A program made the translations under genes and the position numbers. DNA of 64,000 bases from contig NZ_CP073100.1 of the NCBI RefSeq assembly GCF_018137965.1, forward strand, positions 2,553,754 through 2,617,753, given 5' to 3'. This document shows, in pieces, positions 1 through 64,000 of this stretch. This DNA is from Luteolibacter ambystomatis. Its GTDB lineage: Bacteria > Verrucomicrobiota > Verrucomicrobiia > Verrucomicrobiales > Akkermansiaceae. Within the stretch, counting starts at the first letter, position 1. Every line of letters starts with the position of its first letter. The notes beneath the pieces are model-generated. The model had not been told where the DNA came from. It worked only from the letters and a program-made list of their open reading frames with translations, and made no database searches.

Positions 1-828
1 GTGACGGACCAGGCGGCCAACGCGCCACGCCTGTTCTCCACTCCCGCCGATCCATCCTACGGTGCGAACAATCCGCTGGAACTCGCCGCCGTGCCCATCC
101 TCGACGCGGCACCCACCGTGGAAGCGAAAAATACGGCGGTGGGAGGGACTGTCATCCACGGGGTCGCACAGCCGGCGGAGTTGCCGGCCGGCACCTCCGT
201 GACCTTGATCGGCCTGAGTACCGGCGTGAAGGAGGGAAAGATCCTGGAGTACAATCCCACCTCGAAGCTGATCTACACCACGAAGATCTCCACTCTGGGT
301 GACGCGGGAGCACCGGTCCTGACAAAGGACAACAAGCTCGTGGGCATCCTGCTCAGCCTCGATCCGCTCGATCCGAACCGCTCCGTGGTCAAAGCCGCAC
401 AACCCTTCCTGGCTGCCACCGGCTTCACCCTCGCGGGCGACGACACTCCAACACCGGAGCCGACACCGGAGGAACGGAAATGGGCCGGAGTGATGGGCGA
501 GATCCTGATTTCCGGTGATTCCCCCGAGTTCGCGGAGGAGGCGAAGAAATATGTGAACCTGCTCCAACAGTCGGGCATTCCCATGCCGGTGCCATACGCC
601 CAGGTCCGCAAGCGGGTGCCGTCGAAGACCGAGGTGCGCTACTTCCGCACGGAGGACAAGCCCATCGCGCAGGACGTGATCGAACTCATCGTCCAGCACG
701 GGGTGCCCCGGGAAAGGCTGCGGTCCTCCTTCGTGGACGACCCCACCGCACCTCCGAAGTTCATCCAGATTTCGATGGCAAAGGACCTCCTGTCCCCGCA
801 CCCGGACGCACCGGTCCCGCCTCATTGA
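1..828 (+). CDS. Trypsin-like-fold protein, C-terminal part, catalytic Ser replaced (5' partial)
   Basis: The frame is open at the left edge, so the first codon here is probably not the true start and only the C-terminal 275 residues are seen. Residues 100-105 read GDAGAP, followed by a hydrophobic VGILLS strand. This matches the GDSGGP region of chymotrypsin-fold proteases, but the nucleophile position is Ala102. The domain would therefore be a pseudo-protease or binding fold. A proline/threonine-rich linker (about 145-158) leads to a roughly 110-residue charged C-terminal domain that I do not recognise. It lies immediately upstream of a lipase and a membrane protein on the same strand, so it may belong to one operon. 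The Ser-to-Ala reading is from sequence; the fold is inferred. Confidence 0.6.
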   Translation: MTDQAANAPRLFSTPADPSYGANNPLELAAVPILDAAPTVEAKNTAVGGTVIHGVAQPAELPAGTSVTLIGLSTGVKEGKILEYNPTSKLIYTTKISTLGDAGAPVLTKDNKLVGILLSLDPLDPNRSVVKAAQPFLAATGFTLAGDDTPTPEPTPEERKWAGVMGEILISGDSPEFAEEAKKYVNLLQQSGIPMPVPYAQVRKRVPSKTEVRYFRTEDKPIAQDVIELIVQHGVPRERLRSSFVDDPTAPPKFIQISMAKDLLSPHPDAPVPPH

Positions 829-866
829 AATCTCCTTCCCTCATCCCACCCCAAGAACCCCATCCC

Positions 867-1790
867 ATGGCATCCTACCAACTCCTGCAAAAATCCGGAC
901 TGCATCTCGATACCGCCGTCTTCCTGGCGGAAGCCTCGCAGGCAGCCTACAACGACCAAGCCGCACGCACCTGGGCGACAGCCGCAGGATTCAGCCACAC
1001 CACCACCTTCAACCGCTCGAACATCCAGGGCTTCTGGAGCACGGCGGATGACGTGGCGCTGCTGGCCTTCCGCGGCACGAGCAATCCCGGGCAGTGGATC
1101 AGGAACGCGCACTTCTTTCCGGTGAGGCATCCATGGGGGCGCGTGCATGAAGGCTTCAAGGACGGCGTGGCCGATGTGGAGACGGACCTCCGGGGCTTCG
1201 ATGAGGTGGCGGGGAAGGCGAAGTATCTCTGGATCACGGGCCACAGCCTCGGTGGCGCGCTGGCGCTGATCACCGCGGCGCGGTGGAAGATGGCGGGCAT
1301 CCCCTCGTCCCTCTACACCTACGGCCAGCCGATGGTGGGCCTGGAGGGATTCGCGGACCGTTTCGCCATCGAGCTGCCGGGACGCCTCGTCCGCTTCGTC
1401 AACCAGAGCGACATCGTGCCGCGGGTGCCGCCGGGCTTCAGCCACACCGGCATGCTGAAGCGCATCGTCCGCCCCGGCGTGCTGGAGGCCGTGCCCGCGC
1501 TGGAAGCCGTGGCCGCCGTGCAGACTCCGGAGCTGGCGGCCGCCGTGCGCACCGCCACCACGCTCACGCTGGAGTCGGTGGAGGCCGTCGTGCAATCCGG
1601 GATCAGCGAGCCGCTGATGATCGACTCGGAACTCGCGCCCCTGACCGCGAAGCAATTCCTGGAATTACAGGCGTCGCTGGATGCCGCGGAATTGGAAGGA
1701 GCGCAGCTTGAGGGGATGTTCGACCTCTTCAAAGATCACCGCATCTCCGAATACATCCGCCTGTTGGCCCAACTCCTTGACCACGCATGA
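867..1790 (+). CDS. Class 3 lipase (fungal-lipase-like alpha/beta hydrolase)
   Basis: A predicted lipase/esterase of 307 residues. The nucleophile elbow GHSLGG has Ser127. The upstream VHEGF segment (about 93-97) is typical of Lipase_3 proteins, and the later NQSDIVPRVPPG segment carries the acid residue, followed by a candidate His in FSHTG. No signal peptide is visible, so it appears cytoplasmic or is exported by another route. I chose ATG 867 over the TTG at 825, because the upstream 14 residues are proline-rich and the 825 start overlaps the previous stop. The C-terminal third (about 200-290) is Ala/Glu/Val-rich and helical. The stop overlaps the next gene by 4 bp (ATGA), implying coupled translation with the membrane protein. 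Confidence 0.85.
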   Translation: MASYQLLQKSGLHLDTAVFLAEASQAAYNDQAARTWATAAGFSHTTTFNRSNIQGFWSTADDVALLAFRGTSNPGQWIRNAHFFPVRHPWGRVHEGFKDGVADVETDLRGFDEVAGKAKYLWITGHSLGGALALITAARWKMAGIPSSLYTYGQPMVGLEGFADRFAIELPGRLVRFVNQSDIVPRVPPGFSHTGMLKRIVRPGVLEAVPALEAVAAVQTPELAAAVRTATTLTLESVEAVVQSGISEPLMIDSELAPLTAKQFLELQASLDAAELEGAQLEGMFDLFKDHRISEYIRLLAQLLDHA

Positions 1791-2275
1791 GTGCTCCCCT
1801 TTCTCCTCCCGGATCATTGCGGGTGGGTCCCGCCGCCCCCGCACCGGTCCGTCCCGCAGATCCCGGCCTCGAAGCCGTGGAGCCCCCCGCGAATGGCGCA
1901 CCGCCGCAGGCTCCGGCCACCGCGCCGGACAAGCCCTACCTCGCACGGCTGGTGCTGCTGGTGCCTGCCGAGGTGATCTCGCTGTATGTGGCGCTCAAGC
2001 CGACGGCGGTGAATTTTCTGCCGCAGTTCGGAATCGTCTGCCTGCTGCTGGTGATCCTGGTGCGCTGGAAGGCGACGAAGGGCACGGACGGAAAAGCGGA
2101 GTGGGGCAGCGTGGTGATCAGCGCGATCTCCTTCGGCCTGTGGATCTACTCCGTGGGTGGATCGCTGCCGTGGCTGCCCGCACCGAAGGACGCGGGCGTG
2201 ATCGCCGTGGCGATCGGTGTCTGGACCTTCACCGTGCCCTATTTCTACCAAGGTGCGAAGCCCGCATCGGCCTGA
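1787..2275 (+). CDS. Small membrane protein coupled to the lipase
   Basis: A 162-residue protein that I do not recognise. The first 45 residues are Pro/Ala-rich and probably disordered. Three hydrophobic segments follow at about residues 50-70, 75-93 and 108-155 (the last may form two helices), so it is likely an inner-membrane protein. Its start codon overlaps the lipase stop (ATGA), which argues for co-expression. A role as membrane partner of the lipase is only inference from that overlap. Confidence 0.7.
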   Translation: MSAPLSPPGSLRVGPAAPAPVRPADPGLEAVEPPANGAPPQAPATAPDKPYLARLVLLVPAEVISLYVALKPTAVNFLPQFGIVCLLLVILVRWKATKGTDGKAEWGSVVISAISFGLWIYSVGGSLPWLPAPKDAGVIAVAIGVWTFTVPYFYQGAKPASA

Positions 2276-2842
2276 CTCCGCGCTTCCGCGGCCCACCATC
2301 GTGCCCGGAAGGCGCGTGCCATGCCACGGGCATTGCGGTGTATTACTAGAATCACCGTATCAAAGATGTTCCTTCCGCGGCCGCCCCGGCAGACCTGGTG
2401 ACGCGTGCGGTGCCGGTGAAAATTCACCCGAATGGGTGATTGGGCGGATCACCCGGAGGAGATAGGGTGTCACCAGCATCATTCCGGGGAAGCATCCTGC
2501 TCATCGCCGTCCTTGCGGCCCTGCGGAGGATGACGACCTGCGGTCCTACTCCCGCCAGGCGTGGGAGCCGCATGATGCACCAAACCCAAAACCCAAAAAC
2601 ACCTGCTCCCGATCCAACAAGGAGCAAGCTCGAAGCGCCCGGCGCCTGTCAGGCATTCTCCTGGCAGGTGCCACCCCTTTTCCGGCACCGGCGGCGACTC
2701 CGATGACAGATTTCCCGGTTGCCTGGATGAAGTCCGCCCTGAAGCGCGGATGGCGGCAAGGAACGGGTAGCGGGGTGGTGCGAAATAGGATCCGCGCCAT
2801 CCCGCAATCCGGCAGGATGGGTGGAACTCCGGCCTGTCATTC
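2276..2842. other. Non-coding stretch with module-like relics
   Basis: No convincing gene lies in this 567-bp gap. It holds a perfect copy of the 16-bp palindrome seen before the kinase genes (2424-2439). It also holds an 18-bp stretch (2343-2360, TTACTAGAATCACCGTAT) that closely matches a segment inside both kinase genes (4702-4719 and 15189-15206). A 9-bp hairpin with one G-U pair (CCTGTCAGG/CCTGGCAGG, 2645-2668) could be a terminator. The two shared motifs suggest a decayed third kinase/regulator module; that is inference. Confidence 0.4.
2424..2439. promoter_or_regulatory. Operator-like palindrome TCACCCGAATGGGTGA (orphan copy)
   Basis: A 6-bp perfect dyad with a 4-bp centre, identical to the copy at 3291-3306. 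No gene start lies at the usual 50-120 bp distance on either strand, so this copy appears orphaned. A partial second dyad (TCACCC/GGGTGT with an 11-bp gap) follows at about 2449-2471. Confidence 0.5.
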
Positions 2843-3199
2843 TCAATCGGCGGATGGCGGAGGAGTGCCGCGCGCTTCATCGAAGAGGCGCATCGCCAGG
2901 AGGCCGTTTCCCGCCGCGCCTCCCGCACGCAGCGCCGCCGCGATGAACACGGTCTCCGCGATTTCCTCGCGGGTGGCCCCCGCCTTCACGGCGTTCTGGA
3001 CATGGGATTCGATGCAGTACGCGCATTGGGTGGTCAGCGCGACTCCGATCGAGATGAGTTCGCGATATTTCGCAGGGATGGCTCCATCGGTGCGCTCGGC
3101 GGTGTACTTGAGGTTGAAAAACGCGCCGGCTTCCTTGGGGGCTCCGTCGATCAGTGCTTGGATGTACGCGCGGTCTTCCGGTGCTTGATACGATGACAT
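2843..3199 (-). CDS. AhpD-like / carboxymuconolactone decarboxylase family protein
   Basis: 118 residues, the usual size for a single-domain CMD/AhpD-like protein. The redox motif CAYCIESH gives Cys59, Cys62 and His66, the CxxC-xxx-H arrangement of alkylhydroperoxidase AhpD-type enzymes. These form helical oligomers and reduce peroxides through the cysteine pair. It is cytoplasmic. It is divergent from the first kinase gene, and the kinase palindrome (3291-3306) lies 92 bp upstream of this start, so the site could serve both directions. The physiological reductant is unknown from context. Confidence 0.85.
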   Translation of the reverse strand: MSSYQAPEDRAYIQALIDGAPKEAGAFFNLKYTAERTDGAIPAKYRELISIGVALTTQCAYCIESHVQNAVKAGATREEIAETVFIAAALRAGGAAGNGLLAMRLFDEARGTPPPSAD

Positions 3200-3290
3200 G
3201 GGATGCGGGATGAGGTTTCAGCGAAGCCCCGGCACCACACCAACGGGCAATCGTGACTTGTGATTCTGATCCCTCTTCCGCAGAATCGCA

Positions 3291-3306
3291 TCACCCGAAT
3301 GGGTGA
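3291..3306. promoter_or_regulatory. Operator-like palindrome before kinase 1
   Basis: TCACCCGAATGGGTGA, ending 51 bp before ATG 3358. The homologous kinase at 13848 has TCACCAGAATGGGTGA at nearly the same distance, and both are followed by AATCTG. This spacing supports both the site and the chosen start codons. Likely ligand: one of the NarL-type regulators encoded nearby (inference). Confidence 0.6.
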
Positions 3307-3357
3307 ATCTGAACCTTCATGGAAACCCCGGTTCCGGGAATCCCCCGACGGAAACCG

Positions 3358-6330
3358 ATGATTGCGCACGGACCAGCCGCTTTTTTCACACGTGTGCTTC
3401 TCATCGCAGCCTCGTGGGTGCTGCCGGGAAGAGCCGAGGACAGCCGCGCCTGGCTGAACCGCTCGTGGCAGATGAGCGAAGGCATGCCGAACAACGCGGT
3501 GACCGGCATCACCCAGGACCCGCAGGGATACATCTGGGTCTCCACCTGGTGGGGGATCGCTCGCTTCGACGGAGTGAAGTTCGACAACATCGTGGACGAG
3601 CTCCCGGGCGGAACGGTGTTCTGCATCGAGCGGGACCACCGCGGCCGGATCTGGGTGGGCACGGCCGCGGGAGTCGCCTGGCGCGAGGACGGGGTGTGGA
3701 AACGTCCGCCGGGAAGTACGACCGATCCCGTATATGCGCTGCAGGAGACCGCGGATGGCACGATGTGGGCCGGTGGCTACTACCACAGTTGGAAGATCTC
3801 CGGCTCCGGCACCATCCAGATGGATTTCCCCCAATCCAGCCCCCATATCCGCGCCCTGCGGGCGGATGGCGATGGCGGGATGTGGCTGCTGGGCCGGACC
3901 CAGCTTTTCCATTGCACGGCGGATGGCGCACCCGTGGCGGTGCTGGGTCCGTGGAACGGGCAGGAACTCGACGGACTGGGATATGACCGCGACCAACGGC
4001 TGGTGGTGTGTGGAAATGGAACGCTGGTGAGAAAGGACGGCGGGATCTGGACGGATCTGCTCCCGCTGATTCCCGGAGGTGGCAAGGACACCTTCAACGC
4101 CTGCACCACCGGACCGGACGGAACGCTGTGGCTGGCGACACGCAACGCGGGACTGGTGTATCTCGATGGAGAGACGCACGGCCGCATCGATGCTCCGGCC
4201 TCGCTTTCCCTCAATGACACCCGCTGCGTCTTCTTCGACCGGCAGGGCACCCTCTGGGTGGGGACGAACGGAGGAGGACTGGACCGCCTGCGCCGCCGCA
4301 CCTTCGACAGCTACGGCCCGGCGGAGGGACTGGGGCGGAATGTGACCTCCGCGATCGCAATCGGTCCGGACGGAGTGGTGCGCGTCGGCACGGATGGCTC
4401 CGGCATCTTCCGCATGGAGAAAGGCCGCTTCGTGCCGGACCAGCAGGAAGCCGGGCTGCCGGAGCGCGCGCCCATCTGGTCGATGACCTATGATCCGCAG
4501 GGAACCCTGTGGGTGGGCTTCGAGCGGGAGGAACTTTTCCGGGTGCGGGATGGGAAGGCGGAAGCGGTGCGCGGTGTCTTCATCCCGCCGAATGAATCCC
4601 CCACCCTGTTCCATTCGCTGAAGCCCGCCCGGGACGGAGGCCTGCTGCTGGGGATGTCCTACCACGGCCTGCGGAAACTGGAGGACGGGACCTGCCGGAC
4701 ACTACTAGAGAGACCGTACGTGGGCTCCGTGACCCACACGCTGGAGGACTCGCGCGGCAGGCTGTGGGCGGCGGCCAGTGGAGAGGGCGCGTGGGTTTTC
4801 GAGAACGGCGCCTGGCGGGATGTGCGCAAGGACATCGGGGTGCGGAATTTTTCTCCGTCCATCCTCGCGGAGGCCGCGGAGGGAGGAATCTGGATCGGCT
4901 CGTTCGGCGAGGGGCTGGTCCTGTGGCGGGACGGCCATGTGAAATGGTGGGGCAGGAAGGAAGGTCTCATCAGTCTGGCGATCTTCCAGATCGAGGTGGA
5001 CGACCACGGCCACCTGTGGCTGGGCACGGACCAGGGATTGCAGCGTCTCGACATCGCGGAGCTGGAGCGCTCGCCGGGCAACGACGGCCTGCCCTTGCAC
5101 AGTCTCCGCTTCAACCGCGCGGACGGTCTGCCACCCGGGCAGTTCACGGTCGCCCATGGCAATGCGTCCCTGAAGGCACCGGATGGCTCGCTGTGGTTCT
5201 CACTGGCGGGCGGTGCGATCCACGTGGACCCGACGGTGACACTGAGGGCCCCGGAAGCGCCGCAGGTTCACATCGAGAGCGCCTCGGACAGCCGCGGCAC
5301 GTTCTGGCAGTTTGAGAATCCGGCGCAGCACGGCCGCGTCGTGCAGCCACCGGGCTCCGGCAGATTGTTGATCCGCTTCACCGCGCCGGAATTCGTCCGG
5401 CCGGAGGAACTCCGCTTCCGTTACCGGCTGGCCGGAATGGAAAAGGATTGGCGGGAGAGCGGCGGAGACCGCACGGCCGGCTATCCGCTGCTGCCACCGG
5501 GCGAATACCGCTTCGAGGTGGCGGTGGCCACACCGGAAGGCGGCTGGTCCGCGAAACCCGCCTCCGTGGTGGTGATGGTCCAGCCGTTCATCTGGCAAAC
5601 GGCCGCCTTCCGCATCGCGGCGGTCACGCTGGCACTGCTGGGAGCGGGCATCCTGGTGCGGAAATGGAGCGAGCGGCGGCTGAAGCGGAAGATGGCCCGG
5701 CTGATGCAGGAGACACGCCTGGAGCGCGAGCGCACCCGCATCGCCGGAGATCTGCATGACGATCTGGGAGCCACGCTCAGCGAGATCAATTTCATCGGCA
5801 CCTTCGCCGCCGATACCTACTCCGGTCATCCCGTGCGGCAGAGCCTGGAGAACATCGTGGACCGCGCGCAGCGGATGGCGAAGTCGCTGGATGAAATCGT
5901 GTGGACCGTGAATCCCGCCCACGACCGCCTCCCGTCCGTGGCCCGCTATCTGTGTTCCCGCTGTCAGGAGAGCCTCGGCACCGCGGGCATCCGCTGCCGC
6001 CTGGATGTGGCGGAAAGATTGCCGGACGTGCCGCTCGATTCACAACTCCGCCACCACCTGTTGATGGCGGTGAACGAGATCATCCACAATGTGATGAAGC
6101 ACTCCGGGGCCACCGGCTGCACGCTGGCCATCCGCCTGGAGAAGCATGAACTGGTCATCCGCGTGACGGACGACGGGCGGGGCTTCGACCGCTCCGAATG
6201 CCCGGTGGACCGGAACGGCCTGGCCAACCTGGAGCGCCGCATGAACGAGATCCAGGGTTCCTTTGAAATCACCAGTTCGCCCGGCCACGGCACGAAGGCC
6301 ACGCTGCGGGCACCACTCCCATCCTCGTAA
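3358..6330 (+). CDS. Reg_prop/Y_Y_Y sensor histidine kinase 1
   Basis: 990 residues. A signal peptide (about 1-26, ending LPGRA) is followed by a long beta-propeller of Reg_prop-like repeats (about 35-650; recurrent GYIWVST, GRIWVGT, GTLWVGT strands). Then come a Y_Y_Y Ig-like domain (about 665-735), one transmembrane helix (about 744-766), a HisKA_3 dimerisation box with DLHDDLGATLSE (phosphoacceptor His800), and a HATPase_c domain (N box NEIIHNVMKHSG; DDGRGFD; GNGLANLERRM). The architecture is that of periplasmic-sensing NarX/LiaS-class kinases. ATG 3358 was preferred over 3319, because the residues from MIAHG align with the paralogue's MIPHG start and keep the palindrome at equal distance. 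Its partner is the regulator at 6411. The ligand is unknown; carbohydrate sensing is common for this architecture but not shown here. Confidence 0.9.
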   Translation: MIAHGPAAFFTRVLLIAASWVLPGRAEDSRAWLNRSWQMSEGMPNNAVTGITQDPQGYIWVSTWWGIARFDGVKFDNIVDELPGGTVFCIERDHRGRIWVGTAAGVAWREDGVWKRPPGSTTDPVYALQETADGTMWAGGYYHSWKISGSGTIQMDFPQSSPHIRALRADGDGGMWLLGRTQLFHCTADGAPVAVLGPWNGQELDGLGYDRDQRLVVCGNGTLVRKDGGIWTDLLPLIPGGGKDTFNACTTGPDGTLWLATRNAGLVYLDGETHGRIDAPASLSLNDTRCVFFDRQGTLWVGTNGGGLDRLRRRTFDSYGPAEGLGRNVTSAIAIGPDGVVRVGTDGSGIFRMEKGRFVPDQQEAGLPERAPIWSMTYDPQGTLWVGFEREELFRVRDGKAEAVRGVFIPPNESPTLFHSLKPARDGGLLLGMSYHGLRKLEDGTCRTLLERPYVGSVTHTLEDSRGRLWAAASGEGAWVFENGAWRDVRKDIGVRNFSPSILAEAAEGGIWIGSFGEGLVLWRDGHVKWWGRKEGLISLAIFQIEVDDHGHLWLGTDQGLQRLDIAELERSPGNDGLPLHSLRFNRADGLPPGQFTVAHGNASLKAPDGSLWFSLAGGAIHVDPTVTLRAPEAPQVHIESASDSRGTFWQFENPAQHGRVVQPPGSGRLLIRFTAPEFVRPEELRFRYRLAGMEKDWRESGGDRTAGYPLLPPGEYRFEVAVATPEGGWSAKPASVVVMVQPFIWQTAAFRIAAVTLALLGAGILVRKWSERRLKRKMARLMQETRLERERTRIAGDLHDDLGATLSEINFIGTFAADTYSGHPVRQSLENIVDRAQRMAKSLDEIVWTVNPAHDRLPSVARYLCSRCQESLGTAGIRCRLDVAERLPDVPLDSQLRHHLLMAVNEIIHNVMKHSGATGCTLAIRLEKHELVIRVTDDGRGFDRSECPVDRNGLANLERRMNEIQGSFEITSSPGHGTKATLRAPLPSS

Positions 6331-6334
6331 GAAA

Positions 6335-6379
6335 CACCCCATTCTGGTGGTTTGCCGATCCGGCGTCCGGTGGCAGACT
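6335..6379 (+). promoter_or_regulatory. Degenerate palindrome plus extended -10 before regulator 1
   Basis: CACCCCATTCTGGTGG (6335-6350) is a weaker, one-base-longer version of the kinase palindrome. A TGGCAGACT box (6371-6379) sits about 24 bp downstream, like TGGTATGAT and TGGCATGAT before the other two regulators. The geometry would place an activator near -43. No Shine-Dalgarno sequence is seen before the gene; its leader resembles that of regulator 2. Confidence 0.35.
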
Positions 6380-6410
6380 TCCGCCGTCACCTTTCTTTTT
6401 CATTCCGCTC

Positions 6411-7043
6411 ATGTCGTCCAGGATCATCATCGTCGAAGACAACCACGTCGTCCGGGGCTGCCTTGAGGAATTGGCCAATACCCTGCCCGGCTGCGAGTGC
6501 GTGGGGGCCTTCGCCAGCGCGGAGGAAGCCCTGAAGCTGGCCGTGCATCTCAAGCCGGATCTGGCGATGATGGACATCCATCTGCCGAACCTCTCGGGCA
6601 TCGAATGCGCGTCCCGCCTGAAGCAATCGCTGCCGGACCTGCGCATCCTGATGCTCACGATGTATGAGGATGAGGAGAAGATCTTCGAAGCCTTCAAGGC
6701 CGGAGCCAGCGGCTACCTTCTGAAGCGCAGCAGCCCGCGGGAGATCAAAGGCGCGATCGAGGAGATCCTCCGCGGCGGCGCACCGATGACGAGCGCGATC
6801 GCGCTGAAGGTGGTGGAATCCTTCCGACCCACGCAGGCGAAGGACGCGGACGCGCCGGAGCTCTCCCGCCGCGAGACCGAGGTGCTGGGTTGCCTGACCA
6901 AAGGATACTCCAACAAGGAGATCGCCGAAGAACTCAGCATCTCCCCCGATACGGTCCACTGGCACCTCAAGCAGATCTACGACAAGCTCCATGTGAAGGG
7001 CCGCACCGAAGCCGCGCTGAAGTACATGGGGATGAAGGGGTAG
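6411..7043 (+). CDS. NarL/FixJ-family response regulator 1
   Basis: 210 residues. The receiver domain has acidic Glu9/Asp10, phosphoacceptor Asp55 (MMDIHLP) and the conserved Lys in GYLLKRSSP. The C-terminal LuxR-type HTH (about 148-205) reads LSRRETEVLG...GYSNKEIAEEL...SPDTVHWHLKQIY. It is 80 bp after kinase 1 on the same strand and is its likely phosphotransfer partner. The separate promoter-like element in the gap suggests it can also be transcribed alone. It is closely related to the regulators at 16898 and 17683. The repeat-protein gene on the opposite strand, with a similar palindrome, is its most plausible target. Confidence 0.92.
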   Translation: MSSRIIIVEDNHVVRGCLEELANTLPGCECVGAFASAEEALKLAVHLKPDLAMMDIHLPNLSGIECASRLKQSLPDLRILMLTMYEDEEKIFEAFKAGASGYLLKRSSPREIKGAIEEILRGGAPMTSAIALKVVESFRPTQAKDADAPELSRRETEVLGCLTKGYSNKEIAEELSISPDTVHWHLKQIYDKLHVKGRTEAALKYMGMKG

Positions 7044-7146
7044 GTGACAGGGGGCCAAGCATGGCTCTCTGATCCCGCAGGGATCACGGACCATAGCCCC
7101 GGGTCAACGAGCCTCGGCGAGGCATCCCTACCTTTAAGACACGATG

Positions 7147-7206
7147 ACGGGCCGGCTGGAGACCCAACCGGCCCGTATTTCATTCATTGCATCATTATCC
7201 AGGAAA
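7147..7206 (-). repeat. 3'-hairpin element, copy 1
   Basis: On the minus strand: TTTCCTGGAT, then ATGCAATG, then a hairpin with arms ACGGGCCGG/CCGGCCCGT (7147-7155 and 7168-7176). It sits between the convergent ends of regulator 1 and repeat protein 1 and could terminate both. It is the second of two tandem copies downstream of the repeat-protein stop. Confidence 0.6.
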
Positions 7207-7230
7207 TCTTGCTTTGGTGAGGCGCGCAGA

Positions 7231-7283
7231 CGGACCGGCCGGAATGCCAGCCGGTCCGCCTCTATTGCAGTGGACCCAGGAAA
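7231..7283 (-). repeat. 3'-hairpin element, copy 2
   Basis: On the minus strand: TTTCCTGGGTCCACTGCAAT, then a 12-bp stem with one mismatch (CGGACCGGCTGG/CCGGCCGGTCCG, 7231-7258). It lies 28 bp after the stop of the repeat protein, the position expected for its terminator. Confidence 0.6.
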
Positions 7284-7310
7284 AACCGTCCCACGCTCAC
7301 GCGTGGCTCG

Positions 7311-10300
7311 TCACAAGACCGGCAGCTTCAGGCGCAGGAAAAGACGGGAGGATACGGCCAGAGCCCGCGGCACCGTCACCGTCACGACCCCGCTGGGATC
7401 GGAGACAATGGACACCCCATCCACCCCATCCACCGCGTCCGTCCAAACGCTCAGATCCGAGCTGTATTGGACGACGGAAGGGTAGTTCGCAGCCTGGCCG
7501 TCCCGGAAATAGATGAACTGCACGCTGCCCGGCGGATACATCACCACCGGCAGGAGAGCGCCATCGCCGGAGGCCGCGGGATTTCCGCCGATGAGGAACT
7601 CGATGCCGTTCCGGATGCCATCGTGATCGTCATCCGCATTCGCCTCCCCCACCCCATGGCTCACGGCCCAGGCGGTATAGCTGCCGGGACCGGCCACCGT
7701 GAGACGGCCGCTGCCGGAGAAGTGCGCGTCATCGATGATGCCGGCACCGGAACCGGTGGCCCCATAGGTGCCGGAGGCCATGGCGACACCGTTGATGAAC
7801 AGTGCGCCCACGATGTCCGCCTGGCCGTGGGTCAGCGCCAGCTTCGCGCCATCGGCGATGTTGACCGTGGAGCTGTCATCCAGCGTGGCCGCTCCCAGGG
7901 AGAGCGTGCCCGCGCTGATCGTGGTATTTCCCGTATAGGAAGGATGGGCCACGATGGCGGTGTTGCCGCCGGTCTTCGTCAATGCGGCGGCACCTGTCAC
8001 CGTCCCGGTCAGGGCCAGCACGTTCGGGCCTGCATCCAGCGTGAAGGCATCCGTCACGGAAACCGCTCCCGTCCAGGTGCCGGTATCGCCGCCCTCCACA
8101 TACAGGGCGCCGCCGGATTCGAGGATCACCGGAGTGGCGATGGTCCGTGTGCCATAGGTGCCGACGCGTGCGCCGCTTTTCACCCGCACGTCTCCGGTGG
8201 TGCCGCCGAGGGCCTTGTCGGAATTCTCGACCCAGACACGGCCCGCGGCCACCACGTAGTGGATGGGTGAACCGGAGGCATCCCCGCGGATGCCCATGCC
8301 CTTGTCGGCATTGAGCGTGAGGGTATGGCCGTTGCCGGTGATGATGCCCACGCTGTTGTTGGTCCGGCAGAGATCGAAGCGGCCACCCTTCGCCCCCAGC
8401 GAGGCATCCGCGGACAAGGTGAAGTTCCGGATGCCGGAGCCTTCATAAATATCGCCGCCGCTGTTGGCCAGCGCGCCGAAGCCGTCCACGCCATCCCCCG
8501 CCACGGTGTAGTCCGTCACGCGGCCGGACCACGCGGGTGCATTGCCGGCGAAATCCAGCGTCGCTCCCGCGGCCACCGTCACTCCGGAGGTGAAGCCAAG
8601 CGGCTCCCAGTTGTTCAGCTTGATGGTGCCCGCATTCAGCAGAACCGGTCCGGTATAGCTGCTGCCGGTGCCGCCGAGCACCAGCGTGCCGGTGCCGTTC
8701 TTGGTGAGGCCCGTGGGACCGGTGATGCCATTGCCATTGCCGGCATTCAGCGTGTACGTGTTCGCGGTGTTGAAGGTGACGGAGGTCGGCTGGACCACGG
8801 CGTTCAGATCTACGGTATTCACCGTAGATGTATCGTCGAACAGGACGTCATCCCCCAGCAGGAAGGGAATGTTGCCCGAGCCCGCGGTCCAGTTCGTGCT
8901 GCCATTCACATCCCAGGTGGTATTCGCCGCGCCGGTCCAGACCAGCGGCAGGTTGCTGCCGGACACGGTGAGATTGATGACGCCGGGGGTGGAGGTATCC
9001 AGCGCCACGGTCTTGCGGTAGAGGCTGCTGTCGATCGTGAAGCCGCCCGCTCCCGCCAGCCCGCCGTGATTCATGACCGGCCAGGTGCCGTTCGCGGGCA
9101 GCGAGGGAAGCGTGAGCTTGTTCGGCCCCTCGAAGGTCACCGTTCCCAGCACCGTGAGCGGGGAGCCCGGAGTGAGGGCCAGCTTGGCCCCGGCGGTGGT
9201 GCCCACCGTGAGATTGCCGTTGATCGTGCCGGTGCCGCCGAGGGTGAGCCCGTCATTGACGATGACGCTGCCGCCCAGGGTCCCGTTGAGGTTCGCCCGG
9301 CCGCGGGTCAGGGTGAACGCGCCGGTGTAGCCGGGGGAGCTTCCATTGAGATTGAGGGTGCCGGACGCATCGTAGGTGCTGGTTCCCAACTCCAGCGCGG
9401 CGGTGCCGCTCAGGGCGCCGCTGATGGTGGCGGTGGAACCGCCATTCACCACCACGCGGGCCGCTCCCGTGAGCGCCACCGGCCCGCCGAGCACCACCCC
9501 ATCGCTGAAGCGGATCGCCCCGAGCTGGCCCACGCCTTCCGACCAACCATTGCCCTCGATCTGGATCGCATTCGCGAAGGTGCCGTTGGCATTGAACCAG
9601 AGCTGCGAATTGGTGCCGACCGCCCGCGCCATGCCGGTGCCCAGCGAGTTGGTGTTATCCAGCCTCAGACGGCCGTTGTTGACCCAGGTGCCGCCGGTGT
9701 AGGTGTTGGCGGAATTGATCGCGAAGTGGTCGCCCCCGGTCTTGATGAGCTTGAGCGGCGTGGAACCGTTGTAGTCCTTGATGACCGCTTCATTGACCTG
9801 GTAGTTGTCTCCTCCCCCGTTCGCCACGATGGCGAGGGTGCCGGAGGACGAGGTTACGAAGCCGCTGCCGCTGCCGACCTTCAGCCAGTGGCTTTGGTTG
9901 TGAAACATCAGGCCGCCGAGCGCGATATCCACGGTGGCACCGTTGCTGATGAGGAAATCGCGGGTGGTTTCCAGATTTCCGATCGACTGGCTGGTGGCCA
10001 CGGTGGAGTCGGAAAAGCCGTCGAAGTAAGTCGTGGGGGCCGTGGCGGTGGCGAGGGTGCCGGGGCCGATGGCCTTCTCGGCATTCGAAACCGGAACCAC
10101 CTGCGTGCCATCGTATTTCAGGAAGCCCCACTGGGTATGGGCCCAGCCCGGCAGCGGCCCGGTGGCGGGAGTGGAACCATTGATCGTGCCCAGCGTGATC
10201 GCGGTATTCGAGAAGAAGTCGAAGCCGATGCTGTCACCGGCATTCACATTGACGTTGGCGGTGGTGCCGTTGATAAAAGTTTCAACGGCGTGGCTCAATC

Positions 10301-10367
10301 CCGGCAGCAGGGCCAGGGTGGCTGCGGTTTGCAGAAGGCGGGTCCGGAGAGAAGCTTTGGGTTTCAT
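7311..10367 (-). CDS. Giant secreted protein with autotransporter-associated beta-strand repeats 1
   Basis: 1018 residues. The signal peptide is MKPKASLRTRLLQTAATLALLPGLSHA. Most of the chain is Gly/Thr/Asn-rich beta-solenoid, with repeated autotransporter-associated strands such as LTKNGTGTLVLGG and YTGNTTISAGTLSLG. A short acidic DDDHDGIRNGIEFLIGG segment near residue 890 resembles a Ca-binding repeat, and a final beta domain ends RLFLRLKLPVL. No C-terminal outer-membrane barrel is visible, so despite the repeat name it is not a classical type V autotransporter; the C-terminal domain may be the sorting signal. It is about 60% alike in layout to the protein at 18571. It is convergent with regulator 1, with a kinase-type palindrome 97 bp before its start. 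The role is likely cell-surface or matrix; the substrate is unknown. Confidence 0.85.
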   Translation of the reverse strand: MKPKASLRTRLLQTAATLALLPGLSHAVETFINGTTANVNVNAGDSIGFDFFSNTAITLGTINGSTPATGPLPGWAHTQWGFLKYDGTQVVPVSNAEKAIGPGTLATATAPTTYFDGFSDSTVATSQSIGNLETTRDFLISNGATVDIALGGLMFHNQSHWLKVGSGSGFVTSSSGTLAIVANGGGDNYQVNEAVIKDYNGSTPLKLIKTGGDHFAINSANTYTGGTWVNNGRLRLDNTNSLGTGMARAVGTNSQLWFNANGTFANAIQIEGNGWSEGVGQLGAIRFSDGVVLGGPVALTGAARVVVNGGSTATISGALSGTAALELGTSTYDASGTLNLNGSSPGYTGAFTLTRGRANLNGTLGGSVIVNDGLTLGGTGTINGNLTVGTTAGAKLALTPGSPLTVLGTVTFEGPNKLTLPSLPANGTWPVMNHGGLAGAGGFTIDSSLYRKTVALDTSTPGVINLTVSGSNLPLVWTGAANTTWDVNGSTNWTAGSGNIPFLLGDDVLFDDTSTVNTVDLNAVVQPTSVTFNTANTYTLNAGNGNGITGPTGLTKNGTGTLVLGGTGSSYTGPVLLNAGTIKLNNWEPLGFTSGVTVAAGATLDFAGNAPAWSGRVTDYTVAGDGVDGFGALANSGGDIYEGSGIRNFTLSADASLGAKGGRFDLCRTNNSVGIITGNGHTLTLNADKGMGIRGDASGSPIHYVVAAGRVWVENSDKALGGTTGDVRVKSGARVGTYGTRTIATPVILESGGALYVEGGDTGTWTGAVSVTDAFTLDAGPNVLALTGTVTGAAALTKTGGNTAIVAHPSYTGNTTISAGTLSLGAATLDDSSTVNIADGAKLALTHGQADIVGALFINGVAMASGTYGATGSGAGIIDDAHFSGSGRLTVAGPGSYTAWAVSHGVGEANADDDHDGIRNGIEFLIGGNPAASGDGALLPVVMYPPGSVQFIYFRDGQAANYPSVVQYSSDLSVWTDAVDGVDGVSIVSDPSGVVTVTVPRALAVSSRLFLRLKLPVL

Positions 10368-10463
10368 CGGATGGGTTTGGGGAGTGGCTTTGCAATGGAC
10401 TCACGGCATCCAAGCGGAGGTTCCGTGTGGTAATACCTTGCAATCCCCCGCTCCGGTGCGCAC

Positions 10464-10479
10464 CCACCCGAATGGGTGG
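10464..10479. promoter_or_regulatory. Operator-like palindrome before repeat protein 1
   Basis: CCACCCGAATGGGTGG, a 6-bp dyad with the same centre as the kinase sites. On the minus strand it is followed by GTGCGC, and 28 bp later by GGTATTAC, a possible -10. The second repeat-protein gene has the same order (palindrome, GTGCGC, TGACAT at the same offset). Confidence 0.5.
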
Positions 10480-10558
10480 AAATGAGAAACCGTCATGACA
10501 CGGACACCGAACGATGAACACGGGACATACGACATCGGGCCCGCCCCCCGGAAATCAT

Positions 10559-10616
10559 ACGGGCCGGTTGGAAAACCAACCGGCCCGTGCTCGTTATTGC
10601 GTGTTCACCCAGGAAA
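10559..10616 (-). repeat. 3'-hairpin element, copy 3
   Basis: A perfect 13-bp stem ACGGGCCGGTTGG-AAAA-CCAACCGGCCCGT (10559-10588), with TTTCCTGGGT and a variant GCAAT on its 5' side in minus orientation. It lies about 100 bp downstream of the hydrolase stop and upstream of the repeat-protein promoter, so it probably ends the hydrolase transcript. Confidence 0.65.
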
Positions 10617-10713
10617 GCTGTGGCGTGGGACTAGTGGAGCGGAAGATCTCAGAAACCGATTCCTCGCGCACCTACCAGAACAGGTGAAAATGACGCGGAC
10701 GGAACAGGGACGC

Positions 10714-11481
10714 TCACCGCTCCACCGACAGCGCCTTCACCAGCACCTCCGGGAATTCCGCATTGGTGACGCAACTGATGTGATCGGAATCCTTGATGAC
10801 CGTGACCGGCCAATCCGGTCGTGCGGCCTCCAGCGGCCTCACATACAGGAAGCGGATGGGATCGCGGTCGCCCACCACGACACTCACGGGAGTCTTCATC
10901 GACTTGAGCTGGTCCTGCGTGAGCCACAGCTTTGACATGCTGCGTCCGCACAGCGCCGTGGGCTCGGCGTTCTTGTCGAGCTTGCCGAGCTGATCCATCA
11001 ACCCCTGGAGCTTTTCGTCCGGGTTCTGCCAACCCATGCCGCCGATCACCAGCGAGAGGACGCGGTCGGGGTGCTGGAAGGTGAAGTTCAGCCCGATGGT
11101 GCCGCCCATCGAGTAGCCGACGATGTGCGCCTTGCGGATCTTGAGATGATCGAGCAGCCGGGTGACATCCTCGACCACTTCCTTGCCGTAGAGGTTCTCT
11201 TCCTTCGGCTTGTCCGAGCCGCCGTGGCCGCGCACGTCCAGCTCGATCACACGGAAGCGTTCCGCCAGTTTCGTACTGACGCCGGGCCTTTCCCAGTTGG
11301 TCGCGTAGTCGACCGTCCAGCCGTGGATGAGCACGACCGGCGGCCCTTGCCCGCGCGTGGCGTAGGCGATCTTCACACCATTGGACACGAAGGACGCCGT
11401 TTGCGGCGCATCCGCAGGAGCGCCAAAGGTACAGGCGCTGGAGAGCACAACAAGGCAGCCATGGATAAGATTGTTTTTCAT
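10714..11481 (-). CDS. Secreted alpha/beta hydrolase
   Basis: 255 residues from ATG 11481. A signal peptide (about 1-20, MKNNLIHGCLVVLSSAC) is followed by an alpha/beta hydrolase fold: oxyanion strand VVLIHGW, nucleophile elbow GYSMGG, acid in VVGDRDP and catalytic His in DSDHIS. The Cys after LSSA gives a weak lipobox, so it could be a lipoprotein; otherwise it is periplasmic. The longer frame to 11589 adds residues before the signal peptide and was not used. Substrate unknown. It is followed by hairpin element copy 3. Confidence 0.85.
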   Translation of the reverse strand: MKNNLIHGCLVVLSSACTFGAPADAPQTASFVSNGVKIAYATRGQGPPVVLIHGWTVDYATNWERPGVSTKLAERFRVIELDVRGHGGSDKPKEENLYGKEVVEDVTRLLDHLKIRKAHIVGYSMGGTIGLNFTFQHPDRVLSLVIGGMGWQNPDEKLQGLMDQLGKLDKNAEPTALCGRSMSKLWLTQDQLKSMKTPVSVVVGDRDPIRFLYVRPLEAARPDWPVTVIKDSDHISCVTNAEFPEVLVKALSVER

Positions 11482-11554
11482 CGACAGGAGGAGTTGGAGG
11501 GAAACCGTCGATAGGTGTCCGTGGAGACCGCCCCGGAAGGTTACAAGCCTATCA

Positions 11555-11587
11555 CAAAAAAGCCCTGCGGGAAGAATCCCGCAGGGC
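11555..11587 (-). terminator. Rho-independent terminator of htpG
   Basis: An 11-bp perfect stem GCCCTGCGGGA/TCCCGCAGGGC with an AGAA loop (11562-11587). On the minus strand it is followed by a run of T (11555-11561). It lies about 45 bp after the htpG stop and before the hydrolase gene on the same strand. Confidence 0.85.
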
Positions 11588-11629
11588 ATTTGAAACGGCG
11601 GTGAAGATCGGCACCCGTGCCGGAGAACC

Positions 11630-13474
11630 TCAGCCGATCGCTTTTTCCATCAGCGTGTTCATGCGGCTGATGGTATCGCGCGCATCCTCGAGCAGCCCCG
11701 CGGAAATGAGCGCGTTGTCGAGAAGCTGGAGCGCGACGAGGCGGGCGACGTCCGGATTGCCTTCCTTCGCGGCGGCCAGCTTCCGGATGAGTGCGTGGCG
11801 GGGATTGATCTCGATCTCCACCTTCACCTCGTCCTGGAAGTTTTCGTCCATCGCCTTCATCATGCGGCGCATCTGCGGCGTCATGCCATCCTGCGGGACG
11901 AGCGCGATGATCGGGCTGTCCACCAGGCGCTTGCCCGCGGACACGGTGGTGACGCGGTCGCCGAATTCATCCTTGAGGAAGGTGCAGAGCGCCTCGGTCT
12001 CCGCGGTGCCGAGCGATTCGCCATCGTGGCTGGAATCCTCCAGCTCCACGCCCGCGCTGCTGATGGCGACGAGCTGCTTGCCCTCGACCTCGCCGAGGGT
12101 TTCGAGCACGTATTCATCAATGGCATCGGTGAAGTACACGACCTCCAGACCGCGCGCCTTGAAGGCCTCCAGATAGGGGCTGCTCTCAAGCTGCTCGCGG
12201 TTCGGGCCGATGAGGTAATAGATCTTGTCCTGGCCGTCCTTCGCGCGGGTGAGATAGTCGCTGAAGCTGGAGAGCTTGCCATCCTCGGTCATGGAAGACT
12301 CGAAGCGCAGCAGCTTGGCGAGCGCGTCCTTGTTCGCGTGGTCGGTGGCGACGCCTTCCTTGAAGAAGCGCTCGAACTTCTTGTAGAAGGCGTTGTATTT
12401 CTCCGGATCGGCGGCGGCTTCCTTCTCGAACATCTTGATCACGCGCTTGCTGATCACGCTGCCGAGTTTCTTGACGAGCGCGCTGTCCTGCATCGTCTCG
12501 CGCGAGATGTTCAGCGGGATGTCCGCGCTGTCGATCACGCCCTTCACGAAGCGCATCCACTCCGGCAGCAATCCCTTCGGTGCGGAATCAATGAGCACCT
12601 TGCGGCAATACAGCGCCACGGCGGGCTCCATCTTGCTCATGCCCCAGCGCTCGGGATTTTCCGATGGGATGAAGAGCAGCGCGTTGATGACGATGGGCGC
12701 GTCCGCGCTGAAGTGCAGGCGGTAGGCGGGTTCGTCGAAGGCTTTCGCGGTGAACTGGTAGAAGGCCTTGTATTCGTCCTCGGTGATGTCCGCCTTGTTC
12801 TTGAGCCACAGCGCCTCGACGTGGTTGACGCGCTCGCCTCCGAGCAGGATCGGGAAGCCGACGAAATTGCTGTAGGTCTCGATGAGGTGCTTGATACGGC
12901 TCTGCTCCGCATACCCGGTCTGCCCTTCCTTCAGGTGCAGCACGATCTTCACGCCGCGCGTCTGCTCCGGCGCGTCCTCGATGGTGTAGCCGCTGGCGCC
13001 ATCGCTGGTCCAGACGAGGCCCTCGCCGCCCTTGCGCCAGCTCCGGGTGTAAACCTTCACCTCATCCGCCACCATGAAGGCGGAGTAGAAGCCCACGCCG
13101 AACTGGCCGATCATGTTGCCCGGAGAGCCGCCGCTGTCCTTCATCGCCTGGAGGAAGGCCTTGGTGCCGGAGTGGGCGATGGTGCCGAGGTTCTCCACCA
13201 GCTCCTCCCGGGTCATGCCAATGCCGCGGTCCTCGATGGTGAGGGTCTTTCCTTCCGCATCCGCGGTGATGGTGATCTCCAGCGGCAGCTCCGCGTCCTG
13301 GATGTCCTTCTCGATGCCCTGGAGATGCCGCAGCTTCTCCATCGAGTCGGACGCGTTCGAGATCAACTCGCGCAGGAAGATCTCGCGGTCGGTGTAGAGG
13401 GAGTGGACGACGAGATCGAGCAGTTGCTTGATTTCCGCCTGGAAGACGTGCTTTTCGAGTGTGGCTTCGCTCAT
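11630..13474 (-). CDS. htpG: Molecular chaperone HtpG (Hsp90)
   Basis: 614 residues, near the 620-odd usual for bacterial HtpG. The start MSEATLEKHVFQAEIKQLL at 13474 matches the family N-terminus; the longer frame to 13615 has no homology-like content. GHKL ATPase motifs are present: ELISNASD (ATP/Mg-binding Asn), DRGIGM and GQFGVGFYSAF, followed by the middle domain and C-terminal dimerisation domain. It is a cytosolic ATP-dependent chaperone. It stands alone between the two kinase modules with its own terminator. No heat-shock element (CIRCE) was recognised upstream. Confidence 0.97.
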   Translation of the reverse strand: MSEATLEKHVFQAEIKQLLDLVVHSLYTDREIFLRELISNASDSMEKLRHLQGIEKDIQDAELPLEITITADAEGKTLTIEDRGIGMTREELVENLGTIAHSGTKAFLQAMKDSGGSPGNMIGQFGVGFYSAFMVADEVKVYTRSWRKGGEGLVWTSDGASGYTIEDAPEQTRGVKIVLHLKEGQTGYAEQSRIKHLIETYSNFVGFPILLGGERVNHVEALWLKNKADITEDEYKAFYQFTAKAFDEPAYRLHFSADAPIVINALLFIPSENPERWGMSKMEPAVALYCRKVLIDSAPKGLLPEWMRFVKGVIDSADIPLNISRETMQDSALVKKLGSVISKRVIKMFEKEAAADPEKYNAFYKKFERFFKEGVATDHANKDALAKLLRFESSMTEDGKLSSFSDYLTRAKDGQDKIYYLIGPNREQLESSPYLEAFKARGLEVVYFTDAIDEYVLETLGEVEGKQLVAISSAGVELEDSSHDGESLGTAETEALCTFLKDEFGDRVTTVSAGKRLVDSPIIALVPQDGMTPQMRRMMKAMDENFQDEVKVEIEINPRHALIRKLAAAKEGNPDVARLVALQLLDNALISAGLLEDARDTISRMNTLMEKAIG

Positions 13475-13560
13475 GGGAGTGGAGGCGCGGATGATAGCCG
13501 CGGAGGCTCCCGTGTCAAAACCGGCGCTCGGCGTCGGCCACAACCCCATCCGAACACGCC

Positions 13561-13595
13561 GGGGCCGCCCGGGAAACTCCCGGGCAGCCCCTTTT
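13561..13595 (+). terminator. Plus-strand terminator-like hairpin without an upstream plus-strand gene
   Basis: GGGGC..CCCGGGA-AAC-TCCCGGG..GCCCC followed by TTTTT. By polarity it would end a plus-strand transcript, yet the genes to its left are on the minus strand. The rest of the 13475-13782 gap holds nothing else that I recognise apart from the htpG promoter region. Confidence 0.5.
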
Positions 13596-13782
13596 TCACG
13601 GGATAGCTGCCACACTATTGACCGCTACTTGTTCCCAGGAAGGCCGCTCAATACCAAATCCTCCAACGGAACTGCGTGGATGCACCATATGCGGCCCGGG
13701 ACCATCTGCATGGGTTTGATGGGGGGAAGCAACCGAACTGGCATCAAGCGCGCTTTGTATCCCGCAAGCCGGAGCCTGCCTA

Positions 13783-13798
13783 TCACCAGAATGGGTGA
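13783..13798. promoter_or_regulatory. Operator-like palindrome before kinase 2
   Basis: TCACCAGAATGGGTGA, one mismatch from perfect symmetry, ending 49 bp before ATG 13848. Spacing and the AATCTG flank match the kinase 1 site. Confidence 0.6.
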
Positions 13799-13847
13799 AT
13801 CTGCGGGATTGCCCGATGCAGGCAGCAAATGCGACAATGAAATTGGA

Positions 13848-16820
13848 ATGATCCCGCATGGTGCCCCTGCCTTTCTTTCCCGCGTCCTGCTGGCGATGGC
13901 GGGACTGATGTTGCCGGGCCCGGGCGATGAAGGGCGGACGTATCTGAACCGCGTCTGGCAGATGAGCGAGGGGCTGTCCAACAACGGAGTGAACTCCATT
14001 TGCCAGGACGCGCAGGGATACATCTGGGCCGCCACCTTCAATGGAATCGACCGCTTCGATGGCATGAAGTTCGAGAACTTCACCACGCGCGATGGACTTC
14101 CCAGCAATCACGTTGTCTGCGTGTTCGCGGACAGCAGGGGGCGCCTGTGGGTCGGCACCATCGCCGGGATCGCATGGCGGGAGAACGGCACGTGGAAGAA
14201 GCTGCCGGACGGCCCGAAGGGGAACGCCTACCTGCGCGAAGCATCCGATGGCACGATCTGGGCCGCCTGCGATGATCAAATCTGGAAGATCTCCGGCGAT
14301 CGCGCCACCCACATGGACGTGCCGGGCTCCAATCCGAATCTTCACGCGCTGCTGCCGGATGATGCGGGGGGCATGTGGATCCTCGGCCGCAGCAACGTTT
14401 ACCACTGCACCCGTGATGGAGAGCCGCAGGAACTTCGCGGCCCGTGGACCGACGATCTGGAAGGACTGACCCGTGATCGCGAGGGACGGCTGGTGGTGTG
14501 CGGGAATGGCATGATCGTGAGACGGGATGCGGACGGCTGGACGGACCTGTGTCCGCTCATTCCCGGCAGCACGGAGGATGCGATCCATACCTGCATGACC
14601 ACGGCGGATGGCACGCTGTGGCTGGCCACGCGCAATGCGGGTCTGGTCTATCTGGATGGAAAAGCGACGGACCGCCTCGACACGCCGGCCACCATCTCGG
14701 TCAATGACACCCGCTGCCTTTTCATCGACCGCCAGGGAAGCCTGTGGGTGGGCACGAACGGCGGCGGACTGAACCAACTGCGCCGCCGGATGTTCGACAG
14801 CTACGGCCATGCCGAGGGACTCGGGCGTGCCGTGACCACCGCCATCGTGAGCGGGCCGGACGGAGTGCTGCGGATCGGCACGAACGGCTCGGGCGTGGTG
14901 CGCAAGGAGGGAGCGCGTTTCGTGCCGGACCTGCGGGGCACCGGACTGCCGGAGCGCGTTCCGGTGTGGTCGATGGCTTATGACAAGGAGGGAGCGTTGT
15001 GGGTGGGAGCCTACCGCGATCCCCTGTTCCGGGTGAAGGATGGCCGGGCCTCGCAGGTGGCGTCCATGTTCCCGGAAGGCGCTCCCTACACGCAGTTTCT
15101 CTCTCTCCACGCCTCGCGCGATGGCGGGCTGCTGCTGGGGATGAGCGGCTACGGGCTGCGCAGGCTGGAGGGAGGATCGTGCCGCGTGCTACTAGAAAAA
15201 CCGTACGTTTGGAACATCTACGACACGCTGGAAGACTCGCACGGGAACCTGTGGGCCGCGGCGGGCAGGGAGGGCGTGTGGCTTTCCGGGAAAGAAGGCT
15301 GGCGGGACATGCGGCCTGAGACGGGCGTCGCTTACATGAATGCGGCGGTACTGACGGAAAGCGCGGGCCGCGGCGTGTGGATCGGCACGCTCGGACAGGG
15401 ATTGATCCAGTGGCGGGATGGCCGTGCGAAACGCTGGACCGGAAAGGAAGGCCTGGTCAATGACGCGATCTGCCAGATCGAGGCGGATGACCGGGGTTAT
15501 CTCTGGCTGGCGACGGAAGGTGGCTTGCAGCGGCTCGAGCTGGCGGAGCTGGAGAATTCGCCGGGCCTCGGGGGCCCACCCTTGCATGGGGTGAGCTTCA
15601 GCCATGCGGATGGCCTGCCACCAGGACAGTTCACCACGGGTCATGGCACCCTGTCCCTCAAAGCGCCGGATGGCTCGCTGTGGTTTTCGTTGTCAGGTGG
15701 TGCGATCCATGTGGACCCTGCGGTGGAATTGATGGAGCCGGCCGCGCCAGTGGTTCACATCGAGAGCGCCGCGAACAACCGTGGCAGGCTTTGGCAATTC
15801 GAGACCGCCACGACACGCGACCGGCTCGTGCAGCCCGCGGGCGCGGGCACGCTGCTGATCCACTTCACCGCGCCGTATTTCATCCACCCGGAGAAATTGC
15901 GCTTCCGCTACCGCATGAGCGGATTGGAGACGGAGTGGCGGGAGGCGGGAAGCGAACGCACCGCCGGCTACGCGATGCCGCCGCCGGGCGAATACCGCTT
16001 CGAGGTGATGGCCGCCACCTCCGGCAGCGGATGGCCCGCGACCCCCACGGTGATGACCGTGGTAGTCCAGCCGTTTTTCTGGCAGACGGTGGGATTCCGC
16101 GTCATTGCCACGGCGGCGGGATTCATCGCACTGGGCATCGGCATGCGGACATGGACGGAGCGCCGGATGAAGCGGAGGATGGCGAGACTGGAGGAGGAGA
16201 CCCGCCTGGAACGCGAACGCAGACGCATCGCCAGCGACCTGCACGATGATCTCGGAGCCACCCTCAGCGAGATCAATTTCATCGGAACCTTCTCCGCCGT
16301 CACCTACACCGACCATCCCGTGCGGGACAATCTCCAGCACATCGTGACCCGTGCGCAGCGGATGGCGAAGTCCCTGGACGAGATCGTGTGGACCGTAAAC
16401 CCCACGCACGACAACCTTTCATCGGTGGCACGCTATCTCTGCTCACGCAGCCAGGAGAGCCTCCGGACCGCAGGCATCCGCTGCCGCCTGGACGTATCCG
16501 AGGACCTCCCGGAGGTGACCTTCGATTCGCAACTCCGGCATCACCTGCTGATGGCGGTGAACGAAATCATCCACAACGTGATGAAGCACTCCGGAGCCAC
16601 CGAGTGCATGCTGTCCATTCACCGGGAGCAGGACGAGCTGGTCATTTCCGTGCGGGACAACGGCCGCGGCTTCCGCCGCTCGGAATGCCCCGCGGATCGG
16701 AACGGGCTGACCAATCTCGAACGCCGGATGAATGAAATCCACGGCAGCTTTGAAATCACCAGCACGCCCGGCCAGGGCACCCTCGCCGTCCTTCGTTCGC
16801 CACTGCCGCTTCAGAAATGA
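13848..16820 (+). CDS. Reg_prop/Y_Y_Y sensor histidine kinase 2
   Basis: 990 residues, the same length as kinase 1 and alike throughout. It has a signal peptide (MIPHGAPAFLSRVLLAMAGLMLPG), a Reg_prop propeller (about 35-650), Y_Y_Y domain, one transmembrane helix (about 744-766), HisKA_3 box DLHDDLGATLSE (His799), and HATPase_c with NEIIHNVMKHSG and DNGRGFR. The sensor propeller differs more than the kinase core, suggesting duplication followed by ligand divergence. ATG 13848 is preferred to upstream in-frame starts, which would read through the palindrome and the htpG promoter region. It is followed by two regulators. Confidence 0.9.
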   Translation: MIPHGAPAFLSRVLLAMAGLMLPGPGDEGRTYLNRVWQMSEGLSNNGVNSICQDAQGYIWAATFNGIDRFDGMKFENFTTRDGLPSNHVVCVFADSRGRLWVGTIAGIAWRENGTWKKLPDGPKGNAYLREASDGTIWAACDDQIWKISGDRATHMDVPGSNPNLHALLPDDAGGMWILGRSNVYHCTRDGEPQELRGPWTDDLEGLTRDREGRLVVCGNGMIVRRDADGWTDLCPLIPGSTEDAIHTCMTTADGTLWLATRNAGLVYLDGKATDRLDTPATISVNDTRCLFIDRQGSLWVGTNGGGLNQLRRRMFDSYGHAEGLGRAVTTAIVSGPDGVLRIGTNGSGVVRKEGARFVPDLRGTGLPERVPVWSMAYDKEGALWVGAYRDPLFRVKDGRASQVASMFPEGAPYTQFLSLHASRDGGLLLGMSGYGLRRLEGGSCRVLLEKPYVWNIYDTLEDSHGNLWAAAGREGVWLSGKEGWRDMRPETGVAYMNAAVLTESAGRGVWIGTLGQGLIQWRDGRAKRWTGKEGLVNDAICQIEADDRGYLWLATEGGLQRLELAELENSPGLGGPPLHGVSFSHADGLPPGQFTTGHGTLSLKAPDGSLWFSLSGGAIHVDPAVELMEPAAPVVHIESAANNRGRLWQFETATTRDRLVQPAGAGTLLIHFTAPYFIHPEKLRFRYRMSGLETEWREAGSERTAGYAMPPPGEYRFEVMAATSGSGWPATPTVMTVVVQPFFWQTVGFRVIATAAGFIALGIGMRTWTERRMKRRMARLEEETRLERERRRIASDLHDDLGATLSEINFIGTFSAVTYTDHPVRDNLQHIVTRAQRMAKSLDEIVWTVNPTHDNLSSVARYLCSRSQESLRTAGIRCRLDVSEDLPEVTFDSQLRHHLLMAVNEIIHNVMKHSGATECMLSIHREQDELVISVRDNGRGFRRSECPADRNGLTNLERRMNEIHGSFEITSTPGQGTLAVLRSPLPLQK

Positions 16821-16823
16821 AAA

Positions 16824-16869
16824 TCAACCATTTCGGGGGATAGGATTGTCCGGCTCCGGCTGGTATGAT
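16824..16869 (+). promoter_or_regulatory. Degenerate palindrome plus extended -10 before regulator 2
   Basis: TCAACCATTTCGGGGGA (16824-16840) is a weak version of the kinase palindrome. TGGTATGAT (16861-16869) is a good extended -10, about 24 bp downstream. No Shine-Dalgarno sequence is seen. Confidence 0.35.
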
Positions 16870-16897
16870 CGCGGCCTAATCCTTTGTTTTCATTCTC

Positions 16898-17530
16898 ATG
16901 TCCTTCCGAATCATCATTGTCGAAGACAACCACGTTGTCCGGGGCTGCCTCGAAGAATTGATCCACACGATGTCCGGCTGCGAATGCGTGGGGAGCTTCA
17001 TCACCGCGGAGGAAGCTCTGAAGCTGGCCGTGCATCTCAAGCCGGATCTGGCGATGATGGACATCCACCTGCCGAACCTCTCCGGCATCGAATGCACCGC
17101 CCGCCTGAGGGAGATGCTGCCGGATCTGCGGGTGCTGATGCTGACGATGTACGAGGATGACGACAAGATCTTCGAAGCCTTCAAGGCCGGAGCCAGCGGC
17201 TATCTCCTGAAGCGCAGCAGCCCGCTCGAAATCCAGGGTGCGATCGAGGAAGTCCTCCGGGGCGGAGCGCCGATGACCAGCGCCATCGCTCTGAAGGTGG
17301 TGGAATCGTTCCGGCGCACGCCGAAGAAAAATCCGGGTGACCCGGAACTCTCCCGGCGCGAGAAGGAGATCCTGCAATGCCTCGCCAAGGGCTCCGCGAA
17401 CAAGGAGATCGCCGACGAACTCGGCATCTCACCCGATACGGTCCACTCGCATCTGAAGCAGATCTACCACAAGCTCCACGTGAAAGGCCGCACGGCCGCG
17501 GCGCTGAAATTCCAAGGCATGCAGGAGTAA
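16898..17530 (+). CDS. NarL/FixJ-family response regulator 2
   Basis: 210 residues. Receiver with Glu9/Asp10, phosphoacceptor Asp55 (MMDIHLP) and Lys in GYLLKRSSP. The LuxR HTH is at about 148-205 (LSRREKEILQ, SANKEIADELGISPDTVHSHLKQIY). It is very similar to regulator 1 in the receiver, with more change in the recognition helix region (TVHSHLKQ versus TVHWHLKQ). It is 77 bp after kinase 2 and is its likely partner. Confidence 0.92.
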   Translation: MSFRIIIVEDNHVVRGCLEELIHTMSGCECVGSFITAEEALKLAVHLKPDLAMMDIHLPNLSGIECTARLREMLPDLRVLMLTMYEDDDKIFEAFKAGASGYLLKRSSPLEIQGAIEEVLRGGAPMTSAIALKVVESFRRTPKKNPGDPELSRREKEILQCLAKGSANKEIADELGISPDTVHSHLKQIYHKLHVKGRTAAALKFQGMQE

Positions 17531-17612
17531 GCAGGAGGCAGGGATGCCCCGCCGGCACATCCGGGGAGCGGAGGATCGTTCGTGGATGAGGGAGCGTTCC
17601 CACGGAGAAAAA

Positions 17613-17657
17613 TCACCCTTTCAGGCGAGTGACCCTTTCCAACCCCGGTGGCATGAT
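17613..17657 (+). promoter_or_regulatory. Degenerate palindrome plus extended -10 before regulator 3
   Basis: TCACCCTTTCAGGCGA (17613-17628) keeps a perfect left arm and a 2-mismatch right arm of the kinase palindrome. TGGCATGAT (17649-17657) follows at the same offset as in the other two regulator promoters. Confidence 0.35.
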
Positions 17658-17682
17658 CGGACGACCCATCCTTTCCCTGGTC

Positions 17683-18318
17683 ATGCCATTCAAGATCACT
17701 ATTGTCGAGGACAGCCATGTCATCAGGAGTTGCCTGGCACAGCTGGTCAACACGCTGCAACGTTGTGAATGCGCGGGAGATTTCGCGAACGCCGGGGAAG
17801 CGCTCGCAGCAGCTTCCAGCCTGTCCCCGGATCTCGTTTTGATAGACATCCATTTGCCGGACCGTTCCGGCATCGAGCACACGGCGCGCTTGAAGGATCT
17901 GCTGCCGGAGTTGCGGATCCTGATGCTCACCCTGTTCGACGAACAGGACAAGATCTCCGATGCCTTCAATGCCGGAGCCACCGGATACAGCTTGAAACGC
18001 GGCAGTCCGCGGAAGATCAAAAAAGCCATTGAAGAGATCCTCCCGGGCGAAGTTCCGATGACCAGCGCCATCGCGTCGAAGGTGGTGGAATCCATCCGGT
18101 CTTCATCGAAGAAGCGGATGGCGGATGAACCGGATCTCTCCCGCCGCGAAACCGAGGTGCTGGGCTGGGTGACGAAAGGATACTCAAACAAGGAAATCGC
18201 CAAAGAACTGGGCCTCTCGCCGGATACCGTCCACTGGCACCTGAAGCAGATCTACGAAAAGCTCCGGGTCAAAAGCCGCACGCAAGCGGCATTGAAGTTC
18301 ACAGACATGAAGAGATGA
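17683..18318 (+). CDS. NarL/FixJ-family response regulator 3 (extra regulator)
   Basis: 211 residues from ATG 17683; MPFKITIVEDSH aligns with the starts of regulators 1 and 2, while two upstream in-frame starts (17629, 17653) do not. Receiver Asp55 lies in VLIDIHLP, with Lys in GYSLKRGSP. The LuxR HTH reads LSRRETEVLG, GYSNKEIAKELGLSPDTVHWHLKQIY. Its receiver is the most diverged of the three, but its HTH is closer to regulator 1 than to regulator 2. There is no third kinase beside it, so it may be cross-phosphorylated by kinase 1 or 2. It is convergent with repeat protein 2. Confidence 0.9.
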   Translation: MPFKITIVEDSHVIRSCLAQLVNTLQRCECAGDFANAGEALAAASSLSPDLVLIDIHLPDRSGIEHTARLKDLLPELRILMLTLFDEQDKISDAFNAGATGYSLKRGSPRKIKKAIEEILPGEVPMTSAIASKVVESIRSSSKKRMADEPDLSRRETEVLGWVTKGYSNKEIAKELGLSPDTVHWHLKQIYEKLRVKSRTQAALKFTDMKR

Positions 18319-18384
18319 GGTTCCGACGCAAAGAGAGTGGAATCCGGTTCGAGAAGATCGGATAGGACGGACGAGTATGGAATG

Positions 18385-18436
18385 ACGGGCCGGTTGGAAT
18401 CCAACCGACCCGTCTCTGTTGCATGGACCCAGGGAG
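18385..18436 (-). repeat. 3'-hairpin element, copy 4
   Basis: Stem ACGGGCCGGTTGG/CCAACCGACCCGT (one mismatch), with CTCCCTGGGTCCATGCAA on the 5' side in minus orientation. It lies between the convergent ends of regulator 3 and repeat protein 2. Confidence 0.6.
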
Positions 18437-18476
18437 AGTGATCGCAATCGGGACGCAGCTCGGAAGCAGTGGGAAC

Positions 18477-18536
18477 GGCAGCTGCCCATGAGCAGCCACC
18501 GCTCCGCGCTTCGTTCATTGCATGCTACCCAGGAAA
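18477..18536 (-). repeat. 3'-hairpin element, copy 5 (weak stem)
   Basis: It keeps TTTTCCTGGGTAGCATGCAATG in minus orientation, 35 bp after the stop of repeat protein 2. The following inverted repeat is short (GCTGC/GCAGC, 18481-18496). As after repeat protein 1, two copies lie in tandem. Confidence 0.45.
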
Positions 18537-18570
18537 ACGTTTCCGAGAGCACGGCGTTCCGGATTTCCCC

Positions 18571-21500
18571 TCACTGCGCCTCCGTGACCGTGGCGCGGAG
18601 GAAGAACATCGGATTCGCTTCCGAGTTCGGGATGTAGAAGAAACGGTTCGAGTAGCCGGCGGGAGCCGGCACGGCTGCATCCATCAACGGCTGGCGATCC
18701 GCCACCGGCACCTCGGCGGCCGGGATGCTGGTCCAATCGATCAGGTCGAGGCTGGCCTGGATGTTGTAGGTGATTCCGGAGATCGTGGCGGTTGGCCCGC
18801 CCGCGAAGTTCGCTCCGCTTCTCACCGGTACGGTGAGGGTCAGCATCCGATTGCCGTTCACCATCGCCATGCGGCTCACGATCCTCAGGTTGGTCGCCCC
18901 GGACACCGGGCTGCCACCGAAGGCGAATTCATGCAGGTTGTTCAGGCCATCGTGATCCGGATCGGCGTCCTTCAGCTTGTCCGCGGGATTGACCAGCCCG
19001 GGGTAGCTGTTGGTCCAGGTGGCATACGGGTCCGCGGTCAGGCCCATGAAGTTCGCGGCATCCTCCGCGATCTGGGCCGGGGCCAGCGCGATCTTGTCAA
19101 AGCGGAGGCGGGCGATCTCGCCATTGAAGAACCGGCGGTCGGCACCGTTCACCACGTTATAGCCGATCCCGAAAGGCGAATTGCGGATGGCGTCCCCGGG
19201 AGAAGACGTTGCATAGGTGAGCGCGGAGCTCTTGCCCTGGCTCACGCCATTGATGAAGGTCTCGATGGTGTATTTGGTCGCATCGGTCCCGGAGGGATTC
19301 TGGTCCACGACCATCGTCACCGTCTTCCACTCGTCTGCGGTCACCGCCCCGCCTTTCACAAAAAAGTCTCCGCCGCAGGCCACGGCTCCATTGAGTGTAT
19401 TGGCGCTGGAAAATCCGAACTGGAATTCACCTTGGTTGGCACCGCCCAATTCAAAGCCGGTGATCATGTTGTATTGGTAAGCGTTGGCATCGGGTCCGGC
19501 TCCCGTCCCGGGAGTCGCACCCACCTTGATCACCGCGGTAACCGTGAACTCCTTCAGGTTGCCCAGCAGGGAGGATGAGTCCGAGGCGAAGCCCGAAGAG
19601 CCATTGAACTGAACCGTGGAAACCGGTTTGGACTGGATCGTGCCACTGCCCACGGTCGGCGTTCCGGCTCCGATCGTCGCGGGTTCGGAGGAGATCGCAT
19701 CGGTCCAGACTCCGGTGCCAGCCCAATCCTCCGCACGCCATTCCATGATGGCGGCGCGGGTCGCCACCGTGGTGACCGACAGACGGCCGGTGCCGGAGAA
19801 GTGGGTATTGTCGATGTTGGTGGCACCGGACCCGGTGGCACCATAAGTGCCGGGTGCCATCGCCACGCCGCCGATGAACAGTGCGCCCACCGTGTCCGCC
19901 TGGCCATGGGTGAGGCCGAGCTTCGCCGAGCCGCCGATGGTCACGATGGAACCGTCCGCCAGCGTGGCCGCCCCCAGCGACAGGGTGCCTGCGGTGACGG
20001 TGGTATCGCCGGTGTAGCCCGGCTGCGCCACGGTCACGGTCTGCGCGCCGGTCTTGGTGAGAGACGCATTGCCGGTGACCGGCCCGGTGACAGTCACGGT
20101 ATTCGGACCCGCATCGAAGGTGACCGCGCCGCTCAGGGAAATCGGGCCGGTCCAGGTGCCATTGCCACCTCCTTCCGCATACAGGCCACCACCGTTCTCG
20201 ATGGTCACCGGCGTGGGGACTGTGAGGCCGGTCCACATCCCAAGACGCGCGCCGCTTTTCACCAGCACGGTGCCTGTGGTGCCGCCGAGCGCGTTGTTGG
20301 AGGTCTGCGCCCACACCCTTCCGGAGGCCACCACATAGTGGATCGGCGAGCCCGAGGCATTTCCGTGCACGCCGATGCCTCTGCCCGCATTGAGCGTGAG
20401 GGTGTGATTGTTGCCGGTGGTGATGCCGCCGGTGCCACTGCCGAAACCGATGTCCAGACGCCCTGTGTTCCCGTTGACCGAGGCATCCCCGGTCAAGGTC
20501 ACGTTGCGGACGCCCGAGTTCTCGTTGACGTCTCCGCCCGTATTCGTCAACGCACCCAGCCCGTCCACTCCATTGCCTTCGATGGTGTAGTCCGCGATGC
20601 GTCCCGCCGTCCTGGGCGTGTTGCCGTTGAAATCCACGGCCGCCCCGGCCACCACCGTGACTCCAGAAGTGAAGCCGAGCGGTTCCCAGTTGTTCAGCTT
20701 GATGATGCCCGCGTTGATCTGTACCGGACCGGTGAAGGCATTGCCGATGCCGCCGAGCACCACGGTGCCGGTGCCGTTCTTGGTGATGCCGGTGGGGCCG
20801 GTGATGCCATTGCCCGCCGCGCAGTTGATCGTGTAGGTGCTGCTGTTGTTGAAGGTGACGGAACCCGGCTGCAAGAGTCCGAGAATCGTCACGGTTTTCG
20901 CGGTGGCGGTTTCATCAAAGAGGACGTCATCGCCCTGGAGGAACGTGATGTTTCCCGCTCCCGCGCTCCAGTTCGCACCCGCGTTCAGGTCCCAGTTCCC
21001 ATTTGTCGCGCCGGTCCATGTCAGCGGCAAGCCGCTGCCCGAAACCGTGACGGCGATGACTCCCGGCGCGGAGGTGTCCACGGCCAGGGTCTTGCGGTAG
21101 AGCGTATTGTCGATGGAGAGATTGGAGGGATTGACCAGCGTGCCGTAGTTGAGCACGGGATAGGTGCCGTTGGCCGGCAGCGTGGAAATGGTCAGCTTGT
21201 TCGGGCCATTGAGGGTCGCCGTTCCGAGGACTTTGAGAGGAGATCCCGGAGTCAGAGCCAGCGTCGCACCCGCCGTCGTTCCGACAGTGAGGTTGCCATT
21301 GATCGTACCGGTTCCGCCAAGCGTACGAGCGTCCGTTACATTCACGCTGCCGCCGAGGGTGGTGTTCACGTTCAAGCGGCCCCGGCTGATCGTCAAAAGC
21401 CCCGTGTAGCCCGAAGCATTTCCGTTGAGGTTGAGCGTGCCACTGACATCGAACGGGGCGTAACCCATTTCCAAGGCCGCCGTGCCAGTCAAGGCACCGG

Positions 21501-22449
21501 TGATGGTCGCGGTGGAATTGGGACTCACTGCCACACGGGCTGCTCCGGTGAGAGTCACCGGACCGCTGAGCGTGACTCCGTTGTTCAGGCGAAGGGCGCC
21601 AAGCTGGCCCACGCTTTCCGACCATCCATTCCCCACGATCTCAAACGCATTGGCGTAAGTCCCTCCTCCGGTCAGCCAGATCTGGCCATTGGTGTTCGCC
21701 ACCCGTGCGGTGCCCGTTCCGAGAGCGCCGGCGTTGTTGGCTTGAAGCCGACCGTTGTTCACCCAGGTGCCGCCGGTATAGGTGTTGGTCGCGCCGAGGT
21801 AGAGGTGGTCCGGACCCGCCTTGATCACTTTCAGCGGCGTGGTGCCATTGAAGTCCTTGATGACGACGTCATTCACCCGGTAGTCGCCGGCACCGCCATT
21901 GGCCACGAGGGCGAGTGCGCCGGACGAGGAAGTCACGAAGCCGCTGCCGGTGCCCACCTTCACATAGTGGCTGTCACTGGAGAACATGAGACCGCTGTTC
22001 GCGACATTCAGCGTGGCACCGTTGCTGATGAGGAAGTCGCGGGTGGTCTCGACCCATCCGATCGACTGGTTCGAGGCGGACGTGGTGGCCGCGAGACTGT
22101 CGTTATAAATGGAAGAGGCGGTGGCTGACGAGAGGTTGGCGGCACCCACGACCTTCTCACCGCTCGGGATCTCCAGCACCTGCGTGCCATTGTATTTCAC
22201 GAAGCTGTTCTGCGTGTGCGCCCAGCCGGGAAGCGGTCCGGTGGCGGGGGCCACCGAGTTGATGGTGGCGAGGGAGATGGCCGCATTGGTGTTCGTGGAA
22301 TCGAACCAGACACTGTCTCCCGTGTTCACCACCAGGTCGGTGACGGCGGAGTTGACGGTGATTTCACCCGCATGGGTGAATCCCGAAAACAGGATCAGGA
22401 TGGCGGTGGTTTGCAGGAGACGACTCCGGAGGGATGACTTGGGTTTCAT
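18571..22449 (-). CDS. Giant secreted protein with autotransporter-associated beta-strand repeats 2, plus LamG-like domain
   Basis: 1292 residues from ATG 22449; MKPKSSLRSRLLQTTAILILFSGFTHA matches the signal peptide of repeat protein 1, so the 39 extra upstream residues were rejected. Residues about 30-880 form the same Gly/Thr-rich beta-solenoid order as protein 1. It then adds a concanavalin/LamG-type jelly roll (about 905-1150: TVQFNGSSGFASD, EFTVTAVIKV, EWKTVTMVVDQ, FNGEIARLRFDK) and a C-terminal DPDHDGLNNLHEFAFGG plus beta domain. LamG domains usually bind glycans. The protein is convergent with regulator 3 and carries the kinase-type palindrome 118 bp upstream, so it is the second probable target of the regulon. 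Confidence 0.85.
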   Translation of the reverse strand: MKPKSSLRSRLLQTTAILILFSGFTHAGEITVNSAVTDLVVNTGDSVWFDSTNTNAAISLATINSVAPATGPLPGWAHTQNSFVKYNGTQVLEIPSGEKVVGAANLSSATASSIYNDSLAATTSASNQSIGWVETTRDFLISNGATLNVANSGLMFSSDSHYVKVGTGSGFVTSSSGALALVANGGAGDYRVNDVVIKDFNGTTPLKVIKAGPDHLYLGATNTYTGGTWVNNGRLQANNAGALGTGTARVANTNGQIWLTGGGTYANAFEIVGNGWSESVGQLGALRLNNGVTLSGPVTLTGAARVAVSPNSTATITGALTGTAALEMGYAPFDVSGTLNLNGNASGYTGLLTISRGRLNVNTTLGGSVNVTDARTLGGTGTINGNLTVGTTAGATLALTPGSPLKVLGTATLNGPNKLTISTLPANGTYPVLNYGTLVNPSNLSIDNTLYRKTLAVDTSAPGVIAVTVSGSGLPLTWTGATNGNWDLNAGANWSAGAGNITFLQGDDVLFDETATAKTVTILGLLQPGSVTFNNSSTYTINCAAGNGITGPTGITKNGTGTVVLGGIGNAFTGPVQINAGIIKLNNWEPLGFTSGVTVVAGAAVDFNGNTPRTAGRIADYTIEGNGVDGLGALTNTGGDVNENSGVRNVTLTGDASVNGNTGRLDIGFGSGTGGITTGNNHTLTLNAGRGIGVHGNASGSPIHYVVASGRVWAQTSNNALGGTTGTVLVKSGARLGMWTGLTVPTPVTIENGGGLYAEGGGNGTWTGPISLSGAVTFDAGPNTVTVTGPVTGNASLTKTGAQTVTVAQPGYTGDTTVTAGTLSLGAATLADGSIVTIGGSAKLGLTHGQADTVGALFIGGVAMAPGTYGATGSGATNIDNTHFSGTGRLSVTTVATRAAIMEWRAEDWAGTGVWTDAISSEPATIGAGTPTVGSGTIQSKPVSTVQFNGSSGFASDSSSLLGNLKEFTVTAVIKVGATPGTGAGPDANAYQYNMITGFELGGANQGEFQFGFSSANTLNGAVACGGDFFVKGGAVTADEWKTVTMVVDQNPSGTDATKYTIETFINGVSQGKSSALTYATSSPGDAIRNSPFGIGYNVVNGADRRFFNGEIARLRFDKIALAPAQIAEDAANFMGLTADPYATWTNSYPGLVNPADKLKDADPDHDGLNNLHEFAFGGSPVSGATNLRIVSRMAMVNGNRMLTLTVPVRSGANFAGGPTATISGITYNIQASLDLIDWTSIPAAEVPVADRQPLMDAAVPAPAGYSNRFFYIPNSEANPMFFLRATVTEAQ
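22363..22380. promoter_or_regulatory. Palindrome inside the coding start of repeat protein 2
   Basis: TTCACCCGCATGGGTGAA, a perfect 9+9 palindrome matching the operator consensus. It lies inside the codons for the signal-peptide end (FTHAGE). It is either a second operator copy downstream of the start or a coincidence of sequence; repeat protein 1 lacks it. Confidence 0.3.
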
Positions 22450-22566
22450 CGGGGAATTGGGTATTGCGTTGCACGATCCACGGAATCGGCGGCGGCCCCG
22501 TAATGGTCGGCCTTCTCCACTGAAACCGTGGGATGTCAGCATCGCGGCTTTGCTTTTTCCGCGCAC

Positions 22567-22582
22567 TCACCAGTACGGGTGA
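22567..22582. promoter_or_regulatory. Operator-like palindrome before repeat protein 2
   Basis: TCACCAGTACGGGTGA, followed on the minus strand by GTGCGC and a possible TGACAT -10 at the same offset as in repeat protein 1. Confidence 0.5.
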
Positions 22583-22785
22583 AAATGTCTCCCCTTCATG
22601 CCCGGCCAGCAACCTGATGAATTCCAATCATAGGAACACCAACCACTACCCATGCCGTACAAAGAGACTCCCGGAAATCCCTCCCGATGCCATTGGAGAT
22701 GGAGCCAGCCCGCAACCCGGGAGCTGCGGTGTCAGAACCGGTGGAGACATCCCACCTCCCCATTCATCTCATGCGAACGCATGAA

Positions 22786-22840
22786 AGCGCCGGCACCGGA
22801 GGCGGATGAGCCTCGGCACCGGCGCTCCCATTGCAGCAAA
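22786..22840 (-). repeat. 3'-hairpin element, copy 7 (variant)
   Basis: A long imperfect stem AGCGCCGG...CCGGCGCT (22786-22826), preceded in minus orientation by TTTGCTGCAATGG. It lies about 90 bp after the stop of the TSP3-repeat protein. The rest of 22583-22928 shows no gene. Confidence 0.5.
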
Positions 22841-22928
22841 CCAGCCGCCGTTGCGCTTGTGGTCTGAAACAGAAATCCAGCGCCGCCTGAAAAATCTCCA
22901 AGCGGCGTGGATCATCCCCTGGGGACGG

Positions 22929-24884
22929 TTACTGCACCGCTTCCACGCGGAAAAAACGATAGCCCCCGGTGGGGAAATCCACGTGCCCCACCCCATTGCC
23001 ATCCGTGGTGATAGTCGTTCCATCCAGGGTGCCGATGGTTTCCGGTGTGGCGACCGGAGTGACGGTGAAGGGGAAGCCATCCGCCAGGTCCTGCGATCCG
23101 GTGATGGTGTAGGCGGTCTGTGGTTCGCCCTTGAACGTGAGATGGAAGTCCGTGCCATTTGATTGCACGGCGGTGATTCTGAAATCCACCGGCAGCTTTC
23201 CGAAGAGGGCGACATTGTCCACGACCGCCTGCTGGAAGGTCGCCGAGGGGTTGGCGGCATTCAGGACCAGATACAGACTGCCCGCCGCCGTGGGACCCGT
23301 GGTCACCGCGAAGCCCTGCTTCAAGTGCTCGCTGGTTCCCGTGACGACATTGAAGGAACTTCCTACCATGGTCGCCGTAGCAGGATTGAAGGAAGCAAGT
23401 GGATCGGCGCTGAGATACACCGAGGCGGTCAGAGTCCCCGTGAAGGCCTGGCCGGGCCTCGCAAGATAATCGAGGACCACGGTGTACGGAGAGTCCGGCA
23501 CGGCCTCGACTCCGAAGGCCATGACAATGGCGGCACCGTTTCCACCGTTGCCGGTCTGGAAAAAGAGATGCCGGTCGCCGTTGCCTCCGGGTGAAGCCTC
23601 CACACCACCACCACCGAACAACGTTCCGCTCAGAAGACGGGAGTTCTGCTCCGCCAGTGCGGCGGCATTGGGGCCGCTGCTGGTGGCCGGAGTCTGGAAG
23701 TCTTCGAAGAAGATCCTCGGGAAAGTGAATGTCGTGGGATTGGTCCCCTGTTGGAACTCCTGGAGATTGGTGAAGGAATCCCCATCCGGATTTCCATTCG
23801 GTCCATTGAAGGGATTGCCGGTGCCGTTGTCATTCGGGTCCAGGCCATGGGCGGTTTCATAGGAATCGGTGAGGCCATCTCCATCCGAGTCCGCGTTGAG
23901 CGGATTGGTGCCGCCGGTGATTTCCGCTCCGTCGCTCAATCCATCGCCATCGGTATCCGCCAGGAAGAGATTGGTTCCGGCGGTGATCTCCGCGCCATCC
24001 GACAGACCGTCATCGTCGGAATCCGCATCCAGGGGATCGGAGCCGGTATCCGTCGCGCCGACAAAAACGTGCGTGTTGGTCTCCACCTCATCGGCGAGGC
24101 CGTCATTGTCGGAGTCCGCATCGCGTGGATCGGTCCCCCGTTGGAATTCCTGGAGATTGGAAAGGCCGTCTCCATCAGGATTCCCACTCGCGCCATTGTC
24201 CGGGTTGATGGAGCCGTTGTCATTCGGATCCAGGCCATGGGCGGTTTCCCATTGGTCATCCAGCCCGTCACCATCGATGTCATTGAGAGCCGCGGTGGTG
24301 ACGATGACGTTGTCGATGATCGGCTGCTGGAAGGCACTGGCACTACTCTGCGCGTCCAGCACGAGATAGAGATTCCCGGAGGCGGCCGCAGAGAGATCAA
24401 AGGTGAACGACTGCGCGAGTTGGTTGGTGGTGCCGGTGGTGACGCTGGCCGTCGTGCCGATCTGCGTGGCGGTGGCGGGATTGAATGCAGCCAGTGTGGC
24501 GGTGCTGTGGTAGAGCTTCGCATTCAGCACTTCCGTGTAGGAAGCAGTGCCCCCCTTCGCAAAGTAGTCCAGTGTCACCGTATAACGTGTGCCTGTGGCC
24601 GCGGGGGCGAACAGGCTGAGGGCGACGGTGGAATCATTGCCGCCATTTCCAGTCTGGAAAAACAACGCGCGGCTGCCACTGACACCGGTCTCCACACCGG
24701 CACCGCCAAAGAGCGGGCCCGACAGAAGGCGGGCGTTTTGTTCAGACAGGGCCGCTGCGGTCGCCCCACTGGAAGCGGCCGGGGTATCGAAGTTTTCCGA
24801 GTAAATCTGGGCTGCTGTCAGATGTGCGGCGAACGGTCCCAACAGGAGCACGCCAATGATGTGGAACGAAAGATTGGGTTTCAT
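22929..24884 (-). CDS. Secreted protein with thrombospondin type 3 Ca-binding repeats between two beta domains
   Basis: 651 residues. Signal peptide about 1-25 (ending HLTAA). Two homologous beta-sandwich domains (about 28-195 and 390-560) share ENFDTPAxSSG, NARLLSG, FFQTGNGG and a terminal QQxxxDNV strand. Between them are TSP3-type acidic repeats (about 198-370: DIDGDGLDDQWETAHGLDPNDNG, DADSDNDGLADEVE, DTDGDGLSDGAE), which bind calcium. A final beta domain ends GYRFFRVEAVQ. It is extracellular or surface-bound, probably structural. It lies downstream of the sigma/anti-sigma pair and the PEP-CTERM protein on the same strand, and is followed by a hairpin element. Confidence 0.85.
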   Translation of the reverse strand: MKPNLSFHIIGVLLLGPFAAHLTAAQIYSENFDTPAASSGATAAALSEQNARLLSGPLFGGAGVETGVSGSRALFFQTGNGGNDSTVALSLFAPAATGTRYTVTLDYFAKGGTASYTEVLNAKLYHSTATLAAFNPATATQIGTTASVTTGTTNQLAQSFTFDLSAAASGNLYLVLDAQSSASAFQQPIIDNVIVTTAALNDIDGDGLDDQWETAHGLDPNDNGSINPDNGASGNPDGDGLSNLQEFQRGTDPRDADSDNDGLADEVETNTHVFVGATDTGSDPLDADSDDDGLSDGAEITAGTNLFLADTDGDGLSDGAEITGGTNPLNADSDGDGLTDSYETAHGLDPNDNGTGNPFNGPNGNPDGDSFTNLQEFQQGTNPTTFTFPRIFFEDFQTPATSSGPNAAALAEQNSRLLSGTLFGGGGVEASPGGNGDRHLFFQTGNGGNGAAIVMAFGVEAVPDSPYTVVLDYLARPGQAFTGTLTASVYLSADPLASFNPATATMVGSSFNVVTGTSEHLKQGFAVTTGPTAAGSLYLVLNAANPSATFQQAVVDNVALFGKLPVDFRITAVQSNGTDFHLTFKGEPQTAYTITGSQDLADGFPFTVTPVATPETIGTLDGTTITTDGNGVGHVDFPTGGYRFFRVEAVQ

Positions 24885-24925
24885 GAAAGTAATGCAAGAA
24901 GGGTTTGGCGGGTCGATGATCGGGT

Positions 24926-24977
24926 GGACTCCCGCGCAAACGCGGGAGTCCTTCCAATTGCATGCGCACCCGGGAAA
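24926..24977 (-). repeat. 3'-hairpin element, copy 6
   Basis: A perfect 11-bp stem GGACTCCCGCG-CAAA-CGCGGGAGTCC (24926-24951). In minus orientation it is preceded by TTTCCCGGGTGCGCATGCAAT, which starts directly at the stop codon of the PEP-CTERM gene. It is a clear terminator position. Confidence 0.7.
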
Positions 24978-25610
24978 TCAGCGGCGGCGGCGCAGCAGCA
25001 CGGAAAGGCCGAGCGCACCGAAAAGGCAGGCGGAAGGTTCCGGCACCAACGTGACCACCACGTTGTCGATGATGGGTTGGTCGAAGCCGCTGCCGGGAGA
25101 AGTGACGCCCGCATTAAACCGCACGTAGATGCTGCCCGCCGTATTCGAGACGAGGGTCGTCTGGAGTGTGATCGGAGAGACGGCACCCGAGGCCGGATTG
25201 ACAGGGGTCAGGCTGGCGAGCTGCGTGCTGCCACCCACCGTGGGATCGCCATCCCACAACGATACCGTGAAGGTACCGGTGTAGAGGTCGGAGTTCGTAT
25301 TCCCGCCGAAATCGAAGGTGAGCGTGATCGTGTCACCTGCCAGCCCGGACGTGAGCGTGGATCGGTACATGCCCGCGGCACTGGTTTCATTGGTCTGGAA
25401 ATAAGCCCAGATGCCGCTCCCGGTACCACCGGGATGTTTGGCGGCAGCCTCGGTGCCGATGCCTCCGAAGAGGTTCGCGCCGGTTTCGGTCCAGTTGACG
25501 ATCGAGCCATTGGTCGTGCCGGCGGCGGTGAAGTTGTCGGTGAGGATCACCGCGGCGTGGGCCTGGGCGGCCAATCCGGCGGCGATGATGCAGTGAAGGG
25601 GGATGTTCAT
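24978..25610 (-). CDS. PEP-CTERM sorting domain protein
   Basis: 210 residues from ATG 25610 (signal peptide MNIPLHCIIAAGLAAQAHA). One beta-sandwich domain is related to those in the neighbour at 22929 (NWTETGANLFGG, FDQPIIDNVVVTLV). The C-terminus has the classic PEP-CTERM tripartite signal: VPEPSA, a hydrophobic helix (CLFGALGLSVLL) and an Arg cluster. It would be processed by an exosortase and released or anchored at the surface; no exosortase gene is in the window. A hairpin element follows the stop at once. The gene is downstream of the sigma/anti-sigma pair. Confidence 0.88.
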   Translation of the reverse strand: MNIPLHCIIAAGLAAQAHAAVILTDNFTAAGTTNGSIVNWTETGANLFGGIGTEAAAKHPGGTGSGIWAYFQTNETSAAGMYRSTLTSGLAGDTITLTFDFGGNTNSDLYTGTFTVSLWDGDPTVGGSTQLASLTPVNPASGAVSPITLQTTLVSNTAGSIYVRFNAGVTSPGSGFDQPIIDNVVVTLVPEPSACLFGALGLSVLLRRRR

Positions 25611-25772
25611 GGGAGTGGGGTCTTGCAATGCGATGAAGATCCCACCGGGAGGGCGACCTTCGCTGGGGAATGTCCCCACCCTCCCGCTTCTGACATTTTT
25701 CTTCAGAAACTTCACACGCCTCCGTGATCACCACCACGGGGCCGCCACTTCACGCGGCGCACATGCGGATCA

Positions 25773-26810
25773 TCACCTGTCCTTGGCCGGACCTTCGGAC
25801 TCTTCCCCGATCTCCAGCGCATCCAGCAGCAACTCTCCTCCGATACAACGGCTGTCGAGTGACAAGGTAAGTTCGCGACCGTTCACATCGAGCTTCGGTG
25901 GTGACGGCAAACCGGGATCGATATCGCTGTAGGCGACGACCAGATCCTCCGGCAGTGTCATTTTCAGACGGAAGACCTGCCACCCGCCTTTCTCCAGAAC
26001 GATCTGGTCGCGTGCGACCTCATACTGGATCATCCCCGGCTTGCTGGTCGCCACGAACCGCAAGGCTCCCTTCAGCCCATACGGTGGCGGTCCACCCGCT
26101 ACATAAGCCCAGCCGCGGACGACGACCGTCAAGCCCGGCCGCGCCAGCAAGGCACTCCCGTCCTTCCGCCGCAGCCGCTGCGTCAGGTAGGCGTAGTCCC
26201 GCAACCGGGCCACATTCCGGCCCGACTTCGAAAAAATTCTCCCTTCCGACACCCTGCCGATCTCAGCCAGGCTCGCACCGGAGGTGGTGAAATAATCCTG
26301 CCAATCCACCAGCGCGCTGTTCACTCCATCCGCGGCAAAGGTCAGATCGGTGGCTTCGAAACCGGAGTTCTGCAGTTCCAGCGGAGAGATGGCCGCCACC
26401 GGTGCCGCCACGGGCGCACGATGCCGGAGCCATGGCAGCAGGCCAGCCAGACCGACCACAGCCACGATCAGAACCAGCCACCACCAACGCCACCGCACCG
26501 GGCCGGCCGGACCTTCCAATCTCTTCCGGCCATAGCGGACGGACTGGTTCCGCTGGACCTCCCAGTCCTCGTCCTTCCCGAGGATGACTTTCCGGGTCTC
26601 GGACCATTCCAGCCGTGACTGCGGTTGCAATACCTCCCGCATGTCGGCATCGAAGAGCAGGCAATCGGCACAATATTCCCGTGCCTGCGGTTCATCGCGC
26701 AGCCGCTCCTCCAACCGCCGCTTTCCCTCCGCATCAAGCTGCCGGTCCCTCAGCCGTGCAACGAGGCCGACGAGTTCCACATCCGGTTCGTAGTGGGGAG
26801 AGGCGTTCAT
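25773..26810 (-). CDS. Membrane anti-sigma factor-like protein
   Basis: 345 residues. The cytoplasmic N-terminus (about 1-100) resembles an anti-sigma domain (LVARLRDRQLDAEGKRRLEERLRDEPQAREYC). A single transmembrane helix follows at about 108-128 (WWWLVLIVAVVGLAGLLPWL), then a roughly 210-residue extracytoplasmic carbohydrate-binding-like beta domain (ELQNSGFE...WQDYF...RLTL). Its start overlaps the ECF sigma stop by 4 bp, the usual sigma/anti-sigma arrangement. It probably senses an extracellular state and releases the sigma factor. FecR-like in layout, without a recognised FecR core. Confidence 0.75.
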   Translation of the reverse strand: MNASPHYEPDVELVGLVARLRDRQLDAEGKRRLEERLRDEPQAREYCADCLLFDADMREVLQPQSRLEWSETRKVILGKDEDWEVQRNQSVRYGRKRLEGPAGPVRWRWWWLVLIVAVVGLAGLLPWLRHRAPVAAPVAAISPLELQNSGFEATDLTFAADGVNSALVDWQDYFTTSGASLAEIGRVSEGRIFSKSGRNVARLRDYAYLTQRLRRKDGSALLARPGLTVVVRGWAYVAGGPPPYGLKGALRFVATSKPGMIQYEVARDQIVLEKGGWQVFRLKMTLPEDLVVAYSDIDPGLPSPPKLDVNGRELTLSLDSRCIGGELLLDALEIGEESEGPAKDR

Positions 26811-27424
26811 TCCATGTGGTGGATTCGTTTCGAGATGCAGTCCCGAAGCGCGATCCGCAACCGCTCAAGCTGCTTGTACAAACTGTCCGGAGAACGACCA
26901 AGCCGTCTGGCTTCGTCCTTGAGCACCGCGCCTTCATCCCCCGAATAACGGGCTTCGAGAAGCTGCCGTTGTTTGTCATCCAAGGAAGCGAGACACGAGC
27001 GCAGCGCGGCAAGGCGCCCGCCAGCGGGCTCGGATGCCTGCTCTCTTCCGCGGACCGTATCCGCCAATGCGGCCATCACATCCGGCGCGAGCAACTGCAT
27101 GCGCCCGATCTTGTTCCTGCGGATCGCCGCCTGCCCGATGCGCCAGGCACAAGCCAATCCGTATGCCAGGAAATCCTGGTGCCCCCGGTCCAGCGGACTC
27201 TTCTGCCAGGCCACGATGGCCAGCTCCTGAAGACAATCCTCTACCAGCGTGGGGTCCGGAACGAAACTGGAAAGGTAGGCCCGAAAGGAAACCCGACAGT
27301 CCTCCCAGCATCGGTTGAACGCGTGCAACCTGACCAATTCCGCATGGTCGGGAGAGACGGCCTTCACCTCTTCCAACTCTCTTCCAAACCCGGTTGAAGG
27401 AGGGAGCGATCCTTCGGCGGTCAT
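26807..27424 (-). CDS. ECF RNA polymerase sigma factor
   Basis: 205 residues. Region 2 is at about 35-105 (FRAYLSSFVPDPTLVEDCLQELAIVAWQK) and region 4 at about 135-200 (LASLDDKQRQLLEARYSGDEGAVLKDEARRLGRSPDSLYKQLERLRIALRDCI). The pattern is that of the PVC-type ECF group. It overlaps the anti-sigma gene (ATGA). The PEP-CTERM and TSP3 proteins downstream on the same strand are the obvious regulon candidates. Confidence 0.88.
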   Translation of the reverse strand: MTAEGSLPPSTGFGRELEEVKAVSPDHAELVRLHAFNRCWEDCRVSFRAYLSSFVPDPTLVEDCLQELAIVAWQKSPLDRGHQDFLAYGLACAWRIGQAAIRRNKIGRMQLLAPDVMAALADTVRGREQASEPAGGRLAALRSCLASLDDKQRQLLEARYSGDEGAVLKDEARRLGRSPDSLYKQLERLRIALRDCISKRIHHME

Positions 27425-27555
27425 GACCCAAAGCGTAACACGGTTCAGCCAAGGTAGAACCGGTTCTCAAAACAATGTCAACACCGCCACGCGGACGCAT
27501 GTGCCCGGCAGTGTGGATAGAAATATAAGGTTTTACCTCAAAAGGGCTCCACAAC

Positions 27556-27585
27556 TGGCAGTCTCGTAAGGACTCGAACCTTCAA
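27556..27585 (-). other. tRNA 3'-end-like fragment at the edge of the accessory region
   Basis: The minus strand reads AAGGTTCGAGTCCTT followed by ACGAGACTG and CCA, resembling a T-arm, acceptor strand and encoded CCA. I could not find a matching acceptor 5' strand or anticodon arm upstream, so it is not a complete tRNA. Such 3' ends are often left at island integration sites. The rest of 27425-27645 shows no gene. Confidence 0.3.
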
Positions 27586-27645
27586 TTTTTCATCGTTTTT
27601 AAGCAAGTTACAAATCTTCTGCCTACTCATAGCCCATTTGGGCCA

Positions 27646-28038
27646 ATGATCCCGACAAATTCCGGACCCGCTACTTTCCCGGGGAATCTCGCCGTGCCGC
27701 GGCGCGCCAAGAAGCGCCTCCCGGCCCGTGTCCGGCAGCCACTCGAAGCTCCGGCCCGGCCCGACGAGTTGTGGTCCATGGACTTCATGCACGACACGCT
27801 TTGGCACGGCAAACGGTTCCGCACGCTCAACGTCTTCGACGAAGGCGTGCGCGAGGCGCTGGCCATCGAGGTCGGCACCTCGTTGCCTGCCGAGCGGGTC
27901 ATCCGCGTCCTTGAACGCCTCAAGATCAACCGGGGCCCGCCCCGCCAGATCCGGGCCGACAACGGACCCGAATTCATCTCCGCGAAGCTTGAAGCCTGGT
28001 GCGAAGCGGAGGCCGTGAAGCTCCATCACATCCTGTAG
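27646..28038 (+). pseudogene. IS3-family transposase OrfB fragment
   Basis: About 115 residues of integrase core: SMDFMHDTL (first Asp) and RADNGPEF (second Asp). It stops before the catalytic Glu. There is no start or terminal repeat, so it is a dead remnant. Confidence 0.75.
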
Positions 28039-28158
28039 GCGCGGCGGGAGCTTGGCGGTGATCCGCCGGTATCCGTAGCACGGATGCCGGCGCGAAAGCT
28101 CCTCCATCCTTTTCCCAAGCCTCTCTTCCAGATGTAAGCTTCCCGTCAAACTGAACAT
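28039..28158 (-). pseudogene. IS3-family OrfB N-terminal fragment
   Basis: About 40 residues on the opposite strand, including EELSRRHPCYGYRRITAKL, the HTH_21-like start of IS3 OrfB. It is a remnant next to two other IS fragments. Confidence 0.55.
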
Positions 28159-28159
28159 T

Positions 28160-28486
28160 TCAAAATGAGAGTTGCGGGGCGGTTTTGGGGTTGGTTTGTT
28201 GTTGAAGGAAGAGGGCTGGCGGGATGTCGCCGAGGGATTTGTGTGGGCGTTCCTCGTTGTAGCTGATGAGCCAGTGGTGGACGTACTCCCGCACTTCGCT
28301 CAACGAGCCGAAGACGTGGGCATCAAGCACTTCGTGGCGAAAGCTGCGGTTGAAGCGTTCGACGTAGCCGTTTTGCATGGGACGGCCGGGGTGGATGTGA
28401 TGGAGCCGGATGAGGCGTTCGATGACAGGCGCGTCATAGGCGGCTTGGTCTCTGGGGTGATGGTAGTAGGCCGCCGCGCAGTGCAA
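28160..28486 (-). pseudogene. IS3-family OrfB C-terminal fragment
   Basis: About 90 residues, including HPGRPMQNGYVERFNRSFRHEV (catalytic Glu region) and YNEERPHKSLGDIPP, the IS3 OrfB C-terminus. The first two catalytic Asp blocks are missing. The upstream end abuts the cas1 fragment. Confidence 0.75.
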
Positions 28487-28736
28487 CTGCCCGCTGTTCT
28501 GGTTGGGGGAGGATGGCCTGCGCTTCTACGCCTACGGCATTACGCCGAACCATGACAACACGATGGCCCGCGTCCACGCCAGCGCCTGGGCGACGCCGAA
28601 GGCACGGAATGAAATCGCACGCCGCATGTTCCTCCACCGCTTCCCGGAGGCTGGAGTGCGGGGGATGAGCATCAAGCAGACCTACGCCGAGCTCGGCCGC
28701 CAGTTCGGCGTGACCTGGAAGGCCCGCACCATTGGC
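28485..28736 (+). pseudogene. Type I-E CRISPR cas1 remnant
   Basis: About 83 codons read LFWLGEDGLRFYAYG, then ARVHASAWATPKARNEIARRMFLHRF, MSIKQ and TYAELGRQFGVTWKAR. The order matches type I-E Cas1 (VGEAGVRVYASG ... RKMFELRF ... SVEQLRG-EGSRVRATYALLAKQYGVTWNGR). The stretch corresponding to LRGxEGxRVR, which holds a metal-binding Glu, is deleted after MSIKQ. Both ends are cut by IS and sigma-factor fragments. No CRISPR array or other cas gene was seen nearby. Confidence 0.7.
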
Positions 28737-28738
28737 AG

Positions 28739-28831
28739 ATGAGCATCCACCATACGACGGAATGCCGCCTCGTCCCGGCTGCGGGCATAGGCTGTAAAAT
28801 CCGGATCAATCGGAGAAGGGGGGGGCGACAT
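28739..28831 (-). pseudogene. ECF sigma factor N-terminal fragment
   Basis: About 31 codons from ATG 28831, reading DPDFTAYARSRDEAAFRRMVDAHLPMV. This nearly matches the first residues of the sigma factor at 29327 (DPDFTAYARQRDEAAFRRLVENYVGLV). It is truncated at the junction with the cas1 fragment. Confidence 0.65.
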
Positions 28832-29326
28832 CGGTCTATGACGGGGCTTCATAAGCAATTCGCCGCAGAAACTGTCGGGCCGACATTTTTTTGCGTAAAT
28901 CTCCCCCCAAAAAGTCTGTACCTCTTGAGAGTACGGATCTGTCAGCACCCTTCCCTAGAAGCTATCTCAATGCAGTTGAAGCAGGCTCTCTTCGGCTTGT
29001 TGAGCGCCTTCCGTCCAGACGGTCGACCATTGCCATGTCCTTGCCAAATGCGCGCTCTCTCACCTTCAGTCCCAGCACCTCCGTGGTCCATTCGCGGCTC
29101 TGGCGTTAAGTCCGGGTTTCGAACCATCGATTCGTCGTAGGGCGGGATCCGGGAACTCTACTGAGCGCCTTGGAAGCAGAAACTCCACTTTCGAAGAAGC
29201 GAAATGACGCGGATAGGGGTAAGGCAGATCCCGCGACCGCAACTCCGAAAAAAAGTACGGGCTTTTTGTCGTATTCCGGAACCCGAGGCCGAATATGGGA
29301 AATGGGATGATTTCTTCCCAACCTCC
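28832..29326. other. Intergenic stretch between two divergent sigma-factor starts
   Basis: 495 bp without a supported gene. The in-frame extension of the sigma gene back to 29204 lacks sigma-like residues and was not used. Confidence 0.4.
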
Positions 29327-31392
29327 ATGACCTCTCCCGAGCTCAAATTCAACGATCCGGATTTCACTGCCTACGCCCGTCAACGGGATGAAGCCGCATT
29401 CCGCCGACTGGTGGAGAATTACGTCGGGCTGGTAAGGGGGACGGCGCTACGGACGTTGCGGGCGTATCCGCATCTGGCAGATGACGTGACTCAGTCCGTC
29501 TTCCTCCGGCTAGCGAAAAAAGCGCCCTACCTGCCGGTAAATCTGAACCTGCCAGTATGGCTTCACCAGCAGGCGGTGTGGCTCTCCCGGGATGTAGCAC
29601 GTTCCGAGATCCGCCGCAGGAATCGTGAATCGACCGCTCATCACATGAACGAAGAAGCCCCTATGCCGGCCCCGCACCTGACCGAGATCCTGGCCCCGCT
29701 GTTGGATGCAGCCTTGTTGCTCTTGAAGCCCCGCGAGCGAGAGGCGGTGCTATTGCGCTATTTCCAAAATTCCAGCTTCCAGAAGGTGGGAGAGGCATTG
29801 GGCATCTCAGCCGGCACGGCGCAGAAGCAGGTGGAGCGCGCAGTGGAAAAACTGCGCGCTCATCTGGCGGGCACCCTGAAGAGTCCGCTCACTCAGACGT
29901 CTCTGATCGCCCTGCTGCTGCTGGAGGGCAAAGCCCACGCCTCCGTCCCCCCCTTGCTGGCCGGGGCCATTTCCAACCATGCGCTCACATCGAAAGGTGG
30001 AGTGCTGTCCCAGATCTCAAGCATCATGACTACCTCCACCAAATTCATCCTCGCAGGTGCCGTCGCAGGCAGTCTCATTGCCGCGGCACCATTGCTGTCG
30101 TCCAACGCCTCAGAACGGAGTGCAAGCAACCCTGGAGATCACAGCAGTCGTGGCAACGACAGCGAACGAGCGGCACTCGAAAAGCTTGCCCCCTTCAGCC
30201 TCCCCGTCCCGGCGAACACCGGCAAGGAGCTACTGGAACAGGTGAAACTGATCCTTAAGGAACCGGATACCGAACGGACCCGCACCCGGCTGGAGGCTTA
30301 CCTCACCCAACTTGACCCGGGACAATTGGCCACCCTTTTCACCGAGGCGGACACCCGTGGCTCCGATGCCATCGCCCTTAGACTGCTGATCCCGCTCACA
30401 AAAGCATGGGCGGCTATCGATGGGCCAGGAGCCATGCGAGCCTGTGCCACCGCCACCAAGGACCTGAACATTGGTCCGCTGGACTCGAATATGCTGCTCG
30501 CCCGGGCCTATCCAGTGTGGCTCGACAATCACTTTGATGATGCGGAGCAATGGCTCTTACGAAACCAAGAAGACCCCCTGCTGGAAGGTTCACTTTCTAG
30601 CATGGTGGGCGATGTGGCCAAGCTCCACGCCGCAAAATCTCCGGACGGATTTGTGGCATGGGCTCGCCAAATCCAAGGAGACGACCTGTTGGAAGCCGCC
30701 ATCAAGTGCGGAGTCGAGGGCACATGGGAGTTGGGAAAGGGCGAGGACGAGCAGCGATCGACCTTCCGGAATCTATTCGATCAATTGAGGGTGCAGAATG
30801 ATCCGGATTTCGTGCATACGACGATTGCGAGCTTGTTGTCCGAAGGGTGCTTCGGATTGAAAGGACAAGAGAGTTCGATGGCTGCCGATGTTTCGCGGCT
30901 GCCACATTCACAAGATCTGCTTTGGACGCTGCTGAACTCGGATACCTCGGCGACGCTCAACGGGCTGGCTGAGGCATACCCACCTGAGCAGGTGCAGGCA
31001 ATCATCCAGAACACCCTTCGTTCCTTGACGAAAATTGAATTCACCTCGCGATCCGATGGCAGAAGGAGTAACGGTGCGGATCCGGCGGCGCTGGCGAAGT
31101 ATCTCACTGGACAGGATCGGGAAGATCAAATCGCGGGCTTCGCCAACCTGATGCTGCCGACCGCCGATCAAGCCGGTTACTCGCCCGAAAACCATCGGGA
31201 TGCCCTCCGCTGGACCGCGTTGATCAGCGATGAGACCCGGCGAGGAGAAATGACCGACAAAATCCTCCAGTCCCTACCCGATGGACGGAAACAGGGAAAC
31301 AGGGGGACATACAGCGGGCGTTGGAAACCTTGGCCCCCTCCCTGCCCGAGGACATGCGGAAGAAGGTGGAGGCATCGTTCGGCAGGCAGTGA
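29327..31392 (+). pseudogene. ECF sigma factor fused to a membrane segment and large C-terminal domain, frameshifted near its end
   Basis: From ATG 29327: sigma region 2 (about 8-90, ADDVTQSVFLRLAKKAPYLP) and region 4 (about 118-180, LKPREREAVLLRYFQNSSFQKVGEALGISAGTAQKQVERAVEKLR). Next come a transmembrane helix (about 231-250, FILAGAVAGSLIAAAPLL) and a roughly 430-residue helical domain likely outside the membrane. The octamer GGAAACAG is duplicated in tandem at 31287-31302. Removing one copy restores ...DGRKQGDIQRALETLAPSLPEDMRKKVEASFGRQ and a stop at 31390-31392. With the duplication the frame runs on to 31621 through nonsense. The sigma half is intact, so the protein may still work. Confidence 0.75.
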
Positions 31393-31421
31393 ATCTTGGC
31401 ACATTTTACTCTTCCTACCAC

Positions 31422-32294
31422 ATGAGATATTTTTCAGCGCTTTGCAGTGGACTTCTCGCCGGCGCATTGGCTTACGCCATGGTGACTGGGATCCATCACC
31501 TCTTCGATCGCCATTTAAAGGCTCCAGCGACATCGGGATCTCCGCCCGCCGAGCGGGTGGTCGTTCGACAGAAGCAGCGGTTCACCGAAGAAAAGATGGG
31601 AGCTCTCGGATCTGTGGATGAAATGATCAAGCGCGCAGCCCGCTCGCCAAAGGACGAGCTGCAACTTGCGAAGTCGCTGACCCGTCTTTCCACCGCCGAA
31701 TTGCTGGACGCGTTAAAGGCTGCCAGTACCGATCATCCTTACGACGGTGAAGAAGTCCGGGCTCTGCTGGCACAGGAGTGGGCCGAGCGTGATCCTCAAG
31801 CGGCGATCGCGTGGGCCAAAGAGCAGCAAGACCGAGAGGCCCAGCAGGAAATCTTACTAACGTGGGCGGCTCGATCTCCCGATGATTTTGGCCGGGAGAT
31901 ATTGCAGAAAAATCTGCTCGGAGATAACCAGAGTAGACCGAGCACCGTAGACAGCATCATGTGTATCATCGCACGCCAGGATCCAGTGCTGCTAGCCCAT
32001 CTCATGACCTATAACCAGGGTATGGAAAAGAACAATCGCGGGTTCTCTTTCATGGAGTTTGCGGAAGTGGCCTTGAGCACCTCGGAGGAAATCCAGCGCG
32101 TAGCACGAGAGCTCCCTCGGCAGATGAAATTCCCCGCATCAGGAGAGGCCGATCTGCCCGAGATGTATACATCCAACCAACTCCTCGGGGAAACCGCCAA
32201 ACGCTATAAATCGACCGACCCGGATGGATTCGCCGCTTGGCTCCGCACACTCCCGGAAAGCGGCCAAAAGATGGCGGGGGAAGCGGCGAAATAA
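31422..32294 (+). CDS. Membrane-anchored protein related to the ectodomain of the upstream sigma fusion
   Basis: 290 residues from ATG 31422 (MRYFSALCSGLLAGALAYAMV, signal anchor about 4-24). The rest is helical and charged, with units such as WAARSPDDF, WAERDPQAAIAWAKEQQ and STDPDGFAAWLRTLPES that resemble KSPDGFVAWARQ in the sigma fusion's C-terminal domain. Family name unknown to me. It follows the sigma gene by 29 bp when the latter's frame is repaired, so it is probably co-transcribed. Confidence 0.7.
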   Translation: MRYFSALCSGLLAGALAYAMVTGIHHLFDRHLKAPATSGSPPAERVVVRQKQRFTEEKMGALGSVDEMIKRAARSPKDELQLAKSLTRLSTAELLDALKAASTDHPYDGEEVRALLAQEWAERDPQAAIAWAKEQQDREAQQEILLTWAARSPDDFGREILQKNLLGDNQSRPSTVDSIMCIIARQDPVLLAHLMTYNQGMEKNNRGFSFMEFAEVALSTSEEIQRVARELPRQMKFPASGEADLPEMYTSNQLLGETAKRYKSTDPDGFAAWLRTLPESGQKMAGEAAK

Positions 32295-32320
32295 ACGTGA
32301 GGGGATGGGTTGACGAGGTG

Positions 32321-32347
32321 GATCGCAAGTTTTCAACTTGCGATCCG
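32321..32347 (+). terminator. Perfect 12-bp hairpin after the ectodomain gene
   Basis: GGATCGCAAGTT-TTC-AACTTGCGATCC, 26 bp after the stop at 32294, with no T run. It may be a factor-assisted terminator or mRNA 3' stabiliser. Nothing else is recognised in 32295-32549. Confidence 0.5.
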
Positions 32348-32549
32348 AGGGAGCCGACCACTGCCGACGGCTACGAATCTCGCGGATCGAGATAATAACG
32401 GTCTTAAACCGCAACGCTCTGCTGCAGCGAACCCCGAAGAACTGAACCTCAGATGAGGTGTTCAATGCCTGCCCTCCATCATCTGCGTTTCTCGACGAAT
32501 GGTGGGCGCAGGATACCATGAACGGGAACTCTAATTTTGACGGTCCAAG

Positions 32550-32946
32550 TCACAGGACCTTCGCGGCCTGGTAGTAGAGTTTCTTCCCTTCCAGTGGCTG
32601 TCCGTCGCGGGCCTTGAGCCCGGAAAGGTCGATCTCATGGATCTGCCCGGCGGTCAGTTTCAGCTCGATCGTCAGATCCCGGCCATCTTGGGAAACCGAG
32701 ATCTTGCCCGGAGCCACCGTAGCGGGATCGGTTTTCGGGGAGCCGTAGTCCTCGTGATAGGCGTATCCGTAGCGCTTGATTGCGGGAGCGGGTGGGTTGG
32801 TTGCCAGAGGTTGGCTGAAATGCAGCGTGAGGCTCTGATTCTGCCCGGCCCTGCCCTGTTTGCAGGATGTCACGGTGAATGCCGAATCGATGTTCTCCGG
32901 AGTGATCTTCACAAGACCGCGCCCGCCCGCCCAGGAGAGGTGGGTT
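32550..32946 (-). pseudogene. C-terminal fragment of a secreted PVC-type protein, cut by IS3 copy 1
   Basis: The open frame runs from the IS boundary through HLSWAGGRGLVKITPENIDSAF to IDLSGLKARDGQPLEGKKLYYQAAKVL. The terminal pattern is like the last beta domain of large planctomycete/verrucomicrobial membrane-bound dehydrogenase or haem-binding proteins (inference). There is no start; the IS removed the 5' part, which does not reappear elsewhere in the window. Confidence 0.55.
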
Positions 32947-33010
32947 TGACCGCCGCCTAGGAAAGTAGTCCAAGGCGAGTGAGAGGATTTGATGAACTCG
33001 AATCCTCAAA

Positions 33011-33283
33011 ATGAACAGACAGAAGAGACACACGCCGGAAGAAATCATCCGTTTGCTGCGCGAACACGAGGGCAGCGGGTTGAGCCAGGAGAAGTTCTGC
33101 CAACAGAAGCAGATCTCGGTGCAGACGCTGCACCGGTGGCGCAAGAAATACGGTCAGATGGACGAGACGGACGCGAAGCGTCTCAAGGCGTTGGAGAAGG
33201 AGAACGCCGAGCTCAAGAAGATGTATGCTGATGCGATGCTGGGGAACAAGATCCTCAAGGAGGCACTGGAAAAAAAGCTGTAA
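33011..33283 (+). CDS. IS3-family OrfA (HTH), copy 1
   Basis: 90 residues: HTH (HTPEEIIRLLREHEGSGLSQEKFCQQKQISVQTLHRWRKKYG) and leucine-zipper-like C-terminus (RLKALEKENAELKKMYADAML). It ends at A AAA AAG (33270-33277), in the phase required for -1 programmed frameshifting into orfB to make the OrfAB transposase. Confidence 0.88.
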   Translation: MNRQKRHTPEEIIRLLREHEGSGLSQEKFCQQKQISVQTLHRWRKKYGQMDETDAKRLKALEKENAELKKMYADAMLGNKILKEALEKKL

Positions 33284-34242
33284 GCGCGGGTCAGCGTCGT
33301 GAACTGGCGAGCCAGGCTGTGGCCCGGAAGGGCTGCAGCCAGCGGCAGGCGTGCCGGTTTTTCGCGCTGTCCCGCGCCACCTGCCGCTATCGTCCCAGAA
33401 GTCCGCACCCTGCCCGGGAGCGGGCGGATCAGGCGGTGGTGGCCTTGAGCCTGGAGCATCCCGAACTTGGAGCCGACAAGATCGCCGCGATGGCGCGGCG
33501 GCAGGGTCACCGGTTGGGCAACCGTCATGTCCGGGAGCTTCGTCGCGACGAGTGCCTGACGGTTCCGCCGCGCAAGCCCAAGCAACAGCGGCGTGGCGAA
33601 TCGACGGGTCGTCATCCGCAGAAGGCTTCGTATCGCGGCCATGTGTGGACGTGGGACTTCATCCACGATTGGACGATGAAGGGAGGAGCCTTCCGGGTGC
33701 TGAGCGTGGTGGACGAACATACCCGCGAACTGCTGGCCCTGCATGTGGATCGCAACATCGGTTCGGGCAAGGTCCGCGAGGTGATGGAGGAACTGGTGGC
33801 GCGGCATGGCGCTCCCGGCCACATCCGCTCGGACAACGGCCCGGAGTTCGTGGCGCGGAGCCTTCAGGACTGGCTGGCTGCAGCGCGGATCAAGACCCTT
33901 TACATCGAGCCCGGCAGCCCGTGGCAGAACGGCTTCGTGGAAAGCTTTCATGACAAGTTCCGTGCGGAGTGTCTGGCCCGTGAGTTGTTTTACACGCTGG
34001 GCGAAGCCCGCGTGGTGATCGGCGACTGGCGGAGGAAATACAACAGGGTGCGTCCACACCGGAGCCTCGGGATGCAGACACCGGAAGAGTTCGCGGTGAA
34101 GAGCGCGCAGGGAACTCCGCCCGGCCGGGCTGCGGAGCTTGGCGCTCCGACGAGTTGGGAAACCCATTCTCGCGGCAACCTCCTCCACCCGGCCTCTCCA
34201 AGGAGAAAAAGGAAGCTTGAACAGCAAGGTTATCGGACGTAG
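33277..34242 (+). CDS. IS3-family OrfB integrase, copy 1
   Basis: DDE integrase of the IS407-like subgroup: HTH_21-like region (GCSQRQACRFFALSRATCRY), then WTWDFIHDWT (Asp), IRSDNGPEF (Asp) and FVESFHDKFRAECL (Glu), then YNRVRPHRSLG. It is read in the -1 frame relative to orfA from the slippery site; an independent GTG start at 33319 is also possible. All catalytic residues are present, so this copy looks active. Confidence 0.88.
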   Translation, partial: AVSAGQRRELASQAVARKGCSQRQACRFFALSRATCRYRPRSPHPARERADQAVVALSLEHPELGADKIAAMARRQGHRLGNRHVRELRRDECLTVPPRKPKQQRRGESTGRHPQKASYRGHVWTWDFIHDWTMKGGAFRVLSVVDEHTRELLALHVDRNIGSGKVREVMEELVARHGAPGHIRSDNGPEFVARSLQDWLAAARIKTLYIEPGSPWQNGFVESFHDKFRAECLARELFYTLGEARVVIGDWRRKYNRVRPHRSLGMQTPEEFAVKSAQGTPPGRAAELGAPTSWETHSRGNLLHPASPRRKRKLEQQGYRT

Positions 34243-34295
34243 CCAAGCACCCGGATCTTCTCACTCAGGGTGGACTAAAAAATCAACGGCGGTCA

Positions 34296-34749
34296 GTCGC
34301 GGCATTGTTGCAGGCAATACGCCTGCAAGTGCTCCCATCCTTCATCGAAAGGCAAATGGAATATTTTGGGGGATGTGATGTGCATGGAATGCTTGGGAGA
34401 GTCTTGCGTGAAACGCAAAGTAAGTCTGGGAATCGGCCGACCGCGTGAGCACTCAACGCGAGCCACATGCTGGTTAGAATCGCCGCATGAATTATTTTTC
34501 AGACCGCTTAAGGCTTTTATTGTCAACCCGCTCATCAATCGGCCAGCTGACGCGACCTCCACCCTCTCTTGCACTTAGACATCTCGATCTCCCCGACGTT
34601 GGTTGGGACCGCCAGATGGTCTCGGCGGAAGCTCCAGACATAGACCGGTCGAAGGACAGGGATACTGGCCTAAGTGCATGAGCCAACAAGCATGCCTTAA
34701 GACACGCGCCACAACAATTGCGCGCAACAGATCGCTTGATTTCGATAGG
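34296..34749. other. Intergenic stretch inside the IS3-bounded segment
   Basis: No supported gene. It is somewhat AT-richer than the core genome. It contains the regulator promoter region; the frame upstream of ATG 34750 stays open to 34603 but lacks domain-like sequence. Confidence 0.4.
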
Positions 34750-35859
34750 ATGACTGCCAAAGTGACGAACGTGAGCGCCATCAAACGAGTAGGGGCCATC
34801 GAGGCCGCGGTTGCCGCCCTTCGTGACATGATCGAGACCGGAAAGTGGGCCGACCGTTTGCCTGGCACCCGCGTGCTGGCCGTGCAACTCGGCGTTTCCC
34901 AACCTACGGTGCAACTGGCGCTGCTGGAACTGGCTGAAGAAGGCCTCTTGGAATCGGGTGGCGAGCGGAAGGCCTATCGAGTGAAAAACCGATGCGTGAA
35001 GTCCTCTCCCGGGAACGTGCCCAAGGCCCGCCGCGTCATCCTGCTGACTCATCAGGCCTTGGAGCGAACCGCGGAGTCCGGGCGGAAAGTTTTAGAAACC
35101 TTGCATCGCTTGCTAATGGCATCCGACTGGGATGTGGAGTACCGCGTTGTGGATTTTCTTCATGCTCGCGCCCCGCACCGCAACTGGGACGACGTGATCG
35201 GCGCTGAACCAGGCGAGCTAGTGGTGGCCTTGTTCGGGCGGCCTGCTTTGGCCGAATGGGCGATCAAGCGGGGCGTGAAGATTATTTTCCACGGCGGTGT
35301 GACTGGTGGTTTTCAGGTTCCGATGGTGGCAGTCAAATCCTCACATTTGCTGACGGAGGCTTACCAGCGGCTTATAGAACTCGGCCATCACCGTATTGTT
35401 ACCCCGCTCTGTGATCGCCCTCCGAGCTATATCGAATCCATGCGCGAGGCAGTGCGCTCCCAACTTGAGGCCGCTGGCCTGCCATATTCACCCGCCTATC
35501 ATACGCCGGAGAGCAAGTACTTGCGACAGGATGTCTCATGGGGCATCATGGAAAGCTTGTTTAAACGCGAACGCCCAACCGCGCTGGTGCTGCTCGATTG
35601 GCGGGAGCTGGTGACAACGTTCTGCTTTCTGTCCTGTCTCGGTCTCAAAGTGCCGAAGGATGTTTCCCTCGTGCTATTGAACGATCAGGTGGACGCCGAG
35701 TGGTTCCTGCCTCGGCTAGCCCGCTTCAAATTCCCCACCTACCGTATGGCCCGGCGGATCAAGGCATGGCTGGAGGGAAAATGGGAACCGAACCATATGC
35801 GCGCGACCGTGCCGGCGGAATGGGTGCCGGGCGAAAGCCTTGCTCCCCCGCCGAAATGA
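34750..35859 (+). CDS. GntR-type wHTH regulator with periplasmic-binding-protein-like effector domain
   Basis: 369 residues from ATG 34750. An N-terminal winged HTH (about 12-75: VAALRDMIETGKWADRLPGTRVLAVQLGVSQPTVQLALLELAEEGLLESGGE) is followed by a LacI/PBP1-like ligand domain (about 95-350: YQRLIELGHHRIVTPL, DVSLVLLNDQVDAEWFLPRLARFKFPTYRMARRIKAWLEG). This is the GntR/LacI hybrid type common in Verrucomicrobiota and usually linked to sugar control. It is cargo between two direct IS3 copies, without an adjacent catabolic operon, so the target is unknown. Confidence 0.8.
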   Translation: MTAKVTNVSAIKRVGAIEAAVAALRDMIETGKWADRLPGTRVLAVQLGVSQPTVQLALLELAEEGLLESGGERKAYRVKNRCVKSSPGNVPKARRVILLTHQALERTAESGRKVLETLHRLLMASDWDVEYRVVDFLHARAPHRNWDDVIGAEPGELVVALFGRPALAEWAIKRGVKIIFHGGVTGGFQVPMVAVKSSHLLTEAYQRLIELGHHRIVTPLCDRPPSYIESMREAVRSQLEAAGLPYSPAYHTPESKYLRQDVSWGIMESLFKRERPTALVLLDWRELVTTFCFLSCLGLKVPKDVSLVLLNDQVDAEWFLPRLARFKFPTYRMARRIKAWLEGKWEPNHMRATVPAEWVPGESLAPPPK

Positions 35860-36550
35860 TGGATGAGTTCTAGCGGCGAGCAACTTCGCCGACCTTATAA
35901 GAGGCTATGTCGAGCAAAGAGAGAAAGCTCCCGGTAAACCTCGACTATCAATACGCTGACATCGGAACGTTCTCGCTACCCCTACAGCGTTCACCCTTCT
36001 CGGCACGGGGATGCGCAGCGACGTCAACACACGCTCAGCCGATGGAAGCTTAAGCCATCAATCGCAGCGCATGCATTCATGCCGTCTATCTCCTAAAGCA
36101 GAATCCGTCCCCATACGGTTTCAGCTTTGGGAGATGGGCAGCATGAAGGTGGGGAAAAATTTGGGTCCGTCAGAGGTGTCCACCAACCAGGGTCCTTCAA
36201 AGACCCGGATGATCAATAGGATCCAACGAGAAGTGAGTGTGGTTGTAGTCTAGGACGATGATCGAGGACCACAGGCAAAATGGTCTCGCAATTTCTCTCA
36301 CCCTATCGTGGGTTGCTTCAACGGACTCTTGGGCAGGGAATCGCCAGTCCCCCGGCATCATGCTGTAGTAACGCTGTTACCACCTTCCATTACGTCGATT
36401 GCTCCTACCGCCCGCATGGCATCGGAAAATTTTTCGACCTGGCTGTTGGCATCATCGGCTTCGTGCAACAAAACCCGGACGTAGTGGTAGTCAGCGTTCA
36501 CCGCGCTTTCGTACAGTGAAACATTGTGAATTCAAGCTCTCGCCATTCAG
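35860..36550. other. 691-bp stretch without a recognised gene
   Basis: Short frames only; composition is mixed. No RNA gene, repeat or hairpin with a T run was recognised. Confidence 0.4.
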
Positions 36551-37135
36551 ATGGCTCCAGCGCCAAGAAGACCCGCAGGCTGTCCGTCCTGCGGCCAGAG
36601 CCTCTCCGCTACTCCGGAGCTGTATGGGACCACGATTGAGTGCCCGGCCTGCCAGAAAACTCTGACGGTTCCTCATCCCCAGCCCGTTCCGCCCCAGCTT
36701 CCGCTGGCGGCATCCACCCCGGTTCCCGCCATCTGGAACCCGTCGGTTTGCGGGGTCTTCTCCCTGCTCTTCGGCCTGGCGATCGGTCCGTGGCTGCATT
36801 CGTTGAACTGGAAGGCCCTCGGACGCACAGACGAGGCATCGAAGGCTCGCTTCTGGGCTCTGGGTCTGCTGGGAGTGGATATTCTCCGCACCGGCTACGT
36901 CCTTACGCAACCGAAGGCCGGAACTGGTCTCGGGATCAGCTTCGTGATCGGCCTCGCGGCCCTGCTGGTCTGGATTGTGGCCGCGGGTCGGAAGCAAGAA
37001 AGGGAGATCAAGGGGCGTGTTCCCGGGACGTTCCGTAAGCGCTCTTGGATGGGACCCATCTTCGGAAGTCTGGGCTACGCCTGTGTCTGGTTCCTCGCCT
37101 GCTCGGTCACCTCTACCTCCCTCCAGCGATTGTAG
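36551..37135 (+). CDS. Zinc-ribbon membrane protein
   Basis: 194 residues. An N-terminal zinc ribbon, CPSCGQ...CPACQK (about 11-36), is followed by a Pro-rich linker. Hydrophobic segments then follow at about 63-80, 98-112, 125-142 and 170-187. This layout is common in small PVC proteins of unknown function. It is second cargo in the IS3-bounded segment. Confidence 0.65.
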   Translation: MAPAPRRPAGCPSCGQSLSATPELYGTTIECPACQKTLTVPHPQPVPPQLPLAASTPVPAIWNPSVCGVFSLLFGLAIGPWLHSLNWKALGRTDEASKARFWALGLLGVDILRTGYVLTQPKAGTGLGISFVIGLAALLVWIVAAGRKQEREIKGRVPGTFRKRSWMGPIFGSLGYACVWFLACSVTSTSLQRL

Positions 37136-37265
37136 CAGCGGCTTACTTTGAAATGAAATGACTGACCAATCCCAACAGGGTCATATTCTCCGCAATGGAA
37201 TTGACCGCCGCCTAGGAAAGTAGTCCAAGGCGAGTGAGAGGATTTGATGAACTCGAATCCTCAAA

Positions 37266-37556
37266 ATGAACAGACAGAAGAGACACACGCCGGAAGAAAT
37301 CATCCGTTTGCTGCGCGAACACGAGGGCAGCGGGTTGAGCCAGGAGAAGTTCTGCCAACAGAAGCAGATCTCGGTGCAGACGCTGCACCGGTGGCGCAAG
37401 AAATACGGTCAGATGGACGAGACGGACGCGAAGCGTCTCAAGGCGTTGGAGAAGGAGAACGCCGAGCTCAAGAAGATGTATGCTGATGCGATGCTGGGGA
37501 ACAAGATCCTCAAGGAGGCACTGGAAAAAAGCTGTAAGCGCGGGTCAGCGTCGTGA
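37266..37556 (+). CDS. IS3-family OrfA, copy 2 (altered end)
   Basis: As copy 1, but the A6 run changes the ending to EKSCKRGSAS. The A AAA AAG heptamer is lost in the orfA phase, so the normal -1 fusion cannot be made. Confidence 0.8.
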   Translation: MNRQKRHTPEEIIRLLREHEGSGLSQEKFCQQKQISVQTLHRWRKKYGQMDETDAKRLKALEKENAELKKMYADAMLGNKILKEALEKSCKRGSAS

Positions 37557-38496
37557 ACTGGCGAGCCAGGCTGTGGCCCGGAAGGGCTGCAGCCAGCGGC
37601 AGGCGTGCCGGTTTTTCGCGCTGTCCCGCGCCACCTGCCGCTATCGTCCCAGAAGTCCGCACCCTGCCCGGGAGCGGGCGGATCAGGCGGTGGTGGCCTT
37701 GAGCCTGGAGCATCCCGAACTTGGAGCCGACAAGATCGCCGCGATGGCGCGGCGGCAGGGTCACCGGTTGGGCAACCGTCATGTCCGGGAGCTTCGTCGC
37801 GACGAGTGCCTGACGGTTCCGCCGCGCAAGCCCAAGCAACAGCGGCGTGGCGAATCGACGGGTCGTCATCCGCAGAAGGCTTCGTATCGCGGCCATGTGT
37901 GGACGTGGGACTTCATCCACGATTGGACGATGAAGGGAGGAGCCTTCCGGGTGCTGAGCGTGGTGGACGAACATACCCGCGAACTGCTGGCCCTGCATGT
38001 GGATCGCAACATCGGTTCGGGCAAGGTCCGCGAGGTGATGGAGGAACTGGTGGCGCGGCATGGCGCTCCCGGCCACATCCGCTCGGACAACGGCCCGGAG
38101 TTCGTGGCGCGGAGCCTTCAGGACTGGCTGGCTGCAGCGCGGATCAAGACCCTTTACATCGAGCCCGGCAGCCCGTGGCAGAACGGCTTCGTGGAAAGCT
38201 TTCATGACAAGTTCCGTGCGGAGTGTCTGGCCCGTGAGTTGTTTTACACGCTGGGCGAAGCCCGCGTGGTGATCGGCGACTGGCGGAGGAAATACAACAG
38301 GGTGCGTCCACACCGGAGCCTCGGGATGCAGACACCGGAAGAGTTCGCGGTGAAGAGCGCGCAGGGAACTCCGCCCGGCCGGGCTGCGGAGCTTGGCGCT
38401 CCGACGAGTTGGGAAACCCATTCTCGCGGCAACCTCCTCCACCCGGCCTCTCCAAGGAGAAAAAGGAAGCTTGAACAGCAAGGTTATCGGACGTAG
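37531..38496 (+). CDS. IS3-family OrfB integrase, copy 2
   Basis: Same DDE integrase sequence as copy 1. It is now in the +1 frame relative to its orfA because of the missing A, so fusion transposase production is doubtful. It could be trans-complemented by copy 1. Confidence 0.8.
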   Translation, partial: AVSAGQRRELASQAVARKGCSQRQACRFFALSRATCRYRPRSPHPARERADQAVVALSLEHPELGADKIAAMARRQGHRLGNRHVRELRRDECLTVPPRKPKQQRRGESTGRHPQKASYRGHVWTWDFIHDWTMKGGAFRVLSVVDEHTRELLALHVDRNIGSGKVREVMEELVARHGAPGHIRSDNGPEFVARSLQDWLAAARIKTLYIEPGSPWQNGFVESFHDKFRAECLARELFYTLGEARVVIGDWRRKYNRVRPHRSLGMQTPEEFAVKSAQGTPPGRAAELGAPTSWETHSRGNLLHPASPRRKRKLEQQGYRT

Positions 38497-38548
38497 CCAA
38501 GCACCCGGATCTTCTCACTCAGGGTGGACTAAAAAATCAACGGCGGTC

Positions 38549-38860
38549 ATTTCGGATGATGCCGCAACAACATTGGCCGAGCTTGCTCATCATGGAGCCA
38601 GCGGCTCTCACACGATCCGTTACAGTTTGGATTTGAACAAAGCCAACATTCTCGACCTCACCGATCCCTCGATCGCCAAAGCTTGGGGGTATGCGGGAGG
38701 CGACATCACTCCCGCAACACAAGCCATAGGAATACGGGCCATTGAAGCGGGTTACAATGTCATCAAGTTCCCATCCCTCCGGGGACCCGGGACAAACTAC
38801 GGTGTCATTTCTGATTTCAATAAAATACTTACTCCAAAAATGATTGTCCCAACACCATGA
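38549..38860 (+). pseudogene. Orphan toxin-like C-terminal domain, 5' end removed by IS3 copy 2
   Basis: About 103 codons open from the IS edge: SDDAATTLAELAHHGASGSHTIRYSLDLNKANILDLTDP, AWGYAGGDITPATQAIGIRAIEAGYNVIKFPSLRGPGTNYGVISDFNKIL. The pattern resembles the end of RES/ADP-ribosyltransferase-like or Rhs C-terminal toxin domains (inference, no search done). It is AT-richer than the core genes. The stop overlaps the next gene by 4 bp, the usual toxin-immunity coupling. Confidence 0.55.
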
Positions 38861-39309
38861 GCTCGGTCATATATGAATACACATGCGCATCGTGCGGAAC
38901 AGAATTCAAAGCATCAGGAGTTCCGGAAATGAGCTATGGCGAGTTCGTTCTCCGCACGAAATCCGGGGAAGAATCCTATCTGGAAGCCATCGGAAATCCT
39001 GCATTCAACGAGGTTTGGAAATTAGTTGAATCACACCCAAGCCTCGCCCACACAGATCCAAACCGACTTGGTGAAATTACACAAAAAATCTTTGGCCCCG
39101 TCTGTGATCTCTCACCAACAGGTCAGATTTTTCATGTCGGAATTCCGCCAGCATGTCCCATTTGTTCATCCCATAAAATGGCTTCATGGAGAGAATCTCG
39201 TCCTTTGCAACTCAGCCCGATTCCATCGGCAACACAGAATCGCTGGGAGTCGTTGGACGAATCGAAAAAAGCTGCCGTGATTGACGAAGCGATTAGAGAT
39301 CTTTCATGA
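38857..39309 (+). CDS. Probable immunity protein of the orphan toxin module
   Basis: 150 residues, soluble. Cys pairs YTCASCGTEF (residues 9-12) and PACPICSS (about 99-102) suggest a zinc-binding fold. AT-rich like the toxin fragment, and overlapping it (ATGA). Function is inferred only from position, size and composition. Confidence 0.55.
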   Translation: MSSVIYEYTCASCGTEFKASGVPEMSYGEFVLRTKSGEESYLEAIGNPAFNEVWKLVESHPSLAHTDPNRLGEITQKIFGPVCDLSPTGQIFHVGIPPACPICSSHKMASWRESRPLQLSPIPSATQNRWESLDESKKAAVIDEAIRDLS

Positions 39310-39790
39310 ACCCATAAAAATTGATTCAAACGAGCTTGAGCCGGATGGAAAACACTTGAAAAACAGGAATAACCACCTCTTGCAGGCATACCTGCCCCAT
39401 TCTCGCACTCGAAAGCGCGGCGGACATTCACCTTCATCCATATATTCCTCGTCCACGATTAACTGAAAACCGTGCAGATTCAAACCCATGTCTGCATCCA
39501 AAAGCTTGCTTGTGCCATCCTCTAAAAGCCGCGCCTTGCTGTTTCCTCACCAGCTGCCAAACCCTAGCAGCTTGGATGTTCGATACGGCAGGACCAAAAC
39601 GTGCCTGTGGCTCCTGAGCATTGTCGGAGTAGCGTGCGTTACAAACTGACAATAAGTTAAGGCAGGCCAACAAGGCGGAATCAAAGGCACGAAATGAAAG
39701 GCCCTCTACCAGCCATCCTCACTAGGGAATTGTATCGGAAACTGGCATTCAAACAGCAGATGGATAAGTCCGTGCACCCGGGAGGCAAGC
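39310..39790. other. 481-bp AT-richer stretch without a recognised gene
   Basis: It looks like degraded accessory DNA. No hairpin, RNA or repeat was recognised. Confidence 0.4.
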
Positions 39791-40107
39791 ATGGCCGTTG
39801 AATTGGATTTGCCGCTGACGCGTCCTTTCGATCCGAGGGTGATCCAATCGGAGATCGCAGGGCTTCTGCACCAACGGCTTCGGCTTGATGCGAAGCCGGA
39901 TGTGCGGTTGCGCGTCGAAAAGTGCCTGCTGGAGGCGGACTCCTCCATTCAGGATGTGTCGGTTTTTTTCAGCATCGCCGATCTGGCGGAGGTTTGGGTG
40001 ATGTCCTATCCGGACCCGTCCGATTCCAGCACCTGGGTATCCGTCAGCTACGGTCATTTCCGCTCGGCGGAGTCGAAGCTATTGTGTCTGGCGACGGCTG
40101 TTGTTCT
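39791..40107 (+). pseudogene. Small hypothetical protein truncated by IS66 element 1
   Basis: About 106 residues (MAVELDLPLTRPFDPRVIQSEIAGLLHQRL...DSSTWVSVSYGHFRSAESKLLCLATAVVL). The stop codon (TAA, 40109-40111) comes from the first bases of the IS66 terminal repeat GTAAGC, so the native C-terminus is lost. Family not recognised. Confidence 0.55.
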
Positions 40108-40153
40108 GTAAGCGTGGTCCCAAGCGCCATCCGGTAGGCGTTGCAGCGGCGAT

Positions 40154-40193
40154 TTCGTTGTCGTCATAGTGAGAGGTTTATGACGACAACGAA
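40154..40193. repeat. 15-bp inverted repeat near the left end of IS66 element 1
   Basis: TTCGTTGTCGTCATA (40154-40168) and its exact complement (40179-40193), about 46 bp inside the left end. The same palindrome occurs near the right end. Confidence 0.75.
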
Positions 40194-40195
40194 TT

Positions 40196-41715
40196 TTACG
40201 CGGCGCGACGGGTCGCTACAGTCCGTTGGGTTTTCAGCCAGTTGGACGGGGTCAGGGCCGCAACCTCGTGGTTTTGCATCCCGGGTAGCCGGGTGAGCAC
40301 GTCGGTGAGATAGTCCTTTGGATCGATTCCGAGGCGGCGGCAGTTCTCCACGACAGTATAGAGGATGGCCGCCTTGTCCCCGGCGGCTTCGCGGCCGATG
40401 AACAGCCAGTTCTTCGCGCCCAATTTGGTCGGGCGGATGGCATTCTCGACGAGGTTGTTGTCGATCTCAATGCGCCCGTCCCGCAGGTACGTGACAAGGT
40501 GGTCCCACTGGTTGAGGGCGTAACGGATGGCCTTCCCCAGGTTGGATTGAGGCAGGATGGAGCGACGCCTGGCCAGCAGATCGAAGAGCCGTTTGAGCTG
40601 TTGGTGGATGGGGCGGCTTTCCGAGGCGCGGATGGCATCGCGCAGAGCCGGACCGGCGCGGCCCTGCCGCAGGTGCTTCTCGATGCGGTAGAGGTGGCCG
40701 AGCTGGCGCAGGATCCATCCGACGAGCTTGGGCGATTGATCCTTCGCTTCGTAAAACTTGCGACGTACATGGGCGTGGCACCCCATGAGGGTGATGTGCT
40801 CCTTGCCGCGTGCCCAAGAGGGATAGGCGCTAAAGCCGTCACATTGGATGATCCGCGGGAACGGAGTATCCGCGCCGAGCAGGCCGGTGATGCCGCTCTG
40901 GTCGCGACCCGGCTGCCAGTGGTAGAGAACACTGCCGCCGGGGATGTTGCTGGTCCAGAGGTAGCCGGTGCGGGTCTTGCCGTGGCCGGGTTCCAGATAG
41001 TCGATGGGCGTTTCGTCGAGCTGGAGGTAGTGGCTGGCGTGGTGCTCGCTCCGGATCTCGCGGTGGATGGCGGCGAGCCAGTCCGAGGCGAGCAGCGACC
41101 AGTCGCAGAGGGTCTTGCGGTGGAGGTTCACGCCCTGACGGGAGAAGATCTCGCTCTGCCGGTAATAGGGCAGATGGTGGGCGTAGCGGGCGGTGACGAC
41201 CTCCGCGATCAGCGCGGGAGTGGCAGTGCAGCGATCCTGCAACGACGGCGGCAGCGGAGCGATGACGGGTTTGGCGAGGGGATCGCCGGCGCGCACATAC
41301 TTGGGCCGGACGAGGCGGCGGCGCAGGAAGCGACCGGGTCGGTAGTCGAGTTGCTCGCGGACTTCCTCACCGATACGCCGCCAGGCGGTGGGATCGGCCG
41401 TAACCTCGGGCGGGTCGAGAACTTCCACCTCGACGGGAAGGTGCTCGGGGATGCGCGGTTGGCGGGATGCCTTCGTGGTTTTCGGCTTGTGATCGGGTGT
41501 TTCAGCCGCCGGGACGCCTTCGGTTCCATCGGCGGCGGGCGCTTTTTTGCCGCATCGGGATCCAACAAGAGTTCGAGCTGGGCGGGATCGAGCGATTCGC
41601 TGGTCGATCCGAAGACGCGGCGCACGAGCGCATCAAGCTTCTGCTCCAATAGGGCGATGCGCTGGTCCTTGCGGGCGAGCTCGTCCAACAGGAACTGTTC
41701 GCGCTCGCGGGTCAT
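40196..41715 (-). CDS. tnpC: IS66 TnpC transposase, joined by a -1 frameshift at A AAA AAG
   Basis: The N-terminal part is coiled-coil (REREQFLLDELARKDQRIALLEQKLDALVRRVFG, typical IS66 start). The C-terminal part is the DDE domain (YLQLDETPIDYLEPGHGKTRTGYLW, IQCDGFSAYPSW, CHAHVRRKFYEA, EIDNNLVENAIRPTKLGAKNWLF). The two parts are in different frames. The switch lies at GCA AAA AAG (41549-41542), a canonical -1 slippery heptamer in the right phase. Read through, the product is about 506 residues, normal for TnpC. Confidence 0.75.
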
Positions 41716-41778
41716 CGTCGTGCGATTTACTACGAGGTGAGCCGTAAATGATCAAGGGGCCGCCGTGCGACATTTCCG

Positions 41779-42132
41779 TCAAGTGGACTCATACCACGGC
41801 CGCTTGCAGCCGTCGCGCATGTCGATGCCATCAAGCAGGAAGGCCAGTGCGGTGGAACTCAGGCGCAGCTTGCCATCGCGGACCTCCGTGCCCTTGGGCC
41901 AGGAAAAGGTCCCGCGTTCAAGCCGTTTTGCCAAAATCCAAAGCCCGCTTCCGTCCCAGTAGAGGATTTTGAGCAGCGAGCGCCGCTTGTTGGTGAAGGC
42001 GAAGATCGCGCCGCTCTTCGGATCTTCCTGAAGTTTGGTGGTCACAGCATCGTGCAGGCCGTTGAAGCTGCGGCGCATGTCGCAAGGCTCCACTGCCACG
42101 AAGACCTTGAGGCTTCCCGAAAAACTCAACAT
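41779..42132 (-). CDS. tnpB: IS66 TnpB (IS66 Orf2)
   Basis: 117 residues with the family core FVAVEPCDMRRSFNGLHDAV, FAFTNKRRSLLKILYWDGSGLWILAKRLERGTFSWP and GIDMRDGCKRPWY. An accessory protein needed for IS66 transposition. It overlaps tnpA by 7 bp. Confidence 0.9.
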   Translation of the reverse strand: MLSFSGSLKVFVAVEPCDMRRSFNGLHDAVTTKLQEDPKSGAIFAFTNKRRSLLKILYWDGSGLWILAKRLERGTFSWPKGTEVRDGKLRLSSTALAFLLDGIDMRDGCKRPWYEST

Positions 42133-42524
42133 GCAGCACCTCCGGACAGGCGCTGGATCACCCGCGCGGCCAACGACACGTCCGTTTCATCGCGGATGAG
42201 AAGCGTCGCTCCTCCCGGAAGCCTCACCTCCAGCCCCACGGAGCCAACCGGCGGGATGCCTGTCGGGAACTTCTCCACCACAGCCGGGAGGAACAGCGGC
42301 GCGGCAGGAGCGGGGCCGGAGACCGGATAGCGGCCGTCGTCGCGTTTGCGCTTCTGAAGCCACGTGGCGAAAGTCTGATACTTCACTCCGTGCAAGGCGC
42401 AAAACTGCGGGCCGCTCGATCCACTGGATTGGTAAGCATCAAGCAACGCGTCACGCTGCTCCCGCGAAAAGCGGATCCTGCCGATACAGTCCTGTTTCAC
42501 CAATCCTTCGTTCGTTGTCGTCAT
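42126..42524 (-). CDS. tnpA: IS66 TnpA (HTH)
   Basis: 132 residues from ATG 42524 (a GTG at 42530 would add two). HTH region RIRFSREQRDALLDAYQSSGSSGPQFCALHGVKYQTFATWLQKRKRD. The start lies inside the 15-bp inverted repeat, so its translation or transcription may be controlled by that structure. Confidence 0.85.
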   Translation of the reverse strand: MTTTNEGLVKQDCIGRIRFSREQRDALLDAYQSSGSSGPQFCALHGVKYQTFATWLQKRKRDDGRYPVSGPAPAAPLFLPAVVEKFPTGIPPVGSVGLEVRLPGGATLLIRDETDVSLAARVIQRLSGGAAC

Positions 42525-42551
42525 ATCCACTATGCCTATGACGACAACGAA
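42511..42551. repeat. 15-bp inverted repeat over the tnpA start of IS66 element 1
   Basis: TTCGTTGTCGTCATA (42511-42525) and exact complement (42537-42551). The proximal arm encodes the first residues of TnpA (ATG ACG ACA ACG). Confidence 0.75.
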
Positions 42552-42728
42552 ACCTCCGTTGCAACCGCAACGGCATGGCGGCTCGGACTACGCTTACTTT
42601 ACCACCTCTTTGCGGCGGTTTGATAAGGAGCGGCCGCAGGTTGATTGTATCCCGCCCATTCCAGCGGATCGAAGAACGGTAAGCGCTCCATGCGGCCTCT
42701 CTTGACCGAGGATGCATGAAGCCGCTTT

Positions 42729-44245
42729 TCAGGACGCTACTTGGATCGGCACGAGCACCTCGTTCGTAGGTTGCCAGTTCTTCGGGAGCAAGGCGTCGAT
42801 CTCCGAGGCCTTCATCCCGGGCAGGCGTTCGAGAACGTCCCGCAGGTAGGCATAAGGTTCGTGGCCGTGTCGCTTCGCGCTCCCGATGAGCGTGTAGAGG
42901 ATGGCGCTACGTTCTCCTGTGTCCTCACCTCCGACGAACATCCAGTTCTTCTTGCCGATCGCCGTGGGACGAATGGCATTTTCGGTGAGGTTGGTATCTG
43001 CCTCGATCTGGCCGTGGCGGACGAAGGTTTCGAGCTTCGGCCACAGCGCGAGGGTGTAGTCGATACCTCGGCCGAGCGGACTCTTCGGCAACACGGACAC
43101 GTCGGCACGCAGCCGCAGCAGATCGTGGCGGAGGGCTTCGAGGATCGGGAAGCTTTGCTCCCGACGTATGGCGGCCCGTTGCTCGGGGCCTGCCCGGGTT
43201 TGGCGTAGTTCCTTTTCGATGGCGTAGAGGCCGCCGATGGCCTTGAGCGGTCCCGGGGCGAGGGGCTGCCCGCTTTGATACGCTTCGTGGAACTTGCGCC
43301 GGGCGTGGGCCCAACAGGCGGCCTGCGTGATCTCCGGATGCCGGGCGGCGTAGGTGTCGTAGGCCCGATACCCGTCGCTCTGGAGGATGCCGCGGAACTC
43401 GGCGAGAAGATCGTCCAGGCAGGCGCTGCCGCGGCTGGCGTGCCATTGGTAAAGGACATCGCCGCCAGGACGGTGCAGGGTCCAAAGATAGCCGAGACCG
43501 GTTTTGCCGGTGCCGGGGGCGAGGTATTTGACCGGTGTCTCGTCGGCCTGCAGGTAATCGCCCGCGAGGAGGTCTTCATGGATGCGCCGGTAGAGCGGCT
43601 TGAGCCAGAAGGCGGCGAGTTCCGCCCAGCGACACAACGTGTTGAGCCCGATGGCGACGCCTTGCCTGCGGGCGAGGATCTGTTCCTGACGGTAGGACGG
43701 TAGGTGATCGCAGTATTTCGAGACGAGGGTGTGGGCGATGAGCGCCGGCGAGGCCGTCAGACCATCCTGGAGGCGCGGTGGGAGCTTGGCGGTGACGGGG
43801 GCCGCGTCCCGGTCGGCGACACGGACGTAGGTGGGGCGGATCAAGCGGCGGATGAAGATCCGGCCGGCTGGTAGTCGAGCTGGTCGCTGCGTTCCTCGCC
43901 GATCCTGCGCCAGACATCGGGGCTGGCTTCGACCGGTTCGGGCAGCAGCACTTCCTCGACGACCGGCAGATGGTCGGGGATGCGCTCGCGGCGCGGCTTG
44001 CGATCAGGACGGGCGACGCTTGCTGCGCTGGCCTCCACCACCGGTGCGTCGCCGAAGGTCGGGGAGGCCGGGGCTTTTCCCGGCGGTTCACCGAGCAGGA
44101 GTTCGAGCTGGGCTGGATCGAGCGCCTCGCTGCTCTTGCCGAAGAGTTTGCGCAACACCAGGTCGAGCTTCTGGCGCGGCAACGCGTTCTCCTGCTCCAG
44201 GGCGGAGATCCGTTCAAGAAGCTGTTGTTCGCGCTCGGGCGTCAT
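42729..44245 (-). pseudogene. tnpC: IS66 TnpC, frameshifted
   Basis: The N-terminal frame (44245 to about 43860: TPEREQQLLERISALEQENALPRQKLDLVLRKLFG...DQLDYQPAG) and C-terminal frame (from about 43860: IRPTYVRVADRD...YLQADETPVKYLAPGTGK...IEADTNLTENAIRPTAIGKKNWMF) are joined if one G is added in CCGGCCGG near 43861. There is no slippery site, so this is a real deletion or a sequencing error. Confidence 0.8.
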
Positions 44246-44296
44246 CGGACGCGCGCAGGCTACGATGGATGGGGTAGTCCCCGGCAAGCCGGATAT

Positions 44297-44627
44297 TTAC
44301 TCCCGCTCATACCACGGACGCATCCGCGCGCCTTTCAGATCGATACCGTCGGTAAGCATGGCAAGGGCCTCCGCGGCCATCCGACGGCTTCGGCCACGAG
44401 AAGGTTCCCTTTTCGAGCCGCTTGGCGTGGACCCACAACCCGGTGCCATCCCAATGGAGGAGCTTGATGCGGTTGCGCGAGCGGTTCGAGAAGACGAAGA
44501 CCGCTCCGCTGCGCGGGTCCTCGCCGAGCTGGCCGGTGACCAGCGCATGGAGGCTGTCGAAGGACTTCCTCATGTCGCACGGCTCCAGCGCCAGAAAGAC
44601 GCGCAGGCTGCCGGAGAGAGTCAGCAC
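44297..44627 (-). pseudogene. tnpB: IS66 TnpB, frameshifted
   Basis: GTG 44627 opens LTLSGSLRVFLALEPCDMRKSFDSLHALV...KGTFSWP. The family ending MAAEALAMLTDGIDLKGARMRPWYERE is in another frame, so an indel lies near 44375-44395. Confidence 0.8.
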
Positions 44628-45022
44628 GGGCGGGTGGAGGTAAGGTGGCGGAGCAGCTCCGCCACCCAGGCGAGGTGCTTGCGGCTTGCCACCTCGATGC
44701 GGGTGCCGTCGGCAAGCGTGACGCGCAGGGGCTCGGCGACGGCTGCCTGGACCGAAGGCTCCATGGGCGCGTCCACCACGACTTCGGCAAAGGAGTGTTG
44801 AACGGGTTCGGGTTCCAGCCGATCCCGGCGACGTTTCTGCACCCAGGTGGCGAAAGTCGGATACTTCAAGCCGTGTTGGCGGCGAAAGGCCATCGCCGAC
44901 TGGCCGCCGCGCTCGAAGGCATCGAGTAGGGCCTCGCGCTGGGTGGGCTCGATCAGCACGCGGCCGCGGGAATCCGATCGGATCAAACCCGGCCCGCCAC
45001 CGGGATCTACGATAGAGGTCAT
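44621..45022 (-). CDS. tnpA: IS66 TnpA (HTH)
   Basis: 133 residues with IEPTQREALLDAFERGGQSAMAFRRQHGLKYPTFATWVQKRRRD. The start ATG (45022) sits at the loop edge of an inverted repeat, as in element 1. Confidence 0.85.
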   Translation of the reverse strand: MTSIVDPGGGPGLIRSDSRGRVLIEPTQREALLDAFERGGQSAMAFRRQHGLKYPTFATWVQKRRRDRLEPEPVQHSFAEVVVDAPMEPSVQAAVAEPLRVTLADGTRIEVASRKHLAWVAELLRHLTSTRPC

Positions 45023-45054
45023 TCATGCCTATGTATCACCTCTATCGTAGGTCC
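45003..45054. repeat. 17-bp inverted repeat over the tnpA start of IS66 element 2
   Basis: Arms GGATCTACGATAGAGGT and ACCTCTATCGTAGGTCC, with a single wobble pair. The sequence is unrelated to the palindrome in element 1 but the position over the tnpA start is the same. Confidence 0.7.
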
Positions 45055-45089
45055 GGGAACGGGGGCTCTATGGAGCGCTTACGCCTATC

Positions 45090-45434
45090 TCAGAGCTGCT
45101 CCTTGAGCTTCTGAAACTTCGCTTCCAGCGCCACCAGTTCCTTGCGTCTCATTGCGATCTCTTGGTCCAGCGAGAAGAGCTGCCCCAGCAGCTTCGTACG
45201 CCCGCCATCGCCTTCCCTTACCCCGGCCTTCGCAGACTTTCCGGATTTTGGAGTGGTGCTCCCCTCGGCCTTGACCCATGAGCTGATCGTTAGCGCGCTG
45301 ACCGCGAACTTCTTCACGGCGGCGGCGACACCACCACGGCCCTTATCTCTGTTTGCTTCGCGGACGAAGTCCACGATTTGCTGCTTTTCTTCCGGGGTGT
45401 AGCGTTTGCCTTTGGCTGATTTCTTTGCGCTCAT
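45090..45434 (-). CDS. Small HTH/coiled-coil protein
   Basis: 114 residues from ATG 45434. An HTH-like half reads RYTPEEKQQIVDFVREANRDKGRGGVAAAVKKFAVSALTISSWVKAEG. The C-terminal coiled coil (about 75-114) is rich in Glu/Lys/Leu. It resembles stand-alone transposase-like HTH proteins of PVC bacteria. It begins just outside IS66 element 2. Function unknown. Confidence 0.65.
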   Translation of the reverse strand: MSAKKSAKGKRYTPEEKQQIVDFVREANRDKGRGGVAAAVKKFAVSALTISSWVKAEGSTTPKSGKSAKAGVREGDGGRTKLLGQLFSLDQEIAMRRKELVALEAKFQKLKEQL

Positions 45435-45562
45435 GACGAACGGAAGGTTCGCGCCAGCGGTTAGAAGTGCAAGTGGTATGTGCGCGTGGAGCGAGCTGAC
45501 GACACCGCGCTGCACGTATAAGAGAATACGGCAGGCCCCCGTCAGCCCGACCCACCTACATG

Positions 45563-45751
45563 TTATCCATTTATTCCATGATTATAAAGCCATGTCTTGA
45601 TCCAAAATACGGGAGTAAATGGAAAAGCCACAATCTTGACCCACCTATCTTCAAAGGATATGATCTCAAAATACATTGCCATCTCCAATGCCCTTCCTAG
45701 GACATAGTAGATCACGACAAGCACACCTAATAACATCAGCCTCTTTTTCAT
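45563..45751 (-). CDS. 62-residue membrane protein, candidate immunity protein of the Rhs toxin
   Basis: One clear transmembrane helix at about 5-25 (LMLLGVLVVIYYVLGRALEM) and a second hydrophobic stretch at about 40-56. The start overlaps the Rhs stop by 4 bp (ATGA). It is AT-rich like the Rhs tail and unlike the Rhs body. The immunity role is inferred from position and composition. Confidence 0.55.
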   Translation of the reverse strand: MKKRLMLLGVLVVIYYVLGRALEMAMYFEIISFEDRWVKIVAFPFTPVFWIKTWLYNHGING

Positions 45752-48700
45752 CTATCCATAATATTGCCAACTTTGTCCAAATGTTTCTTAAAATCCGCAT
45801 CGCTGGGCTCCGCCCATTCTTTATACACTGCATGTTTTTGGCGAGGATCATAGCCATATAATGGTGCCCTCTCTCCAAAATTGCCAACAAACCATTCATG
45901 CATTTTGGCATTAGGTCCATCGTGTGATGACCCGACTATACCTAGTTTTTGGGAATTTTCCAGAAGGGATTGCATGTCTGGATTTTTCTCGAAATCTTTT
46001 CCACCCAGTGCAGCATACAGGGATCTCGCATAATTTTCATATTTTTTCAGATTATACGAATTTTCCGCAATGGAATCCGGCCTAAACCCATCTTCCGCAT
46101 GCCCACCCAACGGGGCGTAGCCTTTTTCGCCATCGCCGCCATTTTGTTTTGCGTGAGCATAAGTATCACCAAGAGTATGAATCGCAAAACCTATCTGCCA
46201 GTCACTCTCAAATTCACCCGCCTTAATAGCCTCTGCTAGATTTCTTCGAGCGCTTATAACTTGTTCATTATTTGCCCCTCGAAGGAAATGCAGATTTCCC
46301 TGAACTGCAACCATTTGGTGGGTAGCGCCAGTGTCGGCTGCGAGCGCTTCTTTACTTAACGGAGGGCCGGTAGGCTTGAGCGCCGATTCCAGGCCACCTG
46401 ATTTTGCATGATCGATTGCGTCATATCGACTGGATTCATCAGGCAACTGAGAATAATAAGCAATTCTCAAAGCCTTGTTCTTTTCCACTCCTGCAGCAAT
46501 AGCCACTGCGTAAGTGGTGTAGTAATGACCAGCTTCAGCGTAAAGTCCCTCCGGATCGAATGCCGTCCACGGGTTCTGCCTTACATAGGTGTAGACATTC
46601 GGGCCATCCACAAACCCGGCCGGGTCCCGTGAGATGAACGTCCCGCTGTCCAGATCACGGTAGCGGAAGCCTTCGTTCAGAAGGCCGGTTGGATCCTCGT
46701 CCTTGGTATTGGCGCGCTGGCGCTCGACATTGGTGCCCAATTCCGCAGTGCGGGTGCCGAAGGCCTCGTAGGAAGCTTGCCAGGTGGCCGCTCCGGAACC
46801 ATCGGTGGTGGAGACGACATCGCCACGCGAGTTGTAAGCATTATAGCTGCGATCGGTGCCCCGGACCGTGTAGAGCACGCCTCCGATGCCTCCGCCCCAA
46901 TCGCTGCCGCGGATCATCTCCACCTGGACCACGCCGGAAGCATTCGCTTCCTGCACGCTGGTGCCGCCACTAAAGGTTAGCGACGTTTTGGCTCCGGACG
47001 CCGCCGATTCATCGCGCAGAACACGGCGGCAGCGGTAATCGTAGGTGTAAGCATAGTCCCCCGACGGGGCATCGAGCGAGATCAGGCGGTTCTCATGATC
47101 CCACGTATAGGCGTCCGTTCCGCCCGTCCCGGTCCGGGTGGCCCGGTTACCATTGTGATCGTAAGTGAAGGTCCAGGACGCTGCTCCGCCGGACGGCCCG
47201 TAGCTGATAAGTTGGTTGGAATTGTAGCCGCCCGTGCCATTCCCGAAGGTGTAGACCGTCGTGATGCCGCCGGCCACCTTGCCGGTGCGGTTGTTCGCCG
47301 CATCATAGCCATAGTAGGTGGTTGTGGCCGCCCCGCCGGAGGGGGTCGCGGCCTCCGCCACCAGGCGATAGGTCTTGTCGTAGCCGTTCACCACCACGCG
47401 GTTGGCCATGCCCGCCTTCGTATAGGTCTCCGCGACACGCAGGACATTCCCAACGCCATCATAGCTGTTCGGCCACGACCCGACGGAGACGGAATAATCG
47501 TTGGAGGAAACGAGGGCGTTCGAGCCATTGCGCTCCACAATCGTCAGGGTGCGTCCGAGGCGATCGTAGGTGCTGGTCGATTTCGTTCCGTTGGGCAGGG
47601 TCTTGCGGGTGATCTTGCCGCCCAGGTCATAGGCGTAGGAGGTGACACGACCGGACGGCGTGCCCAGCGCATCACGCTCTTCACAGGACGACAGGCGGTT
47701 GAGTTCATCATACTCGCAGACAAGGGCCCGGTTGGTGCGTCCGTATACGGTTTGCTTCCGGTTTCCAGCCTCATCGTACAGAGGATAGGCGTGGGTGATC
47801 CCCGCCGAGGTTTCGCTGGTGAGGCGTTTCAGCTTGTCATAGGTGCTGGCTGTCTCGCGCAGCGAACCCGGGTCATTCGGGTAGGTGACAGAAAGAAGGG
47901 AATCGACCTCGTCATAACTTCTCAGTTGGTTGTCCAGGTGCGTGCTCGTGCCGCCGCTTCCGGGATTGTAGATGACCTCCGTAAGACGATGCAGAGCGTC
48001 GTAGCCATAGGCCGTGATCCGTCCCATGCCGTCCGTCCGGCGCACCTGCACCAGGCCGTCGTAATCCGAATACTCGGTCCGCTGCACCGCAGTGCCCGGA
48101 TCCCAGAGTGTTCTGGTCTTGCGGGCGAGGCCGTCATAGGTAAACCCGGTCCGGCAACCTTTGCCATCGGTCACGCAGACGAGATTGCCGGCGTCATCAT
48201 ACTCTTTGCTTACGAGCAGGACTCCCGGATAAGCCGAGCGGTAGGACGAAGGACTGAATCCGCTTCCTCCTGGCTGCACCGGATTTCCGGCCGTCGGATC
48301 GGTCGCGGTTGCCACGAGACGCCCCAGCCCGTCATAGGCATTCCGGGTGATGTTTCCGTTTGCATCCTTGGAGGAGAGCACCAGCCCGCCCGGATCCAGT
48401 TCGGTCGACTGGGTGATGTCTCCCGTTCCCGGGTTTGCGAAAGAATCGGAGGGGTCTCCAGTCTCCGGGTTCGTCCGCGTAGCATACACCCGGTAGGCGC
48501 GATCCAGGAACGACCGGCTGAGGTTGCCGCGCTCGTCGACCGCCGCCGTGATTTTGCCCACCCGGTTGTAGTAGGTGAGGCGCTCAGGCCGGACGCCCCC
48601 GATCGGTGCATCCGGATCTTTGGCATTCGTGACCGCTGGCAGGAGCACCTTCGTCTGACGGTTCCGATCGTCATACTCAAAATCGGTCCTGTTTAGCCGT

Positions 48701-51700
48701 GGATCAATGGTGGCCAGCACATTGCCTGCCTCGTCATAGATCGTCTTCGTGGTCGGTGAATTCGCGGTGATCCCGCCAGTCGCGGGGTCCGCCGCCCACG
48801 TTTGCACCGCTCTCCCGGCGGAATCGAAGCGTGTTTCAGTGTAACGGTTCTGGGGTTCAAGGGTCCGCCATGCCAATCCGGTGGAAGTGTAATAGCAATA
48901 GGTCGTCCTCGCCAATCCCGACACTCCCTGCGCCTGTGTCGTGGACACGGTTCTGCCAAGTCCGTCGGCGACGGTTTTGGTCACCGTGCCGCGGTCATCG
49001 GTGACGGAGGTGATCAGAGCTTCCTTTGAGCCACCTCCAGTCAGGCCATAGGCGGTTTCCGTGGTCTTGAATCCGTCATCCCCACCGCTTGGCGACCCTG
49101 AGTATTGGACTCCCGTCGCCACCGGCCGGTAAACCGCATCGTAGGCACCATAGGTGAAGAGAGACTCGCGACTTCCGAACGTGGTTCCTACCGCGTCCAC
49201 ACGTTTGCTGGACGTAGGCTTGAAGCCGCTGGTATCAAACGCGCTGGACCCTGGATTGGCGGCATAGGTATTCCCACCGAACGTAACACTGCTCTGATAC
49301 CCCAATTCCGTGTGTGTGACCTCCGACGAAGCAGCCGCCAGACTCACCAGTGCCCCCAAGGTATCTCCCTGTCCGGAAGGAACTCCGGTGAAGACGTGAA
49401 TCGGCCGGTAGATTCCGTCGTAGACCGTGCAGGTTGAGAAGCCCCGGGCATCTTCCTGCCGGGTCACTCTTCCCACCTTGTTGTAGGTCGTCCTGGTGAC
49501 AAGATCCTGTGTGGTGATCGCCACGCCCGGCTGAAGCGCGGTGTCGTCAATCCAACCCTGGGTTCCGGCGGAGGGAATGCCCGCGCGATCCATGTCGATG
49601 ACGGTGTGGGTGACCCGGCCCAGGACATCGCGCAAATAGAGCGTCGTGTTTCCCTCCTCATCCGTCGTGGCGGCTTTTCTGCCGTTCCGGTCGTATTGAA
49701 CGTAACTGGAGGAGGCGAGAGGGTCGCCGCTTTCCGAATAGGTGGTGGGGAAATCAGTCCGCACCAGACGATTCAGCAGATCGTAGTGGAAGGTGGTCAC
49801 CTTGCCCCTGGGATCCTTGATCGTCTTTTTATTATTGTTCAGGTCGTAGGTGTATTCCGTTTTGAGATCCGTACCATCGGCATGCATGGTCGCGGACTTC
49901 AACCGGCCCAGTTCGTCCGGCACATAATCGGTAACGATGTTTTGAACCCACGAAGGATCGGAGATGTGCCCCTGTCCGGCAAATTTCTGCACGATCTTCC
50001 GGGTCATGAATCCTTTGAACGTGCTCGTATATTCGTAGGCTTCCTTTTTCAGGATATAACCGGTGCCGAGGTCGGTGACAATGAGAGCCGTTTGATTGCC
50101 ATTGGCATCGACCGGTGTCTCGGTTTTGATGTTGTGAACATTGATCGTGGAGAGCAGTCGCCGCGATTTCTTCGGGTTCTGGCTCTCATCATACTCATAC
50201 GTTTCGGTCCTGCCGAGTGCGTCGGTCTTGATCGTGGGATCCGACCACTTCGTCCCGAATGTCGGGATGTTTCCCGCGGCGGTCGGCAATGTGTACGGAG
50301 TCACGTCTCCAAAAGCCCACCCTGTGACATTCCCCGAGAAATCTGTGACCGAAGAAAGGCCCAGGCCGGAATCCAGATCGAAAGCGTAGCTTTCCTCACC
50401 GATCGTTCCGCCTCCGGCTGCTTCGTAAGTGTTGGTGAAGCCGAGGTAGTAGATCATCCATTCCGGCGCATATCTGCCCTGCTGGCTGTAGGCACCGGGG
50501 TCGTAGGTCTGCTCGTCCTCAAGCTCGACGATCTCACCATGCACGTCCTCGAAGTCATAGAGGGTGACGTTGCCTTCCGCGTCGGTCACCTTGGTATGGA
50601 CCTCCGCCTTGAAGGTGGGGGTGCCGTCCGACTTCGGATAGAACCACATTTTCGAATCAGGACGCGCGAACAAGGCGGTGGAACCGTCTGCGCGCTCCAC
50701 TTTCGAGACGAGTTGGGGCAGGCCCGACACGGTCTTAAAGTTCGCCTGATTGCTCGTTTCGTAATCCTTGTTGAGCGTTTTGAGATGATTGCTCAAGCCA
50801 CCGAGGACCTCCGATGGCAATCCGTCCAGCGACACCGAAGCGGTGTAGAACCCGCTGTCGGTCCCGTTGGCGGAGAACGCCTTGGTATAGTCATTGGGGA
50901 CATACTCGATCTTGGTTTCCTTTTCCCGGCGGTCCTTGATCGAGATCACGTGGAAATGGAGGTGATCGTCGAAACGATAGTTCTTCGAAAGTCCCGCCGA
51001 GGCCTTGACCTCTTCCACGCTCACCTCCGAAACCGGATCACCATAGCCATAGTCGACACTGGTCCCATCGGCGTAATGAACCTTCACGAGCTTCTTGCCT
51101 TTCTCCGCAAGCACGCGCGGTGCGGGAGGCACCGCCGAGCTCGAATCCTGAGTCGACGATCTGCTCGACCAGGTGATGTCCTCGTAATCGAACGTCGTGC
51201 GGTTGCCCATGGAGTCCGTGACTGCCTCCACCCGGCGGCAGTCGCTGCTCCGCTGGATGGTGATCTTCTGGCCCGGGCGCTGCGGGCACGAGATTTCCGT
51301 TGGAATCAGGGCCGAGCCATCCGACGCGCCGTAACTGTAGACGAGTTCATTATCGAAGCGGTCGACCACCTTTTCCAGACGCCAGTAGTAGTGGCGCTTT
51401 CCGGTGGGAGCCGGCTGGATCCGGTCGGAGGAGTAGGCGAACCATGCGGAAGTGGGTTCGAAGACCAGCTTCGTGCCGAACTTCTTGCGGTAGACCAGCT
51501 TCCCGTTTTCCAAGCTGAGTGAATTCTGAAGGGTCTTCTTGTCCACACGGGACGACGGCCAGGGCATGAATTCCAGGCCGTTGTTCGTAAACCGCTGCGA
51601 TCTCCCTTCCTCGTCCACCACGTTGAAAACAACCGGATCGGGGCTGTCGTCGCCGACGGATTCCAGCACCTCGATGTAGGAACTGAGGTTGGAAGACCAA

Positions 51701-54700
51701 CCCGCTCCAAAGGGCTGGGTCATGGACTCGTGGGGGCGAATGCCGCTTCGTTCGGTCCAAATACATTCGTTGGCGCTCAGGTTTGCCTGAAGCACGAGGT
51801 CGGACGCTGCCAATGGCGTGTAGATGAGACTGTTGTCGTGGCGCAGGCTCAGATCGAAGGCATCGACATAGGTTTCCTCCTCGTTCTGATCGGTCTCGGC
51901 TTCCGTCTCGGGCTTCTGGTCACCCAGCGGCCGACCGGCCAACGAAACCTTGCGATAGCGCGGTCCGGTGGCGTCGTTTCCGGAGAAGTTGAGAGACGTC
52001 GAGAACGACATCTTCTCGATCGGCACGATGTAGGCCTTCTTGCCATCCGCCGTATTCTCAGTGGTGTGGCCGGGGCCCGAGTATTCGATGAGGAGACTGT
52101 TTCCGTCCCAGAGGTAAAAGGACTTGTCGTCACACTCGATTTTCGCGGTGTAGTCATAATCCGGACCCTCATCATCCGAATAGGTCGTCGACATATGCTC
52201 AAGCGAGATCTCAGTCCAATTCCGGCGGTCGAGCGGATACTCGATCTCCTCCAACACCTCGGTGCTGTGGTTGTGCACCGAAGCCTCACCAAGCAACAGG
52301 CGCCATTGTTCGGAGTGGGATGAGGAATGATCCCCGATTTTGATTTTCAACTCGTTGTCAGGCGAGCTCGGCCCGAACGCCGGTCCGAAAACACCGAGCA
52401 TCCCCAACCCGGGACAATGGGGTGGATGGGCCACGGCCTCCGCAGGCGTCAGTTCGAGCGGGTCCAATGGAGCGCTATCCGGATCCACCGGGTTCGTGCG
52501 CCATTGCAGTTCTTCCGAATCGCTGATGCCGTCATTGTCCGTGTCCGCCTTTGTCGGATCCGTCCCAAGCACGGATTCCATCCAATTGTTGATTCCGTCG
52601 CCATCGGGGTCGTCATACCACCGGCCGCTGGATTGGCTCTTCGGGTTGAATCCGTAGTTCACCTCGAATCCGTCGAAAACACCATCGCCGTCCGTGTCGG
52701 CGTTTCTCCAGTCCGTGCCATTGATGAACTCCAGGGCGTCTGGAAGTCCGTCATGATCGTAATCCGTGTCCTGCCCCCAGATGTAGGGATCTCCGGCGAC
52801 ATTGCGTTCGAAATAATCCGGAGCGCCATCATGGTCCTCGTCCTGGTTGAAAAGCTGTCCCGCCTCGGTGACGTTCAGACCGCGATCGAAGAACATCACG
52901 CGGTCCAGATCCACGGCCGATCCCCCGAACTTCAGCTGCGCACCAGTCCCGACGGTCCATGCGGCATTCGGAAGGGAGGTGGTCAGCGTGCCCGTCGCCA
53001 TTTTCCCATCCACATACAACTTCAGTTGGTTGGCCTCCCTGACCATCATCACCTGATGCCATTTTCCATTGTCGATGCGTTGAGAAGCGAGCGTCTCAGG
53101 CAGTTGGAATTGGAGGTTGCCTTTGTCCGATAGGAACGAGATGGTCCGCCTGACATCAGCAGGAGGATTGCTACCGGTGGCGGAGAGGCTGAATCCGAAA
53201 GTGGTCGTGTTTCTCCTGAAGTAGCAGATCGCCTTGGTCGTGGTCAGCGAGGACGGCGCGAACCGAACCCAGGTGGACAGCGTGAAGTTCGCCTTGCCGG
53301 ACAGGATCGAGGGATCCACGTCCACATAATCGTTGGTTCCTCCGAATCGAAGCCCCTTCGACAGCATGCCATCAGCCACTTCGGAAGTCGCCCCTGCCAC
53401 CACCGCCGGATAGCTCGATGACATCCGGTTCGGATAGCGGTTGGGGGACGCCACCAACATCTCGAAATCCCAGAACCCGATCAACGAATCGAACGTCGAA
53501 GCGGGAATGCCTGCTCCGTCGGGATCGTGGAGCGCATCGTTTTCGTATGCCCACTGCCAATCTCCCTCGCCACCATCATCCTCGTCGTCGGGGATTCCAT
53601 CCTGGTCACGGTCCGGGAACGAAGGCACCCGGGCATATCCATCCAAAGGAATGGTGAAATTCAGCACCGGAGAGACGTGGGTTGCTCCCGAGCTATCGGT
53701 GGCAACCGCATGCACGGCATGAGATCCCGCCGTTGGAGCAGGCTGCGCGAGCTTCCAAGGAGCGGAGCCCACTGTGCCAAGCGATTGGGTTCCTTCAAAG
53801 AACTCCACTTTTTGCACATCTCCCGGACCGTCCTTGTCGATCACCGACGCGATCAATTGGATCGATGATGGCGCTGCCGCGTCGGGACGATACAAGCCCA
53901 GCGAGATATCCGGCGCGCGGTTGATCACGTTGAGTCGTTTCACCGGAGTCGGCAACGAGACCACGTTTGCCGTGGTGCCGTTCCCACCCATGCCATCCGC
54001 ATTCCTGCCCCAGCAATAAACCGTGCCGTCCGAGGCCCAGGCCATACTGGTGCCATTGGTTCCCGTTCCACCGGCCTCGATGCGGACGATGCCGGAGAGG
54101 ATCCCACTGCCATCGGGCGTCTTGACCCGGTCCGCAAGTCCCCGCTGGGTCGTTCCTCCATCGCCCAATTCGCCGCTCGCATTGTAGCCCCAGCTCCAAA
54201 CCTGCCCCAGATTGTCCAGAGCCAGCGTGTGCGCCGCGCCGCAAGCCACCTGGGTGATCCCATTCAGCAAGGGATTGTCCGTCAGATCCGCGGGAGTGGC
54301 ATCGACTTTCTTGACGCGAACCGGTGTGCTGACGTTGGCAGCCGCGGTCAATCCATTGCCGAGACGCCCCTTGTCTTGTGATCCAAAACACCAGACCTCT
54401 CCCTGATGATCGGGATCGCCGGGGGTCAATCTCACCGCCGCAGAATGAATATCTCCTCCTGAAATCGAAACGATATCCTGCAAGGCGAGAACATTCGCCC
54501 GGGACTGGTTGGTGATATTTCCAATCCCCAGCTGTCCGTTGGAATTGGTGCCCCAGGCCCAAACCCGGCCCTGCCCACCCGGAGCTTCGGACACATGAGC
54601 TTCGCGCGCCAATCCATGTTCGGCTCCCGCCGCGATTTCCTTGATGCCGGAAAGTGCGGGAAAGGGTGAGCCGGCTTGCGTCACGCTGATTGCGTACGTG

Positions 54701-55521
54701 GATCGCCCGGTGACGGCTCCATTGCCCAACCGGCCACGCAACGCCGATCCCCAGGCACTCACGGTACCGTTCGTGCCGAGGGCCAGCGAGAAGGTCTCCC
54801 CTGCCGCCACCTGGCTGCAAGCATCCAATGGCACCCCCGCGCTCTTCAGAACAGGCTTGGCCAGCGGGCGATCCACCTGTGTCCCGTCCCCGACTTCACC
54901 ATTGAGGTTGTAACCGAATCCCCACACCTGCCCGTTCTTGTCTAGGACCAGACTGTGGGTCGCGCCTGCGGAGATATCCCAAGCATTGGCGAAGGGCCCG
55001 GCAGGATTGCTTCCAAACGCTTCCTTCTGAACCTTGTTTGGATACAGCACCGTTGCGGGACCTGATTGGCCGTTGCCCAGCCGCCCATATTGCTGGGCAC
55101 CCCACGCGAACACCTGTCCGTCCGACTTCAGCCCGAGCACATGCGCCCCTCCTACGCTGGCGGAACCGGTGACGGTAAAATCTTCAGTGGCCACCCCGCT
55201 GGACACCCCGTCTTTTCTCGCAATCGCCTTCACCACCATCCCCTTGCCAACCATCAACTTCTGACCGGCAGGAAGTGTCTGCGAGGAAGCATCCGGGGTG
55301 GATCCATCCAAGGAGTAGTGGATCGCAGCCCCGGTCGTCGTGGAGGTGATCTGGACCTCCACCCTCACCGCTGATCGCCCTCCGCTTGGCACGATGACGG
55401 GAGTATCCACCGCATTTGCGGCCAACGGAGACAATACCGCCGCCAGCACGACGGGAGAAGGGAGGATTCTCAGGTGGAAAATGAACGCGCTGAACCACTT
55501 GGAGGCGTAGTTGAACTTCAT
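45748..55521 (-). CDS. Giant RCC1/LamG/TSP3/Rhs repeat protein with C-terminal toxin-like tail
   Basis: 3257 residues from ATG 55521 (signal peptide ending LAANA). In order: a chitobiase-C-like domain (YSLDGSTPDASSQTLPAGQKL); RCC1 repeats (about 130-560: GQVFAWGAQQYGRLGNG, GQVWSWGYNASGELGDGG); a Big-type domain; a LamG jelly roll (about 700-860: YVDVDPSILSGKANFTLSTWVRF); TSP3 acidic repeats (DTDYDHDGLPDALEF, DTDNDGISDSEE); and a long YD/Rhs repeat shell (about 1300-2990) closing with YRDLDSGTFISRDPAGFVDGPNVYTYVRQNPWTAFDPEG. The last ~260 residues differ in composition and contain HYYTTYA, GFAIHTLGDTYAHA and HDGPNAKMHEW. These His/Asp clusters recall helical zinc phospholipase C-like hydrolases (inference). 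The Rhs cage would encapsulate this tail. Confidence 0.85.
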   Translation of the reverse strand: MKFNYASKWFSAFIFHLRILPSPVVLAAVLSPLAANAVDTPVIVPSGGRSAVRVEVQITSTTTGAAIHYSLDGSTPDASSQTLPAGQKLMVGKGMVVKAIARKDGVSSGVATEDFTVTGSASVGGAHVLGLKSDGQVFAWGAQQYGRLGNGQSGPATVLYPNKVQKEAFGSNPAGPFANAWDISAGATHSLVLDKNGQVWGFGYNLNGEVGDGTQVDRPLAKPVLKSAGVPLDACSQVAAGETFSLALGTNGTVSAWGSALRGRLGNGAVTGRSTYAISVTQAGSPFPALSGIKEIAAGAEHGLAREAHVSEAPGGQGRVWAWGTNSNGQLGIGNITNQSRANVLALQDIVSISGGDIHSAAVRLTPGDPDHQGEVWCFGSQDKGRLGNGLTAAANVSTPVRVKKVDATPADLTDNPLLNGITQVACGAAHTLALDNLGQVWSWGYNASGELGDGGTTQRGLADRVKTPDGSGILSGIVRIEAGGTGTNGTSMAWASDGTVYCWGRNADGMGGNGTTANVVSLPTPVKRLNVINRAPDISLGLYRPDAAAPSSIQLIASVIDKDGPGDVQKVEFFEGTQSLGTVGSAPWKLAQPAPTAGSHAVHAVATDSSGATHVSPVLNFTIPLDGYARVPSFPDRDQDGIPDDEDDGGEGDWQWAYENDALHDPDGAGIPASTFDSLIGFWDFEMLVASPNRYPNRMSSSYPAVVAGATSEVADGMLSKGLRFGGTNDYVDVDPSILSGKANFTLSTWVRFAPSSLTTTKAICYFRRNTTTFGFSLSATGSNPPADVRRTISFLSDKGNLQFQLPETLASQRIDNGKWHQVMMVREANQLKLYVDGKMATGTLTTSLPNAAWTVGTGAQLKFGGSAVDLDRVMFFDRGLNVTEAGQLFNQDEDHDGAPDYFERNVAGDPYIWGQDTDYDHDGLPDALEFINGTDWRNADTDGDGVFDGFEVNYGFNPKSQSSGRWYDDPDGDGINNWMESVLGTDPTKADTDNDGISDSEELQWRTNPVDPDSAPLDPLELTPAEAVAHPPHCPGLGMLGVFGPAFGPSSPDNELKIKIGDHSSSHSEQWRLLLGEASVHNHSTEVLEEIEYPLDRRNWTEISLEHMSTTYSDDEGPDYDYTAKIECDDKSFYLWDGNSLLIEYSGPGHTTENTADGKKAYIVPIEKMSFSTSLNFSGNDATGPRYRKVSLAGRPLGDQKPETEAETDQNEEETYVDAFDLSLRHDNSLIYTPLAASDLVLQANLSANECIWTERSGIRPHESMTQPFGAGWSSNLSSYIEVLESVGDDSPDPVVFNVVDEEGRSQRFTNNGLEFMPWPSSRVDKKTLQNSLSLENGKLVYRKKFGTKLVFEPTSAWFAYSSDRIQPAPTGKRHYYWRLEKVVDRFDNELVYSYGASDGSALIPTEISCPQRPGQKITIQRSSDCRRVEAVTDSMGNRTTFDYEDITWSSRSSTQDSSSAVPPAPRVLAEKGKKLVKVHYADGTSVDYGYGDPVSEVSVEEVKASAGLSKNYRFDDHLHFHVISIKDRREKETKIEYVPNDYTKAFSANGTDSGFYTASVSLDGLPSEVLGGLSNHLKTLNKDYETSNQANFKTVSGLPQLVSKVERADGSTALFARPDSKMWFYPKSDGTPTFKAEVHTKVTDAEGNVTLYDFEDVHGEIVELEDEQTYDPGAYSQQGRYAPEWMIYYLGFTNTYEAAGGGTIGEESYAFDLDSGLGLSSVTDFSGNVTGWAFGDVTPYTLPTAAGNIPTFGTKWSDPTIKTDALGRTETYEYDESQNPKKSRRLLSTINVHNIKTETPVDANGNQTALIVTDLGTGYILKKEAYEYTSTFKGFMTRKIVQKFAGQGHISDPSWVQNIVTDYVPDELGRLKSATMHADGTDLKTEYTYDLNNNKKTIKDPRGKVTTFHYDLLNRLVRTDFPTTYSESGDPLASSSYVQYDRNGRKAATTDEEGNTTLYLRDVLGRVTHTVIDMDRAGIPSAGTQGWIDDTALQPGVAITTQDLVTRTTYNKVGRVTRQEDARGFSTCTVYDGIYRPIHVFTGVPSGQGDTLGALVSLAAASSEVTHTELGYQSSVTFGGNTYAANPGSSAFDTSGFKPTSSKRVDAVGTTFGSRESLFTYGAYDAVYRPVATGVQYSGSPSGGDDGFKTTETAYGLTGGGSKEALITSVTDDRGTVTKTVADGLGRTVSTTQAQGVSGLARTTYCYYTSTGLAWRTLEPQNRYTETRFDSAGRAVQTWAADPATGGITANSPTTKTIYDEAGNVLATIDPRLNRTDFEYDDRNRQTKVLLPAVTNAKDPDAPIGGVRPERLTYYNRVGKITAAVDERGNLSRSFLDRAYRVYATRTNPETGDPSDSFANPGTGDITQSTELDPGGLVLSSKDANGNITRNAYDGLGRLVATATDPTAGNPVQPGGSGFSPSSYRSAYPGVLLVSKEYDDAGNLVCVTDGKGCRTGFTYDGLARKTRTLWDPGTAVQRTEYSDYDGLVQVRRTDGMGRITAYGYDALHRLTEVIYNPGSGGTSTHLDNQLRSYDEVDSLLSVTYPNDPGSLRETASTYDKLKRLTSETSAGITHAYPLYDEAGNRKQTVYGRTNRALVCEYDELNRLSSCEERDALGTPSGRVTSYAYDLGGKITRKTLPNGTKSTSTYDRLGRTLTIVERNGSNALVSSNDYSVSVGSWPNSYDGVGNVLRVAETYTKAGMANRVVVNGYDKTYRLVAEAATPSGGAATTTYYGYDAANNRTGKVAGGITTVYTFGNGTGGYNSNQLISYGPSGGAASWTFTYDHNGNRATRTGTGGTDAYTWDHENRLISLDAPSGDYAYTYDYRCRRVLRDESAASGAKTSLTFSGGTSVQEANASGVVQVEMIRGSDWGGGIGGVLYTVRGTDRSYNAYNSRGDVVSTTDGSGAATWQASYEAFGTRTAELGTNVERQRANTKDEDPTGLLNEGFRYRDLDSGTFISRDPAGFVDGPNVYTYVRQNPWTAFDPEGLYAEAGHYYTTYAVAIAAGVEKNKALRIAYYSQLPDESSRYDAIDHAKSGGLESALKPTGPPLSKEALAADTGATHQMVAVQGNLHFLRGANNEQVISARRNLAEAIKAGEFESDWQIGFAIHTLGDTYAHAKQNGGDGEKGYAPLGGHAEDGFRPDSIAENSYNLKKYENYARSLYAALGGKDFEKNPDMQSLLENSQKLGIVGSSHDGPNAKMHEWFVGNFGERAPLYGYDPRQKHAVYKEWAEPSDADFKKHLDKVGNIMDR

Positions 55522-55924
55522 GAAAGAAGGGATGCGAGAAGTAAAAATTTCGGGAGTGCTAACGGATGGGGATCGGAAAAAGTCAGAAACGGAGTAGACT
55601 GGCAACCCTGTTAGATGCGAAAAGGAGGCCTTCGCGAAAATTTCACCTGATCTCCACAATCCGCGGCATCAAGTGCCAAGATGGCTTCCTAAACCATCCA
55701 TTCTGCCGCTTACTGAGTTAGGAGTAATTTGTCTAGATGATTGGCCTTTTACCTTTCCTCTCAGCACAAGCGTTTGATTCGTTAATGGAAACTAGCTCCC
55801 GCATGCGTACGCTGCCGGTTGATTGGATTCATCCTATCGCCGCCATGAGAGAGCGGAAGGTTTCCACACAGAGCTCGGCGGATGCCACGCAGACCAAAGT
55901 TCCTATGGCTTTTTTGCTCCCTAG
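55522..55924. other. Rhs promoter region and adjacent non-coding DNA
   Basis: 403 bp without a gene that I can support, and AT-richer than the Rhs body. No operator-like repeat was recognised. Confidence 0.4.
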
Positions 55925-56539
55925 TTACCACGTGAAGCGGTCGCACTCGATGAAGCCCTCCGACTGGAAACTCACCACCTGGAACGGAGAACCACAGGAG
56001 TCATAAACCGATGCAACGAGTGCCTTCAACCGTCGAAGCTTCGCTTCCGCTGCGTCCAGTTTCCGGCGAAGGTCTGAGACTTCCGCTTCAAGCACTGCCA
56101 GTTCGGCCATCCTCCTGGCGCGCTTGTCCCGGCCCATTCCTGCCACCTCCATCCAGCCCTCGCTTCCTTCGGCAATTTTATAGCTAGCCATCCAGTATGA
56201 GACGGCAGCATTACTGAGCCCGTGGGTTTCAGTCCTGAATTCGATTTCCATCGTCGTGGCGTGGCCGCTTGAGGGACCGATACGAACCAGCCTCACTTTC
56301 TTGCCTGCCTTGATCATGCTGGCTACCAGTGCCCGACCAATCGCGCCTCCCCCGAGGATATGAACAGGCTCATTCCACACACGCCCCTCTTTTATCGAGA
56401 CTGCCTCCGCTTGGATAGCGTCAACGGACGAGCTTTCAGGCTTGTACAGATTGAACCCGTACCCGCCCGTCCCTGGCCATAGGTGTCTTCCTGCCGTAAG
56501 CACAAATCTCCAAAAGCCATCAAGATTGCCATTCGTCAC
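55925..56539 (-). CDS. Hypothetical protein with Rossmann-like motif and coiled coil
   Basis: 204 residues, overlapping the amylase 3' end by 20 bp. A GGGAIGRALVASMIKAGKKVRLVRIG stretch (about 63-88) looks like a dinucleotide-binding GxGxxG turn. A coiled coil follows at about 145-175 (AELAVLEAEVSDLRRKLDAAEAKLRRLKALV). The halves do not fit one known family, so it may be a chimera or partly spurious. Confidence 0.4.
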   Translation of the reverse strand: MTNGNLDGFWRFVLTAGRHLWPGTGGYGFNLYKPESSSVDAIQAEAVSIKEGRVWNEPVHILGGGAIGRALVASMIKAGKKVRLVRIGPSSGHATTMEIEFRTETHGLSNAAVSYWMASYKIAEGSEGWMEVAGMGRDKRARRMAELAVLEAEVSDLRRKLDAAEAKLRRLKALVASVYDSCGSPFQVVSFQSEGFIECDRFTW

Positions 56540-58343
56540 GCCACTTGGCCGATCCTCTGGAAGGGATCAAGCGGCGGCGGACGATGCGATTCTCCCGTGT
56601 GGGAGCGGCCTTCCTATCGACCGGAAAAACCACAAGCTTATATCCGATGGACGACCCGGCACTTTGCTCAAACGGAATTTCCGCGAACCACGTGTTGGCG
56701 TTCACGCATTCCATCCGATGGGCTTTGGCGAGATCCCACTTCCCCAGTTCGGGACAATCTCCGATGACTGCTAGGGTGTCGCCCGGCTGGGTCGGTGCGC
56801 CGTTCACCTGAAGCCTCACCACACATCGGCCACGAACCGGTCCACCTCGGACAGCAATAACGATCGCCTGGTTGGCGTTGAGATGAAGGGCCGCAGTCCC
56901 ATCGGCTACAATGATCCGCTGTCCGCCCAGAAGGCAGTCGTGCTCCCCGTCGGGGAACTCAAGATTGGAGACCACCAGCTCCCTTTCCGGGCCCTTGTTC
57001 AGCGCCACGAGACAACTCGAGTCGCGATAGCGGCGCAGGAATACATAGCTTTCTTCATCGATCCACTTCGGCCACTGTCCACCCAGTTGAAGAGCCGGGT
57101 TGAGCTTCCGCTCTTTTGACAAAGCGGCGACGATGCGGCACGCGGGAGTAGATTCCCAGGAATCCATCATCGGACGGTTGTAGGGATCCTTCCCTCCGTC
57201 GGTGTCGTTGTGGAGATACTGCTCGCAGCCATAGTAGATGCAGGGAATACCCCGGCTGGTGAGGAGAAGAACGAGCGCGAGGTCCACCACCTCGTTGGGC
57301 GCACCCAACGATTGCAACCTCGGCATGTCGTGGTTTTCAAAAAACGTGACGAGTTCCGTGGCTCCGGAGTAATTGCCGTCCAGATCGAGGATTTCCTGCA
57401 GGTGACGGAATCCTTCCCGCCTTCCCCCGGCGAGAATGGCACGCACGGCATGGCAGAAGCCGAAGTCGAGAATGGTCATTCCGGATTTGTTTGCGAATTC
57501 CACCGGCTTCTCCTGGCCGGGATGGCCGTGGATCCATTCGCCGAAGCGGAACAAATTGGGATTGAAGGCGTCGAGATCGGCACAGAACTCCTGCCAGAAC
57601 CACAAGGGCATGTGCTTCACGGTATCCACCCGCAGGGCGTCGACGCCCTTGGCAACCCAGAGTTTGATGGCCTCTTTGATATGGTCCCGGTAAAGGATGT
57701 TGTTCTCGTTGAAAGTGGCCAAGCCTGCCAGTTCGCAGTTCTGCACCTGCCATTCGTCGGTCCAGTCCTGCATCTCCCCGTAATGGTGGTACCAGTTCGC
57801 GGTGTCGTTGTCGAAATCAGCGATGAGCTTTCCGTCATCATAGAGCCTGCCCTTTCCACCGTCGGTCTGGGGTGAGCTGTGGTTGCAAACGATGTCCAGG
57901 ATGAATTTCATGCCGCGCCGGTGCAACTCCCCCAGAAGCGTGTCGAACACAGTATCATTGCGCTGGAACAGCCGCTTCTCGGAGGGATCGTTCATCCATC
58001 GCGGATTGATCCGCTTGAAATCGCTGGTCCAATAACCATGGACCGGCGCACGGCGTTCCTCGCCGGTGGTCATGGAGTGGACTTGCTCGAAAAGAGGAGT
58101 CGTCCAGATCGCCGTGATCCCGAGCGACTCGAGATAACCGAGGCGCTCGATCAACCCTTGCAGATCGCCACCCCAGTATTTCTGCCAGTCCTGATGGGAG
58201 GCATCGAACATTTCGTCGGCTTCCCGGGCTTTGTCCGGATTCCCGATCGCAAACCGGTCCAAGACAATGAAGTAGATCGTCTCGGACCGGAACTCGACAT
58301 CCGAGTCCGCAAGTATCTTCAAGGCTGCGGAATCATCTGACAT
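56520..58343 (-). CDS. GH13 alpha-amylase/CGTase-like enzyme with CBM20
   Basis: 607 residues. GH13 barrel with YFIVLDRFAIGNP (region I start), ILDIVCNHSS, ALRVDTVKH (nucleophile Asp240), FRFGEWIHG (acid/base Glu269) and FFENHDMPR (Asp339). A C-terminal starch-binding domain of the CBM20 type is at about 510-600 (VRLQVNGAPTQPGDTLAVIGDCPELGKWDLAKAHRM). It hydrolyses or transfers alpha-1,4-glucans. No signal peptide is visible, so it probably acts on intracellular glycogen. It heads a minus-strand run with the transporter and stress genes further right. Confidence 0.92.
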   Translation of the reverse strand: MSDDSAALKILADSDVEFRSETIYFIVLDRFAIGNPDKAREADEMFDASHQDWQKYWGGDLQGLIERLGYLESLGITAIWTTPLFEQVHSMTTGEERRAPVHGYWTSDFKRINPRWMNDPSEKRLFQRNDTVFDTLLGELHRRGMKFILDIVCNHSSPQTDGGKGRLYDDGKLIADFDNDTANWYHHYGEMQDWTDEWQVQNCELAGLATFNENNILYRDHIKEAIKLWVAKGVDALRVDTVKHMPLWFWQEFCADLDAFNPNLFRFGEWIHGHPGQEKPVEFANKSGMTILDFGFCHAVRAILAGGRREGFRHLQEILDLDGNYSGATELVTFFENHDMPRLQSLGAPNEVVDLALVLLLTSRGIPCIYYGCEQYLHNDTDGGKDPYNRPMMDSWESTPACRIVAALSKERKLNPALQLGGQWPKWIDEESYVFLRRYRDSSCLVALNKGPERELVVSNLEFPDGEHDCLLGGQRIIVADGTAALHLNANQAIVIAVRGGPVRGRCVVRLQVNGAPTQPGDTLAVIGDCPELGKWDLAKAHRMECVNANTWFAEIPFEQSAGSSIGYKLVVFPVDRKAAPTRENRIVRRRLIPSRGSAKWRDEWQS

Positions 58344-58429
58344 GGTGCATCTTATTCTTCGTCATGCTCGCTGGGAGCCGGTGGAATCAAGGTCTGGGTG
58401 ATGAAGGTCAAATCCTTGTCGGTCTGTCC

Positions 58430-58577
58430 TTACTCATCGGCGGTGCCTAGGAATTCGACGACCTCGGACAAGCTGAGAGCTTCCGCCAGAGCGCAAATCG
58501 TTCGCCCCTGCGCAGTAACTTGCGCTCCACCCACGGTTTTGTGAGCACCGTAGCGGTTTGCACTGGACGGCCGTTTC
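58430..58577 (-). other. Possible remnant of a small coding region
   Basis: The minus frame ends AQGRTICALAEALSLSEVVEFLGTADE before a stop at 58430 and looks coding-like. No start or family could be identified. It may be a decayed gene. Confidence 0.25.
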
Positions 58578-58760
58578 TCAGGCAGGTGGCCCGCCCTCCG
58601 GGTGACTGATCGCCGGGGCGTAGAGCAGGCACAAGTGAAGGAAGCCGTCCGTGCTCCATCCCTGCGAGTGGACAAGGGTGATCCCGCGGTTTTGGCCAAG
58701 CCAGGCATTGAGCTGGGATTCAAGTTCCGCCGGGCTGCCGCTGAATAGTTTCGAGTTCAT
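58578..58760 (-). CDS. Small conserved-looking protein
   Basis: 60 residues: MNSKLFSGSPAELESQLNAWLGQNRGITLVHSQGWSTDGFLHLCLLYAP. The pattern (LxxxVNxWL...I.LVHSQ...) resembles small alpha/beta proteins of unknown function found near stress genes. It lies just before the NRAMP-like gene on the same strand. Confidence 0.55.
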   Translation of the reverse strand: MNSKLFSGSPAELESQLNAWLGQNRGITLVHSQGWSTDGFLHLCLLYAPAISHPEGGPPA

Positions 58761-58799
58761 GGTTTTGGTGGGTTCGAGGAAAAGGATCCGTCGGGCAGG

Positions 58800-60089
58800 T
58801 CAAAGGACGGCAAGGCTGGCCGCCGCAGCGAACATGACCAGGCTGGTGAGGCTGACGATGGCGAGCGAGAGACGGGAGCTCGGCTGGCCTTTCATCAGCT
58901 TGCGGTCCGCCGCGACCAGGACGATGCCCGTCATCATGAATGGTGCGAGCACGCCGTTGACCACCGCCGACCAGAACAGGGCCTTGATCGGATTCACGCC
59001 CAGAAAGTTCAGCGAGACACCCAGGAGGGTGGAGGCGACGATGATCGCGTAGAAGGCCCGGGCCTGCGTCGGCTTGAGATCCAATCCCTGTTTCCAGCGG
59101 AACGTCTCGGCGAAGGCATAGGCCGCCGATCCCGCGAGCGTTGGAATCGCCAAAAGCCCGGTGCCGATGACGCCCACGCTGAACAGGAGATAGGCCGCGT
59201 TGCCGGCGAGCGGCTTCAATGCTTCGGCCGCCTGCTTCGTGCTCTCAATCTCAGTGAGCCCGTGTCGGTTCAACGTCAGCGACGTCACCAGAATGATGAA
59301 GAACATCACCAGGTTGGAAACCAAGGTGCCGAATCCCACATCCACCTTGCGGTCGCGGAGTTCCAAGGCCGTGGCGTTCTCGCGTTCCTTCCGGGTGGTC
59401 TGGCCGTTCGCCTTCATTTCCTCCACCTCCTGTGAAGCCTGCCACACGAATAAATAGGGGCTGATGGTGGTGCCGAGAATCGCAACCAGCATCGACCACT
59501 GTTCGGAATGGGCCGGCCATTTCGGAACAAGGGCTCTTCCCACCTCCGCCCAATCCGGGCTGACGAGGAATGCCGTCACGATGTAGGTGAACAACACGAG
59601 CGCGAGCCATTTGAGGGTATCGGCGATCCTACGGTATTTGAACAGCACGGTGGCGGCGGCAATTCCGACTCCGAAGAGGGTGGAGGAAACCTTGGAATCT
59701 AGCCCGAAGAGCATTTGCGCCGCATCGGCCATTCCGGAAAGATCCGCGCCGATGTTGATGGCATTGGCAGCCAGGAGACCGAGGCACATGAGGCCGAGCA
59801 GCCATCTCGGAAACTTCTTGCGGAAGACTTCCGAAATACCCACACCGGTGACCATGCCAATGCGCGCGCACATGAACTGGGTGCAAGCCATGAGAGGCCA
59901 GGTCAAAAGGGCCGTCCACAGCATGGAATGACCGAATTTCGCTCCCGCCATCGAGTAGGTTGCGATCCCGGAAGGATCATCATCCGCGGCCCCGGTGACC
60001 AAGCCCGGTCCCAGACAGCGCAGGAAGCGACGGACCGGGCCTTTATTCTCCCCGTCGGAGTTCTTCTTTTTTGCGGTGCCCTCTTTCAT
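58800..60089 (-). CDS. NRAMP-related divalent metal transporter
   Basis: 429 residues and about 11 transmembrane helices. Helix 1 has GAADDDPSGIATYS, where canonical Nramp has a DPGN motif. Helix 6 reads ILGTTISPYLFVWQASQEVEEM, where canonical Mn/Fe transporters have the MPH motif. Replacement of the soft-metal methionine is known from NRAMP-related Mg transporters, so the substrate may be Mg or another hard ion rather than Mn/Fe (inference). It lies between the amylase and a beta-propeller gene. Confidence 0.85.
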   Translation of the reverse strand: MKEGTAKKKNSDGENKGPVRRFLRCLGPGLVTGAADDDPSGIATYSMAGAKFGHSMLWTALLTWPLMACTQFMCARIGMVTGVGISEVFRKKFPRWLLGLMCLGLLAANAINIGADLSGMADAAQMLFGLDSKVSSTLFGVGIAAATVLFKYRRIADTLKWLALVLFTYIVTAFLVSPDWAEVGRALVPKWPAHSEQWSMLVAILGTTISPYLFVWQASQEVEEMKANGQTTRKERENATALELRDRKVDVGFGTLVSNLVMFFIILVTSLTLNRHGLTEIESTKQAAEALKPLAGNAAYLLFSVGVIGTGLLAIPTLAGSAAYAFAETFRWKQGLDLKPTQARAFYAIIVASTLLGVSLNFLGVNPIKALFWSAVVNGVLAPFMMTGIVLVAADRKLMKGQPSSRLSLAIVSLTSLVMFAAAASLAVL

Positions 60090-60105
60090 ACGGCTTGGTC
60101 GCGGT

Positions 60106-61179
60106 TCAGTTTCCCGACTTCACCTTGTAGACCCGGAATGGCTCGATCCGTTTGTTTTCGCCCCGGTTGTATTTCGGCATGAGGTGGATCTGCGACGTGG
60201 TGACATAGAGCCAACCATCGGGCCCCCAGCTGAATGTGTCCGGCCATTTGAGCCGGTCGTCGCGGACAATCAGCGTCTCCTTGCCTGCCGCGATGTCGAA
60301 GCGGGTGACCGCGCTCTTTTCAAAGGCCGCGAGGTAGATGCCGCCCTGGTTATCTTCAATCATGCCATCAGGCGACGATGTAACCGCGACCTTTTCGACC
60401 TTCGCGGCCAGTGCTTCCGGAGACAATGCCGGGTTGCGCAACGCGGCGGTGGGCACCCGGTAGAGGGTGTCGCCGGTCAGCGCGTGATAGTAGAGCCAGC
60501 CGCCTTGCTCATCCAGCGCAATCCCATCGGCGTGGAAGCGGGGCGTGCCTCCGGTCTTCGGATCGACCGGCTTCTCGTCCCCCACCACCAGCACTTTGGA
60601 AGGTTCCGCGTGGGTCGAGGGATGATTTTCCAGCAGACGCCGTGCGCGGCCCGAGCTCAGGTCCACCACGATCAAGGATCCCTCGCCGGACTCGGTGAGA
60701 TAAGCGCTTTGGTTTTCTCGATCGATCCGGATGTCATTCAGGTAAGAAGCCGCGGGAGCGACGTCGGGTCCCATCGGGAAAGTTCGCACGACCTTGTCGG
60801 TGGTCAGATCGATCTCCACCAGCTTCGCGCCATTCGCGATCACGCCCTGCTGCATGGGAGAACCGGTGTCCACCACCAACAGGTGGTCGCCCTTGTCGCA
60901 AACCACGCTCTGAACGCATACAAACCGTGTGGCCGCATCTCCTTCCTTTGAATTCCACCGGCCATCCGGAAAGGACTGCGGCTTGCCGTCCTTCAGTTCC
61001 GCTACTGACAACGTATGACGTTCGTCCCAGAAGGGGAAGTTGACGAAAATCCTTCCCTTGGAAGAGACGGTCACTCCCGTCACCTGTTGATCCGGGAATG
61101 ACGCCACTTCCACCAGTTGGGGATCGGCCTGCGTGACGGAGGTGGCGGCGAACAGAACCGCAAGGAATGAGGATCTCAT
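60106..61179 (-). CDS. Secreted major royal jelly/yellow-family beta-propeller protein
   Basis: 357 residues from ATG 61179; signal peptide MRSSFLAVLFAATSVTQA. MRJP/yellow features: GRIFVNFPFWDERHTLSVAEL, NDIRIDRENQSAYLTESGEGSLIVVDL, RFHADGIALDEQGGWLYYHALTGDTLYRV and DTFSWGPDGWLYVTTSQIH. Periplasmic; bacterial members are of unknown substrate or lactonase-like. The frame upstream to 61455 overlaps the DUF2383 gene and is not used. The stop is 16 bp before the NRAMP-like start, so they may be co-transcribed. Confidence 0.88.
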   Translation of the reverse strand: MRSSFLAVLFAATSVTQADPQLVEVASFPDQQVTGVTVSSKGRIFVNFPFWDERHTLSVAELKDGKPQSFPDGRWNSKEGDAATRFVCVQSVVCDKGDHLLVVDTGSPMQQGVIANGAKLVEIDLTTDKVVRTFPMGPDVAPAASYLNDIRIDRENQSAYLTESGEGSLIVVDLSSGRARRLLENHPSTHAEPSKVLVVGDEKPVDPKTGGTPRFHADGIALDEQGGWLYYHALTGDTLYRVPTAALRNPALSPEALAAKVEKVAVTSSPDGMIEDNQGGIYLAAFEKSAVTRFDIAAGKETLIVRDDRLKWPDTFSWGPDGWLYVTTSQIHLMPKYNRGENKRIEPFRVYKVKSGN

Positions 61180-61196
61180 GGCGATGAGGTTTGGAT

Positions 61197-61670
61197 TCAG
61201 ACCTGGAGTCCTCCCGGCGGTCCGCTGGGATTCGGGGTATGCTGGAGCGCGGTCAGCATATCGAGATGCTGCTTGAGGGAAGGCAGGAGCGTGGAGCGGA
61301 TTTGCTCCTTGATCTCTTCCATCACCTGGTCGTCGGCCAAGGCCTCCTCGTACTGCGCGATCCCGTGCTCCTCCCCTTGCTTGAGAACGGTCAGGGTAAC
61401 CGCATCTCCCAGCACCGTGGCGGTGGCTTCCGCGGCGGCCGCAAACGACCCCCACAAGCCGGAGGAGCCGCTGGGTTCAGTACCCATGGCACGGAGATGA
61501 CGGGCGAGAATATCGCAGTTTTCCTGATGGTCGTGTTGGATGCGCTGCAAATCCGCGTGGCCCGGGCCCTCCGTGAAACGGCTCAGAGCGTGGTTGTAGC
61601 TTTCGACCGCTGACATTTCGCCGCGATGAAGACGCAGACAAATTTCCGAACAGGCGTTGGTATCACTCAT
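61197..61670 (-). CDS. DUF2383 ferritin-like four-helix protein
   Basis: 157 residues, helical. It has LHRGEMSAVESYNHALSRF, LQRIQHDHQENCDILARHLRAMG, and EEHGIAQYEEAL. Glu/His placement is like ferritin-like DUF2383 (PA2169-type) proteins, which often sit in stress clusters. It is cytoplasmic and 17 bp upstream of the propeller gene. Confidence 0.82.
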   Translation of the reverse strand: MSDTNACSEICLRLHRGEMSAVESYNHALSRFTEGPGHADLQRIQHDHQENCDILARHLRAMGTEPSGSSGLWGSFAAAAEATATVLGDAVTLTVLKQGEEHGIAQYEEALADDQVMEEIKEQIRSTLLPSLKQHLDMLTALQHTPNPSGPPGGLQV

Positions 61671-61890
61671 GAACCTTCGCTTTGCATGCCGGGTGCCAGA
61701 GACATCCGCGCATCACATTCCACGGTGCAACAGGCTTACGGCCATCGCCTGCCGAATGCCGGCCGATGAAGCGCGTGCAAAATGTCGCGCCAACGTGCAT
61801 GTCGCATGGCCTTGTATAAAAATAGATGAACGCAAACCTCGCCGCCTCCCTATCTGATGTTAGGCATGGTTTCTGCGAGAGCGGTCTTCG
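61671..61890. promoter_or_regulatory. Divergent intergenic region
   Basis: 220 bp between the minus-strand stress genes and the plus-strand HD/SDR operon; both must be transcribed from here. No clear operator was recognised. Confidence 0.35.
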
Positions 61891-62508
61891 ATGGACTCCA
61901 TCCCAAACCCATTGGAAGCAACATCTGTCAGCGGCACATACGGGCACCTCCTAACTTACCATAGGAAATGTCAGTACGCGTCCAGGCTTGCAGCCGAGGC
62001 ACACGCGGGCCAAACGATGAAAGGCAGCAAGCTTCCATACTTCGTCCATTGCTCGGGTGTTGCCGCCACGGTGTCATCCACCTTCCAATGTCAGGACGCC
62101 GAAGTCGTGGCGGCGGCGTTTCTGCACGATGTTCTGGAGAAGACCCGGATGACCGCGAAAAAACTGGAAAGCCTCATGGGACGACGCGTCATGGCGTTGG
62201 TCCAAATGCTGACCAAGCCTTCCCGAGGCAATCCGAAGGACTACTGGGAACGATTGAGAGAAGCGGGATGGGAAGCGCGCCTCATCAAGATGGCGGATGC
62301 GCTCGACCATCTCGCTGAACCAAGCAACAAGTTGCCCGCCAGAATCGTCACCGGACACAAGACCCTCGCACTGGCCTTCGGAAAGGAACGCGAAATCCAA
62401 CTCGCCCGGGAAGTCCTGTCCGCCGCACTCGACAACGCCGTGATGTCAGTGGTGCAGGAATCCGGAGACGACCGCGTCCATCAGACCGGTGCCAACCTGA
62501 CCCGCTGA
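61891..62508 (+). CDS. HD-domain (p)ppGpp hydrolase-like protein (MESH1/SpoT-hydrolase type)
   Basis: 205 residues. Hydrolase motifs: AHAGQTMKGSKLPYFVHC (His38, His53), AAFLHDVLEKT (His79-Asp80) and RLIKMADALDHL. There is no synthetase or regulatory domain, so it is a small alarmone hydrolase candidate. It is followed after 3 bp by an SDR gene, so they are probably in one operon. Confidence 0.8.
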   Translation: MDSIPNPLEATSVSGTYGHLLTYHRKCQYASRLAAEAHAGQTMKGSKLPYFVHCSGVAATVSSTFQCQDAEVVAAAFLHDVLEKTRMTAKKLESLMGRRVMALVQMLTKPSRGNPKDYWERLREAGWEARLIKMADALDHLAEPSNKLPARIVTGHKTLALAFGKEREIQLAREVLSAALDNAVMSVVQESGDDRVHQTGANLTR

Positions 62509-62511
62509 GCT

Positions 62512-63303
62512 ATGGAAGTCGTTCGCAATCTGATGGGAAAGTCCGCGCTGGTCACGGGTGCCGGTTCGGGAATCGGCTTGGCAACCGCGCGCCTGCTCGC
62601 CCATGCGGGTGCCCGCGTCGCCTTGCTTGGCAGGGACAGGCGGGAATTGGAAGCCGCCCTTGGAAGCCTGGGCGGGGGCAACGGCCATGAACTATTGGCA
62701 TGCGATGTCGCGGACGAAGGTGCGATGCGGGGTGCCATCGAAAACATCAGCCGCCTGTGGGGCAGCCTCGACATCGTGGTGGCCAATGCCGGCATCAACG
62801 GCACCTGGTCTCCCGTGGATGAACTCAGTGTCAGCGAGTGGAACCACACCCTCACGACCAATCTCGGAGGAACGTTCCTGACCATCCAGGGAGCGGTCCC
62901 TCTCATGAAGGAACGAGGGGGCTCCATCATCGTGGTCTCTTCCATCAACGGCACGAGGATCTTCAGTAATTCAGGTGCGAGCGCCTACGCCTCCTCCAAA
63001 GCCGCCCAGGTTGCTCTGGCACGGATGATGGCATTGGAATTGGCGAAGGACGGCATCCGCGTCAACACCGTCTGTCCCGGGGCGATCCGCACCGCGATCG
63101 ACCGCTCAACGGAACGGCGCGATCTTGAGGGTCTCCATCTGCCCGTCGAGTTCCCGCACGGGGACGTACCTCTCACCGGAGGAAATCCCGGCACCGCCGA
63201 GCAGGTGGCGCGCTTGATCTGGTTCCTCGCCTGTGACCTTTCGAACCACATCACCGGCACCGAGGTCTTCATCGACGGCGGCCAGTCGCTCCTGCAGGGC
63301 TGA
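62512..63303 (+). CDS. Short-chain dehydrogenase/reductase
   Basis: 263 residues. Cofactor motif TGAGSGIG (15-22), VANAG, catalytic Ser (VVSSIN, about 145-146), Tyr159 and Lys163 (YASSK), and a PG region CPGAIRTA. A classical SDR of the kind often linked to stress (YhdF/glucose dehydrogenase-like). The substrate is not determinable. Operon with the upstream HD and downstream bundle protein. Confidence 0.93.
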   Translation: MEVVRNLMGKSALVTGAGSGIGLATARLLAHAGARVALLGRDRRELEAALGSLGGGNGHELLACDVADEGAMRGAIENISRLWGSLDIVVANAGINGTWSPVDELSVSEWNHTLTTNLGGTFLTIQGAVPLMKERGGSIIVVSSINGTRIFSNSGASAYASSKAAQVALARMMALELAKDGIRVNTVCPGAIRTAIDRSTERRDLEGLHLPVEFPHGDVPLTGGNPGTAEQVARLIWFLACDLSNHITGTEVFIDGGQSLLQG

Positions 63304-63323
63304 CCGCTTTTCCATGCACCACG

Positions 63324-63815
63324 ATGAACGCAGCACTCAACCGCTATCTCAACGACCATCTCGCCGGATCAGCCGGGGCCGTCGATCTCATCCAGACCTT
63401 GGCGGACCGTGCCAAGGAGCCGGAGGAGAAACGGTTCTTCATCGACCTCAAGGCGGAGGTGGAGAAGGACCGTGTCATGCTCAAGAAACTCCTGGAAACC
63501 GTGGGCAGCGGCGGCAGCGGAATGCTCCAGGCCGCGGGAAACCTGACGGCGAAGGCCAGTCGGCTGAAGCTCGCATGGGAAGGCCTCGACCCTGGCAAAC
63601 TGGGGGCATTCGAAGCCTTGGAAATCCTGGTACTCGGCATCCAAGGCAAACGCGTGCTGTGGAGGATGCTAGGGGAAATCGCCGGCGAAATCCCGGAGTG
63701 GGCCGGCATCGACTTCGCTGCCTTGGAAGCGGATGCCGTGCGCCAGCGGGACGCCGTCGAGGGAAAGCGCCTGACGGCCGGACGTGCGGCCCTCATTCCT
63801 GAGGAGGAAGAGTGA
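63324..63815 (+). CDS. Helical-bundle (ferritin-like) stress protein
   Basis: 163 residues, all helical: LNRYLNDHLAGSAGAVDLIQTLADRAKEPEEKRFFIDLKAEVEKDRVMLKKLLETVG. Such proteins accompany DUF2383 and SDR genes in stress cassettes. It ends 23 bp inside the convergent permease gene. Confidence 0.72.
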   Translation: MNAALNRYLNDHLAGSAGAVDLIQTLADRAKEPEEKRFFIDLKAEVEKDRVMLKKLLETVGSGGSGMLQAAGNLTAKASRLKLAWEGLDPGKLGAFEALEILVLGIQGKRVLWRMLGEIAGEIPEWAGIDFAALEADAVRQRDAVEGKRLTAGRAALIPEEEE

Positions 63816-64000
63816 GACCGGAGTCGTCACTGCCAGCACCTCCCTTCCTCTTCACCGCCCGCGCCTGGCGGAAGAACCGGGCATGAAGGACTTCCAACTG
63901 CCGCTCATCCAATTCGTCCAGATTGATCAGGCCGTTGTCGGCCGGTTGCACCGCTTTGAGCAGCTCATCGACCTTCAGCTCCACGGCTTGCATCTCATGG
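63793..64000 (-). CDS. Low-affinity iron permease, C-terminal part (5' cut by window edge)
   Basis: The last about 68 residues: HEMQAVELKVDELLKAVQPADNGLINLDELDERQLEVLHARF, matching the cytoplasmic tail of the LA_iron (low-affinity iron permease) family. The rest of the gene lies beyond the right edge. Confidence 0.65.
   Translation of the reverse strand, partial: HEMQAVELKVDELLKAVQPADNGLINLDELDERQLEVLHARFFRQARAVKRKGGAGSDDSGLTLPPQE

Follow-up and report, generated by a model that had tools for sequence, protein, structure and literature searches.

A 16-bp dyad shared by two sensor kinase–response regulator modules of Luteolibacter ambystomatis is probably a docking site through which NarL-type regulators control the genes associated with it, as judged from the window (i.e., the whole 64,000-nucleotide stretch of DNA analysed here) and from related genomes. 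We found that its most conserved putative target is the regulator gene itself, which was absent from the sites listed in the original prediction, and that in four relatives a giant PATR-repeat gene has a dyad upstream as well. Binding of the dyad by the regulators, with activation of the giant-protein gene and autoregulation as the outcome, is in our view likely.

Two paralogous modules and their dyads

Both modules have the same gene order, as had been predicted, except that module 2 has an additional regulator, RR3 (Table 1). All three regulators exceed the Pfam cut-offs for Response_reg and GerE; RR1 aligns with NarL (E 3.9e-30) and VraR (E 8e-34), and the receiver aspartate is conserved (DLAMMDIHLP in RR1 vs. 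DLILLDLNMP in NarL, with the same residue in RR2 and RR3). Kinase and regulator are separate genes and the kinases end in HATPase_c, without the AraC-type one-protein HTCS layout. Reg_prop/Y_Y_Y domains are also carried by Bacteroides hybrid two-component sensors, and the N-terminus of kinase 1 resembles, by reading, a signal peptide.

The five dyads originally predicted are all present and correctly placed: TCACCCGAATGGGTGA at both 2424 and 3291, TCACCAGAATGGGTGA at 13783 and, on the forward strand, CCACCCGAATGGGTGG at 10464 and TCACCAGTACGGGTGA at 22567. They exceed chance, with 9 matches in the window at up to 3 mismatches (the 22567 site being scored on both strands) against 0.75 expected and none of 100 shuffles as high. 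The predicted spacings hold as well, the gap from dyad to start codon being 51 and 49 bp at kinases 1 and 2 (ATG at 3358 and 13848) and 96 and 117 bp at repeat proteins 1 and 2 (ATG at 10367 and 22449, both minus strand). The kinase starts were chosen because MIAHG and MIPHG align; in-frame alternatives lie at 3319 and 13791, and a simple gene caller favoured 3394 and 13791. Beyond these five, the window has looser dyads before RR1, RR2 and RR3, and a further match at 22364, inside the repeat-protein-2 gene, that is possibly a chance occurrence.

The genome scan proposed with the original prediction covered all 5.32 Mb. At up to 1 mismatch the motif occurs in 4 places, every one within the window (22364 among them); at up to 2 mismatches in 13, 6 of them within the window; and 4 of the 11 perfect YCACCC-N4-GGGTGR dyads are window sites. 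The last two lists give 13 distinct places outside the window, of which 11 are inside predicted genes; none has the hexamer YANNNT (see below) at 22–24 nt and two have it at 25 nt.

We could assign no gene to the 2424 dyad. A third-kinase relic there was considered and rejected: of five kinase N-termini compared, that of G086 was matched in score by just 4 of 300 shuffles and the remaining four were unremarkable, and a profile built from seven N-termini gave -0.1 bits, whereas 1000 shuffles reached up to 6.0.

Table 1 Genes, dyads and hexamers of the two modules, with positions in the window
Feature	Position	Strand	Remarks
Dyad TCACCCGAATGGGTGA	2424..2439	+	-10-like TAGGGT at +23 (2463-2468)
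AhpD-domain protein	2843..3199	-	divergent from kinase 1; 3291 dyad 91 bp before it
Dyad TCACCCGAATGGGTGA between AhpD gene and kinase 1	3291..3306	.	better score on minus strand
Kinase 1	3358..6330	+	Reg_prop propeller, Y_Y_Y, HisKA_3, HATPase_c (domain search)
Dyad CACCCCATTCTGGTGG before RR1	6335..6350	+	newly found
-10-like CAGACT	6374..6379	+	23 nt past RR1 dyad
RR1, NarL/FixJ-type response regulator	6411..7043	+	Response_reg + GerE
Repeat protein 1, 1018 aa	7311..10367	-	PATR / autotransporter-associated beta-strand repeats
Weak -10-like CAAGGT	10435..10440	-	23 nt from repeat-protein-1 dyad
Dyad CCACCCATTCGGGTGG before repeat protein 1	10464..10479	-	gene orientation
Dyad TCACCAGAATGGGTGA before kinase 2	13783..13798	.	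better score on minus strand
Kinase 2	13848..16820	+	63% identity to kinase 1
Dyad CAACCATTTCGGGGGA before RR2	16825..16840	+	newly found
-10-like TATGAT, extended (preceding TGG)	16864..16869	+	23 nt past RR2 dyad
RR2	16898..17530	+	81% identity to RR1
Dyad TCACCCTTTCAGGCGA before RR3	17613..17628	+	newly found
-10-like CATGAT, extended	17652..17657	+	23 nt past RR3 dyad
RR3, third regulator	17683..18318	+	Response_reg + GerE; directly 3' of RR2
Repeat protein 2, 1292 aa	18571..22449	-	PATR repeats
Dyad TCACCCATGCGGGTGA inside repeat-protein-2 gene	22364..22379	-	no hexamer at the spacing
GATGCT	22538..22543	-	23 nt from repeat-protein-2 dyad; does not match YANNNT
Dyad TCACCCGTACTGGTGA before repeat protein 2	22567..22582	-	gene orientation

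The dyad accompanies orthologous regulator genes

In all eight orthologous regulators (RR1–3 and those of G082, G026, G019, G086 and G074) the dyad lies 42–60 bp before the ATG and has the YANNNT hexamer 22–24 nt after it. With a leave-one-out matrix it was the top match within 280 bp upstream in each of the seven regulators scored (7.4–19.3), while the upstream regions of 40 other NarL-type regulators gave top scores of 8.1 and 6.9 and no more than 5.4 for the rest; the sites of RR3 (7.6) and of the G082 regulator (7.4) thus score below the top unrelated upstream. Since our identification of the binder is indirect, a different DNA-binding protein might recognise the dyad, its closeness to the regulator gene being incidental. 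We regard this as quite improbable, given that the dyad tracks the regulator clade (8 of 8 vs. at most 2 of the 40 other regulator upstreams), that in G082 it stays at the regulator gene although the kinase is 15 kb away, and that it resembles the sites of NarL-family proteins.

A search of the relatives with the TCACCC dyad found nothing at orthologous genes because they carry another version, which we recognised by reading kinase–regulator gaps. Across 73 genomes CTACCCATTCGGGGGGC occurs in exact form five times, twice upstream of a regulator gene and three times upstream of a giant PATR gene; G019, G029 and G086 are mutually close, and the identical sites they share cannot count as independent. 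The PATR gene of G082 is preceded by CCACCCGGTTGGGGGG. As for TCACCC-type sites in the genus, 16 were listed outside G000, with matches in 13 other genomes; of the six that were read, three are inside genes and three intergenic, all without the hexamer. The kinase as a single query had no match in the genome contig collection; an alignment query found 80 loci there, two of them orthologues (G019 and G026) and the other 78 at no more than 32% identity. The kinase search of viral contigs gave no match.

A -10-like hexamer follows the dyad at a near-fixed distance

We found YANNNT 22–24 nt past the dyad in 11 of 12 sites (exactly 23 nt in 9), whereas 5000 shuffles never gave more than 7 at any offset; the count of 11 is partly circular because the form of the hexamer was picked after inspection of seven regulator sites. 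Two G074 sites, read once the rule was fixed, both have the hexamer at exactly 23 nt, one of them as a perfect TATAAT. Outside the 12-site set, the rule holds for the site at 2424 and for those before the giant-protein gene of G029 and two GH2 genes, but not for those of kinases 1 and 2. The wider tally is 15 of 18 or, with the two G074 sites and the G082 kinase site, 18 of 21, leaving out TTCACCAATTGGGTGA of G086, TCACCCATTCTCCCGG of G026, the G024 dyad and CCACCCGATCGGGTGG of G074 (the last two without a hexamer). The hexamers of RR1 and repeat protein 1 are weak, and repeat protein 2 has GATGCT instead. With start sites inferred from the hexamers, this arrangement would match the geometry of a NarL-type activator, i.e., a palindrome upstream of the -10 element and near -40 to -45.

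The same observation bears on whether the dyad works at the RNA level, forming a hairpin or a terminator at the kinase gene's end. It is a short inverted repeat, and one minus-strand match, at 17628-17613, was listed as terminator-like; the hexamer after it, by contrast, makes it likely that the dyad lies upstream of the transcript. Moreover, in G019 and G029 it sits between divergent genes, in G082 the regulator that it precedes has no kinase ahead of it, and several copies have mismatched inner pairs. We therefore hold a role in RNA to be extremely improbable.

Giant repeat proteins and kinases as proposed targets

The original proposal that the giant protein is controlled by the neighbouring NarL-type regulators via the dyad is well supported by the comparison, with matched dyads and fixed hexamer spacing across species. 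The label of surface protein is at most putative: the matches of repeat proteins 1 and 2 are confined to PATR / autotrns_rpt (E 0.001), with none to a type Va C-terminal translocating beta-barrel. PATR-repeat proteins are numerous in the genomes compared. Repeat protein 3, a 66% identical paralogue located away from the modules, and its G082 orthologue have no dyad in the 350 bp upstream (top scores of 7.1 and 5.7).

Given that the modules are paralogous (kinases 63% and regulators 81% identical), the dyads might be functionless remnants of their duplication. Upstream of the two repeat proteins the block with the dyad is only marginally better conserved than the next ones, at 17 vs. 16 of 22 columns. 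Before the kinases, however, it is clearly the best conserved block (21 of 22 columns), set in upstream sequence of 50% identity, and the dyad reappears in front of orthologues in other species, which makes this explanation very improbable.

The predicted control of the kinases by their own regulators is less certain. It is favoured by the conserved block and by the closest relative, G082, where a dyad 85 bp before the kinase has the hexamer TAGGCT at exactly 23 nt. Against it, the sites of kinases 1 and 2 have no YANNNT at offsets 5–44 in the forward direction, and G082 is alone among the five relatives in having a clear site at the kinase: the G019 and G029 kinase upstreams lack a dyad on either strand, and those of G086 (TTCACCAATTGGGTGA, about 200 bp before the gene, score 8.6) and G026 (TCACCCATTCTCCCGG, score 7.2) have weak sites. 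Towards the AhpD gene, the 3291 dyad has CAGAAT 22 nt away (3268-3263, minus strand).

Alternatively, the regulators may bind the dyad but repress, perhaps above all at the window kinase genes, where it could overlap the start of transcription. NarL represses frdA from a 7-2-7 site at -4/+6 (PMC4549865); the window kinase dyads have no hexamer after them, and just 5' of them we saw, by eye, an A/T-rich, weakly -10-like stretch. A consensus scan, by contrast, found no promoter before these dyads, those of the regulators and giant proteins lie upstream of the hexamer at the near-fixed distance expected for activation, and the G082 kinase site shares this geometry. Repression thus appears unlikely to us, and we retain activation as the preferred reading.

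Comparison with known regulators

Like Escherichia coli NarL, RR1–3 combine a receiver with a GerE-type output, and most dyads compared share with the NarL site a 16-bp palindrome with CCC and GGG in register (TACCCCTAAAGGGGTA); NarL 7-2-7 sites at -40 to -49 in napF and -38 to -47 in yeaR compare with an estimated dyad centre of -43.5 in this system (PMC4549865 for the NarL sites). The outer bases, the kinase input (nitrate for NarL) and the targets differ. BldM of Streptomyces belongs to the NarL/FixJ subfamily, and the promoters on which it gives footprints contain the 16-bp palindrome TCACcCgnncGgGTGA, with which TCACCCGAATGGGTGA agrees at 13 of 14 specified positions; unlike the window regulators it is an orphan of another phylum, developmental and probably not phosphorylated, and it also forms heterodimers with WhiI on half-different sites (PMC4125116). 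For OsdR/DevR, a 16-nt palindromic consensus was likewise obtained by comparing the upstreams of the regulator's own orthologues, and the account includes an autoregulatory site at devR; the consensus sequence (AGGGCCGATCGGCCCT) is unrelated and the regulon different (PMC5069765). Finally, large sensor kinases control polysaccharide-use genes in Bacteroides hybrid two-component systems (PMC11253607). A parallel may be seen in the GH2 gene that neighbours the kinase of G019 and of G029 and in the GH43- and GH16-like genes (by reading) of G082 and G026. Unlike in the Bacteroides HTCS, kinase and regulator are separate proteins in the window, with a GerE rather than an AraC-type output.

Proposed regulation and its significance

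In the mechanism we propose, the propeller-type sensor kinase would detect a ligand and phosphorylate its regulator, a dimer of which would sit on the 16-bp dyad, centred near -43.5 in place of a -35 box, and recruit RNA polymerase to the -10 element that lies 23 nt further downstream. The targets conserved between species would be the regulator's own gene (positive feedback) and the giant PATR-repeat protein gene; in the source genome the kinase genes also carry the dyad. With the system duplicated, the two modules and RR3 would share a single type of site, and cross-wiring probably joins them into one local regulon.

At the recognition-helix position of the NarL TVK lysine, RR1–3 have His and the five orthologues Arg, and the sites come in two versions, CTACCC/GGGGGG and TCACCC/GGGTGA. 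We tentatively raise the possibility that regulator and site changed together, from the former version towards the latter, and that after the duplication the three regulators came to form homo- and heterodimers, like BldM and WhiI, which would provide graded combinatorial control. Against co-change, helix and site do not match cleanly, because G082 (Arg) carries intermediate sites and the dyads of RR1 and repeat protein 1 keep CC/GG ends.

A literature search limited to open-licence papers and top-ranked matches found no description of such a regulon, and to our knowledge no regulator is known for PATR-repeat proteins. For one class of PATR proteins the present results offer a concrete candidate regulator together with its operator and a promoter rule, checkable in several species, and the three paralogues and five orthologues form a natural series for following the joint change of a NarL-type regulator and its site. 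If combinatorial control is real, the symmetric and half-different dyads (RR2, RR3 and repeat protein 2) would let two sensors jointly tune their targets, which would be the two giant repeat proteins and the kinases.

Module genes and dyads in the window

Both modules are built in the order large kinase, NarL/FixJ-type regulator and convergent gene for a protein with autotransporter-associated beta-strand (PATR) repeats. The two sensor kinases, 63% identical, each contain Reg_prop propeller, Y_Y_Y, HisKA_3 and HATPase_c domains, and the regulators of module 2 (RR2 and RR3) are 81% and 67% identical to that of module 1 (RR1), respectively. The original prediction of a common gene order thus stands for kinase, regulator and repeat protein, but module 2 has the extra regulator RR3. 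A domain search matched no autotransporter barrel domain in the repeat proteins, so we refer to them as putative surface proteins. Genes in the fetched stretches were called with a crude codon-usage script, and the start codons given for the kinases are uncertain.

A motif scan of the window bore out the five 16-bp palindromic dyads proposed as operators (2424, 3291, 10464, 13783 and 22567), both in position and in distance to the gene starts. With three mismatches allowed, nine matches were counted where 0.75 were expected, a number reached in none of 100 shuffles. The whole-genome scan suggested at the outset, run on the single 5.32-Mb contig containing the window, did not show sites spread at random: all four places with TCACCMGAATGGGTGA at up to one mismatch lie within the window (22364 is intragenic), as do 6 of the 13 with up to two mismatches and 4 of the 11 perfect YCACCC-N4-GGGTGR dyads. 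Elsewhere in the genome, both lists together leave 13 different places, and 11 of these fall in predicted genes.

A dyad before the regulator genes

A dyad of the same build, missing from the original prediction, lies 43-60 bp before the regulator ATG in all seven orthologues first collected. It occupies the kinase-regulator gap except for RR3 and the regulator of relative G082, which is encoded ~15 kb from its kinase and has kept the dyad beside it. With a leave-one-out matrix, and among related genomes that are not fully independent, the dyad was the top match of the 280-bp upstream region for 7/7 regulators (scores 7.4 to 19.3); the upstreams of 40 other NarL-type regulators, used as a comparison set, scored 8.1 and 6.9 at best, and the rest 5.4 or less. 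The score of 8.1 belongs to a paralogous regulator (54% identical; stretch L087 of G026 C182) with CTTCCCATTCGGGGTT upstream and, by eye, TATCAT 24 nt past it, overlapping the start codon; this gene may have the same type of promoter, as a more distant relative.

Regulator dyads and other features of the window and of related genomes
Feature	Position	Sequence
Regulator dyad, RR1		CACCCCATTCTGGTGG
Regulator dyad, RR2		CAACCATTTCGGGGGA
Regulator dyad, RR3		TCACCCTTTCAGGCGA
Regulator dyad, G082		CCCCCCGCATGGGTGG
Regulator dyad, G026		CTACCCAAACGGGGGG
Regulator dyad, G019 and G086		CTACCCATTCGGGGGG
Near-consensus promoter-like element reading into htpG, ~265 bp from the 13783 dyad	13518-13491	TTGACA-16-TATCAT
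Crowded transposase genes or remnants (by reading)	27500-45100	
One insertion element in two copies (by reading)	33011-34242 and 37266-38496	
Two IS66-like gene sets (by reading)	40196-44959	
Single reading frame of ~3257 residues, minus strand	45748-55521	
Repeat protein 3, stretch	C1:3060000-3075000	
Repeat protein 3 orthologue, stretch	G082 C1:203000-222000	
Perfect intergenic dyad, G024	C356, L120 1437-1452	TCACCCGTTCGGGTGA

Spacing between dyad and -10-like hexamer

For all seven regulator genes, the best or equal-best -10-like hexamer lies 22-24 nt past the dyad (two ties; exactly 23 nt in five), and TG stands one base before the hexamer at five of the seven sites. The form YANNNT was picked after these sites had been seen; in a set of 12 sites (the seven regulators, the giant PATR-repeat proteins of G019, G086 and G082, and repeat proteins 1 and 2) it occurs at 22-24 nt in 11 and at exactly 23 nt in nine, and in 5000 shuffles the top count at any offset was 7 (mean 3.2). 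The one exception is repeat protein 2, with GATGCT. Beyond this set, the giant protein of G029 (23), two GH2 (glycoside hydrolase family) genes (24) and the putative site 2424 (23) fit, and the kinase 1 and kinase 2 sites do not. None of the 13 places outside the window has a hexamer at 22-24 nt, and two have one at 25 nt. A search of 18 further genomes added an eighth regulator orthologue (G074, 67% identical), and in this assembly (12.6 Mb with 6% contamination, which may be a mixture) a hexamer stands exactly 23 nt from the regulator dyad (CACTCT) and likewise from a second dyad on the same contig (TATAAT), both read after the YANNNT rule was set. If the hexamer corresponds to -12 to -7, with start sites predicted from it, the dyad centre would fall at -43.5.

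Dyads before giant PATR genes of relatives

Across 73 genomes of the genus, CTACCCATTCGGGGGGC has five exact copies (two in G019, one in G029 and two in G086), of which two precede a regulator; the other three lie 131-143 bp upstream of the ATG of a giant PATR gene (PATR repeats assigned by Pfam in G029 and G086, and by a near-identical N-terminus in G019). The PATR gene of G086 sits on a separate contig, and the kinase gene of G029 is truncated by the contig end, which places the regulator outside the visible stretch. For G082 we spotted by eye CCACCCGGTTGGGGGG 53 bp before a PATR gene, with TATTTT at 23 nt; as in the window, this frame of ~1755 residues and the regulator gene converge. In G019 and G029, a divergently transcribed GH2 beta-galactosidase gene also has a related dyad facing it.

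A third protein elsewhere in the genome (repeat protein 3), 66% identical to repeat protein 1, served as a control. No homologues of the module kinases or regulators were found in the 15 kb around it, and neither its upstream nor that of its G082 orthologue contains the dyad (350 bp, both strands; best scores 7.1 and 5.7); one partial match with two mismatches lies ~5 bp before the ATG. The dyad therefore tracks the regulator system, not the protein family. Both upstreams share a block, ~CAAAAAGGGAAARATTTT...CCGAAAAGGGGAATCCC, followed by CGCTAGG or CGCTAAGG, and since this block is conserved and the dyad absent, a different regulator may control repeat protein 3. CGGACGCTAGG also precedes the G019 and G029 kinases.

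Kinase sites

The 200-bp upstreams of kinases 1 and 2 are ~50% identical; conservation peaks at the dyad and the ATCTG after it, where 21 of 22 columns agree. These dyads are followed by no hexamer at offsets 5 to 44. Their matrix scores are 12.9 and 10.3 when read forward, and higher, at 20.8 and 19.3, when read in reverse. The G082 kinase has a dyad 85 bp before it (CCATCCGTTCGGGGGG, minus strand), which also fits better in reverse (16.5), with TAGGCT at exactly 23 nt in the kinase direction; the remaining kinase upstreams, scored on both strands, gave values below 0 (G019 and G029), 7.2 (G026) and 8.6 (G086). The claim that the regulators control their own kinase is less certain: such control is likely in G082, judging by site and hexamer, and plausible in the window genome, where the geometry is different. 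In the opposite orientation, CAGAAT stands 22 nt from the dyad at 3291, and 91 bp separate this dyad from a divergent gene with an AhpD domain (3291-3199), a possible target.

On one side of the G024 dyad is a minus-strand kinase gene from a different subfamily; on the other, 159 bp away, starts a divergent, secreted-looking, repeat-like protein. This dyad has no hexamer at 22-24 nt, and the 164 residues of the protein that could be searched gave no NCBIfam match.

Candidate binder and signal

Dimers of NarL are described as binding palindromic 7-2-7 sites of 16 bp, located at -40 to -49 (napF) and -38 to -47 (yeaR) (PMC4549865). Most of the dyads compared have CCC and GGG in common register with the NarL site given there. 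For BldM, of the NarL/FixJ subfamily, the consensus reported in footprinted promoters is TCACcCgnncGgGTGA (PMC4125116), from which the window's site differs, by our count, at one of 14 specified positions. Because of these similarities we take the module regulators as the probable binders of the dyad, and their default mode would be activation with positive autoregulation.

Where the recognition helix of RR1-3 reads SPDTVH, that of the orthologues reads TLETVR or TVETVR; the H/R position aligns with the lysine of NarL TVK, which contacts bases. The difference in sites between lineages partly fits this H/R change, a match blurred by G082, RR1 and repeat protein 1. Given the propeller sensors and the neighbouring glycan enzymes in relatives, our guess is that the signal may be a polysaccharide.
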